Shown: piece after piece, positions 1 to 64,000 of the stretch | Position numbering within the stretch: the stretch's first letter is position 1 | Layout: every line of letters starts with the position of its first letter | Assembly: GCF_027533845.1 (NCBI RefSeq) | Contig: NZ_JAPZVN010000021.1 | Span: 1-64,000 of the forward strand | Reading direction: 5' to 3' | Origin: Streptomyces sp. RPT161 | Lineage (GTDB): Bacteria; Actinomycetota; Actinomycetes; Streptomycetales; Streptomycetaceae | DNA: 64,000 nucleotides | Position numbers and translations under genes: made by a program | The notes under the pieces: model-generated | Database searches by the model: none | Told to the model about the DNA's origin: nothing | The model's input: only the letters and a program-made list of their open reading frames with translations

Positions 1-10
1 ATACGGATCA

Positions 11-44
11 CGGTAGCCATGTGACGGCGGTCACATGGCTACCG
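11..44. terminator. Perfect hairpin, likely bidirectional terminator
   Basis: Two 15-base arms (CGGTAGCCATGTGAC at 11-25 and its exact reverse complement at 30-44) flank a 4-base GGCG loop. The hairpin lies 26 bases past the stop of the minus-strand oxidoreductase gene, so it is well placed to end that transcript. Its symmetry would also serve a convergent gene lying left of the window. No U-run follows, which is usual for streptomycete terminators. Confidence 0.75.
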
Positions 45-70
45 CGCTTCGCTATCAACCGCGGGGACGG

Positions 71-1054
71 CTACGCCTCCCCGCTGACCCGCAGCACCAA
101 CTTTCCGGTGGTGGCGCGGGTTTCGATCAGTCGGTGCGCCTCCGCGGCCTCGTGCAGCGGCAGTTCATGGCTGATCGGCAGGTCCACGGTGCCGTCGGCG
201 GCCAGCCACAGCGCGCGATCGGCGAGTCGCCGCAGCGCGTCGGGCGCGCTCTCGGCCAGCCCGTAGAGGCTGAAACCGAAAACTCCGTGACCACCGGGGG
301 AAAGGGAGCCGAGTCCCGCGCTCCACGGCTGCTCGCCACTGGCGTTGCCGTACGAGACCGCCCGGCCGAACGGTGACAGCAGTTCCAGCCCCTGCCGCCA
401 GGTGTGGCCGCCCACCGGGTCGAGCAGCAGGTCCACACCGCGTCCCGCGGTGGCCTTACGGGCCTGGTCGGCCCAGTCGTCGCCGACGAAGACCTCGTCG
501 TACCCCTGCCTGCGCGCGTAGTCGGCCTTGTCGGGGCGGGAGACCACACCGTGGACGGTGCCGGCCCCGGCCCGCTTCGCGATCTGCCCGACGACCGTGC
601 CGACGCCGCCCGCCGCGGACTGCACCAGCACGGACTCACCCGCGCGCAGCCGTCCCACCTCGTGTACCAGGGCGTGGGCGGTCGGCAGCACGGTGGGCAG
701 GGTGGCCGCCAGCCGCAGGCCCACGCCATCGGGCACGGGGAAGGCCAGGGCGGCGGACACCACGGCGGTTTCCGCGTAACCGCCGAAGAGGGTCAGTGCC
801 GTCACCCGCTGCCCCACGGACAGTCCGGTGACCCCGGCACCGACCGCCTGAACGGTCCCGGAGACCTCCAGCCCCGGGGTGAACGGCGGCGCGGACACCC
901 GGTACCCGGTGGCCCGGATCTTTATCTCCGCGAAGTTCACCCCGGCCCACGCCACCCGGACGGCCACCTCTCCCGGCCCCGGCTCGGGCGCTGGCACCTC
1001 CCGCACCCGCAGCACCTCGGGCCCGCCGAGTTCCTCAACCACGATCGCGCGCAT
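71..1054 (-). CDS. Zinc-independent MDR oxidoreductase (quinone oxidoreductase-like)
   Basis: A 327-residue medium-chain dehydrogenase/reductase. The N-terminal GroES-like fold (about residues 1-115) opens MRAIVVEELGGPEVLRV, typical of NADPH:quinone oxidoreductases. The Rossmann part contains the nucleotide-binding stretch AAGGVGTVVGQIAKRAGA (about residues 148-165). The zinc ligands of classical alcohol dehydrogenases are not apparent. The family reduces quinones, enones or related carbonyls with NADPH in the cytosol; the substrate is unknown. It is monocistronic and ends at the hairpin at 11-44. The ATG start gives the full family N-terminus, with GGGGAGGAAG upstream as ribosome binding site. 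A second MDR enzyme of similar layout sits at 22087-23034. Confidence 0.85.
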   Translation of the reverse strand: MRAIVVEELGGPEVLRVREVPAPEPGPGEVAVRVAWAGVNFAEIKIRATGYRVSAPPFTPGLEVSGTVQAVGAGVTGLSVGQRVTALTLFGGYAETAVVSAALAFPVPDGVGLRLAATLPTVLPTAHALVHEVGRLRAGESVLVQSAAGGVGTVVGQIAKRAGAGTVHGVVSRPDKADYARRQGYDEVFVGDDWADQARKATAGRGVDLLLDPVGGHTWRQGLELLSPFGRAVSYGNASGEQPWSAGLGSLSPGGHGVFGFSLYGLAESAPDALRRLADRALWLAADGTVDLPISHELPLHEAAEAHRLIETRATTGKLVLRVSGEA

Positions 1055-1165
1055 GACGGCACTTCCTCCCCGTGAGTAAAGTTCGATGATCTACGAACTT
1101 CAAGCCCGAGTGTACGCATCACGCCGAACGGTCAACAGGGCGGCCCGGCAAGGGCTTTGGCGGGG

Positions 1166-3124
1166 CTAGCCGCGCCAGGCACGGTCCCGCAGCAGCCGCA
1201 GGCCGTTGAGGCCGACGATGACGGTGGACCCCTCGTGTCCGGCGACACCGAGCGGAAGCGGAAGGTGGCCCAGCAGGTCCCAGACGACGAGCCCCGAGAT
1301 GAACACCGAGGCGATCACCAGGTTCTGCACCACCAGAGCGCGGGCCCGGCGGGAGAGCGCCACCAGGGTGGGAATGGTGCGCAGCTCGTCCCGCACCACG
1401 ACCGCGTCGGCCGTCTCCAGCGCCAGATCGGAGCCCGCCCGCCCCATCGCGATGCCGCTGTGGGCGGCGGCCAGCGCGGGCGCGTCGTTCACCCCGTCGC
1501 CGATCACCAGCACCCTGCGTCTGGCCGCCGACATCTCCTGCACGGTGCGCACCTTGTCCTGCGGCAGCAGACCCGCGCGTACGTCGGTGATCCCCACCTC
1601 GCCGGCCAGCCGCGCCGCCGCCCGCTCGTTGTCCCCGGTCACCAGCACGGGTGCACCGTCACTCAGCGAGCTGAGGGCCGCCACCGTCTCCGCGGCCTCC
1701 TCCCGCAGCCGGTCGGCGATCCCCAGCACGCCCACCGGAGTGCCGTCCAGCTCCACCAGCACCGCCGTGCGGCCGCCCGCTTCCAGGCGGGCGGCGACCT
1801 CGCTCGCCGGATGGCCTTCCCGGCAGCCCAGCATGCGGGCGGGGCTGCCCACGGCGACCACGCCGCCGTCCACCGTGGCCCTGACGCCCAGGCCCGGCGC
1901 GGAGTCGAAGTCCTCGGCGACCGCGAGCCGCAGACCGCGAGCGCGGGCGGCGTCGACGACGGCGCGGGCCAGCGGATGCTCGCTGGGGTGCTCGGCCGCG
2001 GCGGCCAGCGCCAGCAGCTCCTCCTCGGTCAGCCCGGACTCGGCGAGCGGGCGGACGTCGGTGACCTGCGGGGTGCCCTCGGTGAGGGTGCCGGTCTTGT
2101 CGATGGCGACGGCGTCAACCTGTCCCAGCCGCTCCATGACCACCGCGGACTTGACCAGGACGCCGTGCCGCCCGGCGTTGGCGATCGCGGAGAGCAGCGG
2201 CGGCATGGTCGCCAGCACCACCGCGCAAGGCGACGCCACGATCATGAAGGTCATCGCCCGCAGCAGCGCCCCGGTGACATCCGCGCCGAACAGGAGCGGC
2301 GCCCCGAACACCGCGAGGGTCGCGATGATCATGCCGATCGAGTACCGCTGCTCCACCTTCTCGATGAACAGCTGCGTCGGCGCCTTGGTCCGCGACGCCT
2401 CCTCGACCATGGCCACGATCCGGGCGATCACCGAGTCCGCCGGGTCCCGTTCCACCTTCACCCGCAGCGCGCCGGTGCCGTTCAGGGTGCCCGCGAACAC
2501 CTCGTCGCCGACCCGCTTGGCGACCGGCAGCGGCTCGCCGGTGATGGTGGCCTGGTCGACCTCGCTGGCGCCGTCGAGCACCCGGCCGTCGGCGCCCACG
2601 CGTTCACCGGGACGGACCAGGATCACATCGCCGACGGCGAGCTCCTCGGTGGCGACGGCCCGCTCGGCACCGTCGTCCCCGAGCCGGGTGGCGGTGGCCG
2701 GGGCGAGGTCCAGCAGGCCGCGTACGGAGTCGGCGGTACGCGCGGTGGCCAGCGCCTCCAGGGCGCCGGAGGTGGCGAAGATGACGATCAGCAGCGCCCC
2801 GTCCATCACCTGCCCGATCGCCGCGGCGCCGAGTGCGGCGGCGATCATCAGCAGGTCGACGTCGAGCGTCCTCTCGCGCAGCGCCCGCAGCCCGGACCAG
2901 CCCGGCTCCCAGCCGCCCGCCGCATAGGCCAGGGCGTAGAGCGGGCCCCAGGCCCAGTCCGGGGCGCCGGTCAGCTGCAGCGGCAGCGCGACCAGGAACA
3001 GCACCAGCGCGGCGGCCGCCCAGCGGGCCTCCGGCAGCGCGAACACCCGCGTACGGCGCCTGGGCGCCGACGCGTCACGGATCCCGGCGGTCGGGGCCGG
3101 ACGAGTGGTCAGGGTGGACGACAT
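1166..3124 (-). CDS. P1B-type ATPase, probable Ni(II)/Co(II) exporter
   Basis: A 652-residue heavy-metal-translocating P-type ATPase of the inner membrane. Visible motifs are the ion-path SPC in ASPCAVVLAT, the phosphorylation site DKTGT (Asp342), the actuator TGEP and the hinge GDGVNDAPAL. A HEGST motif in the last membrane region is the mark of the P1B-4 group (CtpD/CtpJ type, cobalt/nickel/zinc). It lacks the N-terminal metal-binding domain of copper and zinc pumps, also as in P1B-4. It is divergent from an NmtR-like sensor gene with a 28-bp palindrome between them, matching the mycobacterial arrangement of sensor and exporter (NmtA/CtpJ). Expected role: efflux of excess nickel or cobalt. 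Which metal is used in vivo is inferred from the partner regulator. Confidence 0.88.
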   Translation of the reverse strand: MSSTLTTRPAPTAGIRDASAPRRRTRVFALPEARWAAAALVLFLVALPLQLTGAPDWAWGPLYALAYAAGGWEPGWSGLRALRERTLDVDLLMIAAALGAAAIGQVMDGALLIVIFATSGALEALATARTADSVRGLLDLAPATATRLGDDGAERAVATEELAVGDVILVRPGERVGADGRVLDGASEVDQATITGEPLPVAKRVGDEVFAGTLNGTGALRVKVERDPADSVIARIVAMVEEASRTKAPTQLFIEKVEQRYSIGMIIATLAVFGAPLLFGADVTGALLRAMTFMIVASPCAVVLATMPPLLSAIANAGRHGVLVKSAVVMERLGQVDAVAIDKTGTLTEGTPQVTDVRPLAESGLTEEELLALAAAAEHPSEHPLARAVVDAARARGLRLAVAEDFDSAPGLGVRATVDGGVVAVGSPARMLGCREGHPASEVAARLEAGGRTAVLVELDGTPVGVLGIADRLREEAAETVAALSSLSDGAPVLVTGDNERAAARLAGEVGITDVRAGLLPQDKVRTVQEMSAARRRVLVIGDGVNDAPALAAAHSGIAMGRAGSDLALETADAVVVRDELRTIPTLVALSRRARALVVQNLVIASVFISGLVVWDLLGHLPLPLGVAGHEGSTVIVGLNGLRLLRDRAWRG

Positions 3125-3199
3125 GGGCGCGAGCCTTCTCGTAGGGGAGATTCCGGGCAGCGCGGGACGCGCGGCCGGACCGACTCGCCCACCATACAG

Positions 3200-3227
3200 G
3201 AATGCATGAACAATTGTTCATGCATTC
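3200..3227. promoter_or_regulatory. Perfect 28-bp palindromic operator of the metal sensor
   Basis: The half-site GAATGCATGAACAA is followed directly by its exact reverse complement. The core TGAACA-N2-TGTTCA is the 12-2-12 type of ArsR/SmtB-family operator. It lies 27 bases before the sensor gene and 72 bases before the ATPase start, so one bound dimer could control both divergent genes. A possible extended -10 (TACGAT, 3242-3247) sits about 8 bases before the sensor ATG with no ribosome binding site, which suggests a leaderless transcript. Confidence 0.8.
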
Positions 3228-3254
3228 ACTCGAACCGGCGGTACGATATCCGCC

Positions 3255-3653
3255 ATGGGTCATGGAGTCTCCACCGCCGCAGAGCACGCCGTTCCGCGAC
3301 TGCGCCTGGACACGGCGAACGCGGTCAAGGTGGCGAACACCCTCCAGGCCCTTGCCACCCCGTCCCGGCTGCTGATCCTCGCCCGGCTACGCGAGGGGCC
3401 GCTGCCCGCGACGGAGTTGGCCGCCGCGGTCGGCATGGAGCAGTCCGCCTGCTCGCACCAGTTGCGCCTGCTGCGGAACCTCGGTCTGGTCACCGGCGAG
3501 CGGCGCGGGCGCTCGGTGGTGTACGCGCTGTACGACCACCATGTCGCCGAGCTGCTGGACCAGGCGGTCTACCACATCGACCACCTCCAGCAGGGCATGA
3601 CAGACGCTCCGACGGACCAGAAGCCGACGGTCGACGCGCCTGAGGGCCGGTGA
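3255..3653 (+). CDS. nmtR: ArsR/SmtB-family Ni/Co sensor repressor, NmtR-like
   Basis: A 132-residue winged-helix repressor. The N-terminus MGHGV, the stretch NTLQALATPSRL, the recognition helix region MEQSACSHQLRLLRNLGL and the C-terminal helix closely resemble mycobacterial NmtR. The alpha-5 metal site is complete: Asp94, His96, His107 and His110 with the D-x-H-x10-H-x2-H spacing. His3, which together with the N-terminus contributes to octahedral nickel binding in NmtR, is also present. Expected role: release from the palindrome at 3200-3227 when nickel or cobalt binds, derepressing the divergent exporter and itself. The ATG has no clear ribosome binding site and lies close to a candidate -10, consistent with leaderless translation. 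A zinc sensor of the CzrA type would share the alpha-5 ligands; the N-terminus favours NmtR. Confidence 0.88.
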   Translation: MGHGVSTAAEHAVPRLRLDTANAVKVANTLQALATPSRLLILARLREGPLPATELAAAVGMEQSACSHQLRLLRNLGLVTGERRGRSVVYALYDHHVAELLDQAVYHIDHLQQGMTDAPTDQKPTVDAPEGR

Positions 3654-3668
3654 GCCCCCTACCGCCGG

Positions 3669-4217
3669 TCAACTCCCCAGCGATCGCTCACCGTTGCCAC
3701 CGCCGGGGGCCAGCTCGTCCGCCAGCAGGTCCATCAACAGCCCGTCGTGCCACGTACCGTCCTCGCCGCGCTCGTACTGCCGCATGACGCCGACCGGCCG
3801 GAAACCGACCTTGCGGTAGCACCGAACGGCGGCGGCGTTGTCCGCCGCCGGATCGATCACCAGCCGATGGTGTCCGTGCTCGGCGATCAGATGCCGCGCG
3901 AGCGCCCGCACCGCGTCCGTACCCACTCCCCGACCGTGCACGGCCGGATCCACGTAGATGTCGATGTTCGCGTGCCGATAGTCCGGTTCCGTCTCGGCCG
4001 CCCACTGGACCATGCCGACCACACGGCCCTCGTACTCGATCGCCAGGTGCCGGGCGCCCGGTTCCGCCAGGTCCTCCTTCACCGCCGCCACCATGTCGTC
4101 GCTCCCGCGCCACCACCGGCGCACCTCGGGCGTGGCGCGGATCTCCGCCAGCGCCGGGATGTCGGCGACCGTCACAGGTCGCAGCGTGACCAGGGCGCCG
4201 TACAGCGTCGTCTCCAT
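3669..4217 (-). CDS. GNAT N-acetyltransferase, AAC(6')/RimL-like
   Basis: A 182-residue acetyltransferase opening METTLYGALVTLRPVTVAD. The acetyl-CoA loop reads VHGRGVGTDAVRALARHL, followed by the typical beta-bulge and last helix (NAAAVRCYRKVGFRPVGVMR). The DIYVDP element and the ending GTWHDGLLMDLL are shared with aminoglycoside 6'-N-acetyltransferases and their RimJ/RimL-like relatives. It may acetylate an aminoglycoside-like amine or a protein N-terminus; the substrate cannot be told here. The start is the ATG at 4217; the frame runs open well upstream, but that part is shared with the divergent patatin gene and lacks family similarity. It converges with the metal sensor gene with a 15-base gap. 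Confidence 0.82.
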   Translation of the reverse strand: METTLYGALVTLRPVTVADIPALAEIRATPEVRRWWRGSDDMVAAVKEDLAEPGARHLAIEYEGRVVGMVQWAAETEPDYRHANIDIYVDPAVHGRGVGTDAVRALARHLIAEHGHHRLVIDPAADNAAAVRCYRKVGFRPVGVMRQYERGEDGTWHDGLLMDLLADELAPGGGNGERSLGS

Positions 4218-4322
4218 GCCCGAGGACGCTACCGGCACCCCGCGCCGCCCGCCCGAGGTGCCCTCGCGGGCCGGTGCGCCCCGCACTACTGTGGCACGGA
4301 CATCGAGGGAGGCCGGGTGGTC

Positions 4323-5174
4323 ATGGGCGAGCGCGCACTGGTGCTGGGGGGCGGCGGAGTCACCGGAGTCGCCTGGGAGTTGGGGTTGCTGGCCGGACTG
4401 GCGGATGCCGGACTCGGTCTCGGCGGGGCGGACGTGGTGATCGGCACCTCGGCCGGTTCGGTAGTCGGCGCGCAACTCACCTCGGACACCCCGCTGGAGA
4501 CGCTGTACCAGCGGCAACTCGCGCCGCCCGACGGGGAGATCGCGACGGTGATCGGCAAGCGGACCGTGCTCACCATGGCCGGCAGCGCACTGGTCTCGCC
4601 CGACGTGCGCGCGGCACGCCGGCGCATCGGCCGGATGGCGCTCGCCGCGGACACCGGACCGGAGGCGGAGCGGCGCAAGGTCATCGAGTCCCGGCTGAGC
4701 TCGCACGAGTGGTCCCGGGAACGGCGACTGCTGGTCACCGCGGTGGACGCGCACACCGGCGAGTTCACGGCGTTCCACAGCGGCAGCGGAGCACCGCTGG
4801 TGGACGCGGTGGCGGCGAGCTGCGCGGTGCCGGGGGTGTGGCCGTGTGTGACGATCGACGGTCGGCGGTGGATGGACGGCGGCGTGCGCAGCAGCGCCAA
4901 CGCCGACCTCGCACATGGCTTCCGGCGGGTGGTGGTGCTGGCTCCGATGGCCCTGCACAGCCCGCTGATGCCCGGCCCGCGCCAGCAGGCCGACCGGCTG
5001 CGTCGCGACGGCGCGCAGGTCGCCGTCATCACACCGGACGCCTTCGCCCGCCAGGCGATAGGACGCAACGTGCTGGATCCGGCGAGGCGCGCGGACGCGG
5101 CGCGGGCCGGACGCGAACAGGCGCCCTCCGTCGCGCCGTTGGTCAACGACGTCTGGCAGGGCGCCCGTTCCTGA
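4323..5174 (+). CDS. Patatin-like phospholipase/acyl hydrolase
   Basis: A 283-residue patatin-fold serine hydrolase. The oxyanion glycine loop VLGGGGVTG is at residues 7-15, the nucleophile Ser43 lies in GTSAGS, and the dyad Asp185 lies in WMDGG. These are the three diagnostic patatin elements in correct order. The family hydrolyses acyl esters of phospholipids or related lipids. No signal peptide or membrane segment is seen, so it is probably cytosolic. The ATG is preferred, with GGGAGG ten bases upstream; a GTG two codons earlier is possible. It is divergent from the acetyltransferase and monocistronic. Confidence 0.85.
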   Translation: MGERALVLGGGGVTGVAWELGLLAGLADAGLGLGGADVVIGTSAGSVVGAQLTSDTPLETLYQRQLAPPDGEIATVIGKRTVLTMAGSALVSPDVRAARRRIGRMALAADTGPEAERRKVIESRLSSHEWSRERRLLVTAVDAHTGEFTAFHSGSGAPLVDAVAASCAVPGVWPCVTIDGRRWMDGGVRSSANADLAHGFRRVVVLAPMALHSPLMPGPRQQADRLRRDGAQVAVITPDAFARQAIGRNVLDPARRADAARAGREQAPSVAPLVNDVWQGARS

Positions 5175-5209
5175 AGGTACCGCTTCGCCGACGGATGAGC
5201 GGGCGGCTG

Positions 5210-5413
5210 TTACGCGGCACCTCGTGCCAGCGCGGCGGCCGCCGGCTTATGTCGCAGCGGGATGTCCCGGCCTTCGGCCCGCCACTCCCGAACCAGTGCG
5301 TTGAACACCGGAGTCAGCGACCTCGGCTCCTCTTTTTCGGCATCCTGCGGCGCGGCGGCCTGCGCCGACTCCGCCGATGCCGCCTTCTTGGACAGTTGGA
5401 TCACTTCCGGCAT
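5210..5413 (-). CDS. Small hypothetical protein
   Basis: A 67-residue protein starting MPEVIQLSKKAASAE, with a charged Ala/Glu-rich N-terminal half and a basic C-terminus. I do not recognise a family. The start at 5413 is chosen because GAAGGGAAGAG lies just upstream; an ATG 11 codons earlier has no ribosome binding site. There is no signal peptide or membrane segment. It ends 35 bases from the convergent patatin gene. Third-position GC is high, supporting real coding, but the short length keeps certainty moderate. Confidence 0.5.
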   Translation of the reverse strand: MPEVIQLSKKAASAESAQAAAPQDAEKEEPRSLTPVFNALVREWRAEGRDIPLRHKPAAAALARGAA

Positions 5414-5614
5414 TCCACTCTTCCCTTCGCTCTTGGTTTCGGGCATTCGGGCACCATACGTCACCGCCCACCACGCGGCTGTGACTGACCCCTCCGAGGG
5501 TGCCAACACCCCGTGATCCGCCGGGCGCCCCGGCCCGTGCAGGCTTACCGTCGGTTATGGGCGGAGCCCCCGCCCCATCGCAGCGCGGAGCGTCTCAGCG
5601 AAGGAGCGTCCAAG

Positions 5615-5992
5615 ATGACCACTCAGCAGGATGCGGCGCAGGTGACCGTGGTGCTCAACGACTGTGCGGCCCAGGACGCCGACACGGTGTTCCGCTCGCT
5701 CAACACCGCCTTCCCGGCCTCCCCCAGCGGCGCTCCGGGGGGCCCGATCAGCACCCGCCAGGGCAGGCAGACCGCGTGGATCGAGAACTTCGACGTGTCG
5801 TCCGAGGGGCCGCACTCGGCCGCCCGGGAACTGGGCGGCCCGGTGACCGCCGATCTCCAGGGCTGTCCGGCCGCGGTCCGCAAGGTGGAGCACGCCCTTG
5901 AGGACTCGTTCGCCGTGGCGGAGCACGGCCTGATCCACGGTGATCAGGAGATCGACGTGCAGCTCCTGATCGAGCCGGCCCGTCCCCGTTGA
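5615..5992 (+). CDS. Hypothetical protein, 125 residues
   Basis: A soluble 125-residue protein beginning MTTQQDAAQVTVVLNDC, without signal peptide or membrane helices. The ATG is fixed by a strong AAGGAG eight bases upstream; the longer open frame before it is rejected for that reason. It has two cysteines and an acidic C-terminal half ending in a beta-like stretch (EIDVQLLIEP). No family is recognised. It is monocistronic, upstream of the secreted GH65 gene and its promoter. Confidence 0.6.
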   Translation: MTTQQDAAQVTVVLNDCAAQDADTVFRSLNTAFPASPSGAPGGPISTRQGRQTAWIENFDVSSEGPHSAARELGGPVTADLQGCPAAVRKVEHALEDSFAVAEHGLIHGDQEIDVQLLIEPARPR

Positions 5993-6050
5993 CGGCCGAA
6001 CGCACCATGGCGCGCCGGAGTCTGTAGGAGGCTGACCAGCCACCGTCGTT

Positions 6051-6110
6051 CGTTCACTTCTTGAACGCTGTGCGCCACTTATTGACGCGTAACGTTCACC
6101 CCTTTATGTT
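6051..6110 (+). promoter_or_regulatory. Promoter and possible operator of the GH65 gene
   Basis: TTGACG (6082-6087), a 17-base spacer and TATGTT (6105-6110) form a good vegetative-type promoter about 54 bases before the GH65 ATG. Upstream lies an inverted repeat CGTTCA-N5-TGAACG (6051-6067). A third CGTTCA half-site falls within the spacer (6093-6098). A repressor binding these sites could occlude the promoter. No regulator gene is adjacent on this side. Confidence 0.55.
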
Positions 6111-6163
6111 CGCTGCCACTTCGCCGGTGATCGCGAACCGAGGGAAAGCGAGAACGGACAACG

Positions 6164-8887
6164 ATGAGCAAGCTCACAGCGCTGCGAGCGCGCCCCGCAA
6201 GGCTGCACCGATACATACGACCGACCGCCCCCGCGCTCGCGGCGCTGCTCATCGCGGCCGCCCCCGCCGCCCAGCCGATCGCCACCGCCGCCGACAGACC
6301 CGACACCACCGCCGACAGCCCCTGCACCGCGCCGGACCCCGGTTGGACGCTCACCTCCACCACCATCGACCCCAAGGACAGCTACCACGCCTTCGTGGGC
6401 AACGGCTATCTGGGTCAACGCGTGCCCGCCACCGGCAGCGGCTACTTCGCCTCCGCCGCCAAGACCGGCTGGCCGCTGTACAGCCCGCGCTACGACGGTT
6501 CGTTCGTCTCGGGCCTGTACGCGCACAACAAGCAGACCACCAGCGACCGGCAGGTCATAGCCGCCCTGCCGACGTGGACCGGGATGACGGTCGGCACCGG
6601 CGGCGAGACGTTCAGCGGGAACACCTCGACCGGCCGCATCTCGCACTACCGGCAGACCCTCTACCTGCGCTGCGGCCTGGTCCGCACCTCGCTGACCTGG
6701 ACCGCAAGCGACGGTCGGGCCACCGATCTGGTCTATGACGTGCTCGCCGACCGCGCCGACCAGCACGTGGCCGCAGTACGGCTGCGGATGACCCCGCACT
6801 GGAGCGGGCAGGCGACCGTCACCGACCTGATCGACGGCCGCGGCGCCCGGATGCTCTCCGCCACCGCCACCGGTGCCCGCCTGGGCGGGCGCACCCAGCG
6901 GGTGGGCTTTCGCACCGACGGCACCGGCACCTCGGGCGCCGTCGCCTCCACGCTGAGCACCAGCGCGGACGTCAGCCAGTCCCAGTTCTCCCAGGAACAA
7001 AAGAACCTGACGGGGAGTCAGGCAATTGGCTTCCCGGTGCGCGGCGGCCAGACGTACACCCTGACCAAGTACGTCGGCGTGGACACCGCACTCACCTCGC
7101 ACGATCCGGACGGCTCGGCCGTGGCCGCCTCCCAGCAGGCGGCGGCACGCGGTTGGGCCGCACTGTTCACCGCGCACTCGGCGGCCTGGGACAGGCTGTG
7201 GCGCAGCGACATCGAGGTCGCCGGGCAGCCGCAGTTGCAGTCGTGGGTGCGCTCCTCGGAGTACGGACTGCTCTCCAGCATCCGCGCCGGTTCCGCCAAC
7301 AGCATCGCGCCGACCGGGCTGAGCAGCGACAACTACGCCGGTCTGGTGTTCTGGGACGCCGAGACATGGATGTTCCCCAGCCTGCTCGCATACCACCCGG
7401 ACCTGGCCAGGTCGGTGGTGGACTACCGCTACCGGACCCTGGCGGGTGCCCGGGCCAACGCGCGGCAGCTCGGCTACCAGGGGGTGTTCTACCCGTGGGA
7501 GAGCGGCAGCCAGGGCAACCTCCAGGCGGAGTGCCAGAGTTGGAGCCCGCCGCACTGCGTCACCCAGATCCATCTGCAGAGCGACATCGCGCTGGCGGTC
7601 TGGCAGTACTACCAGGCCACCGGTGACACGGCCTGGCTGCGCGACCGTGGCTGGCCAGTGCTGAACGGCATCGCCCAGTTCTGGGCCGGGCGTGCCACGC
7701 CCGACTCCGACGGCAGCTACTCCATCAAGAACGTCGCCGGGCCCGACGAGTACAGCAACGGCGTCACCGACGGGGTGTTCACCAACGCCGGTGCCGCGAC
7801 GGCGCTGCGAAACGCCACCGCCGCCGCCAAGCTCCTCGGCCACCCCGCGCCCGCCGAGTGGACACGGATCGCCGACCACCTGCGCATCCCGTACGACCCG
7901 GGCACCCACGTCTTCCAGCAGTACGCGGGATACAAGGGCTCGCTGATCAAGCAGGCGGACGCGGTGATGCTGATGTATCCGCTGGGCTGGCCGATGTCGA
8001 GCACCTCGGCGCAGTCCACCTTGGACTACTACGCGGCGCGCACCGATCCGGACGGCCCGGCCATGACGGACTCCATCCACGCGATCGACGCCGCCGCCAT
8101 CGGTGAGCCGGGCTGCTCGACGTACACCTATCTGATGCGCTCCGTCGAGCCGTTCGTACGCGGCCCGTTCGACGAGTTCTCCGAGGCGCGCGGCAGCAAG
8201 GCGGGGGCCTCGGACCCGCTGGCGGGCGCGCCCGCGCAGGACTTTCTGACCGGGGCGGGCGGCTTCCTGCAGACCTTCGCCAACGGCCTGGGCGGCCTGC
8301 GCTGGAGCCAGGACGGGGTACGGCTCGACCCCACGCTGCCGCCGCAGTTGGCGAAGGGCGTCACACTGAAGGGGCTGCACTGGCAGGGCCGTACGTTCGA
8401 CGTCGCCATCGGGGCGCACGCCACCACGGTGCGACTGACCAGCGGCAGGCCGTTCGACATGGAGAGCGCCCAGGGCAGGCAGGTGGTGAGCCGGAGCGCG
8501 CCCGCGGTGCTGAAGACCCGGCGTCCCGACCTCGCGGCCACCACCGATGTCGCCAGGTGCGCGAAGGCCACGGCCAGTTCGGCGCAGCCGGGCATGTACG
8601 CCGAGGCGGCGGTGGACGGCAACACCACCACCGCGTGGGTGCCTGATGGCACCCAGGGCACCTTGACCGTCGACCTCGGCGGTCCGGTGCGCATCGCGTC
8701 GATCAGCCCGCGGTGGACGGCCACCCGACCGGCCTGGTACGGCGTACAGGTCTCGCTGGACGGCAGGCACTGGACGGCGCGGCCGCGGGGCACGGCGTCG
8801 GCCCGCTACGTACGGGTGACGGTGCGCGCCGCCAACGCCAACAGCCGTCCCGGGATCGCCGAGTTGACGGTTCGCCAGGCCAACTGA
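6164..8887 (+). CDS. Secreted glycoside hydrolase family 65 protein with C-terminal discoidin/CBM32-like domain
   Basis: A 907-residue secreted protein. Residues 1-43 form a signal peptide (basic start, Ala/Leu-rich core, cleavage near ATAAD). The N-terminal beta-sandwich with FVGNGYLGQR is followed by the (alpha/alpha)6 barrel of GH65. The motif GPDEY carries the expected catalytic acid Glu529. Fungal and actinobacterial acid trehalases and disaccharide phosphorylases share this fold; secretion and layout favour an alpha,alpha-trehalase or related alpha-glucosidase. About residues 800-905 resemble a discoidin/F5/8-type sugar-binding module (VDGNTTTAWVPDG, LTVDLGG, RYVRV). A promoter is visible upstream. 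Substrate specificity is inferred; a GH15 trehalase-type gene also occurs at 24842. Confidence 0.85.
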   Translation: MSKLTALRARPARLHRYIRPTAPALAALLIAAAPAAQPIATAADRPDTTADSPCTAPDPGWTLTSTTIDPKDSYHAFVGNGYLGQRVPATGSGYFASAAKTGWPLYSPRYDGSFVSGLYAHNKQTTSDRQVIAALPTWTGMTVGTGGETFSGNTSTGRISHYRQTLYLRCGLVRTSLTWTASDGRATDLVYDVLADRADQHVAAVRLRMTPHWSGQATVTDLIDGRGARMLSATATGARLGGRTQRVGFRTDGTGTSGAVASTLSTSADVSQSQFSQEQKNLTGSQAIGFPVRGGQTYTLTKYVGVDTALTSHDPDGSAVAASQQAAARGWAALFTAHSAAWDRLWRSDIEVAGQPQLQSWVRSSEYGLLSSIRAGSANSIAPTGLSSDNYAGLVFWDAETWMFPSLLAYHPDLARSVVDYRYRTLAGARANARQLGYQGVFYPWESGSQGNLQAECQSWSPPHCVTQIHLQSDIALAVWQYYQATGDTAWLRDRGWPVLNGIAQFWAGRATPDSDGSYSIKNVAGPDEYSNGVTDGVFTNAGAATALRNATAAAKLLGHPAPAEWTRIADHLRIPYDPGTHVFQQYAGYKGSLIKQADAVMLMYPLGWPMSSTSAQSTLDYYAARTDPDGPAMTDSIHAIDAAAIGEPGCSTYTYLMRSVEPFVRGPFDEFSEARGSKAGASDPLAGAPAQDFLTGAGGFLQTFANGLGGLRWSQDGVRLDPTLPPQLAKGVTLKGLHWQGRTFDVAIGAHATTVRLTSGRPFDMESAQGRQVVSRSAPAVLKTRRPDLAATTDVARCAKATASSAQPGMYAEAAVDGNTTTAWVPDGTQGTLTVDLGGPVRIASISPRWTATRPAWYGVQVSLDGRHWTARPRGTASARYVRVTVRAANANSRPGIAELTVRQAN

Positions 8888-9025
8888 CGGCACGGATCAC
8901 GCTGCGTCCACAGGTGGTTGCGGAGCGCCGCGCGATGAGGGAGGTTGTTCTCCGGACGCCGCCTCGGCGATGGTCGGGGCGGTGACCGCAGGACACCCAC
9001 GACGATCGCGAGGCGGTGCTTGGCC

Positions 9026-9592
9026 ATGGCGGTGAAGATCCTGCTCGTCACCGGTGACGCGGCGGAGTCCCTTGAGGTGCTCTACCCGTACCAGCGCCTG
9101 TGGGAGGAGGGCTACGACGTCAAGGTCGCGGCGCCGACGCGCAAGAAACTGCGCTTCGTCGTCCATGACTTCGAGGAGGGCTTCGACACCTACACCGAGA
9201 AGCCCGGATACACCTGGCCCGCCGATCTCGCCTTCGCGCAGGTGGATCCAGCCGACTTCGCCGCGCTGGTCATCCCCGGCGGCCGGGCGCCCGAGTACCT
9301 GCGCAACGACCCCGAACTCCAGCGGATCGTGCGGCACTTCTTCGAGGGCGACAAGCCGGTCGCCCAGATCTGCCACGGCCCCCTGATCTCCGCCGCCGCG
9401 GGCGTGCTGGGCGGTCGGCGCACCGCCGCCTATCCCGCGCTGGAGCCGGACGTCACGGCGGCCGGGGCGAGCTACGAGGACGGCGAGGCCGTGGTCGACG
9501 GAGTGCTGGTCTCCGCCCGTGCCTGGCCCGACCACCCGGCGTGGATCCGGGCGTTCATCGAGGTGCTGCGCACCAAGGCACCGACCGGCTGA
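9026..9592 (+). CDS. DJ-1/PfpI family protein
   Basis: A 188-residue protein of the DJ-1/PfpI class I glutamine-amidotransferase-like fold. It opens AVKILLVTGDAAESLEVLYP. The nucleophile elbow AQICHGP gives Cys116-His117, with a conserved glutamate in the GRAPEYLRND segment as in PfpI-type proteins. Family members act as intracellular proteases, glyoxalases/deglycases or stress hydratases; which applies here is not visible. The ATG at 9026 gives the normal family length; the upstream open frame is not conserved in character. A MarR gene follows on the same strand after about 90 bases. Confidence 0.85.
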   Translation: MAVKILLVTGDAAESLEVLYPYQRLWEEGYDVKVAAPTRKKLRFVVHDFEEGFDTYTEKPGYTWPADLAFAQVDPADFAALVIPGGRAPEYLRNDPELQRIVRHFFEGDKPVAQICHGPLISAAAGVLGGRRTAAYPALEPDVTAAGASYEDGEAVVDGVLVSARAWPDHPAWIRAFIEVLRTKAPTG

Positions 9593-9682
9593 CCCCTCCC
9601 CCGCCGCCCGGCGAGCTGCCGCGTTGGATGATGTACCGGTGGTGCGCGGGTGCGTGAGGTACGGCGGGAAGGGCGTGGGCAG

Positions 9683-10177
9683 GTGGCGGACGGTACGGGG
9701 ATCGCGACGGCCGAGCAGGCGGCGGACGACGCACGGGTGCTGGCGTTCGGCCGTCTGCTGGGGGCCGCGAACCGGCTGGAGTACATCCTGGGCCGCGCCA
9801 TCGAGGAGGAGTGCGGGATCAGCCATCTGATGTTCGAGGTGCTGCTGATCCTGGGCCGGGCCGGCGGCGCGGGGCTGCCGATGCGCCGCATCGCCCAGGA
9901 GCAGGTGCTGACCACCGGTGGGGCGACCCGTCTGGTGGACCGGATGGAGACGGCGGGTCTCGTGGCGAGGGAAGCGGCCGCGGACGACCGCCGGATGCAA
10001 CTGGTCCGGTTGACCCCGCCCGGCGAGCGGACCGCGGTGCGGGCGGCCCGGGTGCATGTGGCCAACATCGAGCGCTACTTCCTGGACCCGCTGCCGGCCG
10101 AGGATCGGGAGCGGTTCGCCGAGGATCTGCGGATCCTCAGCCACTCGGCCCGGGACATGCTGCCACGGCTGCGCTGA
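9683..10177 (+). CDS. MarR-family transcriptional regulator
   Basis: A 164-residue winged-helix regulator (175 if the GTG at 9650 is used). The core RIAQEQVLTTGGATRLVDRM is the MarR recognition-helix region, followed by the wing AADDRRMQLVRLTPPG. The GTG at 9683 is preferred because GGGAAGGG precedes it. Just after its stop lies a near-perfect palindrome in front of the DsbA-like gene, so the likely target is the downstream gene. MarR proteins usually release DNA on phenolic ligands or thiol oxidation. This one appears to have no cysteine apart from one in EECGISH, which could be a redox switch. Confidence 0.85.
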   Translation: MADGTGIATAEQAADDARVLAFGRLLGAANRLEYILGRAIEEECGISHLMFEVLLILGRAGGAGLPMRRIAQEQVLTTGGATRLVDRMETAGLVAREAAADDRRMQLVRLTPPGERTAVRAARVHVANIERYFLDPLPAEDRERFAEDLRILSHSARDMLPRLR

Positions 10178-10197
10178 ACCCTCGCCGCCCGGCGGAA

Positions 10198-10215
10198 TAC
10201 CTGACGCGTCAGATA
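10198..10215. promoter_or_regulatory. Palindromic operator before the DsbA-like gene
   Basis: CTGACGCGTCAG (10201-10212) is a perfect 12-bp palindrome, extended on both sides as TAC/ATA to an 18-bp near-palindrome. It lies 20 bases after the MarR stop and 44 bases before the DsbA-like start, overlapping a plausible -10 (GATACT). The size fits a MarR dimer. Confidence 0.6.
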
Positions 10216-10258
10216 CTGTTTCCGCAGGCGAAATGTCTCCCCCTGGAAGGCCCCCTCC

Positions 10259-10870
10259 GTGAAGCTCCTCTACGTCTTCGACGCCTACTGCGGCTGGTCC
10301 TACGGATTCGCCCCCACCCTGGCCGAGATCGCCCGCCGCCACCCGGAGCTGCCCGCCGAGGTGGTCTCCGGCGGACTGTTCACCGACGCCCGGCGGGTGC
10401 CGATCCGCGAGTTCGGCTATGTCCAGGGCTCGAACGCCAAGATCAGCGAGCTGACCGGGGTGCGCTTCGGCGACGCCTACCAGCGGCTGATCGCGGACGG
10501 CTCGTTCGTCATGGACTCCGAGGCCGCCGCGCTCGGCATGGCCGCGCTGCGCGCCGCCGCCCCCGACCGCGCCGTGGACCTGGCCGCCGCCATGCAGGAG
10601 GCGTTCTACCTTGACGGACTGAGCCTGTCGGACCCGGCGACGTACCGGAGGATCGCCGAAGCCGCCGGACTCGACGCGGAGGCCGTGGTCACCGCGCTGC
10701 GCTCACCCGCCACCCGGGCCGCCGCCGAGGCGGACTTCCGCCGCTCCCGTGAGCTGGGCGTCGACGGCTTCCCCACCCTGCTCGCCCTCGACGGGCAGCG
10801 AAGCGCGGTGCTGGCCCGCGGCCACGCCACCGCGGACCAGGTCGACCGGCTGCTGGCAGACATCCGCTGA
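10259..10870 (+). CDS. DsbA-family thioredoxin-fold protein with CxxS active site
   Basis: A 203-residue thioredoxin-fold protein of the cytosolic DsbA/FrnE-like group. The active-site region is AYCGWSYGFAPT: the usual CxxC is Cys11-Gly-Trp-Ser14, so the resolving cysteine is replaced by serine. The cis-proline loop is present as DGFPTLLAL. There is no signal peptide, so it is cytosolic. The monothiol site argues against disulphide formation and for glutathione- or mycothiol-linked, isomerase or transferase chemistry; this is inference. A GTG start with GGAAGG upstream. Its promoter carries a palindrome likely bound by the MarR protein encoded just before it. Confidence 0.8.
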   Translation: MKLLYVFDAYCGWSYGFAPTLAEIARRHPELPAEVVSGGLFTDARRVPIREFGYVQGSNAKISELTGVRFGDAYQRLIADGSFVMDSEAAALGMAALRAAAPDRAVDLAAAMQEAFYLDGLSLSDPATYRRIAEAAGLDAEAVVTALRSPATRAAAEADFRRSRELGVDGFPTLLALDGQRSAVLARGHATADQVDRLLADIR

Positions 10871-10903
10871 ATCGTTTCCGCGGCGGTCGTCGCGGCACCG
10901 CGC

Positions 10904-11815
10904 TCAGAACACCGAGCAGCCGGTGACCGTGGAGAAGTAGTCCAGCGCCACCGTGGCACCGACGGAGTTGCCCGCGGTGTCCAGGCCCGGACTCCAGGCA
11001 CACAGCGCGCCGACCGCCGGGATGATCGCGAGGATCGCGCCGCCCACCCCGCTCTTGCCGGGCAGGCCGACCCGGTAGGCGAAGTCGCCCGCCGCGTCAT
11101 AGGTGCCGCAGGTGAGCATCACCGCGTTGACCCGCTTGGCGTCGCTACGGGTGAGCAGCCGCGACCCGTCCGCCCGTAGGCCGTGCCGGGCCAGGAAGCC
11201 ACCGGCCAGCGCCAGGTCACGGCAGCTCGCGCGCAGCGCGCAGTGCGCGTAGTAGTGCTCAAGGACTGTCTCGACCGGGTTGACCAGGTTGCCGAAACTG
11301 GCGATGAAGTTGGCCAGCGCCGCGTTGCGCAGCCCCGTCTCCGACTCGGAGGCGGCCACCTCCGGGTCGGTGGCAATCGACGGGTTGCCCGCCTCGGCGC
11401 GCAGGAAGTCGCGCACCGCGCCGCTCGCGTCGCCGGTCAGGGTGTGCAGCACGTCGGTGACGACCAGGGCACCGGCGTTGATGAACGGGTTGCGCGGGAT
11501 GCCGTGCTCGGTCTCCAGCTGGATCAGCGAGTTGAAGGGGTTGCCGGACGGTTCCCGGCCCACCCGCTTCCACAGCCCGTCGCCGCCCTCCGCAAGGGCC
11601 AGCGCCAGGGTGAACAGCTTGGAGACGCTCTGTATGGAAAACGGCGTCTCATGATCGCCCACCCCGTGGAACTCCCCGTCGATCGTGGCGAGAGCCATCC
11701 CGAACGCCTGCGGGTCCACCGAGGCAAGCGCCGGAATGTAGTCGGCGACCCGCCCGTGGCCGAGCACCGGCCGGGCCGCCTCCATCGCGTCGTGCAGGAT
11801 CTGCTGGTAGTCCAT
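10904..11815 (-). CDS. glsA: Glutaminase (glsA type)
   Basis: A 303-residue glutaminase of the serine-dependent, penicillin-binding-like fold: L-glutamine plus water gives glutamate and ammonia in the cytosol. The catalytic SxxK motif is Ser63-Val-Ser-Lys66 in FSIQSVSKLF. Typical family blocks follow: GNPFNSLIQLE, PRNPFINAGALVV, VNAVMLTCGTYDAAGDFAYRVG and GLPGKSGVGGAI. The ATG at 11815 gives the standard length; a GTG four codons earlier is an alternative. It converges with the DsbA-like gene and lies downstream of an amino acid permease on the same strand, with a 357-base gap, so they may be transcribed separately. Confidence 0.92.
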   Translation of the reverse strand: MDYQQILHDAMEAARPVLGHGRVADYIPALASVDPQAFGMALATIDGEFHGVGDHETPFSIQSVSKLFTLALALAEGGDGLWKRVGREPSGNPFNSLIQLETEHGIPRNPFINAGALVVTDVLHTLTGDASGAVRDFLRAEAGNPSIATDPEVAASESETGLRNAALANFIASFGNLVNPVETVLEHYYAHCALRASCRDLALAGGFLARHGLRADGSRLLTRSDAKRVNAVMLTCGTYDAAGDFAYRVGLPGKSGVGGAILAIIPAVGALCAWSPGLDTAGNSVGATVALDYFSTVTGCSVF

Positions 11816-12172
11816 GGGGTGTTTCACCAGGCCATTGTCCCTGCCACACGCTCCGTGGGCGCACGCCGGGGGCGGCAGTCGGCGGGGGGTACGACCACCG
11901 GCCCTGCGCCGTTTCCCTTGACCGGTGCGGCCGTGCGGGTGACGCCGGGGGCGGCACGCGGGAGCCCCGGTCCGTGCCGTCACGGACCCTCGTTCCGCCA
12001 CCCGCCGTGACCACCGGCATCGACAGCCCGCGAGGCGGCGTGCCTCGGGCGCAGCACGGTCGGCCCGTGGCGCTCACGTGGAGCCGTGCTCGTCAACGCC
12101 GAGGACCGACCCTGCGCCCCGGACGCGACCGCGCGCCTCACCGCCCTTCCGTCAACTCCCGTGCCGGGGCGG
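11816..12172. other. Intergenic region between permease and glutaminase
   Basis: 357 bases without a convincing gene. An imperfect GC-rich hairpin (stem GAGGC/GCCTC extended by CCC/GGG with a bulge, about 12028-12049) lies past the permease stop and could terminate its transcript. The remainder presumably holds the glutaminase promoter; no clear -35/-10 pair is evident. Confidence 0.4.
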
Positions 12173-13612
12173 CTATTCGGCGTCCGCCACAATCGACCCC
12201 ACCCGCTCCCCCAGCGTCCGGTCCCGTGCGTTCAGCACCAGCGCGTACCCCACGGCCACCACGATGATCGCCGCGCTGATCAGCGGGAAGACGTTGTACG
12301 GCGCGGGCTGGCCGGGCTTGACGAGTTGGTAGAGGGGGTAGCCGATCGCGGCGACGCCCGCGAGGGGCAGGATCAGGTGCCGTACCGGCGAGAACAGCTC
12401 GGGGTGGTGGCGGCGGTAGTACACCGGGAGGGCCAGGTTGGCGACCAGCCAGGTGACCACGATGAGGATGGTGCCCAGGGTGGCCGACTGGCCGAAGTAG
12501 GTGACCGGGTCGATGTCCCAGCCCCAGCCGAAGGCCAGGCCGAGGGCGACCGCGAGATAGACCACGAAGCTCACCCAGGGGGTGCGGCCCCGCGCGGTGA
12601 CCTTGGCGACGACCGGCGGAAGCAGGCCCTCCCGGCCGGAGTTGAAGATCAGCCGGGACTGGGAGTTGGCCGCCGAGATCAGTGACCCGGTGATGGAGGT
12701 GAACCCCGCGAGGTAGGCGAGGAACGCACCGCCGCCGAGGATGCCCAACGCCACGTCGACGAACGGCACATCGGACTTGGCGAGGGCCGCTGTGTCGTAG
12801 TTGAAGCCGACCACCGTGACGTACGCGAACAGCAGATAGCTGACCGTCATCGCGGCGATGGACAGATAGATCGCCCGCGGCACCGCATGCCGCGGGTTGG
12901 TGGTCTCCTCCGCGAGCGCCGCCGAGTTCTCCCAGCCGACGAAGAGGAAGACGGCGAGTGGGAAGCCGAGCCCAAGTCCCTTGAAGCCACCGGCCAGTTG
13001 GCCGGGATCGAAGGGAGCCGTCGTCAGCTGCCCGCTGTGCCGGACCAGTACCCAGACGCTCACCAGCACCAGCAGCCCCATCTCGAAGGCGAACAGCGCA
13101 CCCGCCCACTTCGTGGAGACCGCGACGCCCTTGACCACCAGGGCGAAGGAGACCAGCGTCAGCAGGGCGGTGAACCACTGCCAGGCGATGTGCACCCCGG
13201 TGTAGTGCGCGATGATCGTCGCCGTCCAGCCGCCCGAGACGGCGACGACCGCGGAGACCGCGATGATGTAGCCGAGTGACACCACGATCGTGGTGGTGAT
13301 GGCGGCGACCGGACCGAAGGTCTTGCCGATGAACGTGATGAACGAGCCGGTGGACGGAATCGACCGGGAGAACTCGGCGAGGGTGTTGCCGAGCAGCGCG
13401 ACCACCACCGCCGCCGCCAGGATCGTCAGCGGCGCGGCCACCCCGGCGGTCTGCGCGATCAGCGCGAAGCCGAAGAAGAAGCTCATCGCCGGGCCGATGT
13501 TGGCCATGGTCGACGCGGTGATGTCGGCCAGCCCCAGCGCACCGCGGCGCAGGCGTTCCGGTTGGACCGACGGGGCGGCCCCGCCGCCCGCTCCGAACGC
13601 TGTGGTGTCCAC
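12173..13612 (-). CDS. APC-superfamily amino acid permease
   Basis: A 479-residue integral membrane transporter with about 12 hydrophobic segments. The first transmembrane segment has the family signature LADITASTMANIGPAMSFFF, and the loop GWENSAALAEET matches the APC substrate region. It is expected to import an amino acid or derivative by proton symport. The start is the GTG at 13612, set by AAGGAG six bases upstream. Neighbours are glutaminase downstream and 5-oxoprolinase divergently upstream, suggesting glutamine, glutamate, pyroglutamate or gamma-glutamyl compounds as cargo; this is inferred from context. Confidence 0.85.
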   Translation of the reverse strand: MDTTAFGAGGGAAPSVQPERLRRGALGLADITASTMANIGPAMSFFFGFALIAQTAGVAAPLTILAAAVVVALLGNTLAEFSRSIPSTGSFITFIGKTFGPVAAITTTIVVSLGYIIAVSAVVAVSGGWTATIIAHYTGVHIAWQWFTALLTLVSFALVVKGVAVSTKWAGALFAFEMGLLVLVSVWVLVRHSGQLTTAPFDPGQLAGGFKGLGLGFPLAVFLFVGWENSAALAEETTNPRHAVPRAIYLSIAAMTVSYLLFAYVTVVGFNYDTAALAKSDVPFVDVALGILGGGAFLAYLAGFTSITGSLISAANSQSRLIFNSGREGLLPPVVAKVTARGRTPWVSFVVYLAVALGLAFGWGWDIDPVTYFGQSATLGTILIVVTWLVANLALPVYYRRHHPELFSPVRHLILPLAGVAAIGYPLYQLVKPGQPAPYNVFPLISAAIIVVAVGYALVLNARDRTLGERVGSIVADAE

Positions 13613-13854
13613 GGCTGCTCCTTGTTCGAGGGACGCGGGACGCACCGGGCGCCTTGCCGGTGGCACGGTCCATGGGCGGGTGAAGGGGAGGGAGAGTGCC
13701 ACTGCCGCGCGAACGCCCCCAGCGAGCCGTGCGCGCCGTGCGCCTCACCGCCTGAATACCCACCGACCGGCCGGTTGTACCTGATGACCAGCTACGCGTA
13801 CCAAGGCGCACCGCGATCGTTTGCGCTGGATCACCGCGGGGAAGGGAAACCGGC

Positions 13855-16800
13855 GTGGCTGGTGCGGGCTGGCAGTTCTGGGTGGACCGCGGTGGCACGT
13901 TCACCGACATCGTCGCCCGCGGCCCGGACGGCCAGGTCACCACCCACAAGCTGCTGTCGGAGAACCCGGCCCGCTACCGCGATCCCGCCGTCGCCGGCAT
14001 CCGCGCACTGCTCGGACTCTCCCCGGACGATCCCGTTCCGGCGGACCGGGTGGACGCGGTGCGGATGGGGACGACGGTGGCGACCAACGCGCTGCTGGAG
14101 CGCAGGGGCGAGCGCACCGCTCTGGTGATCACCAGAGGGTTCGGAGACGCGCTACGCATCGGCTACCAGAACCGGCCGGAGATCTTCGCCCGCGAGATCG
14201 TGCTGCCCGAGCTGCTGTACGACCGGGTCATCGAAGCCGATGAACGGATCACCGCGGACGGTACGGTGCTGCGCGCCCCGGATCTCGACCGACTCGGCGA
14301 GGAGTTGCTGCGGGCGTACCGTGACGGCATCCGCGCGGTGGCGGTGGTGTGTCTGCACAGCCATCTGCACCCCGCGCACGAGCAGGCGATCGGCGAGCTG
14401 GCCGAGCGGATCGGTTTTCCCCAGGTGTCGCTGTCCAGCGAGGCGAGCCCGCTGATGAAGCTGGTGCCGCGCGGCGACACCGCGGTGGTGGACGCCTACC
14501 TGTCGCCGGTGCTCCAGCGTTACGTACGGCAGGTCGCGGACCAGATGCGGGGCGTGCGGCTGATGTTCATGCAGTCCAACGGCGGGCTGGCGGAGGCCGG
14601 GCACTTCCGGGGCAAGGACGCGATCCTGTCCGGACCGGCCGGAGGCATCGTCGGCATGGTCCGGATGTCGCAACAGGCCGGGTTCCACAAGGTGATCGGC
14701 TTCGACATGGGCGGCACGTCCACCGATGTGTCGCACTTCGCGGGCGAGTACGAGCGGGTCTTCAACACCCAGGTGGCCGGGGTACGGCTGCGCGCCCCGA
14801 TGCTGGCCATCCACACCGTGGCCGCCGGAGGCGGATCAGTACTGCACTTCGACGGCAGCCGCTACCGGGTCGGCCCGGACTCGGCGGGCGCCGACCCGGG
14901 GCCGTGCTGCTACCGCGGCGGCGGACCGTTGGCCGTCACCGACGCCAATGTGATGCTCGGCCGCGTCCAACCCGCCCACTTTCCCCAGGTGTTCGGGCCG
15001 GACGGCGACCAGCCGCTGGACGCGCGGCTGGTGCGGCGGCGGTTCACCGAGCTGGCCGCCGAGATCCGGAAGGCCACCGGTGACGACCGCTCGCCCGAGG
15101 AGGTCGCCGAGGGATACCTGCGGATCGCGGTGGCCAACATCGCCAACGCCGTCAAACGCATCTCCGTACAGCAGGGCCACGACGTCACCGAGTACGTGCT
15201 GACCACCTTCGGCGGAGCCGGAGGCCAGCACGCGTGTGCCGTCGCCGACTCGCTCGGCATCCGTACCGTGTTGGTGCCGCCGATGGCGGGGGTGCTGTCC
15301 GCGCTGGGCATCGGGCTTGCCGACACCACGGCGATGCGCCAGCAGTCGGTGGAGGTGCGGCTGGCGCCGGAGTCCATGGAGCGGGTGCGCTCGGTGGCCG
15401 AGGCCCTGGAGTCGGCGGCGCGCGGCGAGCTGCTGGACGAGGACGTACCGCGGGAGCGGATCCAGGTCACCCGGCGGGCCCATCTGCGTTACGACGGCAC
15501 CGACACCGCGGTACCGGTGGAGCTCGCCGAACCGGCCGAGATGATCGCCGAGTTCGAGGAGAACCACCGGTCCACCTACTCGTTCCTGATGGACCGTCCG
15601 GTCATCGTGGAGGCCCTCTCGGTCGAGGCGACCGGGCTCACCGAGCACCCCGACCTCGACCACCTCGGCACGTCCGGCGCGCCCGGGGAGCCCGCGGACA
15701 CCGGCACCGCCCGGATGTACACCGACGGCGCCTGGCGCGACGTACCGCTGCGGCGGCGGGAAGGGATGCGTCCCGGCGAGGCGGTGAGCGGACCGGCCGT
15801 CATCACCGAGGCCAACGCCACCACCGTGGTGGACGACGGATGGCGGGCGTCGGTGACCGGGGCCGGGCATCTGCTGGTGGAGCGGGAGCGGGCGCGCACC
15901 GAGGCGGAGCTGGGTACCGAGGCCGACCCGGTGATGCTGGAGATCTTCAACAACCTTTTCATGTCCATCGCCCAGCAGATGGGCGCACGGCTGGAGTCGA
16001 CGGCCCAGTCGGTCAACATCAAGGAGCGGCTGGACTTCTCCTGCGCCCTCTTCGATCCGGAGGGCAACCTCATCGCCAACGCACCACACATCCCGGTCCA
16101 CTTGGGCTCGATGGGCACCAGCGTCAAGGAGGTGCTCCGCCGTCGCGCCGGAACCATGAAGCCGGGCGACGCCTACGCCGTCAACGACCCCTACCACGGT
16201 GGCACGCACCTGCCGGACATCACCGTGGTGACCCCGGTCTTCGGCGACGGCGCCGACGGCGAGCAGCGGATCCTGTTCTTCGTCGCCTCCCGTGGCCACC
16301 ACGCGGAGATCGGCGGCATCACTCCGGGCTCGATGCCGGCCAACAGCCGCCGGATCGAGGAGGAGGGGGTGCTGTTCGACAACTGGCTGCTGGTGGAGAA
16401 CGGTCGGCTGCGCGAGGCGGAGACGCTGCGGCTGCTCAGCGAGGCGCCGTACCCGTCCCGCAACCCGGCCACCAACCTGGCCGACCTGCGCGCCCAGATC
16501 GCCGCCAACCACAAGGGAGTCGACGAGGTCGGGGCGATGATCCGGCACTTCGGTCTCGATGTGGTGCAGGCCTACATGCGTCACGTGCAGGACAACGCGG
16601 AGGAGGCGGTGCGCCGCGTCATCGACGCGCTGGACGACGGCGAGTACCGCTATGAGACGGACTCCGGCGCGGTGATCTCGGTACGGATCCGGGTGGACCG
16701 GCAACGGCGTTCGGCGACCGTGGACTTCACCGGTACCTCCGCACAGCTCGACACCAACTTCAACGCGCCGTCGTCGGTGGTGACGGCCGCGGTGCTGTAC

Positions 16801-17460
16801 GTCTTCCGCACGCTCGTCGCCGACGACATCCCGCTGAACGACGGCTGTCTGCGGCCGTTGCGCATCGTCATCCCCGAGGGCTCGATGCTGGCCCCACGGC
16901 ATCCCGCGGCGATCGTCGCCGGGAACGTGGAAACCTCACAGGCGATCACCGGCGCGCTGTACGCGGCGCTGGGTGTGCAGGCCGAGGGGTCGGGGACGAT
17001 GAACAACGTCTCCTTCGGCAACGAGCGCCACCAGTACTACGAGACCGTCGCATCCGGCTCGGGCGCCGGTGCCGGGTTCGACGGGGCGTCAGTGGTGCAG
17101 ACGCACATGACCAACTCCCGGCTGACCGATCCGGAGGTGCTGGAGTGGCGACTGCCGGTCCTGCTTGAGGAGTTCGCAGTCCGGCCGGGCAGTGGTGGTG
17201 CGGGCCGCTGGCGCGGCGGTGACGGGGCGGTGCGCCGGATCCGGTTCCGGGAGGCGATGACGGTGAGCACGCTGTCCGGCCACCGCCGGGTACCGCCGTA
17301 CGGGCTGGCCGGGGGTGCTCCGGGCGCGTTGGGCGCCAACCGGGTGGAGCGGTCGGACGGCACGGTCACCGCGATGGCTGGTTGCGACTCGGTGGACGTG
17401 CGGCCGGGTGACGTACTGGTGGTGGAGACGCCCGGTGGCGGCGGGTACGGCGCACCGTGA
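13855..17460 (+). CDS. 5-oxoprolinase, fused HyuA-HyuB type
   Basis: A 1,201-residue cytosolic protein carrying both hydantoinase/oxoprolinase subunits on one chain. The A part starts [17 protein letters not shown] (ATPase phosphate loop) with [14 protein letters not shown] near residue 282 (about 10-690). The B part starts about residue 690 ([17 protein letters not shown]) and includes [20 protein letters not shown] and the glycine-rich end [11 protein letters not shown]. Full-length fusions of this kind hydrolyse 5-oxo-L-proline to glutamate with ATP. Hydantoin hydrolysis is the alternative, but those enzymes are usually split. The GTG start has GGGGAAGGGA upstream. It is divergent from an amino acid permease and near glutaminase, which fits glutamate salvage. 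Confidence 0.88.
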
Positions 17461-17484
17461 GCGGTTTCGCCATTTGCCTGAGCG

Positions 17485-17934
17485 TCAGCTCCACAGGTTG
17501 TACGTCATGGTCTGGGGGGTGTCCGCGGGCCTGGTGCCCGGGTAGGTCACGGTCAACCGGCCGTACTGCCATTCGCGGGACTTGCCGTTCCACTGCCGTG
17601 CCCGGTCCAGCCGTATCTGCGCCGGGTAGCTGTGGAACTTGCCCGCGGCGCAGTAGGGCTTGCAGTCGTTGACCACGTCCTGCCCAGTGGCGGTGGCGGC
17701 GTCCGGCCCCCACTGCGACCAGCGCAGATTGCTCAGGTAGTTGTTACCGTCGGCGCAGGCGATCAGGAACGACGCGGGGCGGACCTGTGCATGGAAGAAG
17801 CAGTCGACGACCACCCGGTTGGGTGATTGCGGTCGGGAGTTGGCGGACGCTGAAGCGGACGACGGGGCGGCGATCGCCGCGAGTGCCGTACCAGCACAGA
17901 CCAGGATTGCTGTCTTTGCCACACGACTTTGCAT
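17485..17934 (-). CDS. Secreted hypothetical protein
   Basis: A 149-residue protein with a clear Sec signal peptide (SRVAKTAILVCAGTALAAIA, cleavage near ASASA). The mature part has four cysteines, likely two disulphides, and Trp/Tyr-rich stretches such as LRWSQWGPDAATATGQD. The family is not identified by name, although the pattern is common among small secreted actinomycete proteins. It converges with the 5-oxoprolinase gene with 24 bases between stops. No enzyme motif is seen. Confidence 0.75.
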   Translation of the reverse strand: MQSRVAKTAILVCAGTALAAIAAPSSASASANSRPQSPNRVVVDCFFHAQVRPASFLIACADGNNYLSNLRWSQWGPDAATATGQDVVNDCKPYCAAGKFHSYPAQIRLDRARQWNGKSREWQYGRLTVTYPGTRPADTPQTMTYNLWS

Positions 17935-18071
17935 GTTCGCTCCTCAACCGCTCCGGCGGAGCTCGTAACGGCTGTTGCCTTGTCGACGCTACGTCCGGAT
18001 GGAGGGATGTACCACTCGTACGGGTCACAACTTCGCAACACGGTTAGGGCCCCGCCGCCGGGCCCGCGATG

Positions 18072-18245
18072 TCACATGCGGTGTCCGCCCACGTAGAACA
18101 GCAGCCATATGAATCCGGCGAACAGGTGGGTGGCGAAGACGTAGACGAAGACCCGCAGGAGCACCCCGCGTTCCTTGAAGCGCTCGCTTCCGGCGCCCGG
18201 ATCCCTGGGCAGCGGCCGGTCCTGACCTGCGATGTCGTCAGTCAC
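18072..18245 (-). CDS. Small single-span membrane protein, DUF6126-like
   Basis: A 57-residue protein with a charged N-terminal half and one hydrophobic segment (VFVYVFATHLFAGFIWLLFY, residues 32-51). The pattern resembles the small Streptomyces proteins called DUF6126; this identification is from memory. The GTG start overlaps the stop of the ArsR gene (GTGA), so translation is coupled. The pairing of a small membrane protein with a helix-turn-helix regulator suggests a shared stress or envelope function, unproven. Confidence 0.7.
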   Translation of the reverse strand: MTDDIAGQDRPLPRDPGAGSERFKERGVLLRVFVYVFATHLFAGFIWLLFYVGGHRM

Positions 18246-18601
18246 GAAGGCTCTCCACTCCGGCCGGCAGGCCCTCGCAGCTCGGCCAGCAGGCCCTGCT
18301 GCCCCGCCAGCATCTCGGTCAGGATCCGCCGCGCGGCGCCCATCAGCTCGGCCACGTCGCCGCCCGCCAGCTCGTACACCACGGTGGAGCCCTGGCGGGT
18401 GGCGGTCACGATCCCCGACCGGCGCAGCACGCCGAGCTGCTGCGAAAGGTTGGACGGCTCGACCTCGATCGCGGCCAGCAGGTCGCGGACCGGCATCGGG
18501 CCGTCCTGGAGCAGTTCCAGCACCCGGATGCGCACCGGATGTCCCAGCATCCGGAAGAACTCCGCCTTCGCCTGGTACAGCGGGACCCGCCCTCCGGACA
18601 C
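18242..18601 (-). CDS. ArsR-family transcriptional regulator
   Basis: A 119-residue winged-helix protein. The order FFRMLGHPVRIRVLELLQDG, then PSNLSQQLGVLRRSGIV (recognition helix) and TRQGSTVVYEL (wing) is the ArsR pattern. No cysteine or histidine metal site is visible, so the signal is probably not a metal. The GTG start has GGGAGGCGAG directly upstream. Its promoter region holds a 22-bp near-perfect palindrome at 18630-18651, likely its own operator. It is coupled to the downstream small membrane protein gene by a GTGA overlap. Confidence 0.85.
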   Translation of the reverse strand: MSGGRVPLYQAKAEFFRMLGHPVRIRVLELLQDGPMPVRDLLAAIEVEPSNLSQQLGVLRRSGIVTATRQGSTVVYELAGGDVAELMGAARRILTEMLAGQQGLLAELRGPAGRSGEPS

Positions 18602-18629
18602 CTCGCCTCCCGCCCTTGCCGTGACTCAC

Positions 18630-18651
18630 GAATTGAGGAATTCTTCAATTC
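18630..18651. promoter_or_regulatory. 22-bp near-perfect palindrome upstream of arsR-type gene
   Basis: The sequence is GAATTGA-G-GAATTC-T-TCAATTC, symmetric except for one G/T pair. It begins 29 bases before the ArsR start and overlaps the stop codon of the upstream 381-residue gene. Length and AT-rich core fit an autoregulatory ArsR operator. Confidence 0.65.
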
Positions 18652-19795
18652 ATCCTAACGGCAACCCGTCGGACGGCGGGCGGGCCTGGTCCGCGCCGTG
18701 TTCCTGGAAGGCGGGCAGCGCGAAGACTCGTTCCTTCGCCGGGTCGTCCATGAGCTCCACCAGTGGAAGCACCGCCTCCCACAGGTCCCCCTCGGCCACC
18801 TCCAGCGCCATGGCGTTCAGCTCGCCGTCCGGTAGCCGCCCCGCCGTCTCGGCGACGGTCCGCCGGGACGGCCCCGGCAGCAGCTCGACCAGCGGCAGGA
18901 ACTCCTGCCACAGCCGGGTGGCCACCACCGCCTGGACGACCTCGCCGAGCACCGCCGTATCGCGCAGCGACGGCAGCTCCGCGATACGGCGCCGCTCGGC
19001 GTCGTCCAACAGCGCGACCAGCGGCAACAGCGACTCCCACAGGTCCTGCTCGTGCGCGGCGCGCACCAGCGAGTCGAGGTGCTCCGGTGCCTGGCGGGCC
19101 GTGATGGCCGCGATGGCGTGCCGCCATCGCGGCCCCGCCATCCCCGCCACAGCGAGCGCCTCCGGCCACAGGCCGTCACCCGCCGCCTGGATCACCGCGG
19201 CCAGCCGCTCGGTGCCCATCAACTCGATGACGCTGTCGACGCGTTGCGGCTGGTCGATGAGGAATCCGACGCGCAGCACCACGGACGCGTCCACCAGCCC
19301 CAGGATCCGGCGCAGCGCGGTGTCCGGCAGGTGGCCGACGAACCGCCCCATGGTCACGTCGTCGCCGCGCTCGGCGAGCGCCACCGCTATCCGCACCAGC
19401 AGGTCCTCGTCCAGTCGCTGCACGATGCCGGCGATCCGGCGCGGGTCCAGGTGCGCACAGGACTCGGCGGTGAAGGAGACCGGCAGCCTGTCGATGATCT
19501 CGGCGGCACGGTGCGGTTCCAGCCGCCCGGCCACCCCGGCGGCCAGCCGGGGTCCCAGCGCGGTCTGCGAGATGGTCGCCGCGACCGCGGCGGGCACCAG
19601 TTTGGTGGCCCGGGCGATCCGGTCGAGCATCTCGGGAGCGCCGTCGAAAAGCGCCGTCACGACCTGCTCGCGGAACCGCCGTACGTCGTCCGCCGACAGG
19701 CCGCGCAGGAATACCAGTTGGTCGACGTCGACATCGAGCAGTCTGGCGATCTTCCGGGTCTCGGCCCGGTTCCGCAGCGTGTCCACGGCACTCAC
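18650..19795 (-). CDS. Hypothetical helical-repeat protein (MgtE N-domain-like)
   Basis: A 381-residue soluble, almost wholly helical protein. Repeating units of about 25-30 residues with conserved spacing (DRLPVSF, AVALAERGDDVT, LPLVALLDDAER, LPLVELLPGPSR, LPLVELMDDPAK) resemble the superhelical intracellular domain of MgtE transporters. There is no membrane part. No catalytic motif is seen; a scaffolding role is possible. The GTG start overlaps the stop of the 76-residue gene upstream (GTGA), so the two form an operon. The open frame continues far upstream, but that part overlaps the small gene and is not coding-like. Confidence 0.65.
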   Translation of the reverse strand: MSAVDTLRNRAETRKIARLLDVDVDQLVFLRGLSADDVRRFREQVVTALFDGAPEMLDRIARATKLVPAAVAATISQTALGPRLAAGVAGRLEPHRAAEIIDRLPVSFTAESCAHLDPRRIAGIVQRLDEDLLVRIAVALAERGDDVTMGRFVGHLPDTALRRILGLVDASVVLRVGFLIDQPQRVDSVIELMGTERLAAVIQAAGDGLWPEALAVAGMAGPRWRHAIAAITARQAPEHLDSLVRAAHEQDLWESLLPLVALLDDAERRRIAELPSLRDTAVLGEVVQAVVATRLWQEFLPLVELLPGPSRRTVAETAGRLPDGELNAMALEVAEGDLWEAVLPLVELMDDPAKERVFALPAFQEHGADQARPPSDGLPLG

Positions 19796-20022
19796 CGGAA
19801 CAGGATCCGGCGGACCGGGCCGCGAGCCACCCCTGGCACCAGCCGCAGCGCCGCCTCGGCCGCCTCGGCCAGTCCGGCGGCCTGGCTCTCCCGCCGCCCG
19901 CGCAGCGCGTCGGCCAGGAACTCCAGCTGCGCGGCGTCCAGCGCGGCGAAGCCGTCCGGGGGCGGTGCGGCCAGTTCGCCGCGCAGCCGGTCCATTGCGT
20001 CGGTGTTCACGGATGCCTCCAA
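19792..20022 (-). CDS. Small hypothetical protein coupled to the helical-repeat gene
   Basis: A 76-residue acidic helical protein beginning MEASVNTDAMDRLRGE. It is translationally coupled to the 381-residue gene by a GTGA overlap. No domain is recognised. The Ala/Leu-rich helices and the coupling suggest it is a partner subunit of the larger protein. A GTG six codons in is an alternative start. Confidence 0.55.
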   Translation of the reverse strand: MEASVNTDAMDRLRGELAAPPPDGFAALDAAQLEFLADALRGRRESQAAGLAEAAEAALRLVPGVARGPVRRILFR

Positions 20023-20043
20023 TGGGTGCCCTCCGGCCCACGG

Positions 20044-20420
20044 CTAGACGCTCAACTCTCCGTGCCGCCAGGGGCGTTGGTTGGGATCTGGGTGTGTTCG
20101 ACGGTGGCCCGCCGGTGCCGGGCGGGCAGCCCCCTCCGTGGTGCCCGGACACGGCGTGCATCGCCTGCCGGGTCGGGTCTGCCGGAGCAGGAGCGGGACG
20201 GTCGGTGCCGGTAGGACGGCGGCGAACAGCAGCGTGAGGCGCAGGTACGGCTTGGCCGCCCAGCCGCCCCGCCTCCCAGCCGCACGGCGATCGCCGCGCG
20301 GGCGCCTGGCCGCGCGGCGGCCAACCGGCCCTTCCATAACTGGAGTTGGCATGCCGCCGACAGCGCGAAGGTCGCGCCGATGGCATGGGCCCAGAACGGT
20401 GCTGCCTGGATCTCGAACAC
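20044..20420 (-). pseudogene. Frameshifted small membrane-protein gene
   Basis: Two frames complement each other. The first begins with GTG at 20420 and reads FEIQAAPFWAHAIGATFALS, continuing to about AIAVRLGGGAAG. In a G-run near 20255-20270 the plausible sequence moves to another frame, reading WAAKPYLRLTLLFAAVLPA and ending at 20044. Both halves have high third-position GC and hydrophobic segments, and each loses coding character past the switch. This suggests a one-base indel in a former 125-residue membrane protein, or a sequencing error in the G-rich tract. The family is unknown. Confidence 0.4.
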
Positions 20421-20525
20421 CTGGGGCCTCCCCGCAGCGTGGGTTCAACCGGCCCGCTGAGCGGTCAGTTTCGGGGACGGCGCACGGCGGCCGGTGGGCG
20501 GCGCGCTTGGAGCGTAGGGCCGCTT

Positions 20526-20540
20526 TTGAACAATAGTCAA
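20526..20540. promoter_or_regulatory. Possible operator, imperfect inverted repeat
   Basis: TTGAACAATAGTCAA has TTGA/TCAA ends. Its centre resembles the TGAACAAT half of the metal-sensor operator at 3200-3227. It lies between the relic membrane gene and the DUF6296-like gene, about 105 bases before each. The symmetry is weak, so this is a tentative call. Confidence 0.3.
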
Positions 20541-20646
20541 CGGCATGGACAAGATCGCGTCCATGCGCGGGCGCACGACAAAGGTGCGAAACTCAGGACA
20601 TCGCGGTTACACCTTGTGTCCTTGCATGTGCTCAATGGGAGGTGCC

Positions 20647-20883
20647 ATGGACCAACAACCCACCGCATACGAGCTGACCTTCCCGCACAGTGAGGAGGAG
20701 GGAGCGGCCGACACGGTGGTGGTCCGCCGTACGGAGACCGCCGGGCCCGGCGGCAGCGCGGTGTACGAGGACGACAGCGGCATCATCCGGGCGGAGATCA
20801 GCGACAAAGGAGAGGTGAGAATGCTGGCCAGCGGAGGGCGCCAGGCCCTCAGCCGACCCACGAGTGCCCGTCCACTGGACTGA
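20647..20883 (+). CDS. Small cytosolic protein, DUF6296-like
   Basis: A 78-residue protein beginning MDQQPTAYELTFP, with TETAGPGGSAVYEDDSGI and a conserved-looking end RAEISDKGEVRMLASGG. It resembles the small Streptomyces family called DUF6296; the name is from memory. The start is the ATG at 20647, fixed by GGGAGGTGCC; an upstream in-frame ATG lacks a ribosome binding site. Function is unknown. It converges with the chaplin gene. Confidence 0.75.
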   Translation: MDQQPTAYELTFPHSEEEGAADTVVVRRTETAGPGGSAVYEDDSGIIRAEISDKGEVRMLASGGRQALSRPTSARPLD

Positions 20884-20989
20884 CGGGGACGGACCAGGGG
20901 CGACCTCCCTTACGGAGCGAGCCCCCGGGCCCCGAAAGCGCTGCGCCCGGCCTCCGTTGGGGCGGCGGGCCGGGCGCGGGGCGAAGCGG

Positions 20990-21493
20990 TCAGCGGTGGT
21001 GCCTCTTGCGGACGTGGTGGCGGGCGGGACGGTGGTGCGCCGGGCGGTGGTGGACCGGGCGGCGCGCGTGGTGGCGGGCGGGACGGTGCGCCGCGGGACG
21101 GTGGGCGACGGGGCGGTCCACGCGGTGCGGAGCGGGGCGGTCCGCGTGGTGCTCGACACCGTGGTCCGCGTGGTGCGCGGTGGCGCACTTGCCCTTCTTG
21201 GCGCCGCTGGGGCCACCGACACCGCTGCCCTTGTCGTGCCCTTGGAATCCGTCTCCCTTGTGCGCGCAGGAGTTCCCCGCGGCGGGGTTGAGGAGTCCGA
21301 TGATGTCGATGGTGTTCCCGCAGACGTTGACCGGAATGTTGATCGGAACCTGCACGACGTTGCCGGACAGGACGCCGGGTGAGCCGACGGCGGCACCGTG
21401 GGCTCCCGCGTCGGCACTGGCACCGGCCGCGCTGGCCAGAACCAGCGCGCAGGTGGTCGCGGTCAGCACCGCGGCCTTCTTGATGGCTTTCAT
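20990..21493 (-). CDS. Chaplin with long His/Arg/Pro-rich C-terminal tail
   Basis: A 167-residue secreted protein. Residues 1-28 are a signal peptide (AVLTATTCALVLASAAGASA). Residues about 33-78 are one complete chaplin domain: VGSPGVLSGNVVQVPINIPV, the two conserved cysteines (VNVCGNT and NSCAH) and GLLNPAAGN. Chaplins are amyloid-like surfactants coating aerial hyphae. Short chaplins normally stop here, but this protein continues for about 85 residues of low-complexity sequence dominated by His, Arg, Pro and Ala, with motifs such as HRPAH and RPARHH. There is no LPXTG sorting signal. The tail could bind metal, polyanions or cell wall; that is inference. GGAGG precedes the ATG. Confidence 0.88.
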   Translation of the reverse strand: MKAIKKAAVLTATTCALVLASAAGASADAGAHGAAVGSPGVLSGNVVQVPINIPVNVCGNTIDIIGLLNPAAGNSCAHKGDGFQGHDKGSGVGGPSGAKKGKCATAHHADHGVEHHADRPAPHRVDRPVAHRPAAHRPARHHARRPVHHRPAHHRPARHHVRKRHHR

Positions 21494-21771
21494 GTGGGCC
21501 TCCGTGGTGTGGCGGTGGGGACGGTTCCCGCAGCCGACATGTCACCACGCACCACCCGACGGCGGCGGTCCGCACACGAGGGGTCATCCGATTGCACCGG
21601 TCGGACAAGCCGAAATTCCCTCGAACAGCCCCCATCCGATGGTCATACAAAGGCCCCGCATGGTGGAGCGCGCCCCGTCGAACGCCCGTCCGTCTTGACG
21701 GCCGTCCGGATGACCTGCCGTCACTCGCGCGTACCAACGCCCAACCGGTGGGGAACAGAAACCCACCCGGC
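21494..21771. other. Upstream region of the chaplin gene
   Basis: About 280 bases with no gene. The chaplin ribosome binding site is at its left edge. Base composition becomes AT-richer to the right. The chaplin promoter should lie here, but no confident -35/-10 pair is seen. Confidence 0.35.
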
Positions 21772-22002
21772 AAAAAAATAAGCCGCGTTCGGGGCCTGGG
21801 AAATCCCAGAAGCAACTCCGCCGAACTAATTCCCCCGTGGATTCAGCGGATTTGCCGCCCCGAACGCGACTGACTTCAGTGTGTCAAAAAATCCGTCAAC
21901 CCGCAAGGATGACCGCGTTTCTCACCAGGCGAGAAACCACGCCACCGCAATCCACCGTTTCGGACATAACGCTGCCACGCTTTCTCGCCGTGCGAGAAAG
22001 CG
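21772..22002 (-). ncRNA. Candidate structured RNA with terminator-like end
   Basis: Read on the minus strand, this segment can fold into an 11-bp hairpin with a 3-base loop (22002-21978) and a 7-bp hairpin with a 7-base loop (21937-21917). A branched element follows, closed by a perfect 12-bp stem (CGCGTTCGGGGC at 21868-21857 with 21795-21784). It encloses two inner hairpins (21850-21817 with one mismatch, and CTGGG/CCCAG at 21809-21796). The closing stem is followed after GCTTA by seven T residues (21778-21772), as in an intrinsic terminator. No protein gene fits. It could be a small RNA or a leader upstream of the chaplin gene. The first two hairpins may instead be DNA operators for the divergent oxidoreductase. 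Confidence 0.35.
21917..22002. promoter_or_regulatory. Two related inverted repeats upstream of the oxidoreductase gene
   Basis: GTTTCTC-N7-GAGAAAC (21917-21937) and CGCTTTCTCGC-N3-GCGAGAAAGCG (21978-22002) share the arms TTTCTC/GAGAAA. Their centres are about 63 bases apart, close to six helical turns, and they precede the ATG at 22087. The pairing suggests two binding sites for one regulator, possibly the IclR-like protein encoded at 23180. The same bases can also form RNA hairpins on the minus strand. Confidence 0.45.
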
Positions 22003-22086
22003 GCTGCCGGACCGCCGTCGGCCCGCCGCAGACCATGGCCTAGCCTGTCGGAGCGGGCGCTCCGCACCGTCCAGCCAAGGAGAGAC

Positions 22087-23034
22087 ATGCGCGCGATCAC
22101 CATGCGTCAGTTCGGCGGGCCAGAGGTGCTCGAACTCGCCGAGGTACCCGACCCCCAGCCCCGCGCGGGGCACCTCCTGGTGAATGTCACCCGAGCCGGT
22201 ATCAATTACGCCGACGTACACGTCCGCGGAAACACGTATCTGGCCCCGATCGAACTGCCCTATATTCCCGGCAACGAAGTGGTGGGCACCACGGAAGACG
22301 GCCGCCGTGTCGTCGCGCTCACCATGGGCGGCGGTTATGCCGAAAAGGCCGTCGTACACCGCCGGGTGGCCTGGGACATTCCCGACGACGTCACCGACGA
22401 CCAGGCGGCGGCGCTGGCCCTGCAGGGCAACACCGCCTGGCACCTGCTGTTCACCGCCGCCCAGTTGACCGGCGGTCAGAGCGTGGTCATCCCGGCCGCG
22501 GCGGGCGGTGTCGGCTCGATCGCCGTACAGCTCGCGAAGCGGATGGGCGCCAAGGTCATAGCGCTGGCCAGCACTGAGGCCAAACGGCAGCTGGCCAAAG
22601 GGCTCGGCGCGGACGCGGTACTCGACTCGTCCACGACCGACGGCCTCACCGAGCGCATCCTGGACGCGGCGGGCGGCCCCGTGCACGCAGCCCTGGAGAT
22701 GACCGGCGGCCAGACGCTGCGGGCGACCCTGGCCGCGGTCGCGCCGCGCGGCCGAGTGGCGGTGTACGGGTACGCGTCCGGCGAGACCGGCGCCGTGCCG
22801 ACCCAACTGCTGATGGAGAAGTCCGTCACCGTCTCCGGATTCTGGCTGCCGCACCTTTACTCGGACCGCAACGCACTGCCGACGAGCATGAAGGCGCTGA
22901 CCGCCGCCGTCCGCTCCGGCGACCTGCGTCCGGTGATCGGCGCCAGCTACCCGCTCGCCGAGGCCGCCCAGGCGCACCGCGACCTGGCCGCCCGTACCCA
23001 GACCGGAAAGCTGGTACTGGCCACCGCACCGTAG
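22087..23034 (+). CDS. MDR-family NADPH:quinone oxidoreductase-like protein
   Basis: A 315-residue medium-chain dehydrogenase/reductase opening MRAITMRQFGGPEVLELAEV. The catalytic GroES-like domain covers residues 1-115. The Rossmann domain has AAAGGVGSIAVQLAKRMGAK (about 137-156). No structural or catalytic zinc ligands are seen. The expected reaction is NADPH-dependent reduction of quinones or alkenals. GGAGAG lies six bases before the ATG. Two related inverted repeats upstream suggest a dedicated regulator. It is related to, but distinct from, the MDR protein at 71-1054. Confidence 0.87.
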   Translation: MRAITMRQFGGPEVLELAEVPDPQPRAGHLLVNVTRAGINYADVHVRGNTYLAPIELPYIPGNEVVGTTEDGRRVVALTMGGGYAEKAVVHRRVAWDIPDDVTDDQAAALALQGNTAWHLLFTAAQLTGGQSVVIPAAAGGVGSIAVQLAKRMGAKVIALASTEAKRQLAKGLGADAVLDSSTTDGLTERILDAAGGPVHAALEMTGGQTLRATLAAVAPRGRVAVYGYASGETGAVPTQLLMEKSVTVSGFWLPHLYSDRNALPTSMKALTAAVRSGDLRPVIGASYPLAEAAQAHRDLAARTQTGKLVLATAP

Positions 23035-23179
23035 GATCTGATCGCACCGTGGGCACTCCTCGCCGCGCCGCCCGCCTTGGCCGAAACACGACGGCTGGCC
23101 TGGCGCAATACGTGGAAGGCTGTGTCCCCGCGGGGGGACGGGGGACACGGCCACAGCGAGTAGAGGGCGGGCTCACTGC

Positions 23180-24016
23180 ATGAACAGGCACAGTGCGCGG
23201 GACGGTCAGGCGGCTACGGGCGGCACCAGCCACGCCGAGCGGGTCTTCCGGGTACAGCGGGCCTTCGCCGAGCTGGGCGGCACCTCACACGGCCCCGGGG
23301 AACTGGCCAAGGTCACCGGACTCGACGACTCGGCGGTCCACCGCATCCTGCAATCCGGTGTCTACCAGGGAAACTTCATCCGGGCCGGGCGCGGCCAGTA
23401 CCAACTCGGCCTGTCGGCGGCCAAGTTGGGTCTGCAGGCGCTGGCCCAGGGCCCGGAGGGCGACGCCGGGCACGCCGTGCTCCAGGAGCTGCGGGCGCGG
23501 ACCGACGGCGGTCTGGCCTTCCTCTACATGCTCGCGCCGTTCGGCGGCGCTCAACGCCAGTGCATCGACATGGCGGTGGGCGACTCCGACCTGGTCGAGC
23601 TGGGGATGACGCCGCGCGACGTACTGTCGGTCACCCGCTCGCTTCGCACCGGAGCCTCCGGCCGCACGATCCTGGCCTATCTGCCCGAGGCGATCCAGGC
23701 CCGGGTGCTCGCCGAGCCGGTACCGGAGGAGGCCGGGCCCGGGGTGTTCCGGGACAACGACAAGCTGCTCGCCTCGCTGGTGGAGGTGCGGGACCAGGGC
23801 TTCGCACTCGGCCAGGAGGAGTGTATGGCCGGCTGGAACTCCTGTGCCGCGCCCATCATGTGGGACGACTCCATCATGGGCGCCGTGCTGCTGCTCAAGC
23901 CGGTGAGCGAGATGCCGCGCGCCCCGCGCAACGTCATCGACGCCACCAAGGCGGCCGGCGCCGGGCTCAGTCGGCTGGCCAGCGGACCATGGCCATCGAC
24001 GGTGCAGTGGCCTTAG
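23180..24016 (+). CDS. IclR-family-like transcriptional regulator
   Basis: A 278-residue regulator with an N-terminal winged helix (about residues 20-80: HAERVFRVQRAFAELGG, then GELAKVTGLDDSAVHRILQS). The larger C-terminal part (about 90-265) resembles an IclR effector domain, with RSLRTGASGRTILAYLPE corresponding to the usual TGA-GKA-hLA segment. The ligand is unknown. The ATG follows GAGGGCGGG. It lies 145 bases downstream of the MDR gene on the same strand and may control it. Confidence 0.75.
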   Translation: MNRHSARDGQAATGGTSHAERVFRVQRAFAELGGTSHGPGELAKVTGLDDSAVHRILQSGVYQGNFIRAGRGQYQLGLSAAKLGLQALAQGPEGDAGHAVLQELRARTDGGLAFLYMLAPFGGAQRQCIDMAVGDSDLVELGMTPRDVLSVTRSLRTGASGRTILAYLPEAIQARVLAEPVPEEAGPGVFRDNDKLLASLVEVRDQGFALGQEECMAGWNSCAAPIMWDDSIMGAVLLLKPVSEMPRAPRNVIDATKAAGAGLSRLASGPWPSTVQWP

Positions 24017-24075
24017 GGTGGCCCACGCCAACCGATCAAGTGCCGCTGGTGCCACAGACCTCGGAGGTCCGTCAC

Positions 24076-24753
24076 ATGAAGCGCAAGCACTGGGTACCCC
24101 TCGCCGCCGCGGCGTCCGTCGTCCTGACGCTGGCCACGGCCGCGTCCGCCAACTCGCGGACGAACGAGCGCACTTCAGCCGCGCCCGCCCCGGCACCGTG
24201 CGGCTTCACGAAGGCGGTGCCCGCCGACAGATTCAAGGGCATACCGGTCTTCGACCCGGCCACCGCGGCCCGGCCGTACTCCGCGACCCTGCGGACCGGC
24301 CAGGGCCGCATCACGTTCCGGGCGCTGACCGACAAGGCACCGTGCACCACGTTCTCCTTCCGCTTCCTCGCCCAGCGCGGCTACTTCGACCACACGCACT
24401 GCCACCGGCTGACCACGCAGAAGATCTACGTACTGCAGTGCGGCGACCCGACGGGCACCGGTAGCGGCGGCCCCGGCTACTCCTTCCGCGACGAGAACCT
24501 GTCCGGCGCCACCTATCCGGCGGGCACCGTGGCCATGGCCAACTCCGGCCCCGACACCAACGGCAGCCAGTTCTTCTTTGTCTGGAAGGACACCAAGCTC
24601 TCCCCCGCCTACACGCCCTTCGGTCAAGTCACCGGCGGCATGGACGTGTTGCGCAGGATCGCCGCCGGCGGCGAGGACGACCAGAACGGCCCTGGCGACG
24701 GCTTCCCGACGCTACCGGTCGACATCAGCCGGGTACGGACCGCGGCGCACTGA
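24076..24753 (+). CDS. Secreted cyclophilin-type peptidyl-prolyl isomerase
   Basis: A 225-residue exported protein. The signal peptide (KRKHWVPLAAAASVVLTLA, cleavage near ASANS) precedes a cyclophilin domain from about residue 65: ITFRALTDKAPCTTFSFRFL, FDHTHCHRLT, PGYSFRDENL, GTVAMANSGPDTNGSQFFF and YTPFGQVTGGMDVL. The usual FHRV segment reads CHRLT and lacks its Phe, but Arg is kept and QFFF is intact. It should catalyse proline isomerisation outside the membrane. There is no lipobox. CGGAGG lies before the ATG. A long hairpin follows the gene. Confidence 0.87.
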   Translation: MKRKHWVPLAAAASVVLTLATAASANSRTNERTSAAPAPAPCGFTKAVPADRFKGIPVFDPATAARPYSATLRTGQGRITFRALTDKAPCTTFSFRFLAQRGYFDHTHCHRLTTQKIYVLQCGDPTGTGSGGPGYSFRDENLSGATYPAGTVAMANSGPDTNGSQFFFVWKDTKLSPAYTPFGQVTGGMDVLRRIAAGGEDDQNGPGDGFPTLPVDISRVRTAAH

Positions 24754-24769
24754 ACGCACGCGCCCCCGT

Positions 24770-24828
24770 CGGGACGCGTTCCGCTCTCCACGGCGGTATA
24801 CAGGAGAGAGCGGGTTCCACGCGTCCCG
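24770..24828 (+). terminator. Two-part hairpin between cyclophilin and GH15 genes
   Basis: The outer stem CGGGACGCGT (24770-24779) pairs with 24819-24828. The inner stem CCGCTCTC (24781-24788) pairs with 24806-24813. The two are separated by a 1/5-base internal loop, with a 17-base apical loop. It ends one base before the GAGGAGGGG ribosome binding site of the GH15 gene. It could terminate the cyclophilin transcript or act as a leader structure for GH15. Confidence 0.55.
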
Positions 24829-24841
24829 AGGAGGGGTGGAC

Positions 24842-26692
24842 ATGCAGTTCGTCACCCAGAGTGGACGACCCGACTACATACCGATAGAGGACCACGGCAT
24901 CATCGGCGATCTGCACACCGTGGCCCTGGTGGGAGACGACGGCACGATCGACTGGTGCTGCCTGCCCCGCTTCGACGCGCCGTCGGTGTTCGGCTCCCTG
25001 CTGGACGCCAAGAAGGGCGGCTCCTTCTCGGTGTCGGTGGCGAAGGCCGAACGCACCAAGCAGATGTACATGCCGGACTCCAACGTGCTGCTGACCCGGT
25101 TCCTGGCCCATGACTCCGTCGCCGAGCTGTACGACTTCATGGTGCCGGACCACCCTTCGTGCCCCAAGGCGAGCGTCCGCCAGATCGTCCGCCAGGTACG
25201 GGTGCTCAGGGGGCGGGCCAGGGTGGAGGTGTACTGCCGACCCGCGTTCGACTACGCGCGGGTGCCGCACCAGGTGAGCCTGGTTCCGGATCTGGGCGCG
25301 GTGTTCACCAGCGCCGTCGGCACGTTGACGCTGCGCGCCTCCGTGCCGCTGCAGGTCGACGGCGACGCCGCGGTGGTCGCGGTCGAGCTGGAGCCGGGGC
25401 AGACCCTGGAGCTGGCCGCCGAGTGGGGCAGTGAGCTGCGCCCGCTCGGCGACAGCGAGGTCTCCCGGCTGCTGGACCTCACGCTGGCGTTCTGGGACGG
25501 CTGGCTGCGGCACTCCCGCTACCAGGGCCGGTACCGGGAGATCGTGGAGCGCTCCGCGCTGGCGTTGAAGCTGCTGGTCTACCAGCCCACCGGGGCGCTG
25601 GTCGCGGCGCCGACCACCTCGCTGCCGGAAGCCATCGGCGGGGTGCGCAACTGGGACTACCGCTACACCTGGGTGCGGGACGCCGCCTTCACGCTGTACG
25701 CGCTGATGCGGCTGGGCTTCACCGAGGAGGCGGCGTCGTTCGTGGACTGGCTGCGCAGCCGCTGCCTGGAGGCACCGCCGGAGCGCGGGCTCCAGGTGCT
25801 GTACGGGATCGACGGGCGCGCGGAGCTGCCGGAGATGGTGCTCGACCACCTCGACGGCTACTGCGGTTCACGGCCGGTGCGCATCGGCAACGCCGCAGCG
25901 GACCAGCTCCAACTCGACATCTACGGCGAGGTGATGGACTCGGTCTATCTGTACAACAAGTACGGGCAGCCGATCTCCTACGACCTGTGGGAGGCGTTGA
26001 GCCGCCAACTGGACTGGTTGGAAAAGCACTGGGAGGACCCGGACGAGGGCATCTGGGAGGGCCGCGGCGCCCGCCAGCGGTACACCTACTCGGCGCTGAT
26101 GACCTGGGTGGCCTTCGAACGGGCCCAGCGCATCGCCCGGCAGCGCGGCATGCCCGCGCCCATCGAGCGCTGGCGGGACACCGCCGGCGCCGCGTACCGC
26201 TTCGTACAGGAGATGTGCTACGCGCCCGACCACGGCGCGTACGTCCGCTACCCCGGCAGCGACACGCTGGACGCGGCGCTGCTGGTGATGCCGCTGGTGA
26301 AGTTCGCGTCCCCGACGGACCCCAGGTTCCTGTCCAGTGTGGAGCGGATCGAGGAGACCCTGGTCAGCGACAGCCTGGTGCACCGTTACCGGATCGACGG
26401 CAGTGACGGCTTCACCGACTCGGAGGGCACCTTCAACCTGTGCTCCTTCTGGTACGTCGAGGCGCTCTCCCGCGCCGGACGGGTGGGCGAGGCCCGCTAT
26501 GTCTTCGAGAAGATGGTGACCCAGGCCAACCATGTGGGCCTGTACTCGGAGGAGATCGGTCCGGCGGGTGAGGCACTGGGCAACTTCCCACAGGCCTTCA
26601 CCCACCTGGCACTGATCAGCGCGGCCACCAACCTGGACCGTTCGATCAGGTCCCACCCCGGACCCGCGGCCCGGCACTGCCACCAGACGTGA
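24842..26692 (+). CDS. Glycoside hydrolase family 15 protein, trehalase/glucoamylase type
   Basis: A 616-residue cytosolic enzyme. The N-terminal domain (residues about 1-230) begins YIPIEDHGIIGDLHTVALVG, and DGTIDWCCLPRFDAPSVFG is the family signature. The (alpha/alpha)6 barrel contains GGVRNWDYRYTWVRDAAFTL, EGTFNLCSFWYVEALSRAG and LYSEEIGPAGEALGNFPQAF, the regions carrying the catalytic glutamates. Mycobacterial homologues of this length and N-terminus are trehalases, so trehalose hydrolysis to glucose is the leading assignment; glucodextranase or glucoamylase activity is the alternative. GAGGAGGGG precedes the ATG, directly after a hairpin. Together with the secreted GH65 protein it suggests handling of trehalose inside and outside the cell. 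Confidence 0.87.
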   Translation: MQFVTQSGRPDYIPIEDHGIIGDLHTVALVGDDGTIDWCCLPRFDAPSVFGSLLDAKKGGSFSVSVAKAERTKQMYMPDSNVLLTRFLAHDSVAELYDFMVPDHPSCPKASVRQIVRQVRVLRGRARVEVYCRPAFDYARVPHQVSLVPDLGAVFTSAVGTLTLRASVPLQVDGDAAVVAVELEPGQTLELAAEWGSELRPLGDSEVSRLLDLTLAFWDGWLRHSRYQGRYREIVERSALALKLLVYQPTGALVAAPTTSLPEAIGGVRNWDYRYTWVRDAAFTLYALMRLGFTEEAASFVDWLRSRCLEAPPERGLQVLYGIDGRAELPEMVLDHLDGYCGSRPVRIGNAAADQLQLDIYGEVMDSVYLYNKYGQPISYDLWEALSRQLDWLEKHWEDPDEGIWEGRGARQRYTYSALMTWVAFERAQRIARQRGMPAPIERWRDTAGAAYRFVQEMCYAPDHGAYVRYPGSDTLDAALLVMPLVKFASPTDPRFLSSVERIEETLVSDSLVHRYRIDGSDGFTDSEGTFNLCSFWYVEALSRAGRVGEARYVFEKMVTQANHVGLYSEEIGPAGEALGNFPQAFTHLALISAATNLDRSIRSHPGPAARHCHQT

Positions 26693-26726
26693 CCTCGCTC
26701 ACCCCCGCCCGACCCGACGCGCTGCT

Positions 26727-26750
26727 CAGCGGCGCACCGGCGCCGCGCTG
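26727..26750. terminator. GC-rich hairpin after the GH15 gene
   Basis: CAGCGGCGC (26727-26735) pairs with GCGCCGCGCTG (26740-26750) with a two-base bulge and a 4-base loop. It is 34 bases past the GH15 stop and before the GlxA-type gene, consistent with a terminator. Confidence 0.45.
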
Positions 26751-26803
26751 GCAGTAATCGTCAACAGACTGTCATTGCGGCCAGGTTCGGTCGCCGACAC
26801 GCT

Positions 26804-27832
26804 GTGACCGTGATCCAACGACGTGTGGTGGTCGTGGTCTACTCCGGCGTGCAGGCGCTGGACGTCACCGGGCCCATTGAGGTGTTCGACACGGTGAACC
26901 GCCGGTTAGCCGAGCAGGGGGTGGGCTACCGCATCGAGTACGTCTCCGCCGACGCGCCCCTGGTGCGCACCTCCGTCGGGCTGGTGGTCCAGGCCGCGCG
27001 GCTGGACGAGGCGGTCGGCCCCATCGACACCCTGCTGGTGCCCGGGGGCTGGGGGCTGCGCGAGGCTTTGCGGGAGCGGGAGTTGGTGTCCTGGATCCGC
27101 GACGCCGCCGCCCGGTCGCGCCGGGTGGCCTCGGTGTGCGGCGGGGCGTTCCTGCTGGCCGAGGCGGGTCTGTTGGACGGGCGGCGGGCGACCACGCACT
27201 GGGCGTACTGCGAGGAGTTCGCCCGCCGCTATCCGCGGGTGACGGTGGACTCGGGGCCGATCTTCGTGTGGGACGGCCGGTATGTGACGTCCGCGGGGGT
27301 GTCCACCGGCATCGACATGGCGCTGGCGCTGGTGGAGGCCGACCACGGTGCGGCCGTCGCCCTGGACATGGCCCGCTATCTGGTGCTGTTCTTCAAACGG
27401 CACGGCGGCCAGTCGCAGTTCAGCGCGGTGCTGGAGGCGCAGTTGGCCGACCCGCTGCCGATCAGGGCGGCCCAGGAGTGGATCCTGGGCCACCTCGAAC
27501 AGCCGCTGCCGGTGGCCGAGTTGGCGCGGCGGGCGAACATGAGCCCACGCAACTTCGCCCGGGTGTTCCGCCGTGAGGTGGGGACCACACCGGGCCAGTA
27601 CGTCGAGCGGATGCGGATCGCGCGGGCGCGTGAGCTGCTGGAGAGCACCGAACTGCCGATCAGCCATGTGGCCAGGCGCTGCGGCTTCCCGGCCGTGGAG
27701 ACCTTCCTGCGGTCGTTCGGCCGGGCCATGGGGCTCACTCCGGGCGAGTACCGGCAGCGCTTCCAGGTGCTCTCCCCCGCGGGCCTGATCGTCGCCCCCG
27801 GCAGGGACGGCTTCGCGGAGGTGGGCGCATGA
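26804..27832 (+). CDS. GlxA-family AraC-type transcriptional regulator
   Basis: A 342-residue regulator with an N-terminal DJ-1/PfpI-like domain (about residues 7-190: VVYSGVQALDVTGPIEVFDT, then SVCGGAFLLAEAGLLDG at the nucleophile elbow). The C-terminal AraC double helix-turn-helix covers about residues 225-320 (MSPRNFARVFRREVGTTPG, HVARRCGFPAVETFLRSFG). GlxA proteins respond to small molecules and often sit beside their targets. The GTG start follows the GH15 gene by 111 bases. Its stop overlaps the start of the ThDP enzyme gene (ATGA), placing it at the head of the biosynthetic operon and suggesting it activates it. Confidence 0.88.
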   Translation: MTVIQRRVVVVVYSGVQALDVTGPIEVFDTVNRRLAEQGVGYRIEYVSADAPLVRTSVGLVVQAARLDEAVGPIDTLLVPGGWGLREALRERELVSWIRDAAARSRRVASVCGGAFLLAEAGLLDGRRATTHWAYCEEFARRYPRVTVDSGPIFVWDGRYVTSAGVSTGIDMALALVEADHGAAVALDMARYLVLFFKRHGGQSQFSAVLEAQLADPLPIRAAQEWILGHLEQPLPVAELARRANMSPRNFARVFRREVGTTPGQYVERMRIARARELLESTELPISHVARRCGFPAVETFLRSFGRAMGLTPGEYRQRFQVLSPAGLIVAPGRDGFAEVGA

Positions 27833-29535
27833 CCGCGGACGCCCGGGTGCGCCTGGTCGACTACCTGGCCGGGGAGTTGGCCCGGATCGGCGCCCGGTAC
27901 GTGTTCGGCGTGGGTGGCGCGAACATCGAGGACCTGTACGACGCCGTGCACCACCAGCCGGGGTTGACCGGCGTGGTGGCGAAGCACGAGTTCTCCGCGG
28001 CCACCATGGCGGACGGCTACGCCCGGGCCACCCGGCGGACCGGTGTGGTCATGGCCACCTCCGGCGGCGGGGCGATGAACCTGGTGCCGGGACTCGCCGA
28101 GGCGCACGCCTCACGGGTGCCGCTGCTGGCACTGGTGGGGCAGCCGCCGACCGGGTTGGACGGGCGGGGTGCGTTCCAGGACTCCAGCGGCAAGGGCGGC
28201 TCCTTCGACGCGGCGCGGGTCTTCGCGCCGGTGTCCCGGTTCTGCGCCCGGGTGACCGAACCGGAGTCGTTCGCCGGACTGCTGGCAGAGGCGATCCAGG
28301 CAACGCGGACCCACCCGCGGGGTCCGGCGGTACTGCTGCTGCCCAAGGACGTACAGCAGGCCCTCGTCACCGTGCCGAGGAGCACGCCGGTACCGCCACC
28401 GGTGGTGCGGCCGGATCCGGCGGCCCTGGACGAGGCCGTGCGGCTGCTGGACGGCGCCCAGCGCGTCCTGCTGATCGCCGGTGAGGGGGTGGCCGCCTCC
28501 GGTGCCCGCGCGGAACTGGCCGAACTGGCAACGGCGTTGGGGGCGTGGGTGGCGGTCAGCCCGGACGCCAAGGACGTCTTCCCCAACCACGACCCCCGGT
28601 ACGTCGGGGTGGCCGGGGTGATGGGGCACCTCGGCGTCCAGGACCATCTGCGTCGTGCCGATGCCTGCCTGCTGGTCGGCACCCGCCTGCCGTTGATGGC
28701 CCGCGGCGGCCTGGACGAAGCGCTGCGCACCACCCCCGTGGTTTGCGTGGACCCGGAACCGCCGTTCGTCCCCGGCATCGCGCTGCGCGGCGACCCGCGC
28801 CAGACGCTGGCCACCCTCAACGCCCGACTGACGCCACGGCCCCGCCCGCACCCGGAACCCGCGGGCGACCCGCGCCCGTTGGCCGTACCGCCACCTCCCG
28901 GGGCCGGCTTGTCGTATGCCGAGGCGCTCTCCGCGATCGCCTCGGCGCTGCCCGAGCGCGCCCATGTCTTCGTGGACGCCGGGAACGTCGGAGCGAGCGC
29001 CATCCATCTGCTGCCCGCGCCGCGCGACGGCCGGTTCGTGGTGGCGGTGGGCATGGGCGGCATGGGCTACACCTTCGGCGCGGGCATCGGCGCGGCGCTC
29101 GGCACCGGTCGCCGTACGTATGTGCTGGCCGGGGACGGCGCGTTCTTCATGCACGGGATGGAGGTGCACACCGCGGTCGAGTACGCGGCCCCGGTCACCT
29201 TCGTCATCCTCAACAACAACGCGCACGCGATGTGCGCCACCCGCGAGCAGCTGTTCCAGGGCGGCGCCCGTACCGAGAACGTCTTCCGTCCGTCCGACAT
29301 CGCCGCCGGTGCGGCGGCTATGTTCCCCGACCTGGACGTGAGCCGGGCACACCGCGCCGGTGATCTGCGCCTGGCCCTGCTGCGGGGAAACGGCAACGCC
29401 GGTCCGGCGTTGGTCGCCCTGGACTTCGACCACCGGGAGATCCCCCCGTTCCTCCCCTTCCTGGCCGCCCCGGACCAGGAACCCGACCACACCGAGGAGA
29501 GCACCGATGACCGCGGACCACTCCACGTTGGCTGA
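27829..29535 (+). CDS. ThDP-dependent enzyme, acetolactate-synthase-like
   Basis: A 568-residue protein with the three domains of thiamine-diphosphate enzymes: N-terminal PYR (about 1-170), central domain (about 190-330) and C-terminal PP (about 365-550). The catalytic glutamate is Glu54 in VAKHEFSAATMADGYARA. The metal/ThDP motif starts GDG at about 435-437 and ends in VILNNN. The FAD-binding residues of true acetolactate synthase are not evident. Such enzymes decarboxylate 2-oxo acids and may ligate the product to an acceptor. Expected role here: making an acyl or aldehyde building block for the cluster. It overlaps the regulator gene by four bases and the next gene by 29. Confidence 0.85.
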   Translation: MTADARVRLVDYLAGELARIGARYVFGVGGANIEDLYDAVHHQPGLTGVVAKHEFSAATMADGYARATRRTGVVMATSGGGAMNLVPGLAEAHASRVPLLALVGQPPTGLDGRGAFQDSSGKGGSFDAARVFAPVSRFCARVTEPESFAGLLAEAIQATRTHPRGPAVLLLPKDVQQALVTVPRSTPVPPPVVRPDPAALDEAVRLLDGAQRVLLIAGEGVAASGARAELAELATALGAWVAVSPDAKDVFPNHDPRYVGVAGVMGHLGVQDHLRRADACLLVGTRLPLMARGGLDEALRTTPVVCVDPEPPFVPGIALRGDPRQTLATLNARLTPRPRPHPEPAGDPRPLAVPPPPGAGLSYAEALSAIASALPERAHVFVDAGNVGASAIHLLPAPRDGRFVVAVGMGGMGYTFGAGIGAALGTGRRTYVLAGDGAFFMHGMEVHTAVEYAAPVTFVILNNNAHAMCATREQLFQGGARTENVFRPSDIAAGAAAMFPDLDVSRAHRAGDLRLALLRGNGNAGPALVALDFDHREIPPFLPFLAAPDQEPDHTEESTDDRGPLHVG

Positions 29536-30160
29536 AGTGCCCGGCCTGATAAGGGTGGAGAACACCACCCCCGAGCAACTGGCCGAGCACTGCGCCCGGA
29601 TGACCCGGGAGAGTTATCCGCACCAGCAGGTCTACGGGCGGTACTGCACCATCGAGCAGTACGTCGACTGCCCGCCCGAGCAGGTCTACGACTATCTGCG
29701 CCAGGGGCACCACCTGGAGGAATGGACCTGTAGCCTGCGGGACTTCGGCCCCACCGACACGCCCGGGCTGTGGCTCGGGCGCGACCTGCTGGAGCCGGGC
29801 ACCGGCATCTACTGCAAGGTGGTGGCCAACTCCGAGGCGATGACGGTGGACTACCACTGCGCCTGGGACCAGGGCGAGACGCTGTGGATGGTCTATCTGA
29901 TGCGGGTGGTCCCGGCGTCCCTGGTGCTGGACGAGCCGGGCTCGGTGGTCACCTGGACCAACTGCCGCCATCCGTACTACGACGCCAACCCGTTCCCGGA
30001 GCGTGCGCCGCGCCCCGACCGGCGCTGGGTGGGCGAGTACTGGGACCTGTTCTACGCCGGTCACACGGTGGAGATGCACAACCTCAAGGCGATCCTGGAA
30101 CACCGCCACAAGGCCGGGCTTCCGGTCAGCGTGCCGCCCACGCGGGCGGTGGCCCGTTGA
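29507..30160 (+). CDS. SRPBCC-like (START/Bet v1-fold) protein
   Basis: A 217-residue soluble protein. The ATG at 29507 is used because GAGGAGAG lies six bases upstream, even though it overlaps the ThDP gene by 29 bases. The segment YGRYCTIEQYVDCPPEQVYD-YLRQ matches the start of SRPBCC domains (a hydrophobic pocket fold; polyketide cyclases, lipid carriers). Alternating beta-like stretches (VDYHCAWDQ, LWMVYLMRVV, VVTWTNCRH) and a long C-terminal helix follow. No catalytic motif is fixed in this fold. The role is probably binding or cyclising a pathway intermediate; the assignment is moderate. Confidence 0.6.
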   Translation: MTADHSTLAEVPGLIRVENTTPEQLAEHCARMTRESYPHQQVYGRYCTIEQYVDCPPEQVYDYLRQGHHLEEWTCSLRDFGPTDTPGLWLGRDLLEPGTGIYCKVVANSEAMTVDYHCAWDQGETLWMVYLMRVVPASLVLDEPGSVVTWTNCRHPYYDANPFPERAPRPDRRWVGEYWDLFYAGHTVEMHNLKAILEHRHKAGLPVSVPPTRAVAR

Positions 30161-31167
30161 CTCCGGTCAGCCTCACCGATGTCGCGGCACATCTGCCGGG
30201 CGAGCCGGTGCCCGCGGAGTTCTACACCGGCTACCCCGGGGCGGAGGACCGGCTGCGGGACAGCCCGATGTTCCGGGTGCCGCCGTTCCGGCACCATGTG
30301 GCGGAGGGGGAGAGCAACGTCGACCTGATCGAGCGGGCCGTGCGGCCGCTGATGGAGCGGCACGGCCGGGCGGCGATCCGCGGGGTGGACGTGCTGCTGG
30401 TGCACAGCCAGTTGCCGGACGTGCCGTTCGTCGGCGCGGGCACCGAGGTGGCGCGCCGCCTCGGCATGTCCCCGGAGTGGCTGGTGGACGTGGCCAACGG
30501 GGGCTGCGCGTCGTTCGTCCACATGCTGGGCCTCGCCCGGCAGTTGCTGACCACCACCTCGGCGAGGTCCGCGCTGATCTGCAACGCGCAGACCGCGGCC
30601 GGCCAGTTGTTCACCCAGTCCGAGGTGCGCGGGCTCGCCCAGGCCGCGATCCCGGGTGACGGCTGCGGGGTGGGGTACGTCACCGCGTCCGGCCCGAATC
30701 CCGTACTGGACGTGCGGGTGCGGCACATCGCCGAGTACGCGGGGGACATGACGATGGTGCGCGACGACGGCCGCAGGTACTGGGAGCCGGGCGAGGCGCA
30801 GTTGCGGATCGGCTTCACCGAGACCGGTGTCGCCCGGGTGCTGGAGCGCGGCAACCGGCTGGTCCCCGAGGTGGTCACCGAGTTGTGCAAGGATCTCGGC
30901 AGGGATGCCGCCGAGATCGGTACGCTGATCACCAACCAGCCCAACCGCACCTTCCTGCGCAACTGGCGGGAGGCACTGGGCCTACCGCCCGAACGCCACC
31001 CGGACACCTTCGACACCTGCGGCAACCTGTTCGGCGCGGCGATCCCGATCACCCTCGACCGCACCATCCGCTCAGGCGACCTGGAGGACGGCTCGTTGCT
31101 GGTCCTGGGCGGCTTCGCGCACGCGGGTGACTTCGCGGGCGCGGCAGCGGTGGAGTGGCACGGCTAG
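30157..31167 (+). CDS. KAS III-like condensing enzyme, catalytic His missing
   Basis: A 336-residue thiolase-fold protein of the 3-oxoacyl-ACP synthase III group. The nucleophile is Cys117 in ANGGCASFVHML. In place of the usual HQAN motif it has NQPN (Asn260), and Asn290 occurs in CGNLFGAAIP. A Cys-Asn-Asn arrangement favours acyl transfer or non-decarboxylative C-C bond formation over standard malonyl condensation, as with other diverged KAS III proteins. The TTG start overlaps the previous stop (TTGA), so it is translationally coupled; no other start gives the full N-terminus. A second KAS III-like gene follows the PucR gene. Confidence 0.8.
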   Translation: MTPVSLTDVAAHLPGEPVPAEFYTGYPGAEDRLRDSPMFRVPPFRHHVAEGESNVDLIERAVRPLMERHGRAAIRGVDVLLVHSQLPDVPFVGAGTEVARRLGMSPEWLVDVANGGCASFVHMLGLARQLLTTTSARSALICNAQTAAGQLFTQSEVRGLAQAAIPGDGCGVGYVTASGPNPVLDVRVRHIAEYAGDMTMVRDDGRRYWEPGEAQLRIGFTETGVARVLERGNRLVPEVVTELCKDLGRDAAEIGTLITNQPNRTFLRNWREALGLPPERHPDTFDTCGNLFGAAIPITLDRTIRSGDLEDGSLLVLGGFAHAGDFAGAAAVEWHG

Positions 31168-31284
31168 CAACCGCGACGCTCCAGCCCGCGGTGCCTGACA
31201 AGGCGCAACCGGGCCGGAATTCGCCCCCGGCCGAAGTGGTGCTAGCCACATCGACACAGCGCAATGGGCAACCTTTCCGTCACG

Positions 31285-31301
31285 CCTCGTAGTCTACGAG
31301 G
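31285..31301. promoter_or_regulatory. Perfect 17-bp palindrome upstream of PucR-type gene
   Basis: CCTCGTAG-T-CTACGAGG lies 44 bases before the regulator ATG, in a 177-base gap between two pathway genes. It is the best operator candidate inside the cluster. Autoregulation by the PucR-type protein is inferred. Confidence 0.55.
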
Positions 31302-31344
31302 GCAGCCGTCGACACCCGTCGGCCATGGCCAAAGGGAGCTCAAG

Positions 31345-32661
31345 ATGTCGGTACCCGCGCACATCGCCTCGGTGCGGGCGATCACCTCAGGCACCGCCAA
31401 GGACGCCGAGAGCCCGTCAGACGTCATTCATCTGCCCAGTACACGGCCGTTAGGCGGGCACGGCTCGGTGGTGCCCGCGCTCGCGGAGGCACTGATACGC
31501 CAGGCCCCGCAACTCATCGAGCAGCTCGTTGAGTTGGCCGCGGGCCGGGACGTGGAGCACGTCCAGCAGCTGCCACCGGCCGACATCCGCCGCTCGCTGC
31601 GCGAGCACGTACTGGGCTTCCTGCGGTTCCTCGCGGACAAGCCCGTTCCCGACGACGACCCGCTCACCGTGCCCATGGCCTGGGGCCACCACCGCGCCCA
31701 GGAGGGGGTGGCCCTGGAGTCGATGCTGCGGGTGCACCGGCTGGCCACCCAACTGCTGTGGGAGAAGCTGTTCGACGAGGCCCGCGCCAGGTCACCGGAG
31801 GTGCTGCAACGGCTGCTGGACGAGAGCGGGCCGGTGTGGGACGTGCTGGACAGCTACTCGCTGGCGCTGGTCAAGGGGTACCGTTCGGCCGAGTTGACCG
31901 CCCGCCGCGAGGACGCGGCGCGCAGGGACGCGCTGTTCGACGCGCTGATCGAGGGGCGCGGTGTGGAACCGGCGGTCGCCGCGGAGGCGCGGGTCACGCT
32001 GGGGCTGCCGACCCGCGGCCGGTTCGTGGTGGTCGCCGTGGACGCGGACGCGGGCGGGTCCTTCCGTACGTTGAGCGCCGCGCTGCCCGCGCGCTCGGTA
32101 CAGGCCGTGTGGCGGCTGCGCTCGGACCGGGAGATCGGCGTACTGGAACTGGGCCGCACCGCGCTGCCGCGGCTGGTCGAATGGCTCTCCGCCGGTGCGG
32201 GTCAGCGGGTGGGGGTCTCCGGCGAGGTGGACAGCCTCGCCGACATCGCCACCGCCTACCACTTCGCGGAGACCGCGCTGCAGACGCTGCGCTACGGGAC
32301 CACGGGGGTGGCGGCCTTCGACGACCGGCTGCTGGAGGCCTTCGTGGTGACCAGTCCGAACGTCGCACAGCGGCTGGCCCAGCGGGCCTTCGGGCACCTG
32401 CTGGACTGCGCGCCGGAGGAGCGGGACGTACTGCTGACGACGATGGACGCCTGGTTCCGCAGCGGCTGTTCGGCCGCCAAGGCCGCACAGCGGTTGCACT
32501 GCCACCGCAACACCGTGCTCAACCGGCTGCGCCGGGTGGAGTCGCTCACCGGTCACTCGCTGGACGACGACCGCCATCAACTGGCCTGTCAGATGGCACT
32601 GGTGGCGGTCAACACGCTGCCGCTCACCTCACCGCCGCAGTCCGACACGGAGAACATGTAA
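31345..32661 (+). CDS. PucR/CdaR-family transcriptional regulator
   Basis: A 438-residue regulator. The C-terminal helix-turn-helix AKAAQRLHCHRNTVLNRLRR (about residues 380-399) is the PucR_C type. The middle (about 205-330) resembles the CdaR GGDEF-like domain, and the N-terminal 170 residues are an all-helical sensor-like domain. The ATG at 31345 follows GGGAG by eight bases; the frame opens 27 codons earlier without a ribosome binding site. It sits between the two halves of the biosynthetic cluster with its own upstream palindrome, so it is a likely pathway-specific regulator. The ligand is unknown. Confidence 0.85.
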   Translation: MSVPAHIASVRAITSGTAKDAESPSDVIHLPSTRPLGGHGSVVPALAEALIRQAPQLIEQLVELAAGRDVEHVQQLPPADIRRSLREHVLGFLRFLADKPVPDDDPLTVPMAWGHHRAQEGVALESMLRVHRLATQLLWEKLFDEARARSPEVLQRLLDESGPVWDVLDSYSLALVKGYRSAELTARREDAARRDALFDALIEGRGVEPAVAAEARVTLGLPTRGRFVVVAVDADAGGSFRTLSAALPARSVQAVWRLRSDREIGVLELGRTALPRLVEWLSAGAGQRVGVSGEVDSLADIATAYHFAETALQTLRYGTTGVAAFDDRLLEAFVVTSPNVAQRLAQRAFGHLLDCAPEERDVLLTTMDAWFRSGCSAAKAAQRLHCHRNTVLNRLRRVESLTGHSLDDDRHQLACQMALVAVNTLPLTSPPQSDTENM

Positions 32662-32794
32662 CGCGCATGTAAACCCGTGGGGCGGTTGTGCTCGGTGCAC
32701 AGTCTGGCCGTGGGAATCCGCAGCAGGCGGCCATCGACGCGGCCCGTAGCCAGACGGAAGCATGGAGCAGGGGGCGCGAAGGCGCAAGGGGTTT

Positions 32795-32822
32795 GGCGCC
32801 TTCAACCGGAAGCGGTTGCGCC
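32795..32822 (+). promoter_or_regulatory. Hairpin in the leader before the second KAS III-like gene
   Basis: CAACCG-GAAG-CGGTTG (32803-32818) carries a GNRA-type tetraloop and is extended by GGCG/CGCC across a 4-base bulge. It lies about 107 bases before the GTG at 32929. It may be a leader structure or terminate transcription from the PucR gene. Confidence 0.35.
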
Positions 32823-32928
32823 CTGGTGAGCGTTTGAACCTCACCAAGCCGACGGTCCCGTACGCGATGGAGCGGACGGTACGACCGCGGTGTGCGCATG
32901 GTTCGTTACGGGGGGCTGGGAGTTGTCA

Positions 32929-33915
32929 GTGACGGATGTTTTCGTCGACTCGTTCGTCTACTCACTTGGCGAGCGCAAGATCCATGTCAATGAGACGGCG
33001 GCCGCGGGCGGACTGATCTCGTCCGCGCAGGACCTCGAGTCCGCCGGGTTCCGCTGGCATCACGTGTGCGAACCGACCACCAGTGCCTACGACCTGGCGA
33101 GCGCGGTCACCCGCCGGCTCGCCGACTCCGACCGGCTCGGTGACGTCGACGCGATCGTGTACGCCACCTGCCTGCCGCTCAACGGCAACGCGGGCGACGC
33201 CGCCGAGTGGGAAGCCACGAAGGACGTCAAACACCTGATGGACTTCCCCGCGAGTCGGCTGCAGGCCGACTTCGGGCTGCACAAGGCGGTCGTCATCGGC
33301 CTCAACCAGCAGGCCTGTACGGCCATGTTGGGCTCCGTCCGGCTGGCACAGGCGATGCTCCAGGTGGAGAAGGACTGGAACCGGGTGCTGTGCGTGACAG
33401 CCGACCGGTTCCCCGAGGGTGCCAAGTACGAGCAGGCGTACAACCTGATCTCGGACGGCGCCGCCGCCTGTGTGGTCAGCCGCCAGCCCGGCGCCTTCCG
33501 TCTTGTGACGGCCCATCAGATCACCAACGGCGGCCTGGGGCAGGCGGGCGACGACGAGACGGTGGGCAGCTACTTCTCGTACACCCACCGGCTGGTGCGC
33601 GAGACCCTGGAACGTGCCGGTCTGACCGCCGCCGACCTCGACTGGGTGGTCACCCAGAACACCAACGACAAGGCGTGGCAGATCCTGGCCAGACTGCTGG
33701 GAGTCGGTTTCGAGAAGGTGTTCTTCTCGTCCATGCCGGACGTCGGCCACGTCATCTCCGCCGACAACGTGGTCAACCTCGCCGAGCTGCTCGCCACCGG
33801 GCGGGTGCGCCCGGGCCAGCGCATCGCCCTCATCATGGCGGGCTTCGGGCTGAACTGGCAGTGCCTGATCCTCGAAGCCACCGAAGCGGTGGCCGCTGCC
33901 GCCGCCCGGGACTGA
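32929..33915 (+). CDS. Diverged KAS III-like enzyme
   Basis: A 328-residue thiolase-fold protein. The nucleophile is Cys130 in NQQACTAMLGSVRLA. The region of the normal catalytic His reads TQNTN (Gln243-Asn244-Thr-Asn246), so that histidine is absent. A later GHVISADN supplies His274 and Asn280, as in some acyltransferring KAS III relatives. The GTG at 32929 is chosen because GGGAG lies nearby; the frame extends 13 codons upstream without support. It starts the second operon of the cluster and may work with the other KAS III-like protein on different carrier-bound substrates. Confidence 0.78.
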   Translation: MTDVFVDSFVYSLGERKIHVNETAAAGGLISSAQDLESAGFRWHHVCEPTTSAYDLASAVTRRLADSDRLGDVDAIVYATCLPLNGNAGDAAEWEATKDVKHLMDFPASRLQADFGLHKAVVIGLNQQACTAMLGSVRLAQAMLQVEKDWNRVLCVTADRFPEGAKYEQAYNLISDGAAACVVSRQPGAFRLVTAHQITNGGLGQAGDDETVGSYFSYTHRLVRETLERAGLTAADLDWVVTQNTNDKAWQILARLLGVGFEKVFFSSMPDVGHVISADNVVNLAELLATGRVRPGQRIALIMAGFGLNWQCLILEATEAVAAAAARD

Positions 33916-33963
33916 CCCCGGCCCGTACATCCGCCAAGCAACCGACCACCGGATGAGGACCGC

Positions 33964-34884
33964 TTGAGTACATCGAACGTGCCCAAAGCCCGGCTGGCCG
34001 AGGCGCTCGCCTCGCTCGGCCCCACCGTCAGCAGGCTCAGCCACCTGTCGCAGCGCTCGTACCAGAACCCGTACACCGAGCTGGCGGCGTGGCCGAAGGA
34101 GGTCCGGCCGGAACAGGAGTGGTTCAGCAGCCCCGAGTACCTGAGCCTGCACGGCACGGAGCACTGGGAGCGGCTTGACGAGACCGCCCGTTGCCGACTG
34201 GCCTTCCACGAGGCCGCCAACTTCTACAGCCTCAACATCCACGGTGAGAAGTCCCTGATGCAGGGCCTGGCCGAACGGCTCTACCGCAAGGACCTGTTGG
34301 ACGTCTCGGAGTACCTGCACCACTTCCTGGACGAGGAGAACAAGCACAGCATCTACTTCGGCGCCTTCTGCACCCGCTACTCGCGGGTGTACCGCAGCCG
34401 CCAGTTCTCCTTCGAGGAGTCGCACGACTCCCGGTCGCGCGACATCGAGGACTTCCTCTTCTTCGCCAAGACCATGATCTTCGAAGAGATCGTGGACAAC
34501 TACAACTGGGTGCAGTCCAGGGACTCCCGGCTGCATCCGGTGGCCCGGTTCATCAACCACAACCACCACTTCGAGGAATCCCGCCATCTGATCTTCGGCC
34601 GCCGTCTGGTGACCGCGCTGTGGGAGGCCTGCGCTCCATCCTGGGGCGGGCAGACCGTCGAGGAGCTGCGGGCCTACCTGCGGCAGTACTTCACCATGGC
34701 CTGGCGTGAGTACTACAACCCGGACGTCTACGCCGACGCCGGGCTCGAAGATCCATGGGAGATCGCCGAACGAGCATGGTCCGCACCGGCGCAGCGGGAG
34801 CACCGCCGCGAGGTGTCGAAGAAGGTCGTCGGTTTCCTCACCTCGACAGGCATTCTCGACAAGGAGCCCGCCGATGCGTTCTGA
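33964..34884 (+). CDS. AurF-type diiron N-oxygenase
   Basis: A 306-residue helical diiron protein related to p-aminobenzoate N-oxygenase AurF. The ligand pattern is present in order: Glu95 (NIHGEKSL), Glu125-x2-His128 (DEENKHS), Glu174 or Glu175 (MIFEEIVDNY) and His201-x3-Glu205-x2-His208 (HHFEESRH). AurF uses the same ExxH and HxxxExxH motifs with seven ligands. Such enzymes turn amines into hydroxylamines, nitroso or nitro groups. Next to an amino acid:carrier-protein ligase, the substrate may be a carrier-bound amino acid. A TTG start with GAGGA upstream. Its 3' end overlaps the carrier protein gene. Confidence 0.82.
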   Translation: MSTSNVPKARLAEALASLGPTVSRLSHLSQRSYQNPYTELAAWPKEVRPEQEWFSSPEYLSLHGTEHWERLDETARCRLAFHEAANFYSLNIHGEKSLMQGLAERLYRKDLLDVSEYLHHFLDEENKHSIYFGAFCTRYSRVYRSRQFSFEESHDSRSRDIEDFLFFAKTMIFEEIVDNYNWVQSRDSRLHPVARFINHNHHFEESRHLIFGRRLVTALWEACAPSWGGQTVEELRAYLRQYFTMAWREYYNPDVYADAGLEDPWEIAERAWSAPAQREHRREVSKKVVGFLTSTGILDKEPADAF

Positions 34885-35134
34885 GCAGGAGATCCGTGAC
34901 AGCCTGCGGTCCTGGGTACTGGCCAAGGCCGCCGACCGGGACGGTGCGACGATCACCGACCAGACCGCGCTGTTCGAGGAGCGGTACCTGCGGTCGGTCC
35001 ATCTGCCCGAACTGCTGCTGCTGTTGGAGAGGCTGAGCGGTACGCCGATCGACGTGGAGGACCTCAACCCGGGGGACTTCCGCGACATCGACTCGATGGT
35101 GCTCCGGTTCTGCACGACGGGAGCGACGCCATGA
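34874..35134 (+). CDS. Discrete acyl/aminoacyl carrier protein
   Basis: An 86-residue acidic four-helix carrier protein. The region RYLRSVHLPELLLLLERL matches the phosphopantetheine site, with Ser in an LRS context instead of the usual DSL. It ends NPGDFRDIDSMVLRF. The ATG overlaps the AurF-type gene by 11 bases, with AAGGAG upstream. Its stop overlaps the start of the aminoacyl ligase (ATGA), so it is the most likely acceptor of that enzyme. The absence of Asp before the serine is unusual and could affect recognition by the transferase. Confidence 0.75.
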   Translation: MRSEQEIRDSLRSWVLAKAADRDGATITDQTALFEERYLRSVHLPELLLLLERLSGTPIDVEDLNPGDFRDIDSMVLRFCTTGATP

Positions 35135-36066
35135 CGGCCGTCGAGGCGCCCGCCGTCGATCCGGTACGGGCGGCGCGGCTGGCCGAACTCGGCCTGTCCT
35201 GGCAGCCGTCCGGCCAGGCGGCGCTACGCGGACCGCTGCTGCGGCTCGCCGAGGAGTGCGACCGGGCCTTCACCACCCTCGCCCAGATCTGGCAGGCGGA
35301 CGAGGAGCGCCACCCCGCCTCGCTGCCCGCCCAGCGCCTGCAACGGGTCGACTACCTGCGCTCGTTCCCGCACCAGGCGACCCTCGCCGCCCGGCTGGCC
35401 GATCAGGAGGCCAACCTGGACGCGTTCCTGGACGGACCGGTGCTGCACGAGGACGGCACCGTCGCGGTGACCGAACTCGCCGCGGTCACCCAGGTGCTGA
35501 CCCCGGCGGCCTGCTACCACCTGTTCAACGACCACCTGGGCGAGACGTTCGACGCGCCCAGGTACCTGACCACCCGCAACACCTGCTTCCGGAACGAGCG
35601 GTACTACGTTCCGCTGCGCCGGCTGAGCAGCTTCACCATGCGCGAGGTGGTCTGCCTGGGCACCAGTGCCGAGGTGGTCGACTTCCTCGAACAGGCCCGG
35701 GCGGCACTGGACGCGTTCTTCGAACTCGTCGACCTGCCCCTGGAGTGGCTGACCGCGACCGACCCGTTCTTCCGGCCGCGCGCCAACCCGCGGTACATCA
35801 TGCAGCGCGTCGAGCCCGTCAAGCACGAGGCCACCTACGGCGGCGATCTGGCCATCGCCTCGATCAACCGCCACCACGACCACTTCGGGGTCAACTTCGA
35901 ACTGACCCGGGGCGAGGAACCGGCCCACAGCGGCTGTGTCGCCTTCGGTATCGAACGCTGGCTGTTCGCCATCACCGACCGCCACGGCACCGACCCGGCC
36001 GACTGGCCGAGGCTGGCGGACGCCGCGGCCAAGGTGCGCTCCGGCCTGGGTGGAGGCAGGGTATGA
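35131..36066 (+). CDS. Amino acid:carrier-protein ligase (seryl-tRNA-synthetase-like)
   Basis: A 311-residue class II aminoacyl-tRNA-synthetase paralogue without a tRNA-binding arm. It shares with the rhizobial amino acid:[carrier protein] ligases the motif-2 region TTRNTCFRNERYY, SSFTMREVVCLG and motif 3 GCVAFGIERWLFA. The expected zinc ligands are present: Cys128 (TPAACYHL), Glu172 (MREVV) and Cys269 (SGCVAFG). These enzymes adenylate a small amino acid such as glycine or alanine and load it on the phosphopantetheine arm of a carrier protein. The gene overlaps the carrier protein gene before it and the reductase gene after it by four bases each, so a dedicated pair is likely. The amino acid cannot be predicted safely. 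Confidence 0.85.
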   Translation: MTAVEAPAVDPVRAARLAELGLSWQPSGQAALRGPLLRLAEECDRAFTTLAQIWQADEERHPASLPAQRLQRVDYLRSFPHQATLAARLADQEANLDAFLDGPVLHEDGTVAVTELAAVTQVLTPAACYHLFNDHLGETFDAPRYLTTRNTCFRNERYYVPLRRLSSFTMREVVCLGTSAEVVDFLEQARAALDAFFELVDLPLEWLTATDPFFRPRANPRYIMQRVEPVKHEATYGGDLAIASINRHHDHFGVNFELTRGEEPAHSGCVAFGIERWLFAITDRHGTDPADWPRLADAAAKVRSGLGGGRV

Positions 36067-37166
36067 GGGGAACCACCGTCATCACCGGCGCGGACGGCTA
36101 TCTGGGCCGTCAGCTCGCCGCGGCACTGCTGGCCGACGGCGACGACGACCTCGTGCTCGCCGTACGCGCCGACGACAGCGCCGAACTCGCCGCGAAGAAG
36201 GACCGGTTGGCCCAGCGGCTCGGCCCGCAGGCGCGGAGCAGAACCCGCGTCGTCGCCGCCGACCTGTCGCGGGACGACGCGCTGGCGGACATCGACACCC
36301 GCTCGGTGACCCGTATCGTGCACGCCGCCGCCGTCACCCGCTTCAACGTCGAGCGGGACCTGGCGCAGCGCGTCAACGTCGACGGCACCGCACGGCTGCG
36401 GGCGTTCGCGGCGCGCTGCGACAACCTCCAGCGGCTGGCGATGCTGTCCACGCTGTACGCGGCGGGCCGCCGGCGCGGTGACGTCCACGAGGAGCGGCTG
36501 GACGACGTGGGCTTCGTCAACCACTACGAGTGGTCCAAGTGGGCCGCGGAGGAAGAGGTGTTGGGCGCCGCCGGGGAGCTGCCGGTCTCCGTGCTGCGGC
36601 TGCCGACGCTCGTCGCCGACGACGACGGCGGCCAGGTCACCCAGTACAACGCCTTCCACAACACCCTGAAGCTGTTCTACTACGGACTGCTGTCCCTGCT
36701 GCCCGGCGACGGCGCGACGCCGCTGAGCCTGGCGACGGCGTCGTTCACCGCCTCGGCGGTCACCAGACTGCTCGACCCCGCGATCGCCGACGGCGTCTAC
36801 CACATCTGCCCCGACCCGGCCGACACCGCGACGCTGGACCAGCTCGTCGACACCGCCTTCACGGTCTTCGAGCGCGATCCGGGCTTCCAGCGGCGCGGGT
36901 TGATGCGGCCGCTCCCCTGCGACCAGGAGAGCTTCGAGGACCTGCTGTCCGCGGCCGACCTGCTGCGGGGCGGCCCGATCAACCAGTCGCTCTCCTCGGT
37001 CTCGCCGTTCGCGCACCAGCTGTACCTACCGAAGACCTTCCGCAACGACGCGCTGCGGGCCGCCTGGCCCGGCTACACGGCTCCCGACCCGCTCGCGCTG
37101 GCGGAAACCACCTGCCTACGGCTCATCGAATCCAAGTGGGGCCGCCGGACCCAGGAGACACCGTGA
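36063..37166 (+). CDS. Extended SDR, thioester-reductase-like
   Basis: A 367-residue NAD(P)-dependent extended short-chain dehydrogenase. The Rossmann motif is TVITGADGYLGRQL (residues about 5-18), followed by VVAADLSRDD and the catalytic Tyr-x3-Lys in HYEWSKWAAEEEV. The layout resembles the male-sterility/thioester reductase domains that release acyl chains from carrier proteins as aldehydes or alcohols. Its place after the carrier protein and ligase genes fits reductive release. Nucleotide-sugar epimerase is the alternative but no sugar genes are near. Both ends overlap neighbours by four bases. Confidence 0.78.
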   Translation: MRGTTVITGADGYLGRQLAAALLADGDDDLVLAVRADDSAELAAKKDRLAQRLGPQARSRTRVVAADLSRDDALADIDTRSVTRIVHAAAVTRFNVERDLAQRVNVDGTARLRAFAARCDNLQRLAMLSTLYAAGRRRGDVHEERLDDVGFVNHYEWSKWAAEEEVLGAAGELPVSVLRLPTLVADDDGGQVTQYNAFHNTLKLFYYGLLSLLPGDGATPLSLATASFTASAVTRLLDPAIADGVYHICPDPADTATLDQLVDTAFTVFERDPGFQRRGLMRPLPCDQESFEDLLSAADLLRGGPINQSLSSVSPFAHQLYLPKTFRNDALRAAWPGYTAPDPLALAETTCLRLIESKWGRRTQETP

Positions 37167-37750
37167 CGACGCTTTCCGAGAACGACCTGTGGCTGCTCAG
37201 CTTCTACCGCTCCTCCGAGATCAACGGCGCGCTGTTCTTCGGCCGGGTCGCCCGCACCCTGCGCGGCGGACCGCTACAGGCCGATGTCACCCACCACTTC
37301 GCCGACGAGGCCAACCACGCCAAATACTGGACGCGCTGCATCGAGGACCTCGGCTACAACGCCGAGAAGCTCTCCGGTGCCTACCAGGACCAGTACCTGG
37401 AAGCGGTGGGCCTGCCCGCCAACCTCATGGAGGTCATGGCGATCACCCAGGTCTTCGAGAAGCGGGTGATCGGCCAGTACCACCGGCATCTGCGGGCGCC
37501 CGACACCCATCCGCGGGTCCGGCAGACCATTGAGACGATCATGGAAGACGAGCGCTGGCACGTGAAGTACGTGCGCGACGCGCTCCAGGAGATGGCGCGC
37601 AAGTACGGCCAGCAGCTCATCGACGACACCCTCGCCCGGTTCACCGCGGCCGACGAGGAGGTCTACGCCAAGACCCTCGCCGAGTACGGCGAACGCATCG
37701 CCTTCCTCGGCGACGGCGCCGTCGACCTGAGCGTCCCCGGCAAGGCATGA
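37163..37750 (+). CDS. Ferritin-like diiron protein
   Basis: A 195-residue four-helix protein with a complete diiron ligand set spaced over four helices: Glu in YRSSEINGAL, Glu and His in FADEANHAKYW, Glu in QVFEKRVIGQYH, and Glu plus His in MEDERWHVKYV. The arrangement resembles rubrerythrin- and MiaE-like monooxygenases rather than storage ferritins. It probably hydroxylates, desaturates or cleaves a pathway intermediate with O2. The GTG start overlaps the reductase stop (GTGA). Its stop overlaps the next start (ATGA). It is the second diiron oxidase in the cluster, unlike AurF in size and fold details. Confidence 0.8.
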   Translation: MTTLSENDLWLLSFYRSSEINGALFFGRVARTLRGGPLQADVTHHFADEANHAKYWTRCIEDLGYNAEKLSGAYQDQYLEAVGLPANLMEVMAITQVFEKRVIGQYHRHLRAPDTHPRVRQTIETIMEDERWHVKYVRDALQEMARKYGQQLIDDTLARFTAADEEVYAKTLAEYGERIAFLGDGAVDLSVPGKA

Positions 37751-38622
37751 CCGAGACCGTGCTCGCCGTGTGGACGCGGCAGCCGCTGGCCACGCACACC
37801 CTCACCCGCCGGGAGCGGGACCGGCTCGCCGAACTGCCGCGCCGGGCAAGGCCGCAGTGGCTGGTCTCCCGGCACGCTCTGCGGGTGCTGCTGGGCGTGC
37901 TCGGGCTGCCGCGGGAGACCACCGGCTACGCGTTTCCGCACCGCCGGCTGTCGCTGTCGCACATCGAGGGCGCGGCGGTGGCCGCCGGCGCGGTGCGTCC
38001 GGCACCGCGGCTGGCGGGCATCGGGGTGGACCTGGAGACCGACCGGCAGGCCCGGGTGGACACCGCCCGGTTCTTCCTCGACGAGCACGAACGGTCCTGG
38101 CTGGCCTCGCTGCCCGAACACGCCAGGCCCAGTGAGCAATTGCGGCTGTGGACGGTCAAGGAGGCGCTGTTCAAGGCCGATCCGGACAACCGGCACACCG
38201 TACTGCTCGACTACCGCACCCTCGACGCGTCCGCCCGCCGCGGCAGCGCCCGCGCCGGCCCGCACCGCGAGCCGGTCTTCGGCTACGCCAGCACCCGGCT
38301 GCACGGCGCCCACCTGTCCGTCGCCGCGGCGTTCCACGGCGAGACCCGCACCCCGCAAGCCAACGCACCAGAAAGAGAGACGACAGTGCCAACCGCCGTC
38401 ACCTTCGACGAGGTCGCCGACCGCATCAGCACGACGCTGTCCATACCGGTGGAGAAGCTGACCCCGGAAACCACCCTGCGGGAACTCGCCGCGGACAGCT
38501 TCCTGCTGGTCGAGATGGCCGTCGACCTCCAGGAGGAGTTCGACACCATCTTCACCCAGGACGAACTGCGCGAGATCACCACCCTCGGCGAACTCGCCGG
38601 GCTGGTGGGCGCGAAGGTCTGA
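37747..38622 (+). CDS. 4'-phosphopantetheinyl transferase fused to a carrier protein
   Basis: A 291-residue two-domain protein. Residues 1-200 are a Sfp-type transferase: GIGVDLETD (Asp95, Glu97 bind magnesium) and LRLWTVKEALFKAD (Lys138, Glu139, Lys143). Residues about 214-291 are a carrier domain with the modification site ADSFLLVEM (Ser251). No stop separates them. GAAAGAGAG followed after six bases by an in-frame GTG at 38386 could start a free 78-residue carrier protein, so both fused and separate forms may be made. Such a fusion could modify itself and supply holo-carrier to the pathway. It overlaps the diiron gene before it; the MmpL gene follows after 70 bases. Confidence 0.85.
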   Translation: MTETVLAVWTRQPLATHTLTRRERDRLAELPRRARPQWLVSRHALRVLLGVLGLPRETTGYAFPHRRLSLSHIEGAAVAAGAVRPAPRLAGIGVDLETDRQARVDTARFFLDEHERSWLASLPEHARPSEQLRLWTVKEALFKADPDNRHTVLLDYRTLDASARRGSARAGPHREPVFGYASTRLHGAHLSVAAAFHGETRTPQANAPERETTVPTAVTFDEVADRISTTLSIPVEKLTPETTLRELAADSFLLVEMAVDLQEEFDTIFTQDELREITTLGELAGLVGAKV

Positions 38623-38692
38623 TCCACCGGCCGCCTCCCCCACCCGCTGGGCCCTCCCCCACCCCACGGACCCCCTCTCACCGGAGCTAGGT

Positions 38693-40987
38693 ATGTCGGA
38701 ACGTCTGATCCGCGCGATCGCAAGACTCCGCTGGCCGCTGCTGGCCGTATGGCTGGTGGCGCTGGTCGCGGCCGGGGTCGCCGCGCTGCCCATCGCCGAC
38801 CGGCTCAGCGGTGGCGGCTGGTACGTACCCGGGTCCGGCTCGCAGCAGGCGATCACGGCCACCCAGTCCGGCTTCGCCGACCGCGGCGCCAGCGACCTCA
38901 CCCTGCTGGTACGGGACGAGCGCAACGCCGCCGGAACCCCCGCGTTCGACCAGCGGGTGGGGCAGGCCATGCGGCAGGTCATCGGCGACAAGCGGCTCGC
39001 GGTGGTGGGCAGTTACGGCTGGCTCGACCTGTCCCCGGCGGCCCGTGGGAAGTTCGTCGGCAAGGACCGGCACACCGCCATCACCCTCGTCGGACTGAAG
39101 CTGGACGACGGCACGGCTCGCCGGGTACTGCCCGGCATCCAGACCGACATCGACCACCGCTTCGCACCACAGGGACTGCGGGTCTCACTGGTCAGCGCGG
39201 GCACGCTGTGGGGCGAGATCAACACACTGAGCCAGAAGGGCCTGCAGACCGCCGAACTCATCACGTTCCCGCTGCTGTTGGTGATCCTGCTGCTGTTGTA
39301 CCGGGGCATTGCGTCGGCGGTGGTCTCCTTCGTGGTCTCCGCGACGGCGATCGTCTTCACCCTCGGGCTGATGTCGGTACTCGCCCAGCACTTCGAGCTG
39401 TCGATCTTCGTGGAGAACGCGGCCACCATGATCGGCCTCGGGGTGAGCGTCGACTACTCGCTGTTCATCATCTCCCGTTACACCGACGAACTCGCCCGCG
39501 GCCGGGACCGCACGGCCGCGCTCGCCGCCACACTGCGCACCAGCGGCAAGACCGTCACCTTCTCCGGACTCATCGTCATCCTCGCGATGTCGAGCCTGTT
39601 CCTGGTGGACCTCAACGTCATCCAGTCGATCGCGCTGGGCATCCTGGTCGTGGTGGCCTTCGCGGTGCTGGCAGCGGTGCTCGTACTGCCGCTGGTACTA
39701 CTGCTGTTGGGCGACCGGATCCTGTGGGGCCGACTGCCCATGCAGCGGCGTGGGCCCGAGGAGCAGGGGCGGCGCTGGCGGAACGTGGCACGGCAGATCA
39801 TGCGGCGTCCGGTCCTGTTCCTGGTGGTGGCGATCGTCGCGATGGTGGCGCTCGCCTCCCCTTCACTCGGTTTGCGCACCTTCACCCCGGACGCGCGCAT
39901 CGTGCCCGAGTCCTCCCCCGTGCGGCAGGGGTACGACGCCATGCGCGAGCAGTTCGGGCCCGGTTCCGCCTCCCCCAACGAGGTGGTCATCAGCTCGGAC
40001 ACCCCGCTGAACACCGCGCGGGACAGCGGCCGGATCCTGGCGGTGCGCGACGAGTTGGCCAGGCTTCCGCACGTCACCGACGTCAACTCGCCGGTCGACG
40101 CGCTACGGGCGGTCAGTCCCGCTCGGCCGTTCGCCGCGCTGGACCCGGCGGTCTTCGACCGGCTGCCGGCCGACGCCCGCGCCACTGTCAACCACTTCGT
40201 CTCCAGCGACCGGCGCACCATCGTGCTCGAGGTCATCGCGGACAACTACGCGTCCAGCGCGCCCTCCCGCGACCTGGTCGCCGCCATGCGGTCCACCGTG
40301 GACCGGCTCGGCGCTCCCGGCCTGCACACGGTGGTGGGCGGTGAGACCGCGGAGGGCATCGACGCCAACTCGGCGATCTCGGACGGGCTGCCCTCGGTGG
40401 TGGCGGTCATGCTGGTGGTCATCTACGTGCTGCTGCTGATCACCTTCCGGTCCGTACTGCTGCCGATCAAGGCGATCCTGATCAACCTGCTCTCCCTCGG
40501 GGCGACGTACGGCGCCCTGGTGCTGGTGTTCCAACACTCCTCCGGTGCCGCTCTGTTCGGCTTCCAGCAGTTCGGCTACCTACAGAACTTCGTGCCCATC
40601 CTGCTGCTGGCGATCCTGTTCAGCCTCAGCACCGACTACGAGGTGTTCCTGCTGCACCGCATCCGCGAGGAGTACGACAGCGGGGCGGACAACACCTCCA
40701 GCGTGGCGACCGGCATGGCCCGCACCGCGCCGCTGATCTCCGGTGCCGCACTGCTGATGGTCGCGGTGTTCGGCGCCTTCGCCTTCACCGGCATCATGCC
40801 CATCCAGCAACTCGGCTTCGGCCTGGCCGTCGCCATCGCACTGGACGCCACCATCATCCGGCTGGTCGTGGTGCCCGCCGCCATGCAGCTGATGGGCCGG
40901 TGGAACTGGTGGCTGCCCGGCCGCCCGGACCGGCCCGCACCCGTCGTCAGGACGCAGGAGTCCGAGGAGTCCGTCGTCCGGTCGTAA
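38693..40987 (+). CDS. MmpL-family RND transporter
   Basis: A 764-residue inner-membrane protein with the duplicated RND layout: one transmembrane segment, a periplasm-side loop (about residues 35-190), five or six segments (about 190-345), then a second copy (segment near 370, loop to about 565, segments to about 745). The SVDYSLFIISRY and STDYEVFLLHRI motifs in each half hold the proton-relay region DY typical of MmpL proteins. Members export lipids and lipid-like metabolites. Its place in the cluster makes it the probable exporter of the product. GGAG lies upstream of the ATG. Confidence 0.88.
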   Translation: MSERLIRAIARLRWPLLAVWLVALVAAGVAALPIADRLSGGGWYVPGSGSQQAITATQSGFADRGASDLTLLVRDERNAAGTPAFDQRVGQAMRQVIGDKRLAVVGSYGWLDLSPAARGKFVGKDRHTAITLVGLKLDDGTARRVLPGIQTDIDHRFAPQGLRVSLVSAGTLWGEINTLSQKGLQTAELITFPLLLVILLLLYRGIASAVVSFVVSATAIVFTLGLMSVLAQHFELSIFVENAATMIGLGVSVDYSLFIISRYTDELARGRDRTAALAATLRTSGKTVTFSGLIVILAMSSLFLVDLNVIQSIALGILVVVAFAVLAAVLVLPLVLLLLGDRILWGRLPMQRRGPEEQGRRWRNVARQIMRRPVLFLVVAIVAMVALASPSLGLRTFTPDARIVPESSPVRQGYDAMREQFGPGSASPNEVVISSDTPLNTARDSGRILAVRDELARLPHVTDVNSPVDALRAVSPARPFAALDPAVFDRLPADARATVNHFVSSDRRTIVLEVIADNYASSAPSRDLVAAMRSTVDRLGAPGLHTVVGGETAEGIDANSAISDGLPSVVAVMLVVIYVLLLITFRSVLLPIKAILINLLSLGATYGALVLVFQHSSGAALFGFQQFGYLQNFVPILLLAILFSLSTDYEVFLLHRIREEYDSGADNTSSVATGMARTAPLISGAALLMVAVFGAFAFTGIMPIQQLGFGLAVAIALDATIIRLVVVPAAMQLMGRWNWWLPGRPDRPAPVVRTQESEESVVRS

Positions 40988-41038
40988 CCACCGCCACAAC
41001 CGCCGCATCATAACCGCCAGAAAGGATGCCACCCTCAC

Positions 41039-41659
41039 GTGGATGACTCCGCCCTCCTGCTGCTCCTGCTGGACTTCGTCTTCATCGGCGCCCTGCCCCG
41101 ACTCTTCTTCCGCTCGGACGGCAGCTTCAACCTGAGGTGGTGGCTGACCGCCCTGCCGTTCTTCCTGTGCCCGCTGTACATCGCGGCGGGGCTCGCGATC
41201 GGCTGGCAGCCGTTCGCCTCGGGTACTCCGCGCACCGTACTGACGCTGATCTCCGTGGTGTTGAGCGTGGCGTCCATCGCGCTGATCTTCATGACGCTGG
41301 GCACCCACCGCATTCCGCTGGCGCTGTGGCACCAGGACAACGACGCGCCACGGCACATCGTGACCTATGGCGCCTACCGCCGGATCCGGCACCCGTTCTA
41401 CTCCTCGTTCCTGCTGGCCTTCCTCGCGGGCCTGCTCGTCTACCCGCACTGGGGCACAGTGCTGTTCGCGGTCTACGGGCTGGTGTCGCTGAACACCACG
41501 GCCGCCCGCGAGGAACGTCGGCTGAGTGCCTCGGAGTTCGGCGCCGAGTACCGCCGGTACATCGCCCAGAGCGGCCGCTTCCTGCCCCGGCTGGGCAGGA
41601 TCGAGGACACCGCCGAGCCCGCGCGCCCGGCGGAAACCGCCCAGGTCATCGAGGGATAG
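41039..41659 (+). CDS. ICMT/PEMT-like membrane methyltransferase
   Basis: A 206-residue membrane protein with about five hydrophobic segments. The C-terminal motif YGAYRRIRHPFYSSFLLAFL followed by REERRL and FGAEYRRYIAQ is the SAM-binding signature of the isoprenylcysteine carboxyl methyltransferase/phospholipid methyltransferase family. Bacterial members methylate lipid-like or hydroxylated substrates at the membrane. A role in O-, N- or carboxyl-methylation of the cluster product is inferred. The GTG start has AAAGGATG upstream. It lies 51 bases after the MmpL gene and 13 bases before the ligase gene. Confidence 0.83.
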   Translation: MDDSALLLLLLDFVFIGALPRLFFRSDGSFNLRWWLTALPFFLCPLYIAAGLAIGWQPFASGTPRTVLTLISVVLSVASIALIFMTLGTHRIPLALWHQDNDAPRHIVTYGAYRRIRHPFYSSFLLAFLAGLLVYPHWGTVLFAVYGLVSLNTTAAREERRLSASEFGAEYRRYIAQSGRFLPRLGRIEDTAEPARPAETAQVIEG

Positions 41660-41672
41660 GACGGTTCTGGAC

Positions 41673-43334
41673 GTGTCACGTCTGATTTCCTGGCTCGCCG
41701 ACCCGCACCCGCAACGCGGGGTGCGCTTCGCCGCCGACGGGGGCGACTGGGAGTTCGTCTCCTACCGTGAACTCGCCTCCTCGGCCCGCCGGATGGCCAC
41801 CGAGATGGTGTCGGCCGGGGTGCGCCCCGGCGATGTGGTCTGCCTGCTGATGCCGTCTGGCCGGGACTGCCTGGCCGCGCTGTTCGGCACCTGGGCGGCG
41901 GGCGCCACGATCTCCCCGCTGCTGCCTCCCTCGTTCCAGTCCGACAACGAGTACACCGAGTACGTCTCCGGAATCCTGCGGCAGGCCGAGCCCGCCCTGG
42001 TGGTCACCGCCGAGACGTACCGCCCGCTGGCGGCCGAGGCGATGGTCCGGGCGGGCCGGTCGGACGAACCGTGGATCCCGCGCGAGGGAGCCACCGAGAT
42101 CCCCATCGAGGACCACGACCGCGAGGGGATCGCGCTGCTCCAGTTCACCTCCGGCTCCACCGGACAGCCCCGCGGCGTCCGGGTCTCCTGGGACAACCTG
42201 GCGGCCAACCACGCGATGCTGAGCCGCCTGCTCGACTGGCGGGACAGCGACTCCGTCGTCTCCTGGCTGCCGCTCCACCACGACATGGGACTGATCGGCT
42301 GCTGCCTGTTCCCGTTCGCCGCGCAGGGCGAACTGTGGCTGATGCGGCCCGAGCAGTTCATCCGCGACCCCGCACGCTGGCTTGAGTGCCTCGCGCCGGG
42401 CAAGGCGACGCACTCGGCGGCGCCGTCGTTCGCCTTCGCCTACGCCGCCCGACGGGTGAAGCCGCAGCGACTGGCCGAGCTGGACCTGTCCAGCTGGCGC
42501 AGTGTGGTGGTCGGGGCCGAGGTGGTCGATCCGGCGGCGCTGGACGCGTTCGCCCGGTTCGCCGAGCCGGTGGGTTTCTCCCGCGACACCTACCTGCCCT
42601 CGTACGGGCTGGCCGAGAACACCCTGGCGGTCACCGGCGCCGAGGGACCGGTCGTGGTGGTGCGCCCCGACTGGTCCTCGATGCGGCTCGGCGAGCCGGT
42701 GCGCATCCAGGAGGCGGGGAAGCTGGGCGACCGGCCCATCGAGCCGGGCTCCGGCTGGCTCGTCGGCCACGGCGCCCCGCACGAGGCGGACGGCGTGGGC
42801 GTGCGGATCCTGGACGCCGAGGGGCGTCCGCTGCCGGACGGGCACCTCGGCGAGGTCGCCGTCACCGGTAGTTCGGTGGCTCAGGGCTACCACGGCGGCC
42901 GGGAGGGCGGCTCCACCCGGTTCGTCGACGATGAACTGCGCACCGGGGACGCCGGGTTCGCGCACGACGGGCAGCTGTTCGTGCTGGGCCGGATGGGAGA
43001 CAGCCTCAAACTGCGCGGCCGCAGTGTGTACATGGACGACCTGGACGCGAAGGTCGCCGCGGCGGCCCGGCTGGACAAGGACCGGATAGCCGTGGTGGCG
43101 GTCAACGACCGCGGCCGGGTCGGACTCGCCGTCTTCGTGGAGTCGGCGCCCGGGCCGTGGACGGACGCGGTGACCGAGACGCTCCGCGGCGAACTGGGCC
43201 CCGAGCCCTCGCTGACCCTGGTCGCCGGGCGGCGCGGCCTGCTCAAGCGGACCACCAGCGGCAAGCTGCGACGGCGGCACATGTGGCAACTCCTCCAGGA
43301 GGACAAGCTGAAGTCGGTGACCGTCATCAACTAG
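41673..43334 (+). CDS. Fatty acyl-AMP ligase (FAAL-type)
   Basis: A 553-residue member of the adenylating superfamily. The ATP motif is LLQFTSGSTGQPRGVRVS (about residues 153-170), with SWLPLHHDMGLIG, a FAAL/long-chain type block, then SYGLAENTLAVTG, LRTGDAGF and the terminal TTSGKLRRRHMW. FAALs make acyl-AMP from a free fatty acid and pass it to a carrier protein. This is the expected entry point of the lipid part of the product, with the carrier proteins at 34874 or 38386 as acceptors. The GTG at 41673 gives a typical N-terminus. The last eight bases overlap the convergent symporter gene, marking the cluster's right end. Confidence 0.86.
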   Translation: MSRLISWLADPHPQRGVRFAADGGDWEFVSYRELASSARRMATEMVSAGVRPGDVVCLLMPSGRDCLAALFGTWAAGATISPLLPPSFQSDNEYTEYVSGILRQAEPALVVTAETYRPLAAEAMVRAGRSDEPWIPREGATEIPIEDHDREGIALLQFTSGSTGQPRGVRVSWDNLAANHAMLSRLLDWRDSDSVVSWLPLHHDMGLIGCCLFPFAAQGELWLMRPEQFIRDPARWLECLAPGKATHSAAPSFAFAYAARRVKPQRLAELDLSSWRSVVVGAEVVDPAALDAFARFAEPVGFSRDTYLPSYGLAENTLAVTGAEGPVVVVRPDWSSMRLGEPVRIQEAGKLGDRPIEPGSGWLVGHGAPHEADGVGVRILDAEGRPLPDGHLGEVAVTGSSVAQGYHGGREGGSTRFVDDELRTGDAGFAHDGQLFVLGRMGDSLKLRGRSVYMDDLDAKVAAAARLDKDRIAVVAVNDRGRVGLAVFVESAPGPWTDAVTETLRGELGPEPSLTLVAGRRGLLKRTTSGKLRRRHMWQLLQEDKLKSVTVIN

Positions 43335-44901
43335 AGGCCACCGCCGCGCGCAGCGCGCTGACCACCGACCGCCAGCCGTGCCGGCTGCCGAGCCAGCCGC
43401 TGAGGAACCCGACCGGGACCGAGACGATCCCGGTGGTCCGCAACGGGAACCAGTGGAAGTCATGGTGAGGGAAGAGCGAGTCGGGCCTACCGGACACGGC
43501 GGTCGAGAACGTCATCAGCAGCAGCACGCACGCCGTACCCCCCAGCAGCGTGCACAGCAGTCCGGTACGGGTGTAGCCGCTCCAGAACAGGCTGTACACC
43601 AGGGCGGGCGCCACCGCCGAGGCGCCGACGCAGAACGCGGTGGCGATGAGCACCTGGAGGTTCCGGTCGCGTACCAGCGCGGCGAGCACGATCGCCACCA
43701 GGCCGATGCCCAGGATCGCCCACCGGGCGACGGCCAACTCGCCGCGCTCGGTGGCCCGTTCACGGCGGAGCACCCCGGCGTACAGATCGTGCGCCACCGA
43801 GGTGGCGGCGGCCAGCGTCACTCCGGCGACCGAGGCCAGCAGTGTCATGAAGATCGCTCCGCCGATGGCGGCGAACAGCACCGCCTCGCCGAGCGAGGGG
43901 TAGTCCGTGCCAAGCGCGCTGGACAGCAGCAACAGCGAGGTGCTGCCCTGTGGATCGTTGGCGGTGATCACCTGGTGTCCGACCAGCGCGGCCGCGGCGG
44001 TGCCCATCACGGTGACGAACAGCCCGATGACGACCGTCGCCCCGACCGCCCAGGACATCGACCGACGGACCGCGGACGCGCTGGACCCGCCGTTCATCCG
44101 CATGGTGACATGGGGCAGGCAGGCGGCGCCGAGGACCACGCTGATCTGGACGCTGAGGAAGTCGAGTCTGCCTCGGGCGCCGCGGCCGAACTCCAGCCCC
44201 TGCCGCAGATATGCGTCCCCCGCGCCACTGCCCTGCCGGGCGGCGGACAGCAGTGCGTCGGGGTTCCAGTGGAAGCGGCTGAGCACCAGCAGGGTGATGG
44301 CCAGGCTGGCGCCGAACAGCATCACCATCTTGATGATCTGCACCAGCGCGGTGCCCTTCATCCCGCCCATCGCCGCGTAGCCGATCATCAGGGCACCGAC
44401 CACACAGATGCACGCCGCCTTCGCGCCGTCCACCGAGATGCCCAGGATGAACGTCAGCAGCGAACCGGCGACGGACAGTTGGACCAGCAGGAAGGGCAGC
44501 GAGGCGGCGAGGATGACCGCGCAGGCGGCGCCGCGCACCGCGCGGCCGGGCATCCGCCGGGCCAGCACGTCGCCCATGGTGAACCGGCCCGCGGTGCGCA
44601 GCGGTTCGGCGAGCAGCCGCATCAGCAGCAGCAGGGACAGCACGGTGCTCAGCACCAGGACGACCCCGTCGTAGCCGCTGAGCGCGATGACTCCGGAAGT
44701 GCTCAGCACGGTGGCCGCCGAGACGTAGTCGCCCGCGACCGCCAGGCCGTTGCGCAGTGGGGTCAGGGTGCGGTAGCCGGTGTAGAAGTCGGCGAGGTCG
44801 TCGGGTTCCGAGCCGGTCAGGATGCACAGCAGCATGGCGAGCGTGGCCAGCACCGAGAACATGATCAGGGCACCGGTCTGCGCCGAGGTGGAGTTGGTCA
44901 T
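43327..44901 (-). CDS. Sodium:solute symporter, ActP-like
   Basis: A 524-residue membrane protein with about 13 hydrophobic segments. SGYDGVVLVLSTVLSLLLL and the segment MIGYAAMGGMKGTALVQIIK match the solute:sodium symporter family, as do FTMGDVLARRMPGRAVR and DFYTGYRTLTPLRNGLA at the N-terminus. Partnering with a DUF485 protein is typical of acetate/monocarboxylate symporters. Its start overlaps the DUF485 gene stop (ATGA). Its 3' end overlaps the convergent acyl-AMP ligase gene by eight bases. Substrate inferred, not shown. Confidence 0.86.
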   Translation of the reverse strand: MTNSTSAQTGALIMFSVLATLAMLLCILTGSEPDDLADFYTGYRTLTPLRNGLAVAGDYVSAATVLSTSGVIALSGYDGVVLVLSTVLSLLLLMRLLAEPLRTAGRFTMGDVLARRMPGRAVRGAACAVILAASLPFLLVQLSVAGSLLTFILGISVDGAKAACICVVGALMIGYAAMGGMKGTALVQIIKMVMLFGASLAITLLVLSRFHWNPDALLSAARQGSGAGDAYLRQGLEFGRGARGRLDFLSVQISVVLGAACLPHVTMRMNGGSSASAVRRSMSWAVGATVVIGLFVTVMGTAAAALVGHQVITANDPQGSTSLLLLSSALGTDYPSLGEAVLFAAIGGAIFMTLLASVAGVTLAAATSVAHDLYAGVLRRERATERGELAVARWAILGIGLVAIVLAALVRDRNLQVLIATAFCVGASAVAPALVYSLFWSGYTRTGLLCTLLGGTACVLLLMTFSTAVSGRPDSLFPHHDFHWFPLRTTGIVSVPVGFLSGWLGSRHGWRSVVSALRAAVASS

Positions 44902-45272
44902 CGGTACGACTCCACGGGCTCGCCGAGTTCACCGACCGCCGGATCGCCACGGCAGTCGGTGCGCAGTCCATGAGCGGCGAACCCGAAGACGGCCGCGAAC
45001 TGCGAAAGGCCGAGCAGCACACCGACGTTGCCGAGGCCCGGCACCGGAAGGCTCATCACGTCGCCCAGGAACGAGGAGAGCAGGACGTACAGCAGGAAGG
45101 CGCACAGCGTGGCCATGCTCGGCGCCCGGCCCAGCCAGTAGCCCGCCCGGCTCAGCCAACTCTTGTAGCCAGCCAGGGCGTTGAGGGTCGCGGCGGAGGT
45201 TCTCCGTTCGGCCGCGCGGTGCCGTCCCCGCCCGTGCGGGCGCAGTGACAGCAGTACGTCCAGACAGGTCAT
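44898..45272 (-). CDS. DUF485 membrane protein, symporter partner
   Basis: A 124-residue protein with two hydrophobic segments (ATLCAFLLYVLLSSFLG and VGVLLGLSQFAAVFGFAAHG) in the DUF485 pattern. The N-terminal 45 residues are basic and cytosolic. DUF485 genes commonly precede acetate-type symporters and may stabilise them. GGAAAGG precedes the ATG at 45272; the longer frame upstream is rejected. Coupled to the symporter by an ATGA overlap. Confidence 0.82.
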   Translation of the reverse strand: MTCLDVLLSLRPHGRGRHRAAERRTSAATLNALAGYKSWLSRAGYWLGRAPSMATLCAFLLYVLLSSFLGDVMSLPVPGLGNVGVLLGLSQFAAVFGFAAHGLRTDCRGDPAVGELGEPVESYR

Positions 45273-45819
45273 CGCCTGACCTTTCCGTTGGATCCGGTCC
45301 CGTTCGGCTCCCCGGTACACACAGCACCGGCCCCGACCCGGGGGAGGCGGGTCCGCGGGGCGGTGCCGTGTGACCGTTCAGTACGGGCGCAGACCGGCGC
45401 CGGTTCACCGCAACACATTCCGTTTACCGTCTCTTTGCCATTTGGCACGGACTTTCCAACGAACGGCGGGGAGAATCGTGCGGCATCCTCCCGAATTTCT
45501 CCAGGACGCCGGGTAACCCCTGACGGCGAATCGGCAGGCCAGACCGGCCGTCATCCCATTGATATGTACTCGCGCTTGTGGTTAACCTTCGCGGTACTCC
45601 GGGGTAACTCCCCCGAAGTGGCGGGCGGTTGACCTTCGACGGCGCTCGTCAGCTTTTCCAATTCCGATCTCAGCACCCTGTGATCGCCAACCTGAGGATG
45701 CCCCACCGGGCCGCCTTCCATGCACGCACTGCGCACGCCATGCAGGCGGCGGGCCACCCCCACGGCGCGTCGCGGCAGCCGCACTGCCCCCTGACCGTCA
45801 CGTCGAGGAGCGTGTTGCC
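45273..45819. other. AT-richer intergenic region before the ECF sigma gene
   Basis: About 550 bases without a convincing gene on either strand. Composition is less GC-rich than the surroundings. Three GTAAC/TTAAC-centred elements occur: GGGTAACCCC (45511-45520), GGTTAACC (45580-45587) and GGGGTAACTCCCC (45601-45613). They may be regulatory. The promoters of the DUF485 operon and of the sigma gene should lie here. Confidence 0.4.
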
Positions 45820-46053
45820 ATGTCCCCCCACCAACGCCGCGGAGCCGCCGCGGCTTCGGCGTACGGATCGTGTCCGGCGGCCCATAACGCCGCCACCTTA
45901 ATCTGTTTCCCGTTCAACGAAGGCGTCCCCGAATTCACAGGGACGACCCCGCCGCAAGGCGGCCGATATCGGCCCCACCCACATAACGTCCCGATAAATG
46001 CGACGGTCGGGTTGACCGGCGGTGATGCGCCGGGATCGGCGGGTGAGGACTGA
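45820..46053 (+). CDS. Possible small protein upstream of the ECF sigma gene, with a TTA codon
   Basis: A 77-residue open frame beginning MSPHQRRGAAAASAYGS and ending three bases before the sigma factor start. GAGGAG lies 12 bases before its ATG. Codon bias is weaker than in neighbours. It contains an in-frame TTA at codon 27, which in streptomycetes would make translation depend on the bldA tRNA. It has two cysteines, no signal peptide and no known domain. It may be a regulatory leader peptide for the sigma gene, or not a gene at all. Confidence 0.35.
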   Translation: MSPHQRRGAAAASAYGSCPAAHNAATLICFPFNEGVPEFTGTTPPQGGRYRPHPHNVPINATVGLTGGDAPGSAGED

Positions 46054-46056
46054 CCC

Positions 46057-46605
46057 ATGCTAATCCAACGCAGACGGTCCAAACGTTCTCAAGCTCCCAC
46101 CGTGGAATCCGAGTTGGTCCGACGGCTCTACCGGGAACACGCTTCCGCACTGCTCAGCTACGTGATCACGCTGACCGGTGGTGACCGCTACTGGGCGGAG
46201 GACGTCGTCCAGGAGACCCTGCTGCGGGCGTGGCGGCACGCGGCGCAGCTCACCGACCCCACCCGCAGCGCCCGCCCGTGGCTGGCCACCGTGGCCCGAC
46301 GCATCGTCATAGACGACTACCGCAGCCGCCGGTCCAGGCCGCAGGAGATGGGCGACACCGCGCTGGAACTCCTCGCCGCACCGGACGAGTTCGACCGGGC
46401 ACTGTCCGCCATGACCCTCTCGGAGGCACTGGCCACCCTGACCCCGGCGCACCGAGAGGCCATCGTGGAGTCCTACCTCGCCGGGCGCACCATCCAGCAG
46501 GCCGCGGCGGTGCTCGGCATCCCCAACGGCACCGTGAAGTCCCGGATCTACTACGGGCTGCGCGCGCTCAGAAGAACGCTGGAGGAACAGGGCGTGCCGG
46601 GATAG
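46057..46605 (+). CDS. ECF-type RNA polymerase sigma factor
   Basis: A 182-residue sigma-70 family protein with only regions 2 and 4. Region 2 is YREHASALLSYVITLTGGDR to AEDVVQETLLRAWRH. Region 4 is LATLTPAHREAIVESYLAGR with the helix-turn-helix AAAVLGIPNGTVKSRIYYGL. GAGGA precedes the ATG. It has no adjacent co-directional anti-sigma gene. It faces a sigma/anti-sigma pair with 15 bases between the stops. Regulation may involve the upstream small frame or the neighbouring anti-sigma factor. Confidence 0.9.
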   Translation: MLIQRRRSKRSQAPTVESELVRRLYREHASALLSYVITLTGGDRYWAEDVVQETLLRAWRHAAQLTDPTRSARPWLATVARRIVIDDYRSRRSRPQEMGDTALELLAAPDEFDRALSAMTLSEALATLTPAHREAIVESYLAGRTIQQAAAVLGIPNGTVKSRIYYGLRALRRTLEEQGVPG

Positions 46606-46620
46606 CGCCGCGAGACAGTG

Positions 46621-47307
46621 CTACTCCGGTACGGAGACGAGCCGGTGACCGTCGACGGTCTCCACGTCGAACCGGCTGATGTCGCCCGGCTGCATGGCGG
46701 TGGCGCCGGGGATGGTGAGGTTGCCCCGGCCCTTGGCGGTCCAACTCGCTGCGACCTGGCGTTCACCGTGCCGTCCGATCGCGACCAGCGAACAGGTCGA
46801 GCCCGGCGGCGCGTTGTGCAGGTCGAGGGTCAACCGGCTGCCCCAGGCAACCGGTTGGACCGAAACCGATGCGCCCACCCCGGTGGCGTTGTCGGTGGCC
46901 GACGCGACATGCGCGGGCGCGCCGTGACCGCCGCCGCCCGTACTCAGCGTCCAGGTGGTGCCTATTGCGGCCAGCACCGCCGCCCCCGCCACGGCGACTG
47001 CCAGTCGGCCGCGGCGGCTGCGGCGCCGCCGCCCGTGCCGCCGAAGTCGCACCAGCGGGGCGCACTGGGCGGGGGCCGGGGCGGCCGGGGCCGAGGCGGC
47101 ACACACCGCCTCGGCCTCGGCCTTCGACACCAGCGAGAGCAGCGCGGGCACCCCGGCCAACTCGTCGTGCTCCTGACGGCAGTCGGGGCAGACCGCCAGA
47201 TGCTGGCGCACATCGAACGACTCGCCCGCGTTCAGCGCACCGAGCACGTAGGCGCCGAGCGAGAGCCGAACCGGCTCGCACTCCTCGTGTGTTCCGGAGA
47301 ACGTCAT
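46621..47307 (-). CDS. Membrane anti-sigma factor with zinc-binding domain
   Basis: A 228-residue single-span membrane protein. The N-terminal anti-sigma domain has the ZAS motif His36-x3-Cys40-x2-Cys43 (QHLAVCPDC). One transmembrane segment follows a basic stretch (LAVAVAGAAVLAAIGTTWTL, about residues 102-121). The outer part (about 122-228) is beta-rich, like the C-terminal domain of other actinobacterial anti-sigma factors. The ATG overlaps the stop of the second ECF sigma gene, so that sigma is its natural partner. Signal-dependent release of the sigma factor is the known mechanism. Confidence 0.88.
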   Translation of the reverse strand: MTFSGTHEECEPVRLSLGAYVLGALNAGESFDVRQHLAVCPDCRQEHDELAGVPALLSLVSKAEAEAVCAASAPAAPAPAQCAPLVRLRRHGRRRRSRRGRLAVAVAGAAVLAAIGTTWTLSTGGGGHGAPAHVASATDNATGVGASVSVQPVAWGSRLTLDLHNAPPGSTCSLVAIGRHGERQVAASWTAKGRGNLTIPGATAMQPGDISRFDVETVDGHRLVSVPE

Positions 47308-47837
47308 CGGCTCAACCCTCGCTCCTCACATTCGACGCGCAACGCGCGAACCGCGTAGTAGGCCCGCGACTTGACCGTGCCCGGGGCGATGCCGAGCGCC
47401 TCGGCCGCCTCCGCGACCGAGCGCTCCCGGTAGTACAGCTCCAGCAGCACGGCACGGTGGTCCGGGCTGAGCCCGGACAGCGCCTCGGCCAGCTGCCAGG
47501 ACAGCAGGGTGCGGGCGAACGCCTCGTCCGGGCCGGGAGTTGACGAGGGTTGCAGCACCAGTGACTCGTCGCCCACCTCGGTGGGGCGGGCCCGGCGCAT
47601 CCGCTCCTGGTCGATGACCAGGTTGCGGGCCACAGTGAACAACCAGCCCCGGGTCGACCCGCGCTCCGGGTCCAGCGCGCCGGAGCTGCGCCAGGCCCGG
47701 AGCATGGTCTCCTGCACCACGTCCTCCGCGCGCTGCCGGTCACCGCTGGTCAGCCGGAGTACGTATCTCAGCAGCGAACCCGCGTACGTGTCGTACAGCG
47801 TTCGCAAGGTCTCGTCGTCCGCGGTCCGAGAACCCAT
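47304..47837 (-). CDS. ECF-type sigma factor paired with an anti-sigma factor
   Basis: A 177-residue ECF sigma factor. Region 2 is YDTYAGSLLRYVLRLTSGDR to AEDVVQETMLRAWRS. Region 4 is EALSGLSPDHRAVLLELYYR with AEALGIAPGTVKSRAYYAVR. The ATG at 47837 follows GGGGGGA; a GTG 19 codons upstream is possible but its ribosome binding site is too close. Coupled to the anti-sigma gene by an ATGA overlap. It closely resembles the convergent ECF at 46057, suggesting related regulons or an old duplication. Confidence 0.9.
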   Translation of the reverse strand: MGSRTADDETLRTLYDTYAGSLLRYVLRLTSGDRQRAEDVVQETMLRAWRSSGALDPERGSTRGWLFTVARNLVIDQERMRRARPTEVGDESLVLQPSSTPGPDEAFARTLLSWQLAEALSGLSPDHRAVLLELYYRERSVAEAAEALGIAPGTVKSRAYYAVRALRVECEERGLSR

Positions 47838-47997
47838 CCATCCCCCCGCGTCATCCGCGGGGCTCGGTCGCGGAGGGCCCGGCGGCCGGGACACCGCCTC
47901 CGCCGGTGGTTACCGGACTGGTTATGCGGGCGTAGCCATCCGCTGCGCGCATGGACACTTGTTCACTCCTATCTCCCCGCCTGCCGCGGAATTCCGG

Positions 47998-48687
47998 TCA
48001 GGCCGTTGCCGAAGTGGCCGATACCAGTGACGCGAAGACCACGACATTGTCCGGATAGGCGTGCGTCGTGGGGTTCTTCGGACCACCGCAGGTAATGAGC
48101 CGGAGTCCGGCGTGGTCGATGTTTCCGTACACCGCTTGGCTGGGGAACTTCTCCTTGGGGTATTCGGCGGTCTGGTCCACCGAGAAAACGGCGACACTGC
48201 CGTCCGCTCTGGACACTGACACCTTGTCACCGGTGTGCAGTGCGGCGAGTCGGAAGAAGACGCCGACGCCGAAGTTACCAAGGGTCACGTGACCGAGTAT
48301 GACGGAAGGGCCGAGTTGTCCGGGGGTGGGCGAGAACTGATACCAACCGGCTGGCGAGTTACTCTCGATGGGCGGAACTTGAACAGTTCGGTCCGAATTC
48401 AGTCCCAATCGCATCAGGGGCGTGTGGACACCGATCGCCGGGATGTCCAAACGCACCGGAACCGATCTGGCCAGGGTCAGCCCGCTGGACGGTTTGGCCG
48501 AGGGCCGGGGGGCGGTGCCGCCCGGCGCGGCCAGCACCGCGGGGGGTCGCGAGGACGCCCGCCAGTCGGCGTAGCCGAACCCCAGCCCCACCGCCCCGGC
48601 CAGCGCCGCCACCGCCGCCACCGTGGTGGCCACCCGGCCCCCGCGGCGGCCCGGCGGCGGGCTGCTCCCGACGGCGTGCCGGGTCAA
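47998..48687 (-). CDS. Class F sortase
   Basis: A 229-residue membrane-anchored transpeptidase. The N-terminal hydrophobic segment (VATTVAAVAALAGAVGLGFG, about residues 19-38) is followed by a linker and the sortase barrel. The catalytic His133 is in SVILGHVT and Cys200 in LRLITCGG. The class F look comes from ITCGG and DNVVVFAS at the end. Sortases join secreted proteins to the cell wall. The probable TTG start overlaps the stop of the substrate gene before it (TTGA). An internal GTG at residue 19 is the other option. Confidence 0.87.
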   Translation of the reverse strand: MTRHAVGSSPPPGRRGGRVATTVAAVAALAGAVGLGFGYADWRASSRPPAVLAAPGGTAPRPSAKPSSGLTLARSVPVRLDIPAIGVHTPLMRLGLNSDRTVQVPPIESNSPAGWYQFSPTPGQLGPSVILGHVTLGNFGVGVFFRLAALHTGDKVSVSRADGSVAVFSVDQTAEYPKEKFPSQAVYGNIDHAGLRLITCGGPKNPTTHAYPDNVVVFASLVSATSATA

Positions 48688-49355
48688 CGGCCAGCCCTGG
48701 CCCGGCGGCGAAGTAGCAGGCCGGCGCCGCCCGCACCGAGCAGCAGACCGCCGACCACACCCGCGGTGGCGTAGCCCGGCAGGCCGGAGGACACCGCCCC
48801 GGTGTTGGGCGCGCCGCTGGGCATGGTGCTGATCTGCCCGGGCGCGCTGGACATCGGGGACGAGGGCATCGGCATGGTGCCGGAGGCCGGTTGGGAGGCC
48901 GACACGGTGGGGTGCGGCATGGTCATCGACGGGCTGGGCTTGGGGGTCGGCTTCATGCCTCCGGTGCCCGCCACGACGACCACGATCCGCGTGGTGACCT
49001 TCACGTTTCCGCACCGAGCCTCGATCGCGGTGGCTCCCGGTTTGGCGTGCTGGGATATCTTCGCCCACCCCGACCAATTCATGGGGTTGGTGGAGGTCAT
49101 GGTGGCCGAGCCGCCGTATCCGGTCATGGCCGTGTAAGGGTCGTTCATCCTCGGGGAGAACGCTGCGGATCCGACCCACTTCAATGCGCTGCCGTTATTC
49201 GGGCAGGTACCGATGACATGCACCGTCTGGCCGACGCTGACCGTTGTCGGTGAGGCGGTGATCTGTCCTGTTCCAACGCCCGCGAAGGCGGGCGCGGCAC
49301 CGACCGCCAGGGCCGCTCCGGCCGTTGTCAGGACCGCCAGGTGAGAAATGCGCAC
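48684..49355 (-). CDS. Secreted sortase substrate with APNTG sorting signal
   Basis: A 223-residue cell-surface protein. It has a signal peptide (HLAVLTTAGAALAVGAAPAF, cleavage near AFA) and a beta-rich domain with two cysteines (ITASPTTVSVGQTVHVIGTC to IEARCGNVKVTTRIVVVV). A Pro/Ser/Met-rich linker follows (about 134-180). The sorting signal is APNTG (182-186), then a hydrophobic segment and RRRARAGR. This is the LPXTG plan with Ala in place of Leu. GTG start at 49355 after GGAGGAG. The sortase gene follows with overlap, so they form a dedicated pair. Confidence 0.85.
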   Translation of the reverse strand: MRISHLAVLTTAGAALAVGAAPAFAGVGTGQITASPTTVSVGQTVHVIGTCPNNGSALKWVGSAAFSPRMNDPYTAMTGYGGSATMTSTNPMNWSGWAKISQHAKPGATAIEARCGNVKVTTRIVVVVAGTGGMKPTPKPSPSMTMPHPTVSASQPASGTMPMPSSPMSSAPGQISTMPSGAPNTGAVSSGLPGYATAGVVGGLLLGAGGAGLLLRRRARAGR

Positions 49356-49551
49356 GGGGCTACTCTCCTCCACGCTGCTTTCGCTGCCCCGGGCGAACTC
49401 CCCGTCGGATTACCGACCTTGCCGAGGCGCGTACGACGGTAACAACACGTAGGGCGTGGGGTTCCGGTTCAAATCCGGTACGACTGGCCGGAATTCTTTC
49501 CCAGCGCTTGACCCGGCGGCCCGGCGACCCGGCGGACGGCCGTGCCGCGGG

Positions 49552-52323
49552 CTAGGCCAGCGGCAGTTCGGCCCAGATGACCTTGCCCTCGCTGGTGTAG
49601 CGGGTGCCCCAGCGCTCGGCGAGCTGGGCGACGAGGAACAGTCCGCGACCGCCCTCGTCCATCGTGGCCGCGTAGCGAAGGTGCGGGGAGGTGCTGCTGG
49701 CGTCGGAGACCTCGCAGATCAGGGTGCGGTCGCGGATCAGCCGGACCCGGATCGGGCTGGTGGCGTAGCGGATGGCGTTGGTGATCAGCTCGCTGAGCAC
49801 CAACTCGGTGGTGAACACCGCCTCGACCAGGCCCCAGCGGTTCAGTTGCTCGGTCACCTGGGCGCGCACCCCGGCCACCGCCGCCGGGTCGAACGGCACG
49901 TCCCACTCGGCGATCTGGTCATCGGCCAGGAACTGGGGGCGGGCCACCAGCAGCACGATGTCGTCGCTCTGCCGGACGGGCAGCAGGGCGTCAAGCACCG
50001 CGTCGCAGGTCTCCTCGGCGGGCCGGTCGGCATGGGCGAGGGCGGAGGCCAGCAGGTCCAGGCCGACGTCGATGTCCCGGTCGCGCTCGTCCACCAGACC
50101 GTCGGTGTACATCACCAGCTGGCTGCCCGGCTCCAGCCGCAGTTGCGCGTTCTGGAACGGCAGCCCGCCCAGGCCGAGCGGCGGACCGGCCGGCAGGTCG
50201 GGGAAGCGCACGGCGCCGTCGGGGCTCACCAGCGCGGGCAGTACATGGCCCGCACGGGACATCGTGCAGTCCCCGGAGACCGGGTCGTAGATCGCGTACA
50301 GACAGGTGGCCCCGGTGATGGCACCCTCGCCGCCCCGGCTGGTCTCCTCCCGGTCGATCCGGGTGACCAACTCGTCCAGGTGGCCGAGAAGTTCATCGGG
50401 CGGAAGGTCGAGCGTGGTGAAGTTGAGCACCGCCGTACGCAGCCGTCCCATCGTCGCCGAGGCGTGCAGACCGTGGCCGACCACGTCTCCGACCACCAGC
50501 GCCACCCGGCTGCCCGGCAGCGGGATGACGTCGAACCAGTCACCGCCGACGCCCTCCTGCGCGGGCAGGTAGCGGTACGCCACGTCGACGGCGCTCTGCT
50601 CGGGCAGGCCCCGCGGCAGCAGACTGTGTTGCAGCGTCACCGCCATGTTGTGCTCGCGGGTGTAGCGGCGGGCGTTGTCGATGGACACCGCCGCCCGGAT
50701 GACCAGTTCCTCGGCGAGCGACACATCGTCCTCGTCGAACGGGTTCGGGTCCCGGGAGCGCCAGAAGCTGGCCACCCCCAGCACCACGCCGCGGGCGTTC
50801 AGCGGAACCGTGATCAGGGAGTGGATCCCGTGGTCCAGCATCCTCCTGGCCCGCACCGGGTCCTGCGCCTTCCATCCGGAGGCGATCCGCAGATCCGGTT
50901 CAATCACCGACGACCCCCGGCCGAAGCCGCGGGCCTGGGGGGTGGAGCGGAGGAACTCGATCGTCTTGCCCACCGAGTAGAAGGGATGGTTCTTCCGCAC
51001 CCCGCCGACCGCCACCCGCACCATCTGGGTGCTCTCCTCGATCGGCGGTTCCTCGCCGCGCAGCACGGGCTCGGCCACGTCCACGGTGACGAAGTCGGCG
51101 AACCGGGGCACCGCCACCTGCGCCAGTTCCTGGGCGGTGCGCTGGATGTCGAGGGTGGTGCCGATGCCCACACCGGCGTCGTACAGGAGTTTGAGGCGCT
51201 TTCGGGCCGCCTCGGCGCGCCCCGACAGCAGCCGCAGTTCGGTGGAGTCGCGCAGGGTGGCGACGCTGCCCGGTGGGCCGCCGTTGCGGTCGGTCGGCCG
51301 GTTGTTGACGGCCAGCAGGCGGTCCCCCGACTGCAGCATCTCGTCCGTGGCGACCCGTCCGGAGGCCAGCAGTTCGGCCATGTGGGGGGCGATGCCCAGT
51401 TCGTTGACATGCCGGCCCTCGGCGTTCGGGGGCAGTTCCAGCAACCGGGCCGCCTCGTCGTTGGCCAGCAGCAGCCGACCGTCGCCGTCCACGATGAGCA
51501 CGCCTTCGCGCACCGCGTGCAGCACCGCGTCGTGGTGCTCGTACATCCGCGCCATCTCGGCCGGTTCCAGGCCGTGCGTCTGGCGCCGCAGCCGTCTGCT
51601 GACCGCCGCCGTGCCGCCCAGGGCCAGTGCCAGCGCCACGGCGGCGGCGCCGAACAGGATGGGCAGCTGACGGTTGACCGCCCGGCTCACCTTGCTGATG
51701 GTGATGCCCGCGGACACCAGGCCCACCACCTTGCCGCTGCGGTCGGTGACCGGCACCACGGCCTGCTCCAGCGGACCGATGGTGCCCTTGATGGTCTCGG
51801 TGACGGTCTGCCCGGCGAGCGCCGGGCCGATGGTGCCGACGAACTTCTTGCCGATCCGGTTGGGGATGGGGTGGGTGTAGCGGATCCCCTTGGTGTTCAT
51901 GACCACGATGAAGTCGACCCCGGTGGAGACGCGGGCGGCCTCGGCGAGCGGTTGGAGGATCGCCGTCGGATTCGGGGACTGCAGGGCCGGCACGATGCCC
52001 GGCGAGTGGGCGAAGGTCTGGGCGACTGCCACCGAACGGTTGCTGGCCTCGCGCTGGCTGTCGCGCTGCGCCTGGAGGATCAGCTCCGCTCCGGCGGCCA
52101 GCACCAGCAGGATGACGATGAGCACCTGGAGTACGAAGACCTGGCCGGAGACCCGGCGCAGCGGGCGCAGCAGGGCGTGGCGCCGCGCCGGACGCGGTGC
52201 CTGCTGATCGCCCCGGCCTTGCCGGTCACGCTCTGTCCTCACGCGCTCACGCCGACCCCAGGGGCGCCGACCGCGGAACGCAGGGGCCGACCGGGCCCAG
52301 GGTCGGCCCACACCTCGGGCCAT
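49552..52323 (-). CDS. Multidomain sensor phosphatase (Cache-PAS-GAF-SpoIIE-HATPase)
   Basis: A 923-residue membrane sensor. A first transmembrane helix at about 62-82 and a second at about 222-242 enclose a DcuS/CitA-like extracellular domain (FIVVMNTKGIRYTHPIPNRI). Next come a PAS domain (about 258-360: AVREGVLIVDGDGRLLLAND), a GAF domain (about 370-555), a PP2C-type SpoIIE phosphatase (about 580-770: GGDWFDVIPLPG, VVGDVVGHGLHA, MYTDGLVD, SDDIVLLVA) and a C-terminal RsbW-like ATPase (ELVLSELITNAIRY, GGRGLFLVAQLAERWG). Such proteins control anti-anti-sigma phosphorylation. AGGGG precedes the ATG. It is divergent from the secreted hydrolase. Confidence 0.9.
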   Translation of the reverse strand: MARGVGRPWARSAPAFRGRRPWGRRERVRTERDRQGRGDQQAPRPARRHALLRPLRRVSGQVFVLQVLIVILLVLAAGAELILQAQRDSQREASNRSVAVAQTFAHSPGIVPALQSPNPTAILQPLAEAARVSTGVDFIVVMNTKGIRYTHPIPNRIGKKFVGTIGPALAGQTVTETIKGTIGPLEQAVVPVTDRSGKVVGLVSAGITISKVSRAVNRQLPILFGAAAVALALALGGTAAVSRRLRRQTHGLEPAEMARMYEHHDAVLHAVREGVLIVDGDGRLLLANDEAARLLELPPNAEGRHVNELGIAPHMAELLASGRVATDEMLQSGDRLLAVNNRPTDRNGGPPGSVATLRDSTELRLLSGRAEAARKRLKLLYDAGVGIGTTLDIQRTAQELAQVAVPRFADFVTVDVAEPVLRGEEPPIEESTQMVRVAVGGVRKNHPFYSVGKTIEFLRSTPQARGFGRGSSVIEPDLRIASGWKAQDPVRARRMLDHGIHSLITVPLNARGVVLGVASFWRSRDPNPFDEDDVSLAEELVIRAAVSIDNARRYTREHNMAVTLQHSLLPRGLPEQSAVDVAYRYLPAQEGVGGDWFDVIPLPGSRVALVVGDVVGHGLHASATMGRLRTAVLNFTTLDLPPDELLGHLDELVTRIDREETSRGGEGAITGATCLYAIYDPVSGDCTMSRAGHVLPALVSPDGAVRFPDLPAGPPLGLGGLPFQNAQLRLEPGSQLVMYTDGLVDERDRDIDVGLDLLASALAHADRPAEETCDAVLDALLPVRQSDDIVLLVARPQFLADDQIAEWDVPFDPAAVAGVRAQVTEQLNRWGLVEAVFTTELVLSELITNAIRYATSPIRVRLIRDRTLICEVSDASSTSPHLRYAATMDEGGRGLFLVAQLAERWGTRYTSEGKVIWAELPLA

Positions 52324-52531
52324 AGCCCCTGTCTACACTGCCGACCCGGGAGAGGCGAACGCTGAGCGCCACCAGAGGTTGGTCGCCACGCCGTCGGCAC
52401 AGCACTGTTACCGGCCAGTAGATTTGGCCGATCACGCACTCACCCCCGCCACTTGGGTCCCCCTAGGCTCCCTGCACCCGTACCGTACGCGTGCCGCAGG
52501 GGCACCACGGTCTGAGCCTGATGGGACACCG

Positions 52532-54208
52532 ATGACGCGATCCGGCCCCACCCGCGAACGCCGCAACCGCGACCAGCGCCGCGCCCGCCGCTGGCTGACA
52601 ACCACCGTCGCCGCCACGGCACTTGCCCTCGCCGGAACCTTCGCCGCCGTTCCCGCGTCCGCCGCGCCGGCCGGTCAGCCGGTGGCCCGGGCGGGCTCCA
52701 CCGGGTCCTTGCGGCTGGTCGACATCCCCATGAAGGACGGTGTCGTCCTCAAGGCCGATGTGCTCACCCCCGCCCCAGGCTCCCCCGGTGCCGACGCGCA
52801 GGGCCGTTATCCGGTGGTCGTCGAGCCCGCTTCCTGGGGGCAGAACGACCTCGAATACCTGATGCAGAGCCGCAAGCTGGCCGCCGACGGCTATGTGGTG
52901 GTCACCTACACGGTGCGCGGCTTCTGGCTCTCCGGCGGCCAGGTGGACGTCGCGGGCCCCAAGGACGTTGCCGACATCTCCTCGGTCATCGACTGGACGC
53001 TCGCCCACACGCCCGCCGACCCCCGCCGCATCGGCATGACGGGCCTGTCGCTGGGCGCCGGAATGTCGCTGATGGGCGCCGCATTCGACCCGCGGGTCAA
53101 GGCGGTGGCCGCGATGAGCGCCTGGGGCGACCTGGTCAACGCGCTCTACGGCGGGCGGACCCGGCACGTCGGAGCGGCCGGCATCCTGACCGCCGTACAG
53201 ATCCCCACCGGCCGCCAGAGTCCCGAGACCCACGAGGCGGTCAACGACATGTTCACCAACCAGAACATCCCGGAACTCGTCAAGTGGGCCAAGACCAGGT
53301 CCCCGGGCACCTATGTGGACCGCATCAACGCCCACCACACCGCGGTGTTCATCGCGAACGCCTGGACCGACAGCATCTTCAACCCCAGCCAGGTCGCCGA
53401 CTTCTACCAGAAGCTCACCGGCCCCAAGCGGCTGGAACTGCGCCCCGGCGACCACGCCACCCAGGAGATCGGCGGCATGCTGGGCCTGGACAACCCGGCC
53501 TGGGACGACGGCCGGGCGTGGTTCGACCAGCACCTGAAGAACCTGAACGGCGACGCCGCCGACCACCGGGTACAGCTTCAGGTCAGGGAGAACGCCGGGC
53601 AGGAGCAGTACCCCGACTGGCGGTCGATCAGCACCCGCACCCAGCGGCTGGAGCTCGGCCGGGCCAACCTGCTCGGAACCGGAACGCTGGGCGGCGCGCC
53701 AGACACCGGATGGCAGACGTCCATCATGGGCGGCGTGGACTCCGGCGCCGACTCCGGCATCACCGAACTGTCCGGCGGGATGGACCAGTTCCTCGGCATC
53801 CCGCCGACCGTCGAGGTCCCGCTGCTGCCCCGGGCCGTCGCCGCGGTGTGGCAGTCCGCGCCGTACTCCGACGTCCAGCACATCCGCGGGACGGTCGGGT
53901 TCCACACCACGGTCACCTCGTCGTCGCCGAAGGGCACCGTGTTCGCCTACCTCTACGACGTGAACGCCCTGGGGGTCGGCAAGTTGATCACCCATGCGCC
54001 GCAGAGCTGGTCGAGCACGCCTGGGCAGGCCGTACCGCTGGACCTCTCGCTGTTCGCCACCGCCTACGACCTGCCCGCCGGGCACCGGCTGGCGCTGGTG
54101 CTGGACACCAAGGACCCGATGTACGGCAGCGACACCCCGCTCGGCAGCCGGCTGTCGTTCGGCTCCCCGGGGAACGACCCCTCGCGGCTGACCGTACCGC
54201 TGCGCTGA
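52532..54208 (+). CDS. Secreted CocE/NonD-family hydrolase (X-Pro dipeptidyl-peptidase-like)
   Basis: A 558-residue exported alpha/beta hydrolase. The signal sequence has a basic start with RRARRW, then WLTTTVAATALALAGTFAAV and a cleavage site near ASAA; a Tat route is possible. The catalytic domain begins with VDIPMKDGVVLKADV. The nucleophile is Ser173 in TGLSLGAG, with Asp in ANAWTDSIF and His in LRPGDHAT as the rest of the triad. The C-terminal jelly roll (about 380-558) has the PepX-C pattern. It may cleave Xaa-Pro peptides or esters; CocE-like proteins vary. The ATG at 52532 is used, without a strong ribosome binding site. Confidence 0.85.
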   Translation: MTRSGPTRERRNRDQRRARRWLTTTVAATALALAGTFAAVPASAAPAGQPVARAGSTGSLRLVDIPMKDGVVLKADVLTPAPGSPGADAQGRYPVVVEPASWGQNDLEYLMQSRKLAADGYVVVTYTVRGFWLSGGQVDVAGPKDVADISSVIDWTLAHTPADPRRIGMTGLSLGAGMSLMGAAFDPRVKAVAAMSAWGDLVNALYGGRTRHVGAAGILTAVQIPTGRQSPETHEAVNDMFTNQNIPELVKWAKTRSPGTYVDRINAHHTAVFIANAWTDSIFNPSQVADFYQKLTGPKRLELRPGDHATQEIGGMLGLDNPAWDDGRAWFDQHLKNLNGDAADHRVQLQVRENAGQEQYPDWRSISTRTQRLELGRANLLGTGTLGGAPDTGWQTSIMGGVDSGADSGITELSGGMDQFLGIPPTVEVPLLPRAVAAVWQSAPYSDVQHIRGTVGFHTTVTSSSPKGTVFAYLYDVNALGVGKLITHAPQSWSSTPGQAVPLDLSLFATAYDLPAGHRLALVLDTKDPMYGSDTPLGSRLSFGSPGNDPSRLTVPLR

Positions 54209-54324
54209 GCGACGGGGTCGAATGAACGTCCCCGGCCATGGTGTTGGTGTGACCGACGGTGCGACCGGCGGGTTTCTCCTACGATGGGGCACGTACAACA
54301 CCCCACGCAGATAAGGCAGTTGCC

Positions 54325-55146
54325 ATGGTTGAGGACGTTACCGAGGTGGACCAGTCGAAGCCGAGCATCGCCCGGGTCTATGACTATCTGCTCGGTGGCA
54401 AGGACAACTACGCGGTGGACCGGGAGATCGGCGACAAGTTCATCGACGACCTGCCCGGCTCGGTCGCCATCGCGCACAGCAACCGCCAGGTACTGGTGCG
54501 CGCGGTCAGCGACATCGCGCTGCACGGGGGGGTCCGGCAGTTCATCGACATGGGCAGCGGACTGCCGACCGCGGACAACGTCCACCAGGTGGCCGGACGG
54601 CACGCGCCGGACGCCCGCGTGGTCTACGTGGACAACGACCCCATCGTGCTGGCACACGGCCGGGCGCTGCTGGAGGAGACCACCAACACCCGGGTGATCC
54701 GGGCCGACGTACGAGACCCCGAGGCGATCCGCGAGCACCCGGACACCGTCTCGCTGATCGACTTCGAGCAGCCGGTGGCCGTGGTGCTCAGCGCCATCCT
54801 GCACCACATCAACGACGACGAGGACCCGCGCGCGGTGGTCAGCTACTGGCGGGACCGGGTGCCGTCCGGCAGTTACTTCTTCATCAGCCACTTCCGCACC
54901 GGCCACAACGCGGAGACCAGCGAGGCCGAGCAGGTGCTCCAGGCGACGTTCGGGCGCGGCCGGTGGCGCAGCGACGAGGAGATCCGCGAGCTGTTCTGCG
55001 GCATGGAGATCCTGCCGCCCGGCATCGTCCCGGCGGCGCGCTGGCGGCCGGAAGCGGCGGACGGCGTGGCGCACGTCGGTGACGCCGATCGTGAACTGAC
55101 CGTGTGGGAGCAGCTGATCGTGGCGGGGCTGGCGGTCAAGCGGTGA
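54325..55146 (+). CDS. SAM-dependent methyltransferase, PF04672 type
   Basis: A 273-residue protein of the actinomycete S-adenosyl methyltransferase family. The family signature PSIARVYDYLLGGKDNYAVD is at residues 13-32. The SAM fold shows QFIDMGSGLPTADNVHQVA, VVYVDNDPIVLAHGRALL and AVVLSAILHHINDDEDP. The substrates of this large family are generally unknown. The ATG has AAGG upstream. Its last 11 bases overlap the 3' end of the convergent ArsR gene. Confidence 0.9.
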   Translation: MVEDVTEVDQSKPSIARVYDYLLGGKDNYAVDREIGDKFIDDLPGSVAIAHSNRQVLVRAVSDIALHGGVRQFIDMGSGLPTADNVHQVAGRHAPDARVVYVDNDPIVLAHGRALLEETTNTRVIRADVRDPEAIREHPDTVSLIDFEQPVAVVLSAILHHINDDEDPRAVVSYWRDRVPSGSYFFISHFRTGHNAETSEAEQVLQATFGRGRWRSDEEIRELFCGMEILPPGIVPAARWRPEAADGVAHVGDADRELTVWEQLIVAGLAVKR

Positions 55147-55450
55147 CGGCCAGCCGGGGCGGCTGTATCAGGGACAGCAACCGCTGGAGCCTGGTCAGCC
55201 CTTCCGGCCGTACCGAGTAGCAGATCTGCGCGCCCCGGCGGCGGGAGGCGACCAGACCGGCCTCCCGCAGCACCTTCAGGTGCTGGCTGATGGTGGGCTG
55301 GGTCACGTCGAACAGATCGGTGAACTCGCAGGCGCGGATCTCCGGTTCGGTCGCCAGCGCTCGCATGATGCCCAACCGCACGGGGTGCCCGAGCGCCCGC
55401 AGCATCGCCACTTCCGCGAAGTCATCCGCAGTCCGTGTCACGTTCGACAC
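55136..55450 (-). CDS. ArsR-family transcriptional regulator
   Basis: A 104-residue winged-helix protein: MLRALGHPVRLGIMRALATE, recognition region DVTQPTISQHLKVLREAGLV and wing RRRGAQICYSVRPEG. Cys40 in IRACEFTDLF is at the place where arsenic sensors carry their cysteine pair, but only one cysteine is here, so thiol or other signals are possible. The GTG at 55450 lies inside an inverted repeat (55446-55465); a GTG three codons in is also possible. It overlaps the methyltransferase gene tail-to-tail and is divergent from the metallopeptidase gene. Confidence 0.85.
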   Translation of the reverse strand: MSNVTRTADDFAEVAMLRALGHPVRLGIMRALATEPEIRACEFTDLFDVTQPTISQHLKVLREAGLVASRRRGAQICYSVRPEGLTRLQRLLSLIQPPRLAVTA

Positions 55451-55465
55451 CGTACCAACGGTGTC
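55446..55465. promoter_or_regulatory. Inverted repeat over the ArsR start codon
   Basis: GACACCGT-N4-ACGGTGTC is a perfect 8-4-8 inverted repeat spanning the GTG start of the ArsR-family gene, in the 105-base gap to the divergent peptidase gene. It is a candidate operator; its position suggests autoregulation and perhaps a leaderless transcript. Confidence 0.5.
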
Positions 55466-55555
55466 CGCGCAGCGGGTCGCGAATGGTCAACCGCCAGAAG
55501 GACCAAGGAAGTTAGACTCGTCCCGTCATCAGGCTCCTGCCCGTGGGAGGTGCGG

Positions 55556-56137
55556 ATGTCCGGCAGTCGGGACCGATCGCAACCGGCCACCGGGCGGCAC
55601 ATGCGCGCCGCGTGCGAAGCGCTCCTGTACGGCCTGCGTGTGCCCGAGGGCGGCGACATCCGCCAGCTGTGCGAACACCTCGGCGCCCGGCGCGGCCGCC
55701 CGATCCGGCTGCTGCCGACAGAGCTTCAGTGCGCCCATCTGTACGGGCTGTGGCTGGCCACGGACGTCGCGGACCTGATCGTCTACGAGGCGCACACCAG
55801 CAAACCGCACCAGGAACACATCATCGCCCACGAGCTGTCCCACATGATCTGCGGGCACCACAGCGGCGGAACGATGAACGACGGTACGGCCGGACACCTC
55901 TTCCCGGACATCAACCCGGACGTGGTCCGCGGCATGCTGCGCCGCTCCGGCTACTCGGACCACGACGAGCAGGAAGCCGAGACGATGGCTTCGCTGATCC
56001 TCACCCGCTACCGGCGGCGCACCGCGGTCCCCGCACCGAGCGCGCCGCTGGAACAGGCCGAGGCCATCGCCCGCATCGAGAGCGTGGTGGGCCGCCCCGA
56101 CCCCGGGCGCGACGGTCGCGCCCACGGCCGGATCTGA
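55556..56137 (+). CDS. ImmA/IrrE-type (M78) metallopeptidase-like protein
   Basis: A 193-residue soluble protein with the zinc motif His92-Glu93-x2-His96 in EHIIAHELSHMICGHH and a downstream glutamate in HDEQEAETMASLIL, the ImmA/IrrE pattern. Family members cleave DNA-bound repressors of the XRE type; a related streptomycete group is called ParH-like. No XRE gene is next to it. GGGAGG precedes the ATG. The next gene begins three bases after its stop and encodes a polytopic membrane protein, so the two likely act together. Confidence 0.82.
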   Translation: MSGSRDRSQPATGRHMRAACEALLYGLRVPEGGDIRQLCEHLGARRGRPIRLLPTELQCAHLYGLWLATDVADLIVYEAHTSKPHQEHIIAHELSHMICGHHSGGTMNDGTAGHLFPDINPDVVRGMLRRSGYSDHDEQEAETMASLILTRYRRRTAVPAPSAPLEQAEAIARIESVVGRPDPGRDGRAHGRI

Positions 56138-56140
56138 CGC

Positions 56141-57304
56141 ATGGAGTACCAGTTCCTCTCCTGGACCTGCGCCGTCGCGGGGTTGTCGGCGTTCCTCTAC
56201 AAGCTGCCCGCGCTGTCGCGCAGCCGCCGCAATCCGGCGATGATCGCGCTGTGCGTGTACTTCCTGTGCTCCGGGCTCAGCTTCCTGGTCGACCTGGACG
56301 CGTTCCGCGAGCACATCTGCCGGTTCCTCGCCTATCCGAACATCACCACCATCCTGGTGCAGGCCGCGGTGGTGGTGCTGACGGCGGCCCAGCAGGTGGT
56401 GCTCATCCACTGGTCGCACCCACCGGCCGAGGCACGTCTGAGGACCCGGCGCAGGCTGCTCGGGTTCGGCATCGCGCTGTCCGTGCTGCTGGTCATGTTC
56501 TACGTGGTGGACCCCACCCGGCATCCGGCCAGCGCGGAGTCCGCGCTCCTGCTCAACATGTCCAATCCGCGCTACGCCGCCTACCTGTGCTGCTACCTCG
56601 GTGTGTGCACGGCGGGCCAACTCTCGGCGTTCCGGCTGTCGTTGAGGTACGCCAGGATCGCCAACCGGCAGTGGCTGCGGCTGGGCATGTGGTCGGTGAC
56701 CGCCGGGGCGACGCTGGTGCTGCTGTACTGCGCCGTCCGGTACGCCGAGATCGCGGCCACCCGGCTGGGCTTCGACACCGCGTCATGGGACTCGCTGTAC
56801 TGGTTCACCGGGGACATCGGGTCCCTGCTGCAACTGTTCGGGTGGACGGTGCCGTCCTGGGGCCCCCGGCTGTCGGCCGCCGCCCGCTGGCTGGAAAGCT
56901 ACCGGGCCTACCGGCGGCTGCGCCCGCTGTGGTGGGCGCTGTACCGAGCGGTACCCACCATCGCCCTGGACCCGCCGCCGTCCCCGCTGCTGGACCTGCT
57001 GCCGCCGCGCGACCTCGACTACCGGCTCTACCGTCGGGTCATCGAGATCAGGGACGCCCAGCTGGCGCTGCGCCCCTACGTCGGACCGCAGGCCGAGCGG
57101 CCCGGCAGCGCCCCTGACGAGCCGCCCTCGGCAGCCCGTGAGGCGCTGCGCCTGAAGGCGGCGCTACGGGCCAGATCGGACAACGCGGCACCGTCCGGCG
57201 GACCAACAGTGGCGTTCCCCGGCGCGCGCAACGAGGATTTCGGCAAGGAGATCGTCTGGCTGACCCGGGTCGCCGACAGCTTCCGCAAGGCGCCGCACCG
57301 CTGA
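56141..57304 (+). CDS. MAB_1171c-like polytopic membrane protein
   Basis: A 387-residue protein with about seven hydrophobic segments in the first 250 residues (starting FLSWTCAVAGLSAFLYKLPA) and a soluble C-terminal part of about 130 residues (SYRAYRRLRPLWWALYRAVP, then DLDYRLYRRVIEIRDAQL). This matches the actinobacterial MAB_1171c-like family, often encoded beside ImmA/IrrE peptidases. A membrane sensor that controls the peptidase is a reasonable guess. It follows the peptidase gene by three bases. Confidence 0.78.
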   Translation: MEYQFLSWTCAVAGLSAFLYKLPALSRSRRNPAMIALCVYFLCSGLSFLVDLDAFREHICRFLAYPNITTILVQAAVVVLTAAQQVVLIHWSHPPAEARLRTRRRLLGFGIALSVLLVMFYVVDPTRHPASAESALLLNMSNPRYAAYLCCYLGVCTAGQLSAFRLSLRYARIANRQWLRLGMWSVTAGATLVLLYCAVRYAEIAATRLGFDTASWDSLYWFTGDIGSLLQLFGWTVPSWGPRLSAAARWLESYRAYRRLRPLWWALYRAVPTIALDPPPSPLLDLLPPRDLDYRLYRRVIEIRDAQLALRPYVGPQAERPGSAPDEPPSAAREALRLKAALRARSDNAAPSGGPTVAFPGARNEDFGKEIVWLTRVADSFRKAPHR

Positions 57305-57326
57305 GCCAGGCCCGAGGGAGGAGTCC

Positions 57327-58220
57327 ATGGAGAGCCGCGGCCCCGGCTGCCGTGCGTCCGTCGTCGCGACGACCCGGCGGTTGCTCACCCTCGACCAGCG
57401 GGTGGGCGCCCGTGCCGCGGCCCGTTCCGCCGCACTCGCCGCCAACCGGTCGTACCAGTCGCTCGCCGACCGTGAACTGTGCGCGGCGGTGGCCGAGTTG
57501 CGGGAGGTGGCGGCCTGGATCCTGTTCGACGCCGAGGAACAGGCACTCGCCCACCGCCTGAACCAGCGGGCACTGGCGATGGCCCGGTGCTGTGCGGACC
57601 GCGCGACGGAACGGCTGGTGCTGGCCAACCTGAGCATGCAGCAGGCGCACATCGGCCAGCTACGCGCCTCGTACGACACCGCCGCCCTCGGTCTGGCCAC
57701 CGCGCCCACCGCCAGGGTCGCCACCGTCTTCGCCGTTCGGCAGGCCCGCGCGCTCGCCATGGCGGGGCAACGGGCCACCGCGCTGAGGGCGTTCGACCGG
57801 GCCGACAGCCTCTTTCTGGACGGACTGTCCGACCGGGATCCGCCCTGGGCCTGGTGGGTGGACCAGCACGAACTCGACGGCCACCGCGGCATCACCCTCG
57901 CGGCGCTCCAGGACTGGGACAGGGCGATCGAACTGCTGGAGGGCGTCAGCCAGGACGGCGGCTGCGACGCCCCCGCCTATCGTGTGCTGTTCAGCACCGA
58001 GCTGCTCGCGGCGCTGGTCGGCGCCGGAGCCTGGCGCCAGGCCAGGGAGTCGGCGGAACGGCTGATGCCGTACGCGCACGCGATCGGTTCCGGGCGGGCG
58101 GTCAGCTCGCTGCGCCAAACGATCCGGGCCATCGGGTGCCGTTCCGGCACTCCCGTCCCGCTACGGGACGCCGCACACCAGCTCGCCCTACTGCTGCCCC
58201 TGCCCGACACCCCGGCATGA
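57327..58220 (+). CDS. TPR-like protein, possibly the sensor half of an XRE regulator
   Basis: A 297-residue all-helical protein with repeated helix pairs (LNQRALAMARCCADRATERL, RASYDTAALGLATAPTARVA, GQRATALRAFDRADSLFLDG, ALQDWDRAIELLEGVSQDGG) like the TPR-type C-terminal half of streptomycete XRE regulators. The N-terminal DNA-binding domain those proteins carry is absent. GGGAGGAG precedes the ATG. It follows the membrane protein gene by 22 bases, so peptidase, membrane protein and TPR protein appear to form one operon. Confidence 0.65.
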   Translation: MESRGPGCRASVVATTRRLLTLDQRVGARAAARSAALAANRSYQSLADRELCAAVAELREVAAWILFDAEEQALAHRLNQRALAMARCCADRATERLVLANLSMQQAHIGQLRASYDTAALGLATAPTARVATVFAVRQARALAMAGQRATALRAFDRADSLFLDGLSDRDPPWAWWVDQHELDGHRGITLAALQDWDRAIELLEGVSQDGGCDAPAYRVLFSTELLAALVGAGAWRQARESAERLMPYAHAIGSGRAVSSLRQTIRAIGCRSGTPVPLRDAAHQLALLLPLPDTPA

Positions 58221-58248
58221 CCTCCCCCGGATCGAAGGGACCGCCGCG

Positions 58249-58725
58249 TTGTACGTCTCCAAGCCGCATCTGTTCCTCGCCGCGCTCACCGCGCTGTTCG
58301 CCGCGCTGCTGGTGCTGGTCATCGCGACTCCCGCCGTCCACGCCGCGCTTGGCTCCGCCCAGCGGTCCGCGCCCGCGACCGGCCCGCTGCGCGGCGACGC
58401 GTATGTCGACACCCGGCTGTTCTTCGGCACGGGGCGGCACACCCGTCAACCGCCCGTCACCGACCAGCAGTTCCTCGCGTTCGTCGCCCAGCACGTCACC
58501 CCGCGTTTCCAGTCGGGGCTGACCATCGAGAAGGGCCGGGGACAGTGGCGTGACCGTTCCGGCAGCATCAACCGCGAACGGTCCTATGAGTTGATCCTGC
58601 TCTACCCGGCCGCGCAGGCGCGGGCCCGGGACGCGGACATAGAGGAGATCCGCGACGCCTACAAGCACGCCTACGGCATGGAGTCCGTCGGCCGCGCCGA
58701 CGAGGCGGCGCGCGTCAACTTCTAG
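58249..58725 (+). CDS. DUF3574-family exported protein
   Basis: A 158-residue protein with an N-terminal hydrophobic segment (FLAALTALFAALLVLVIATP, residues 9-28) acting as signal peptide or anchor. The DUF3574 pattern follows: DTRLFFGTGRH, FLAFVAQHVTPRFQSGLTI, GQWRDRSGSINRERSYEL and a C-terminal EIRDAYKHAYGMESVGR. Function is unknown. The TTG start has AAGGGA upstream. It ends one base from the convergent deacetylase gene. Confidence 0.78.
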   Translation: MYVSKPHLFLAALTALFAALLVLVIATPAVHAALGSAQRSAPATGPLRGDAYVDTRLFFGTGRHTRQPPVTDQQFLAFVAQHVTPRFQSGLTIEKGRGQWRDRSGSINRERSYELILLYPAAQARARDADIEEIRDAYKHAYGMESVGRADEAARVNF

Positions 58726-58726
58726 G

Positions 58727-59665
58727 TCACCGCGGCGGCTTCCAGGTCAGGCCCGCGTCGCGCGCCACATGGTCGGCGATGTCCGCGTGGGTGGCGTACC
58801 AGACGTCCCCCCGGTCGTGGACGTAGTCCAGCAGCTCCTCAAGTACGACGAGCCGGGAGCGGTGCCCGATCACATGCGGGTGCAGGGTGAGTTGGAACAG
58901 CCCGCCCTGCGCGTAGGCACCGTCGAACTCGTCGCGCCACAGCCGCCCGACGTCCCGGGGCGTCACACCCGGGCCCGCCGCGGTGCCCGGGTGCCGGGGG
59001 AAGTACGGGGCGTCGTCGCGTATCCACTCGACGGGGATCTCCACCATGCCCGTGGGCCGGCCGTCCGCCACGATCTCGTACGGCTCGTCGTCCGCCATGA
59101 GCGAGGAGTCGTACCGCAGCCCCAACTCCGCGCTGATCTCCAGGGTGTGCTCGCCGAACTCCCATGAGGGGGTGCGGATGCCCACCGGCCGTTTGCCGCA
59201 GATCCGCTCCAGGGTGTCCGCGCTGCGATGGGCCAGCTCCCGTTCGGCGTCCGGGCTCAGCGCGGTGTTGCGTTCGTGGATCCAGCCGTGGATGCCCACC
59301 TCGTGGCCGGCCTCGGCATAGCCGCGCGCCTCGTCCGGGCGCAGCAGCGCCATGACCGCGGGCACGAAGAACGTGGCGGGGATGGACCGCCGCTCCAGCA
59401 GCCGCATGATCTTGGGCACCGCGACCCGGGCCCCGTACTCGCCCTGGGAGAGCCTGCCGGGACCGGTCTGCCGGTCGCGCAGCGGGATCGACTCGTGGTC
59501 GGCGTCGAAGGACAGTGCCACCGCCGCCTTCGCGCCGCCGGGCCACCGCTCGGGTGCCAGGCTCCGCCCGGCCCGTACCCGTTCGACATGCGTCCGCCAG
59601 ACGGACTCGCTCCACTGCCAGGGTTCATCCGGTTCGCCCGCGCCCCGCGACGGAGACATCGCCAT
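58727..59665 (-). CDS. Polysaccharide deacetylase-family (PuuE-like) hydrolase
   Basis: A 312-residue NodB-homology protein without signal peptide. The metal motifs are AVALSFDADHES (first motif) and EVGIHGWIHERN (His-x3-His), followed by VGIRTPSWEFG and the C-terminal LTLHPHVIGH. The sequence resembles the PuuE/allantoinase-like and chitooligosaccharide deacetylase-like cytosolic branch. It may hydrolyse an amide or acetamido compound. GGAGGGGAG precedes the ATG. It is followed upstream on the same strand by an APC permease gene 50 bases away, possibly one operon. Confidence 0.83.
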   Translation of the reverse strand: MAMSPSRGAGEPDEPWQWSESVWRTHVERVRAGRSLAPERWPGGAKAAVALSFDADHESIPLRDRQTGPGRLSQGEYGARVAVPKIMRLLERRSIPATFFVPAVMALLRPDEARGYAEAGHEVGIHGWIHERNTALSPDAERELAHRSADTLERICGKRPVGIRTPSWEFGEHTLEISAELGLRYDSSLMADDEPYEIVADGRPTGMVEIPVEWIRDDAPYFPRHPGTAAGPGVTPRDVGRLWRDEFDGAYAQGGLFQLTLHPHVIGHRSRLVVLEELLDYVHDRGDVWYATHADIADHVARDAGLTWKPPR

Positions 59666-59715
59666 GGGAACTCCCCTCCTTGGAGCCTCTTACGGTAACG
59701 CCGGGTCACCACCTG

Positions 59716-61401
59716 TCAGCGCGGGAATTCCGCCATACCGCCGGGTGCGGTCGCCGCGCCCTCCGCGAGGTGCCGGCGCCCCGAGCGCACCGCCCAGCCG
59801 AACACCCCGAGGCTGAACGCGGCGACCGCGAAGGAATCGTAGGGCTGGGGCAGCACAGCGGTGCCGCCGAAGGCGCCCAGCGCGGAGCAGGCCAGCAGGC
59901 CGAGCAGCCAGGCGGGCAGCCAGGCGCCCTTGCGAACCTCCCTCAGGAGTACGGCGGTTGGCTCGTGCCGCCGTACCCACCAGAACAGCGGCACCCCCAG
60001 CAGCGCCAGCGGCAGCGTCACCCGCAACCGGTGCCAGCTCGACCAGTACACGAACAAGGTGGCCACCACGAAGCTGACCGGTGCGATCCAGCGCACCCCC
60101 GGCACCCGCCCGGGGCCCGCCACCCGCAGGGTGTACGCGGCCACCGCCGAGGTGGCGTACCCCAGCAGGAACAGGTTGCCGATTGTGCTGACCACGTCCT
60201 GCCAGCCGCCGAACGGCAGCAGGAACAGCAACGTCACCGCGAGGTTCAGCGCCAGCCCCCGGCGCGGAATGCCGGAACCGGCGTGCACCCGCATGAACCA
60301 GTGCGGCAACATCCGGTTCTTCGCCAGCGCGTATGTGCGCCGGGCGTGCGCCGCCACACCGACGAAGGCCCCGCCGGCGGGTGAGACCACGGCGTCGGCG
60401 TACAGCAGGAGGGCGAGCCAGTGCAGATTGAGCAGCAGCGCCAGCTGGCCGAACGGCGAGTCGAAGCTGACCCCGTGCCAGCCGTGGGCCAGTGCCTGCT
60501 CCGGTACCGAGCACAAATAGGCCAACTGCAGTCCGACGTAGAGCAGTACCGCCAGCCCGATCGCGGTCAGCACCGCGCGCGGCATGTCCCGCCGGGGGTC
60601 GCGCGCCTCGCCGGAGAACTCCACCGGTGCCTGGAAGCCGTTCACCGAGTAGACGACACCGCCCATCGACAGCGCGGTCAGCCCTGCCGACCACCCGTAG
60701 GGGGCGAAGCCGCCGTGCTCGGTCAGCCGGTGCGGATGGAATCCGGAGACCAGCAGCAGGACCACGGTGATCGTGGGCACGGCCAGCTTGAGCACCGAGA
60801 CCAGCAGGTTGACCCGGGCGAACAGCCGGACGCCGAACCAGTTGAGCGCACCGAGCGAGACGGTGACGGCCGCGGCCAGCGACAGCCCTGCCCAGCTCAG
60901 CCGGGCACCGTGGTAGAGCCAGGGCAGCCAGTGCGAGACGTACCGCAGGATCGCGGTCACCTCCGCGGCGTGCGCCCCCACCGACAGCAGCACCGCCCAG
61001 CTGATCACGCCCGCCACCAGCGGCCCGTTGGCGTACAGCGGCCAGCGCACGGTACCCCCGGCCTCCGGCCGGCTGGCACCCAGCTCGACCATCACCAGGG
61101 CGACCAGACCGGCGAGCGCACCGGCCGCCAACCAGCACAGCAGGGACAGCGGCCCGGCGATCCGCGCCGCGTACATCGCGCCGAACAGCCAACCGGAACC
61201 GACGATGTCGCTGAAGCCGATCGCGCCCAGGCCCCAGCAGCCCAGTCGGCGGTGGAGCTTGCGTTCCTCGACCCTGACGTCCTGCGCGGCGCCCGGGACC
61301 GGGGTGCGGGCAGGGCTCACCGCGCGGGGTGGCGGCGTCTCCTCCAGCGGCGGTTGCGACACCAGCGATGGGTACCCCCGCGCGCCGCGGGAACCACGCA
61401 C
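59716..61401 (-). CDS. APC-superfamily permease
   Basis: A 561-residue membrane transporter with 12-14 hydrophobic segments after a 45-residue cytosolic N-terminus. The segment GLGAIGFSDIVGSGWLFGAM is the first-helix substrate motif. VVYSVNGFQAPVEFSGEARD is the consensus APC region between helices 6 and 7. The start is uncertain: GTG at 61401, or a GTG at residue 15. It is divergent from the carbamoyltransferase-like gene and upstream of the deacetylase gene, so it could supply a substrate for either. Confidence 0.83.
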   Translation of the reverse strand: MRGSRGARGYPSLVSQPPLEETPPPRAVSPARTPVPGAAQDVRVEERKLHRRLGCWGLGAIGFSDIVGSGWLFGAMYAARIAGPLSLLCWLAAGALAGLVALVMVELGASRPEAGGTVRWPLYANGPLVAGVISWAVLLSVGAHAAEVTAILRYVSHWLPWLYHGARLSWAGLSLAAAVTVSLGALNWFGVRLFARVNLLVSVLKLAVPTITVVLLLVSGFHPHRLTEHGGFAPYGWSAGLTALSMGGVVYSVNGFQAPVEFSGEARDPRRDMPRAVLTAIGLAVLLYVGLQLAYLCSVPEQALAHGWHGVSFDSPFGQLALLLNLHWLALLLYADAVVSPAGGAFVGVAAHARRTYALAKNRMLPHWFMRVHAGSGIPRRGLALNLAVTLLFLLPFGGWQDVVSTIGNLFLLGYATSAVAAYTLRVAGPGRVPGVRWIAPVSFVVATLFVYWSSWHRLRVTLPLALLGVPLFWWVRRHEPTAVLLREVRKGAWLPAWLLGLLACSALGAFGGTAVLPQPYDSFAVAAFSLGVFGWAVRSGRRHLAEGAATAPGGMAEFPR

Positions 61402-61570
61402 CGTGACCGCACTTCACCGGCCCGCAGCAGCGTCCGGGTTCCTCCGGGCCGCCGAGGGGGTGACGCGCGGCCGATTCGTTTCCCCGCCGCATGGTGCCGG
61501 GGCGTTCCGGTTGCTACCTTCCCCCGGCTGAGGCCACGTTTGACCAGCCGACCGAGGGGGTCGCCCGAGC

Positions 61571-62497
61571 ATGGTGGACATCGTGGCAGGGCCATCGGAA
61601 CCGGAGCGCGGCCTGTTCTCGCTGGCCGACCTGGCGCCCGCCGCCGTCATCCGACTGGCCCGCAGGTCAACGGAGTTGTTCGACGACCGCGAGGCGCATG
61701 ACCGCCCGTTGCGCGACCGGGTCGTCGGCACGCTGTTCACCGGGCCCTCAACCCGCACCCGTACCGCCTTCACGGTCGGGACACTGCGGCTGGGCGGCAC
61801 ACCGGTGCCGTACGGACCGGATGACCTCCAGTCGTCCGCCGGGGAACCGCTGCCGGACACGGGCAGAGTGCTCGGCTGCATGCTGGACGCCCTGGTGGCC
61901 CGCACCACGGGACCGCTGGAGGGGCTGCGGGTGCTGTCCCGGTACGGGCAACTGCCCACCGTCAACGCGATGGCCGCCGACGAGCACCCCACCCAGGGCA
62001 TCTGCGACCTGGCGACGCTGCTGCTGCGGTTCGGCGACCTGTCCGGCATGCGGCTGCTCTACGTGGGCGAGGGCAACAGCACCGCGGTCGCCCTGGCGCA
62101 TGGGCTCAGCGCGGTGCAGGGCGCCCGCGCCACGTTCGTCTGCCCGCGTGAACACGCCGTGCCCGAAGGGGAGTTGGACCGCGCCGCGAAGCGAGCCGTC
62201 GGCACCGGGGCGCGCCTGGAGCAGCTGCACGACCCACGTCGTCTCCCGCGCGAGGTGGACGTGGTCTACACGACGCGCTGGGGCGGCAGCGGCGCCGACG
62301 GGGCGTTCCAGGTGAACCAGGCGTTCGTCAACCGCTGGCCGGACGCCTGGTTCATGCACGACCTGCCCGCCCGGCGGGGCGAGGAGGTCTCCGCGGCGGT
62401 ACTGGACGGCCCGCGCTCGCTGGCCTGGACTCAGGCGTCGATGAAGCTGCCCAGCGCGATGGCCGTCCTGGAGTGGGTGACCAACTCGCCACCATAG
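61571..62497 (+). CDS. Ornithine-carbamoyltransferase-like protein with altered substrate loops
   Basis: A 308-residue transcarbamoylase-fold protein. The carbamoyl-phosphate motif is complete: Ser60-Thr-Arg-Thr-Arg64 in FTGPSTRTRTAF, and His139-Pro-Thr-Gln142. The ornithine-specific loop HCLP is HDLP (MHDLPARRGEEV), so the cysteine that contacts ornithine is Asp. The SMG loop of ornithine enzymes is replaced by GGSG (TTRWGGSGADG). The carbamoyl acceptor is therefore probably not ornithine. It is divergent from an APC permease and not next to arginine genes. A GAF/PAS sensor gene follows after 113 bases. Confidence 0.82.
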   Translation: MVDIVAGPSEPERGLFSLADLAPAAVIRLARRSTELFDDREAHDRPLRDRVVGTLFTGPSTRTRTAFTVGTLRLGGTPVPYGPDDLQSSAGEPLPDTGRVLGCMLDALVARTTGPLEGLRVLSRYGQLPTVNAMAADEHPTQGICDLATLLLRFGDLSGMRLLYVGEGNSTAVALAHGLSAVQGARATFVCPREHAVPEGELDRAAKRAVGTGARLEQLHDPRRLPREVDVVYTTRWGGSGADGAFQVNQAFVNRWPDAWFMHDLPARRGEEVSAAVLDGPRSLAWTQASMKLPSAMAVLEWVTNSPP

Positions 62498-62610
62498 GAC
62501 GGGAGTCACGTACTGTGCCGACACGCTGACACCGAGTGGCGGCGCCCCTCGCGGACAGGGGTCGTTCATCCGGGCGATCGGGGCGAGAATGGGCAGACGT
62601 GGAGGTGCCC

Positions 62611-64000
62611 ATGGCTCGCGACTCACGGTCCGCGGCGCCGGGCTCCGGGACGGACGCCATCGATCAGGGTGTGCGCCAGGATCTCGACGCCCTGCTGGCG
62701 CGCCTGGACGCGGCGCGGGACCGGCTGGGCTGCCATATTGCCGCGCTCTACGTTCCTGGGCCGGACGCGGAGCGGTTGGAACTGGTGATGATGCTGGGCC
62801 TTTCGCGGGAGTTCGTCCGGCCGTGGGAGCATGTGCCGCTGTCCACCACCGCGCCGGTGACGGACGCGATGCGCGACCGCCGACTGGTGTGGGTGGGCGG
62901 CGAGGAGGCGATGGTGCGGCTCTATCCGGCCCTCGCGCTGGTCCTGCCCTACGCCTTCTCGCTCGCCGCTCTGCCGCTGGTGGCGGATGGTGCGGCGCTC
63001 GGGGTCGTCTTCACGTGCTGGCCGGGCTGGCACTCGGCGGAGTTGTCGGAGACCGAGCACGACGCCCTGATGGCACTCTCCGCTGACCTGGCCCGCCTGC
63101 TGCGCGACGCCACCGCGGCGGGCCGCCCCGTACGCGCCGGGCCGGAGCCGCTGATGATCACGGCGGAGAGCGGCGGCCCCGGTACCCCGGAGAGCCTCAC
63201 GGCGATGGTCGAGCGGCTGCCGGAGGGCATATGCGCGCTGGACGCGCGGGGTCGGCTGACCTGGGTCACGCCCAGGGCGGCCAACCTGCTGGGCGCCCCC
63301 GTCTTCCGACTGCTCGGCGCCCGCCCCTGGGACGTACTGCCGTGGCTACGGGATCCGGTGTACGAGGACCGCTACCGGGCGGCGACGGTCAGTCGGCAGA
63401 TCTCGTCCTTCGTGGCGCTGCGACCACCCGACCGCTGGCTGGCCTTCCGGCTGTATCCGGACGCTTCCGGGATCACCGTGCGGATCAACGAGGCCGACGT
63501 GGCACCGCGAGACGCGCCGGGCCCGATGCTGGCCGCGGACGCCGAGGTCCCCACCCGGGCGGGCGCGTACTACCACATACTGCACCTCGCCAGTAAGCTC
63601 ACCCAGGCCGTCGGGGTGGTGGACGTGGTCGACCTGGTGGCCGACCAGATCGTCCCCTCGTTCGGCGCCCGCGCGGTGGCGGTACTGATCGCCGAGGGCG
63701 ACCGGCTGCTGGTGGCGGGCCATCGCGGCTATCCGCCGGGCCTCATCGACGCCTTCGACAGCACGCCGCTGACCGCCGCCACACCGGGAGTCCACGCGTT
63801 GGTCTCGGGGGCGCCCGCGTTCTTCGAGTCCCGCGAGGAACTGGAACGGATGTATCCGGTGCGGCCGCAGATGCGGGACACCATGTCCGCCTGGGCATAT
63901 CTGCCGCTGGTGGCGTCGGGCCGACTGGTGGGCACCTGCGTCCTCGCCTTCGACCAGCCGCACCACTTCACCGTCCATGAACGCGCGGTGCTCACCTCGC
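62611..64000 (+). CDS. GAF-PAS-GAF sensor protein, cut by window edge
   Basis: The first 463 codons of a longer gene; it is open to the end of the window. Residues about 20-165 form a GAF-like domain (RLGCHIAALYVPGPDAERLE to LVADGAALGVVF). About 195-290 are PAS-like (LPEGICALDARGRLTWVTPR). From about 310 comes a second GAF domain (ILHLASKLTQAVGVVDVVDL, GARAVAVLIAEGDRLLVAGH, YLPLVASGRLVGTCVLAFDQ). In streptomycetes this order is usually completed by a SpoIIE phosphatase and often an ATPase, which would lie beyond the window. GGAGG precedes the ATG. Confidence 0.85.
   Translation, partial: MARDSRSAAPGSGTDAIDQGVRQDLDALLARLDAARDRLGCHIAALYVPGPDAERLELVMMLGLSREFVRPWEHVPLSTTAPVTDAMRDRRLVWVGGEEAMVRLYPALALVLPYAFSLAALPLVADGAALGVVFTCWPGWHSAELSETEHDALMALSADLARLLRDATAAGRPVRAGPEPLMITAESGGPGTPESLTAMVERLPEGICALDARGRLTWVTPRAANLLGAPVFRLLGARPWDVLPWLRDPVYEDRYRAATVSRQISSFVALRPPDRWLAFRLYPDASGITVRINEADVAPRDAPGPMLAADAEVPTRAGAYYHILHLASKLTQAVGVVDVVDLVADQIVPSFGARAVAVLIAEGDRLLVAGHRGYPPGLIDAFDSTPLTAATPGVHALVSGAPAFFESREELERMYPVRPQMRDTMSAWAYLPLVASGRLVGTCVLAFDQPHHFTVHERAVLTS

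Follow-up and report, generated by a model that had tools for sequence, protein, structure and literature searches.

A conserved gene set joining an aminoacyl-carrier ligase, an AurF-like diiron protein and fatty-acyl functions, with a tentative assignment to N-oxidised lipid synthesis

The question raised by this locus is whether a long run of closely packed genes, with members pointing to amino acid activation, nitrogen oxidation and fatty-acyl chemistry, encodes a single biosynthetic pathway, and what such a pathway might make. The genes lie in a 64-kb stretch of DNA, analysed as a whole and termed the window, which belongs to a genome of 7.69 Mb in 139 contigs. Gene calling gave 15 open reading frames between positions 26804 and 43334, all on the plus strand and labelled A to O, as follows.

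A, start of the unit A-D (26804-31167), plus strand: GlxA-type regulator
B, 27829-29535, plus strand: ThDP enzyme (Pfam)
C, 29507-30160, plus strand: SRPBCC protein (Pfam, under the cut-off)
D, 30157-31167, plus strand: first KAS III-like protein, without the HQAN-type His (Pfam ACP_syn_III)
E, 31345-32661, plus strand: PucR-type regulator (HTH_30, GGDEF_2)
F, 32929-33915, plus strand: KAS III-like protein, likely an acyltransferase (ACP_syn_III, Cys130-His274-Asp279)
G, 33964-34884, plus strand: predicted AurF-like diiron N-oxygenase (Pfam AurF)
H, 34874-35134, plus strand: small carrier protein (Ser41)
I, 35131-36066, plus strand: amino acid:carrier protein ligase, class II synthetase-like (homology to Bll0957)
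J, 36063-37166, plus strand: thioester-reductase-type extended SDR (NAD_binding_4, TIGR01746)
K, 37163-37750, plus strand: second ferritin-like diiron protein, ADO-like model (fold match)
L, 37747-38622, plus strand: phosphopantetheinyl transferase (PPTase) with a fused acyl carrier domain (ACPS, PP-binding)
M, 38693-40987, plus strand: predicted MmpL-type exporter (MMPL, 301 bits)
N, 41039-41659, plus strand: PEMT/ICMT-type membrane methyltransferase (PEMT, 23.8 against a cut-off of 25)
O, 41673-43334, plus strand: fatty acyl-AMP ligase-like enzyme (AMP-binding, 180.6 bits)

A previous sequence-only reading had described fifteen consecutive plus-strand genes with many 4-bp overlaps, and this was borne out by gene calling, with overlaps of exactly 4 bp in six adjacent pairs (A/B, C/D, H/I, I/J, J/K and K/L) and longer ones in G/H (11 bp) and B/C (29 bp). 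The family names proposed at that time were upheld by Pfam and NCBIfam, weakly for C, N and the second diiron protein K. In the Pfam analysis, a ThDP enzyme (B), AurF (G), ACP_syn_III (both D and F), the class II synthetase core (I), NAD_binding_4 (J), ACPS and PP-binding (L), MMPL (M) and AMP-binding (O) were assigned, and the SRPBCC match of C (25.9) fell below its cut-off of 27.4. Modular PKS and NRPS genes, stated to be absent, were indeed not found inside the window cluster. Two details required revision. Both of the carriers said to accompany their own transferase are present, but the second has no gene of its own and forms the C-terminal part of the PPTase L. The HQAN-type His is missing in both KAS III-like proteins, as had been noted, but the suggestion that they lack a catalytic His does not hold for F, which has an invariant Cys130-His274-Asp279 triad.

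The view that all fifteen genes constitute one cluster was not sustained, as two units could be distinguished. The genes B-C-D were observed together in 25 of the 25 loci read, and the core was adjoined only in three Streptantibioticus loci. In one genome (G054), A-B-C-D and the core are located on different contigs, and in two other Streptantibioticus genomes the whole of A-O was kept together with both flanks. Conversely, E-O is present without an adjoining A-D in Streptomyces fildesensis, S. orinoci and others. Since B-D lies apart from the core elsewhere and Streptomyces genomes have E-O with no A-D beside it, A-D (26804-31167) is treated herein as a separate operon, outside the pathway of E-O; a single fifteen-gene pathway was rejected on the independent linkage of B-C-D, and the ThDP enzyme, the SRPBCC protein and the first KAS III-like protein, formerly counted as pathway members, belong to this separate operon. 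Of 395 Streptomycetaceae genomes, 40 contain the SRPBCC gene C. The trio (27829-31167 in the window; L086-L114) is conserved in approximately 10% of the sampled genomes of this family, followed in two loci (L111, L112) by a HisC-like aminotransferase gene. A scytonemin-like reading of B and C was dropped, with matches far under the cut-off.

A search for the gene set in other genomes was performed with the G alignment on one genome per species and recovered 35 core loci. Among the neighbours of G, F was present in 35/35 loci, H, I and J each in 32/35, K in 28/35, L in 27/35 and N in 22/35, several of the gaps in these counts being contig ends, and an AMP-ligase gene was located near the core in most loci. 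Linkage of the regulator E to the core was confined to Streptantibioticus and Streptomyces (7/35 loci). The core F-G-H-I-J-K-L, with an AMP-ligase and N, is found in nearly constant order in Actinomycetota, Acidobacteriota, Omnitrophota, Nitrospirota and Melainabacteria and in Oligoflexus-type and proteobacterial MAGs. Within the actinobacteria, F-G-H-I-J-K-L was observed in Streptantibioticus, Streptomyces, Catellatospora bangladeshensis, Sphaerisporangium, Mycobacterium simulans, Micromonospora, Nocardia and Mangrovihabitans. The typical arrangement in Acidobacteria, Omnitrophota, Nitrospirae, Melainabacteria and proteobacterial MAGs is AMP-ligase-N-F-G-H-I-J-PPTase-K-ACP, so that the PPTase and the ACP, fused as L in the window, are separate genes flanking K; in most non-actinobacterial loci the AMP-ligase is unlike O and lies upstream of N. 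In Oligoflexus and Silvanigrellales (L079, L082), the same order is retained minus I between G and J, and amino acid charging must therefore come from elsewhere. Two loci of Obscuribacterales (L076, L083) contain approximately 1 kb of extra sequence between I and J, with a TPR-like open reading frame at L076:9054-10022. This conservation of the order of F-O across phyla is far beyond chance, and F-G-H-I is the smallest common unit. The identity of G to the window protein is about 43-53% in other phyla, indicating that the spread does not reflect recent copying. The cassette is broad yet rare: an F profile at an E-value of 1e-60 retrieved only the window genome among 396 genomes across the phylum, and ligase identity above 50% was observed in 11 of 395 genomes of the family. 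Because the same order recurs in many phyla, the core looks like a widespread pathway.

The conserved residues and folds point to the probable functions of these proteins. The Pfam AurF match of G (117.4 bits against a cut-off of 29.6) covers residues 21-296, and E83, E125, H128, E174, H201, E205 and H208 do not vary among 35 sequences and line up with the corresponding positions of L001, another AurF-family protein encoded in this genome; a profile of G gave no sequence match in the PDB. A seventh His has been described as characteristic of N-oxygenases (PMC13061610), and from its sequence G keeps the full predicted N-oxygenase ligand set of six metal ligands plus the extra His. Two more AurF-family matches, on opposite strands, occur elsewhere in the window genome (G000 contig C1:212245-214239). 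The small protein H has an invariant Ser41 and no Pfam hit. The ligase I matched the Bradyrhizobium ligase Bll0957 (3mey_A) with an E-value of 1.4e-26, and its C128, E172 and C269, which we take to be the zinc ligands, are invariant in 36 sequences; with 135 bits against a cut-off of 357 for NCBIfam NF005479, I is a relative and not the same equivalog. In F, C130, H274 and D279 are invariant in 39 sequences, and His274 and Asp279 fall on the GHxxxxD motif when F is aligned with ChlB3; the usual HQAN-type KAS III His is missing from F. The model of F (pLDDT 93.8) matched ChlB3 (Z 34.7), FabHA (34.3), DpsC (34.1) and CerJ (33.2) with scores that are tied. For K, the Pfam scores were 22 for AurF (cut-off 29.6) and 24.3 for rubrerythrin (cut-off 22.8), and a profile search of the PDB returned weak ferritin-like matches only. 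The top structural match of the K model (pLDDT 87.5) was ADO, with a Z of 19.5 over 184 residues, which is modest for a helical bundle; Foldseek matched ADO (E about 5e-4) and PaaA/PaaC equally, and the diiron ligands are generic for ferritin-like enzymes. As helical bundles match easily, the likeness to ADO is taken as a lead only. The PEMT match of N, under the cut-off in the window, exceeds it in the Acidobacteria orthologue.

More distant relatives of the ligase suggest the kind of chemistry that may be involved. Streptomycetaceae ligases with 34-43% identity to I are likewise neighbours of an AurF-like gene, in most cases together with a gene for a carrier. A nitronate monooxygenase gene (PF03060) lies next to many such trios, and a methyltransferase gene and MetK lie next to others. 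According to He and Ryan (2021), as cited in PMC9967187, glycine-nitronate pathways bifurcate into denitrification or O-methylation, and the distant trios would fit these two types by their gene content. Six of the loci with an AurF-like gene, a ligase and a small carrier (L016, L017, L022, L025, L026 and L029), most of them adjoined by a methyltransferase or an S-adenosylmethionine synthetase gene, are candidate producers of O-methyl nitronates. In the trees of both I and G, all F-linked sequences fall on one side of a branch with a support of 100, suggesting that the window cassette is a third branch beside the denitrification and O-methylation types. Like the glycine-nitronate cassettes, whose outcomes are enteromycin-type O-methylation or denitrification, it would pair an AurF-like diiron oxygenase with a carrier-bound amino acid; however, F, J, K, PPTase-ACP and an AMP-ligase are linked to its trio, and its G and I each fall in a clade separate from theirs. 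Neither a nitronate monooxygenase (by Pfam, among the 15 genes) nor a soluble nitronate methyltransferase was found beside the trio in the window, and N is a PEMT/ICMT-type membrane protein, whereas the methyltransferase of L016 is soluble.

Herein, we tentatively propose that E-O encodes a two-carrier pathway to a small lipid whose amino-acid head is N-oxidised, a reading to which we give somewhat less than an even chance. From the gene set, the synteny, the residues and the folds, we infer the substrates, the reactions and their order as follows. The ligase I would adenylate an amino acid, most likely glycine by analogy with its relatives, and load it onto H, and G would oxidise the carrier-bound amine to a hydroxylamine, a nitroso or oxime group, or a nitronate. 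The PPTase domain of L would prime the carriers and O would load the ACP domain of L with a fatty acid. With its Cys-His-Asp triad of the acyltransferase type, F would then join the fatty acyl chain and the N-oxidised aminoacyl unit, and its donor could be either of the two thioesters; such a reaction would not need malonyl decarboxylation, which fits the missing usual KAS III His. Subsequently, J might reduce the carrier thioester to an aldehyde, K might oxidise the product of J, possibly removing the formyl carbon like an aldehyde-deformylating oxygenase, N would methylate an oxygen and M would export the lipid. Points that weigh against this scheme are the lack of I next to G in L079 and L082, the modest fold match of K, the low PEMT score of N in the window and the F-G-H-I units described below. 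A bolder version, in which F uses the carrier-bound nitronate or oxime as a nucleophile in a non-decarboxylating reaction and J and the ADO-like K then reduce and remove the carboxyl carbon to give a new lipid class, is regarded as doubtful. To our knowledge, bond formation from an enzymatic nitronate by a KAS III-like enzyme has not been described so far. The sequence-only reading had arrived at a lipid carrying an N-oxidised amino-acid-derived group; this stays the best guess, and it is strengthened by the nitronate monooxygenase or methyltransferase and MetK genes adjoining the distant G-H-I trios.

Several known systems resemble parts of this cassette. In the ham cluster of fragin and valdiazen, the AurF homologue HamC oxidises carrier-tethered valine and reductive release has been proposed (PMC11659414). 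An AurF homologue acting on a carrier-tethered amino acid and a reductase domain for release would be common to ham and E-O; ham has the NRPS-like HamD with HamA/B/E/F/G, whereas E-O has freestanding parts and an aaRS-like ligase for loading. In the lit cluster of Streptomyces aureus LU18118, a FAAL, an ACP, a KAS III and the AurF-like N-oxygenase LitN are present, the product, lipothrenin, is a fatty N-hydroxy amino acid, and deletion of LitN leaves deoxy amides, with hydroxylation after acylation proposed (PMC10616846). By analogy, the ham and lipothrenin precedents would fit the logic proposed for E-O, and the closest relatives of E-O are the glycine-nitronate cassettes and, by gene inventory, lipothrenin. 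Dob3, AzoC and VlmB carry out ferritin-type diiron oxidation of nitrogen, as is predicted for G, but hydrazine-forming genes were not recognised among the 15 genes, and no VlmA/VlmO/VlmR-type transfer enzymes, as used in azoxy, valanimycin-type pathways, were recognised among their family assignments. The cyanobacterial acyl-ACP reductase/ADO pair resembles J-K as a thioester reductase adjoining a ferritin-like diiron protein; however, J is an extended SDR and K is only approximately 15% identical to ADO. Amycomicin (AmcQ, P450s) was considered and set aside, as its gene content differs. A review of FAALs makes no mention of an N-oxygenase. No characterised cluster with the E-O set was found in the open-access literature searched, in agreement with the sequence-only reading, in which the set was not recognised, and subscription papers could describe one. 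Each enzyme type is known, and we could not find their combination and multi-phylum spread described.

The main uncertainty concerns F, and the variant loci bear on it. Units of F-G-H-I without a detected FAAL or ACP alongside were observed in four loci (L063, L064, L068, L070), which suggests that F may act on something other than a fatty acyl-ACP and may instead move the oxidised aminoacyl group off H. In Hamadaea and Catellatospora coxensis, F-G-H-I-J is followed by DUF3419 (BtaA-like) and GNAT genes; such DUF3419-linked variants (L063, L064, L066, L069, L070), most with the GNAT gene, are hosted by Micromonosporaceae, Nocardia and a Deltaproteobacteria MAG. In Streptomyces sp. ODS25, the gene for I lies close to F-G-H and a radical SAM protein is encoded there as well; at L068:7718-14054 F-G-H has I on the opposite strand, then a radical SAM protein and an apparent carrier/condensation-domain protein. 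In two loci (L043 and L044, of genomes G120 and G090), the neighbour of a rearranged set is a type I PKS whose KS has DSAQSSS, like that of KSQ loading domains; these loci also contain a P450 and two copies of K each, identical over the aligned stretch, and L044 has open reading frames for PAS-LuxR-type regulators. A rather unlikely reading is that F is a shuttle of the ChlB3 kind, transferring the N-oxidised aminoacyl group from H to the ACP of L, or to a hydroxyl or other acceptor, with the oxidised glycyl unit as a starter or decoration and the fatty acid entering elsewhere. The inseparability of F from G-H-I even where no FAAL or ACP was seen, the likeness to ChlB3 at the His and Asp positions and the type I PKS beside the rearranged sets all favour such a transfer. 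However, most loci contain an AMP-ligase and an ACP along with the cassette, which points to a fatty acyl group as the partner of F. Compared with the ChlB3, CerJ and DpsC acyltransferases, F has its His and Asp in alignment with ChlB3 and fold matches with Z of 33-35, on a level with FabHA; identity in the structural alignment is about 21-23%, and partners and substrates are unlike.

The order of the steps could also differ. As in lipothrenin synthesis, N-acylation might come before hydroxylation of the amide by G and reduction by J, giving a metal-binding fatty hydroxamate. The FAAL, ACP, KAS III and LitN of the lit cluster, the deoxy amides left by the LitN deletion, and the hypothetical proteins LitK (85 aa) and LitL (311 aa), which match H and I in size, argue for this order (PMC10616846). 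Nevertheless, LitK and LitL were likened to H and I by inventory and size, the lit annotation contains no counterparts of the thioester reductase J or of K and N, and the nearest sequence relatives of G-H-I point to nitronate chemistry, so that this order is considered unlikely. The lit cluster also differs in its extra ThiF, GMC oxidoreductase, acyl-CoA dehydrogenase and GDSL lipase genes, which are not in E-O.

It is also conceivable, and in our judgement quite improbable, that G and K oxidise carbon, through hydroxylation, desaturation or halogenation of a carrier-bound acyl group, and that the product lacks an oxidised nitrogen. A precedent is provided by dimetal enzymes related to AurF, for example CylC, which act on the carbon of ACP-bound fatty acyl chains and have FAAL and ACP partners. 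On the other hand, none of the seven N-oxygenase ligands is missing from G, and its gene occurs together with those for an aminoacyl carrier ligase and a carrier, which speaks against this reading.

Thus, the cluster of an amino acid:carrier ligase, an AurF-type enzyme, fatty-acyl activation and export described in the sequence-only reading is supported in its classes of chemistry, but not in its extent, four genes (A-D) lying outside, and the present study adds its distribution over many phyla. A gene order common to Streptantibioticus, Mycobacterium simulans, Acidobacteria, Omnitrophota and Melainabacteria suggests one conserved small molecule or building block. If the proposed pathway is correct, E-O would broaden the roles of aaRS-like ligases and diiron N-oxygenases, and would reveal a use of carrier-bound N-oxidised amino acids that are neither methylated nor denitrified. 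The enzymes are compact and freestanding, which should make their reconstitution easy.

Follow-up and report, generated by a model that had tools for sequence, protein, structure and literature searches.

The window, the 64,000-nucleotide stretch of DNA analysed here, comes from Streptomyces sp. RPT161, a soil actinomycete. On its forward strand it carries three overlapping open reading frames, encoding an AurF-family ferritin-like diiron oxygenase (33964..34884, TTG start, 306 amino acids), a predicted stand-alone carrier protein, CP (34874..35134, 86 amino acids), and a SerRS-like amino acid:[carrier protein] ligase, LIG (35131..36066, 311 amino acids). By ORF coordinates, the AurF and CP genes overlap by 11 bases and the CP and LIG genes by 4 bases. 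Identical overlaps recur in all ten related window-type loci measured, hence they are no accident of start-codon choice. The original prediction had described the three genes as one overlapping unit. Both overlaps are indeed there, however the unit continues past 36066: RED, an extended SDR or thioester-reductase-like protein (36063..37166; PF07993 E 1.9e-29; TIGR01746 E 3.2e-23, below cut-off), FER, a second, small ferritin-like diiron protein (37163..37750; weak Rubrerythrin/AurF matches and two EXXH motifs), and PPT, a phosphopantetheinyl transferase with a C-terminal acyl carrier domain (37747..38622; PF01648 E 1e-12; PF00550 E 1.1e-10), each overlap the preceding gene by 4 bases. The head-to-tail overlapping run comprises six genes, from AurF to PPT (33964..38622).

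KAS2, a KAS III-like condensing enzyme (32890..33915; PF08541/PF08545 and alignment to 2ebd), ends 48 bases before the AurF start. Downstream of the run, on the same strand, lie genes for an MMPL family transporter, a probable exporter (38693..40987; PF03176 E 8.8e-90), an ICMT/PEMT-like membrane methyltransferase, ICMT (41039..41659; NF040696 E 7.1e-17, below cut-off), and a fatty acyl-AMP ligase, FAAL (41526..43334; PF00501 E 5.8e-53; NF006624 E 9.9e-88, below cut-off). The FAAL ORF is counted from its first possible start, the true start being probably near the ICMT end. We show here that the gene set from KAS2 to FAAL is a real, conserved biosynthetic unit, so that three genes were too narrow a frame: oxygenase, carrier and ligase belong with KAS2, RED, FER, PPT, ICMT and FAAL to a larger operon, which is more interesting than the trio alone. 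A PucR-type gene on the same strand (31264..32661; PF13556/PF17853) is a possible regulator of the operon in Streptomycetaceae, with matches in 7 of 58 named loci of the KAS2-containing type defined below. A ThDP enzyme, an SRPBCC protein and a second KAS III (27829..31167) were rejected as core parts, with matches in only 2/58 named loci, from one genus; these genes also occur in L005 and L006, among 10 KAS2-type loci sampled at family level.

The oxygenase and its metal site

The oxygenase matches PF11583 with 117.4 bits (cut-off 29.6, E 8.6e-34). Its AlphaFold model (pLDDT 90) finds CmlI (E 3.7e-5) and AurF (E 2.8e-4) as best Foldseek matches, and VIA superposes it on CmlI with Z 21.4 (the best superposition, rmsd 3.5, 268 aligned) and on AurF with Z 20.7. 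Fold and ligand pattern are thus shared with AurF and CmlI, whereas sequence identity to them is only 13% and, according to the available text of PMC12154687, their substrates are arylamines. PDB sequence searches with the oxygenase alone or with profile A1 returned nothing but a spurious interleukin match, with no AurF or CmlI match for profile A1 at E 1. With profile A7, R2-like oxidases were recovered at E 0.002 and 0.056, and AurF/CmlI appeared as weak matches at E 0.16-8.7.

The metal ligands named originally (Glu95, Glu125/His128 and His201/Glu205/His208) are intact, and E174, which had been missing from that set, joins them: E95, E125, H128, E174, H201, E205 and H208 are identical in 59/59 oxygenases, those of the KAS2-type loci plus the window. 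E95 is a putative ligand, a role that we infer because the first Glu is displaced in the generic sister clade, where it stands two residues later (GIRE, 32/107 sequences, vs GE, 75/107). The alignment with the R2-like oxidases puts a Glu after a Gly at the E95 position, and the R2-like entry names G68L and E69D likewise fit a Gly followed by Glu at the first-ligand position; E69 of the R2-like oxidase is a metal ligand. A seventh histidine, H225 of Dob3, is characteristic of N-oxygenases according to the accessible part of PMC12154687; H201 of the window's oxygenase matches it. By profile, fold and ligand pattern we assign the enzyme to the AurF family, with predicted N-oxygenation activity.

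Predicted carrier protein, KAS2, RED and FER

CP has neither a Pfam match, PP-binding included, nor an NCBIfam match, and its predicted phosphopantetheine serine, Ser41, sits in LRSVHL rather than in a DSL motif, with Arg where Asp precedes the Ser. One could argue from this that the small protein is no carrier at all, its DSL motif being broken, and that the aminoacyl adenylate made by LIG is used in another way. We consider this very improbable: the Ser is kept in 76/76 aligned carriers, the window's included, relatives of CP at the equivalent gene position bear the classical DSL serine, two of ten such relatives, L053 and L058, score above the PF00550 cut-off, and the operon encodes its own PPTase. 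By homology to these DSL-bearing relatives, CP is a predicted carrier, and it adjoins AurF in 75 of 80 named loci (the best 80 of 311 relatives).

KAS2 aligns to 2ebd with a Cys143-Gln256-His287 triad instead of Cys-His-Asn, and C143, Q256 and H287 are each found in all 56 rows that cover the sites (58 rows in total). Compared with KAS III (FabH), ChlB3 and CerJ, the sequence family (PF08541, E 5.6e-17) and the active-site Cys are shared, whereas the decarboxylating His is replaced by Gln and the Asn by His. FabH-type enzymes decarboxylate malonyl through His and Asn, thus the nucleophile of KAS2 is probably not malonyl. ChlB3 and CerJ, both among the PDB relatives of KAS2, are taken here to be acyltransferases.

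The catalytic residues of RED are Thr130, Tyr155 and Lys159, with Tyr and Lys present in 55/55 sequences. In FER the ligands E19, E49, H52, E99, E130 and H133 are kept in 44/44. As to a possible role as aldehyde-deformylating oxygenase (ADO), the FER model (AlphaFold pLDDT 81) has ADO chains among its Foldseek matches, none of any kind reaching E 0.001; VIA is led by an Arthrobacter ferritin-like protein of unassigned function and by ferritins, with no ADO among the best 50. FER itself is present in 1/396 sampled genomes of the phylum, the window's own. Intact catalytic residues across such distances argue for strong selection on these predicted active sites.

Predicted amino acid activation by LIG and its replacement

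The closest solved relative of LIG is the amino acid:[carrier] ligase Bll0957 (PDB 3mey, E 1.4e-26), an enzyme that prefers glycine. LIG shares the catalytic core and the zinc ligands with Bll0957 and is short enough to be without a tRNA-binding domain, whereas its gene neighbours differ and its score against the NCBIfam equivalog NF005479 is 135 bits (cut-off 357). LIG is on this comparison a divergent homologue and not the named equivalog. Cys128, Glu172 and Cys269, predicted earlier to be its intact metal ligands, are kept in 52/52 sequences from KAS2-type loci and the window. Aminoacyl-tRNA synthetase paralogues of this kind transfer amino acids to carrier phosphopantetheine, as stated in the available text of PMC2922099, and the same carrier-loading role is given for aminoacyl-tRNA synthetase paralogues in that of PMC9437257.

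If LIG loads an amino acid, lineages that lack it should have another amino-acid-activating enzyme. LIG is absent from 6 of the 58 KAS2-type named loci. Two of these, L120 and L134, end at contig ends; the other four (L121, L125, L128 and L129) each encode a further AMP-forming enzyme in addition to the fatty acyl ligase. Three of the additional enzymes were profiled, and all are best matched, above cut-off, by TIGR01733 (amino acid adenylation). Such an adenylation enzyme occurs in 0/52 LIG-bearing KAS2-type loci, the query sequences having been taken from the LIG-less loci. L125, L128 and L129 are close relatives, hence the swap may represent only two independent events. Of the 16 loci without KAS2 whose oxygenases fall on the window's side of the tree, 10 carry an amino-acid-adenylation-like enzyme, its centre 1.7-2.4 kb downstream of the AurF start. 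The exchange of LIG for an adenylation enzyme indicates that the activations of amino acid and fatty acid are kept apart. This replacement pattern, read from gene content, supports predicted amino acid loading beside the oxygenase better than homology alone.

Distribution across bacteria

Searching named genomes with an alignment of 17 oxygenases gave 311 relatives, of which the best 80 were kept. Among these best 80 of 311 the nearest oxygenases are from Streptantibioticus rubrisoli (94%) and S. ferralitis (93%), and 58 of the 80 loci are of the KAS2 type, defined by a KAS2 at over 45% identity. KAS2 lies directly upstream of AurF in 55 of these 58, and matches were found to CP in 55, RED in 54, LIG in 52, FAAL in 46, FER in 44, PPT in 43, ICMT in 36 and MMPL in 13. 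LIG, RED, FER, PPT, ICMT and FAAL occur together in 30/58, and of the 49 loci that have CP, LIG and RED along with AurF, 47 show all of them in co-linear order. Outside Actinomycetota the FAAL matches are distant (22-37%) and mean an AMP-forming ligase only; for the FAAL-like protein in L118, fatty acid ligase models give the best match. Hosts include Actinomycetota, Acidobacteriota, Bdellovibrionota, Melainabacteria, Omnitrophota, Nitrospirota, Myxococcota and Pseudomonadota. Many of the KAS2-type host genomes are MAGs. Nine Micromonosporaceae loci consist of KAS2-AurF-CP-LIG-RED only, with FER, PPT, ICMT and FAAL absent. One of them, L105, has a single FAAL-like match far away.

A quick tree built from 106 oxygenases has a branch with support 100 that separates the generic trios described below (31 rows) from the window's type. 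The KAS2-type rows need 4 label changes in this tree and are thus clustered, a single clade not being demonstrated.

Generic trios and published nitronate cassettes

A LIG relative (E 0.001) was found in 132 of 394 sampled genomes of the host family. From these, 43 family loci were taken, mostly the highest-scoring of the 132 LIG-bearing genomes; 42 of the 43 contain AurF, 10 as window-type loci and 32 as generic trios. Beside LIG, 0.7-1.1 kb away, 13/32 generic trios have an NMO-family gene, 15/32 have an LCM-type methyltransferase gene within about 3.1 kb of LIG, and 4/32 have neither, each family having been checked by profile on one representative. In NCBIfam the NMO-family neighbour matches FabK alone, and that below cut-off (83.9 bits, cut-off 453), so its nitronate role is putative. 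Among the KAS2-type named loci, either gene is found in 0/58.

Nitronate formation by a ferritin-like diiron N-oxygenase is mentioned in the available part of PMC12154687, citing He & Ryan 2021. According to the title of that study, as given there and in PMC9967187, glycine-derived nitronates have two fates, O-methylation or denitrification. The accessible text of PMC9967187 describes, for akazaoxime and enteromycin-type compounds, how a diiron oxygenase oxidises glycine held on an NRPS carrier. The division of the generic trios into those with NMO and those with LCM neighbours fits these branch points as far as the sources describe them. The glycine-nitronate cassettes, such as that for enteromycin carboxamide, share with our loci a carrier-bound amino acid, predicted in our case, and an adjacent AurF-family diiron oxygenase, and the generic Streptomycetaceae trios resemble them further in their NMO-family or LCM genes, as the two fates would predict. 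The window's type, in contrast, combines oxygenase, carrier and amino acid activation without an adjacent nitronate O-methyltransferase or NMO-family gene, and adds KAS2 (a KAS III), RED (a thioester-reductase-like SDR), FER, PPT and FAAL; its oxygenases also stand opposite those of the generic trios across the supported branch. ICMT could be a non-homologous methyltransferase counterpart to the nitronate O-methyltransferase. The literature search gave no match linking the Streptomyces albireticuli locus L150 to the enteromycin cluster. No description of the present operon was recognised in it either, which is weak evidence of novelty because most subscription journals lie outside the search.

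PvfB and related N-oxygenases (valdiazen, leudiazen, fragin) likewise pair a diiron N-oxygenase with an NRPS carrier-bound amino acid. In these systems the carrier is part of an NRPS, whereas the window has a stand-alone carrier and a SerRS-like ligase.

Discussion

Loading of an amino acid onto the carrier and its N-oxidation there, as proposed originally, is the best-supported reading of the trio and probably right, given that CP accompanies AurF in nearly all named loci, its Ser is invariant and LIG is swapped for a predicted amino-acid-activating enzyme. The notion that such a substrate is out of the ordinary for an AurF homologue has to be toned down, since oxidation of carrier-bound glycine by a diiron oxygenase is already published, as the available parts of PMC9967187 and PMC12154687 describe. 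What is new is the operon context, a KAS III-type gene set in many phyla.

From the genes observed, whose catalytic residues are intact, from the way they are ordered and coupled and from their retention across phyla, we infer a scheme in all its substrates and products. LIG would adenylate a small amino acid, by homology most likely glycine, and load it onto the phosphopantetheine of CP, where the AurF-type enzyme would oxidise the amine of the thioester, most likely to a nitronate/nitro or a lower N-oxidised state. FAAL would activate a fatty acid and attach it to an acyl carrier, for which the ACP domain of PPT is the probable candidate, and Cys143 of KAS2 may accept the fatty acyl group and join it to the N-oxidised aminoacyl-CP without malonyl decarboxylation. 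RED would then reduce the condensed thioester or ketone, FER could carry out a further oxidation, ICMT may methylate the product and MMPL may export the lipid. We hold this scheme, in which a CP-bound small amino acid is N-oxidised, joined by KAS2 to a fatty acid, tailored and exported, to be reasonably probable. Against it stand the low identity of the oxygenase to AurF/CmlI, the score of LIG far below the equivalog cut-off and the nine Micromonosporaceae loci that are missing FER, PPT, ICMT and FAAL. We read the operon as a third fate of the carrier-bound N-oxidised amino acid, acylation with a fatty acid, and this points to an undescribed lipid class as its product.

How KAS2 would join the two halves is a more tentative matter. 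A nitronate is a ready carbon nucleophile, and with malonyl probably not being the nucleophile this leads to a nitro-Claisen route, in which the nitronate of nitroacetyl-CP replaces malonyl and the Cys-Gln-His KAS III couples it to the fatty acyl group with no CO2 loss. Bacteria of many phyla would then make 2-nitro-3-oxo (or oxime, or nitroalkene) lipids as products. We regard this route as possible and nevertheless somewhat unlikely. Its main alternative is N- or O-acylation of a hydroxylamine: KAS2 would form a C-N or O-acyl bond on N-hydroxyglycyl-CP, the oxygenase stopping at the hydroxylamine, to give an N-acyl-N-hydroxy (hydroxamate) lipid. Since KAS2 is without the decarboxylating His and Asn of KAS III, C-C bond formation is not required, and the presumed acyltransferases ChlB3 and CerJ among its relatives are in line with such a role. 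The amine-oxidising members covered in the available text of PMC12154687, however, give 4- and 6-electron products, which speaks against it, and we regard the hydroxamate as unlikely.

Other readings detach the oxygenase from the lipid or from nitrogen. The trio may be a published glycine-nitronate cassette as such, with a nitronate that is released, denitrified or O-methylated by ICMT and an unrelated KAS2/FAAL acyl part attached later. The same three genes and the same oxygenase family occur in the published cassettes, generic trios have NMO or LCM neighbours, and a methyltransferase, ICMT, is found in 36/58 loci. So loose a linkage is nonetheless doubtful in view of the absence of NMO and LCM from all KAS2-type named loci, the position of KAS2 directly upstream of AurF and the Micromonosporaceae loci, which keep KAS2 though ICMT and FAAL are gone. 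It is less likely still that the AurF homologue oxidises a non-amine, such as a C-H in the aminoacyl thioester or in the fatty acyl-ACP, with the amino acid as head group only. Related ferritin-like enzymes do perform C-H chemistry according to the accessible part of PMC12154687, and a first ligand position unlike that of the sister clade may mean a different reactivity, but the histidine characteristic of N-oxygenases is matched by H201 in 59/59 sequences and the fold is closest to two arylamine N-oxygenases. A hydrazine, azoxy or diazo reading was rejected, as the gene families of the operon, to which this comparison refers, are without a lysine N-hydroxylase, a cupin-MetRS or a tRNA-dependent transferase.

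If acylation of the N-oxidised amino acid by KAS2 is true, O-methylation and denitrification would be joined by a third fate of amino acids that are N-oxidised while carrier-bound. Since the operon occurs in many phyla, solving a single case would allow numerous silent clusters to be annotated. A class of lipids headed by an N-O group would become accessible to genetics, and perhaps a new logic of carbon-carbon bond formation would emerge, with N oxidation in place of malonyl decarboxylation. The operon enzymes other than ICMT and MMPL look soluble and stand-alone, hence the idea is testable in vitro with about five proteins. For a termite nitroalkene an origin from glycine and tetradecanoate has been proposed, as far as the available text of PMC5997979 goes, and the nitro-Claisen route would, if true, be its bacterial counterpart. 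In Micromonosporaceae the operon is followed by a DUF3419 gene in L091 and L105 and by a GNAT gene in L087 and L105. DUF3419 is a BtaA-like, SAM-dependent transferase family, so SAM-dependent alkyl transfer may recur as a late step.

Variation within and around the operon

The carrier protein encoded in the operon carries the sequence LRSVHL (34988-35005), in which an Arg replaces the Asp of the DSL motif. Across the aligned relatives of this carrier, the position of the Asp is occupied by Arg, Thr, Ser, Asn, Lys or Asp. The operon that encodes the LRSVHL carrier also includes a gene for a PPTase.

The gene content 3' of the thioester-reductase-like gene (RED) differs in Micromonosporaceae, where DUF3419 (BtaA-like) and GNAT genes replace the genes for the small second diiron protein, the PPTase, the methyltransferase ICMT and the fatty acyl-AMP ligase. 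The DUF3419 gene was seen in loci L091 and L105 (region about 13.0-15.2 kb), and the GNAT gene in L087 (13069-14088) and L105 (about 13.0-15.2 kb). Upstream of the operon, the window encodes a ThDP enzyme, an SRPBCC (cyclase-like) protein and a second KAS III-like protein (27829-31167), a set that among the related loci was found in the same genus only (L005, L006, L076, L077). In L107, a gene ahead of the operon (449-3994) encodes a fusion protein in which an AMP-forming ligase is combined with MFS and acyltransferase domains.

Related loci with other gene partners

Several generic trios of AurF, carrier and ligase (L043, L053, L056, L066, L069 and similar loci) are accompanied by a Cys/Met PLP enzyme, MaoC and two methyltransferases, and also by SAM synthetase, methionine synthase and SAH hydrolase. 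These surrounding genes, not all of which occur at each locus, would make up a methylation cassette that supplies itself. A locus of Streptomyces albireticuli (L150, 9956-19819), a candidate enteromycin-like cluster, combines AurF, the ligase, a PPTase and a carrier with an LCM methyltransferase, a KAS III-like protein, ATP-grasp, an ACP and an acyl-CoA dehydrogenase.
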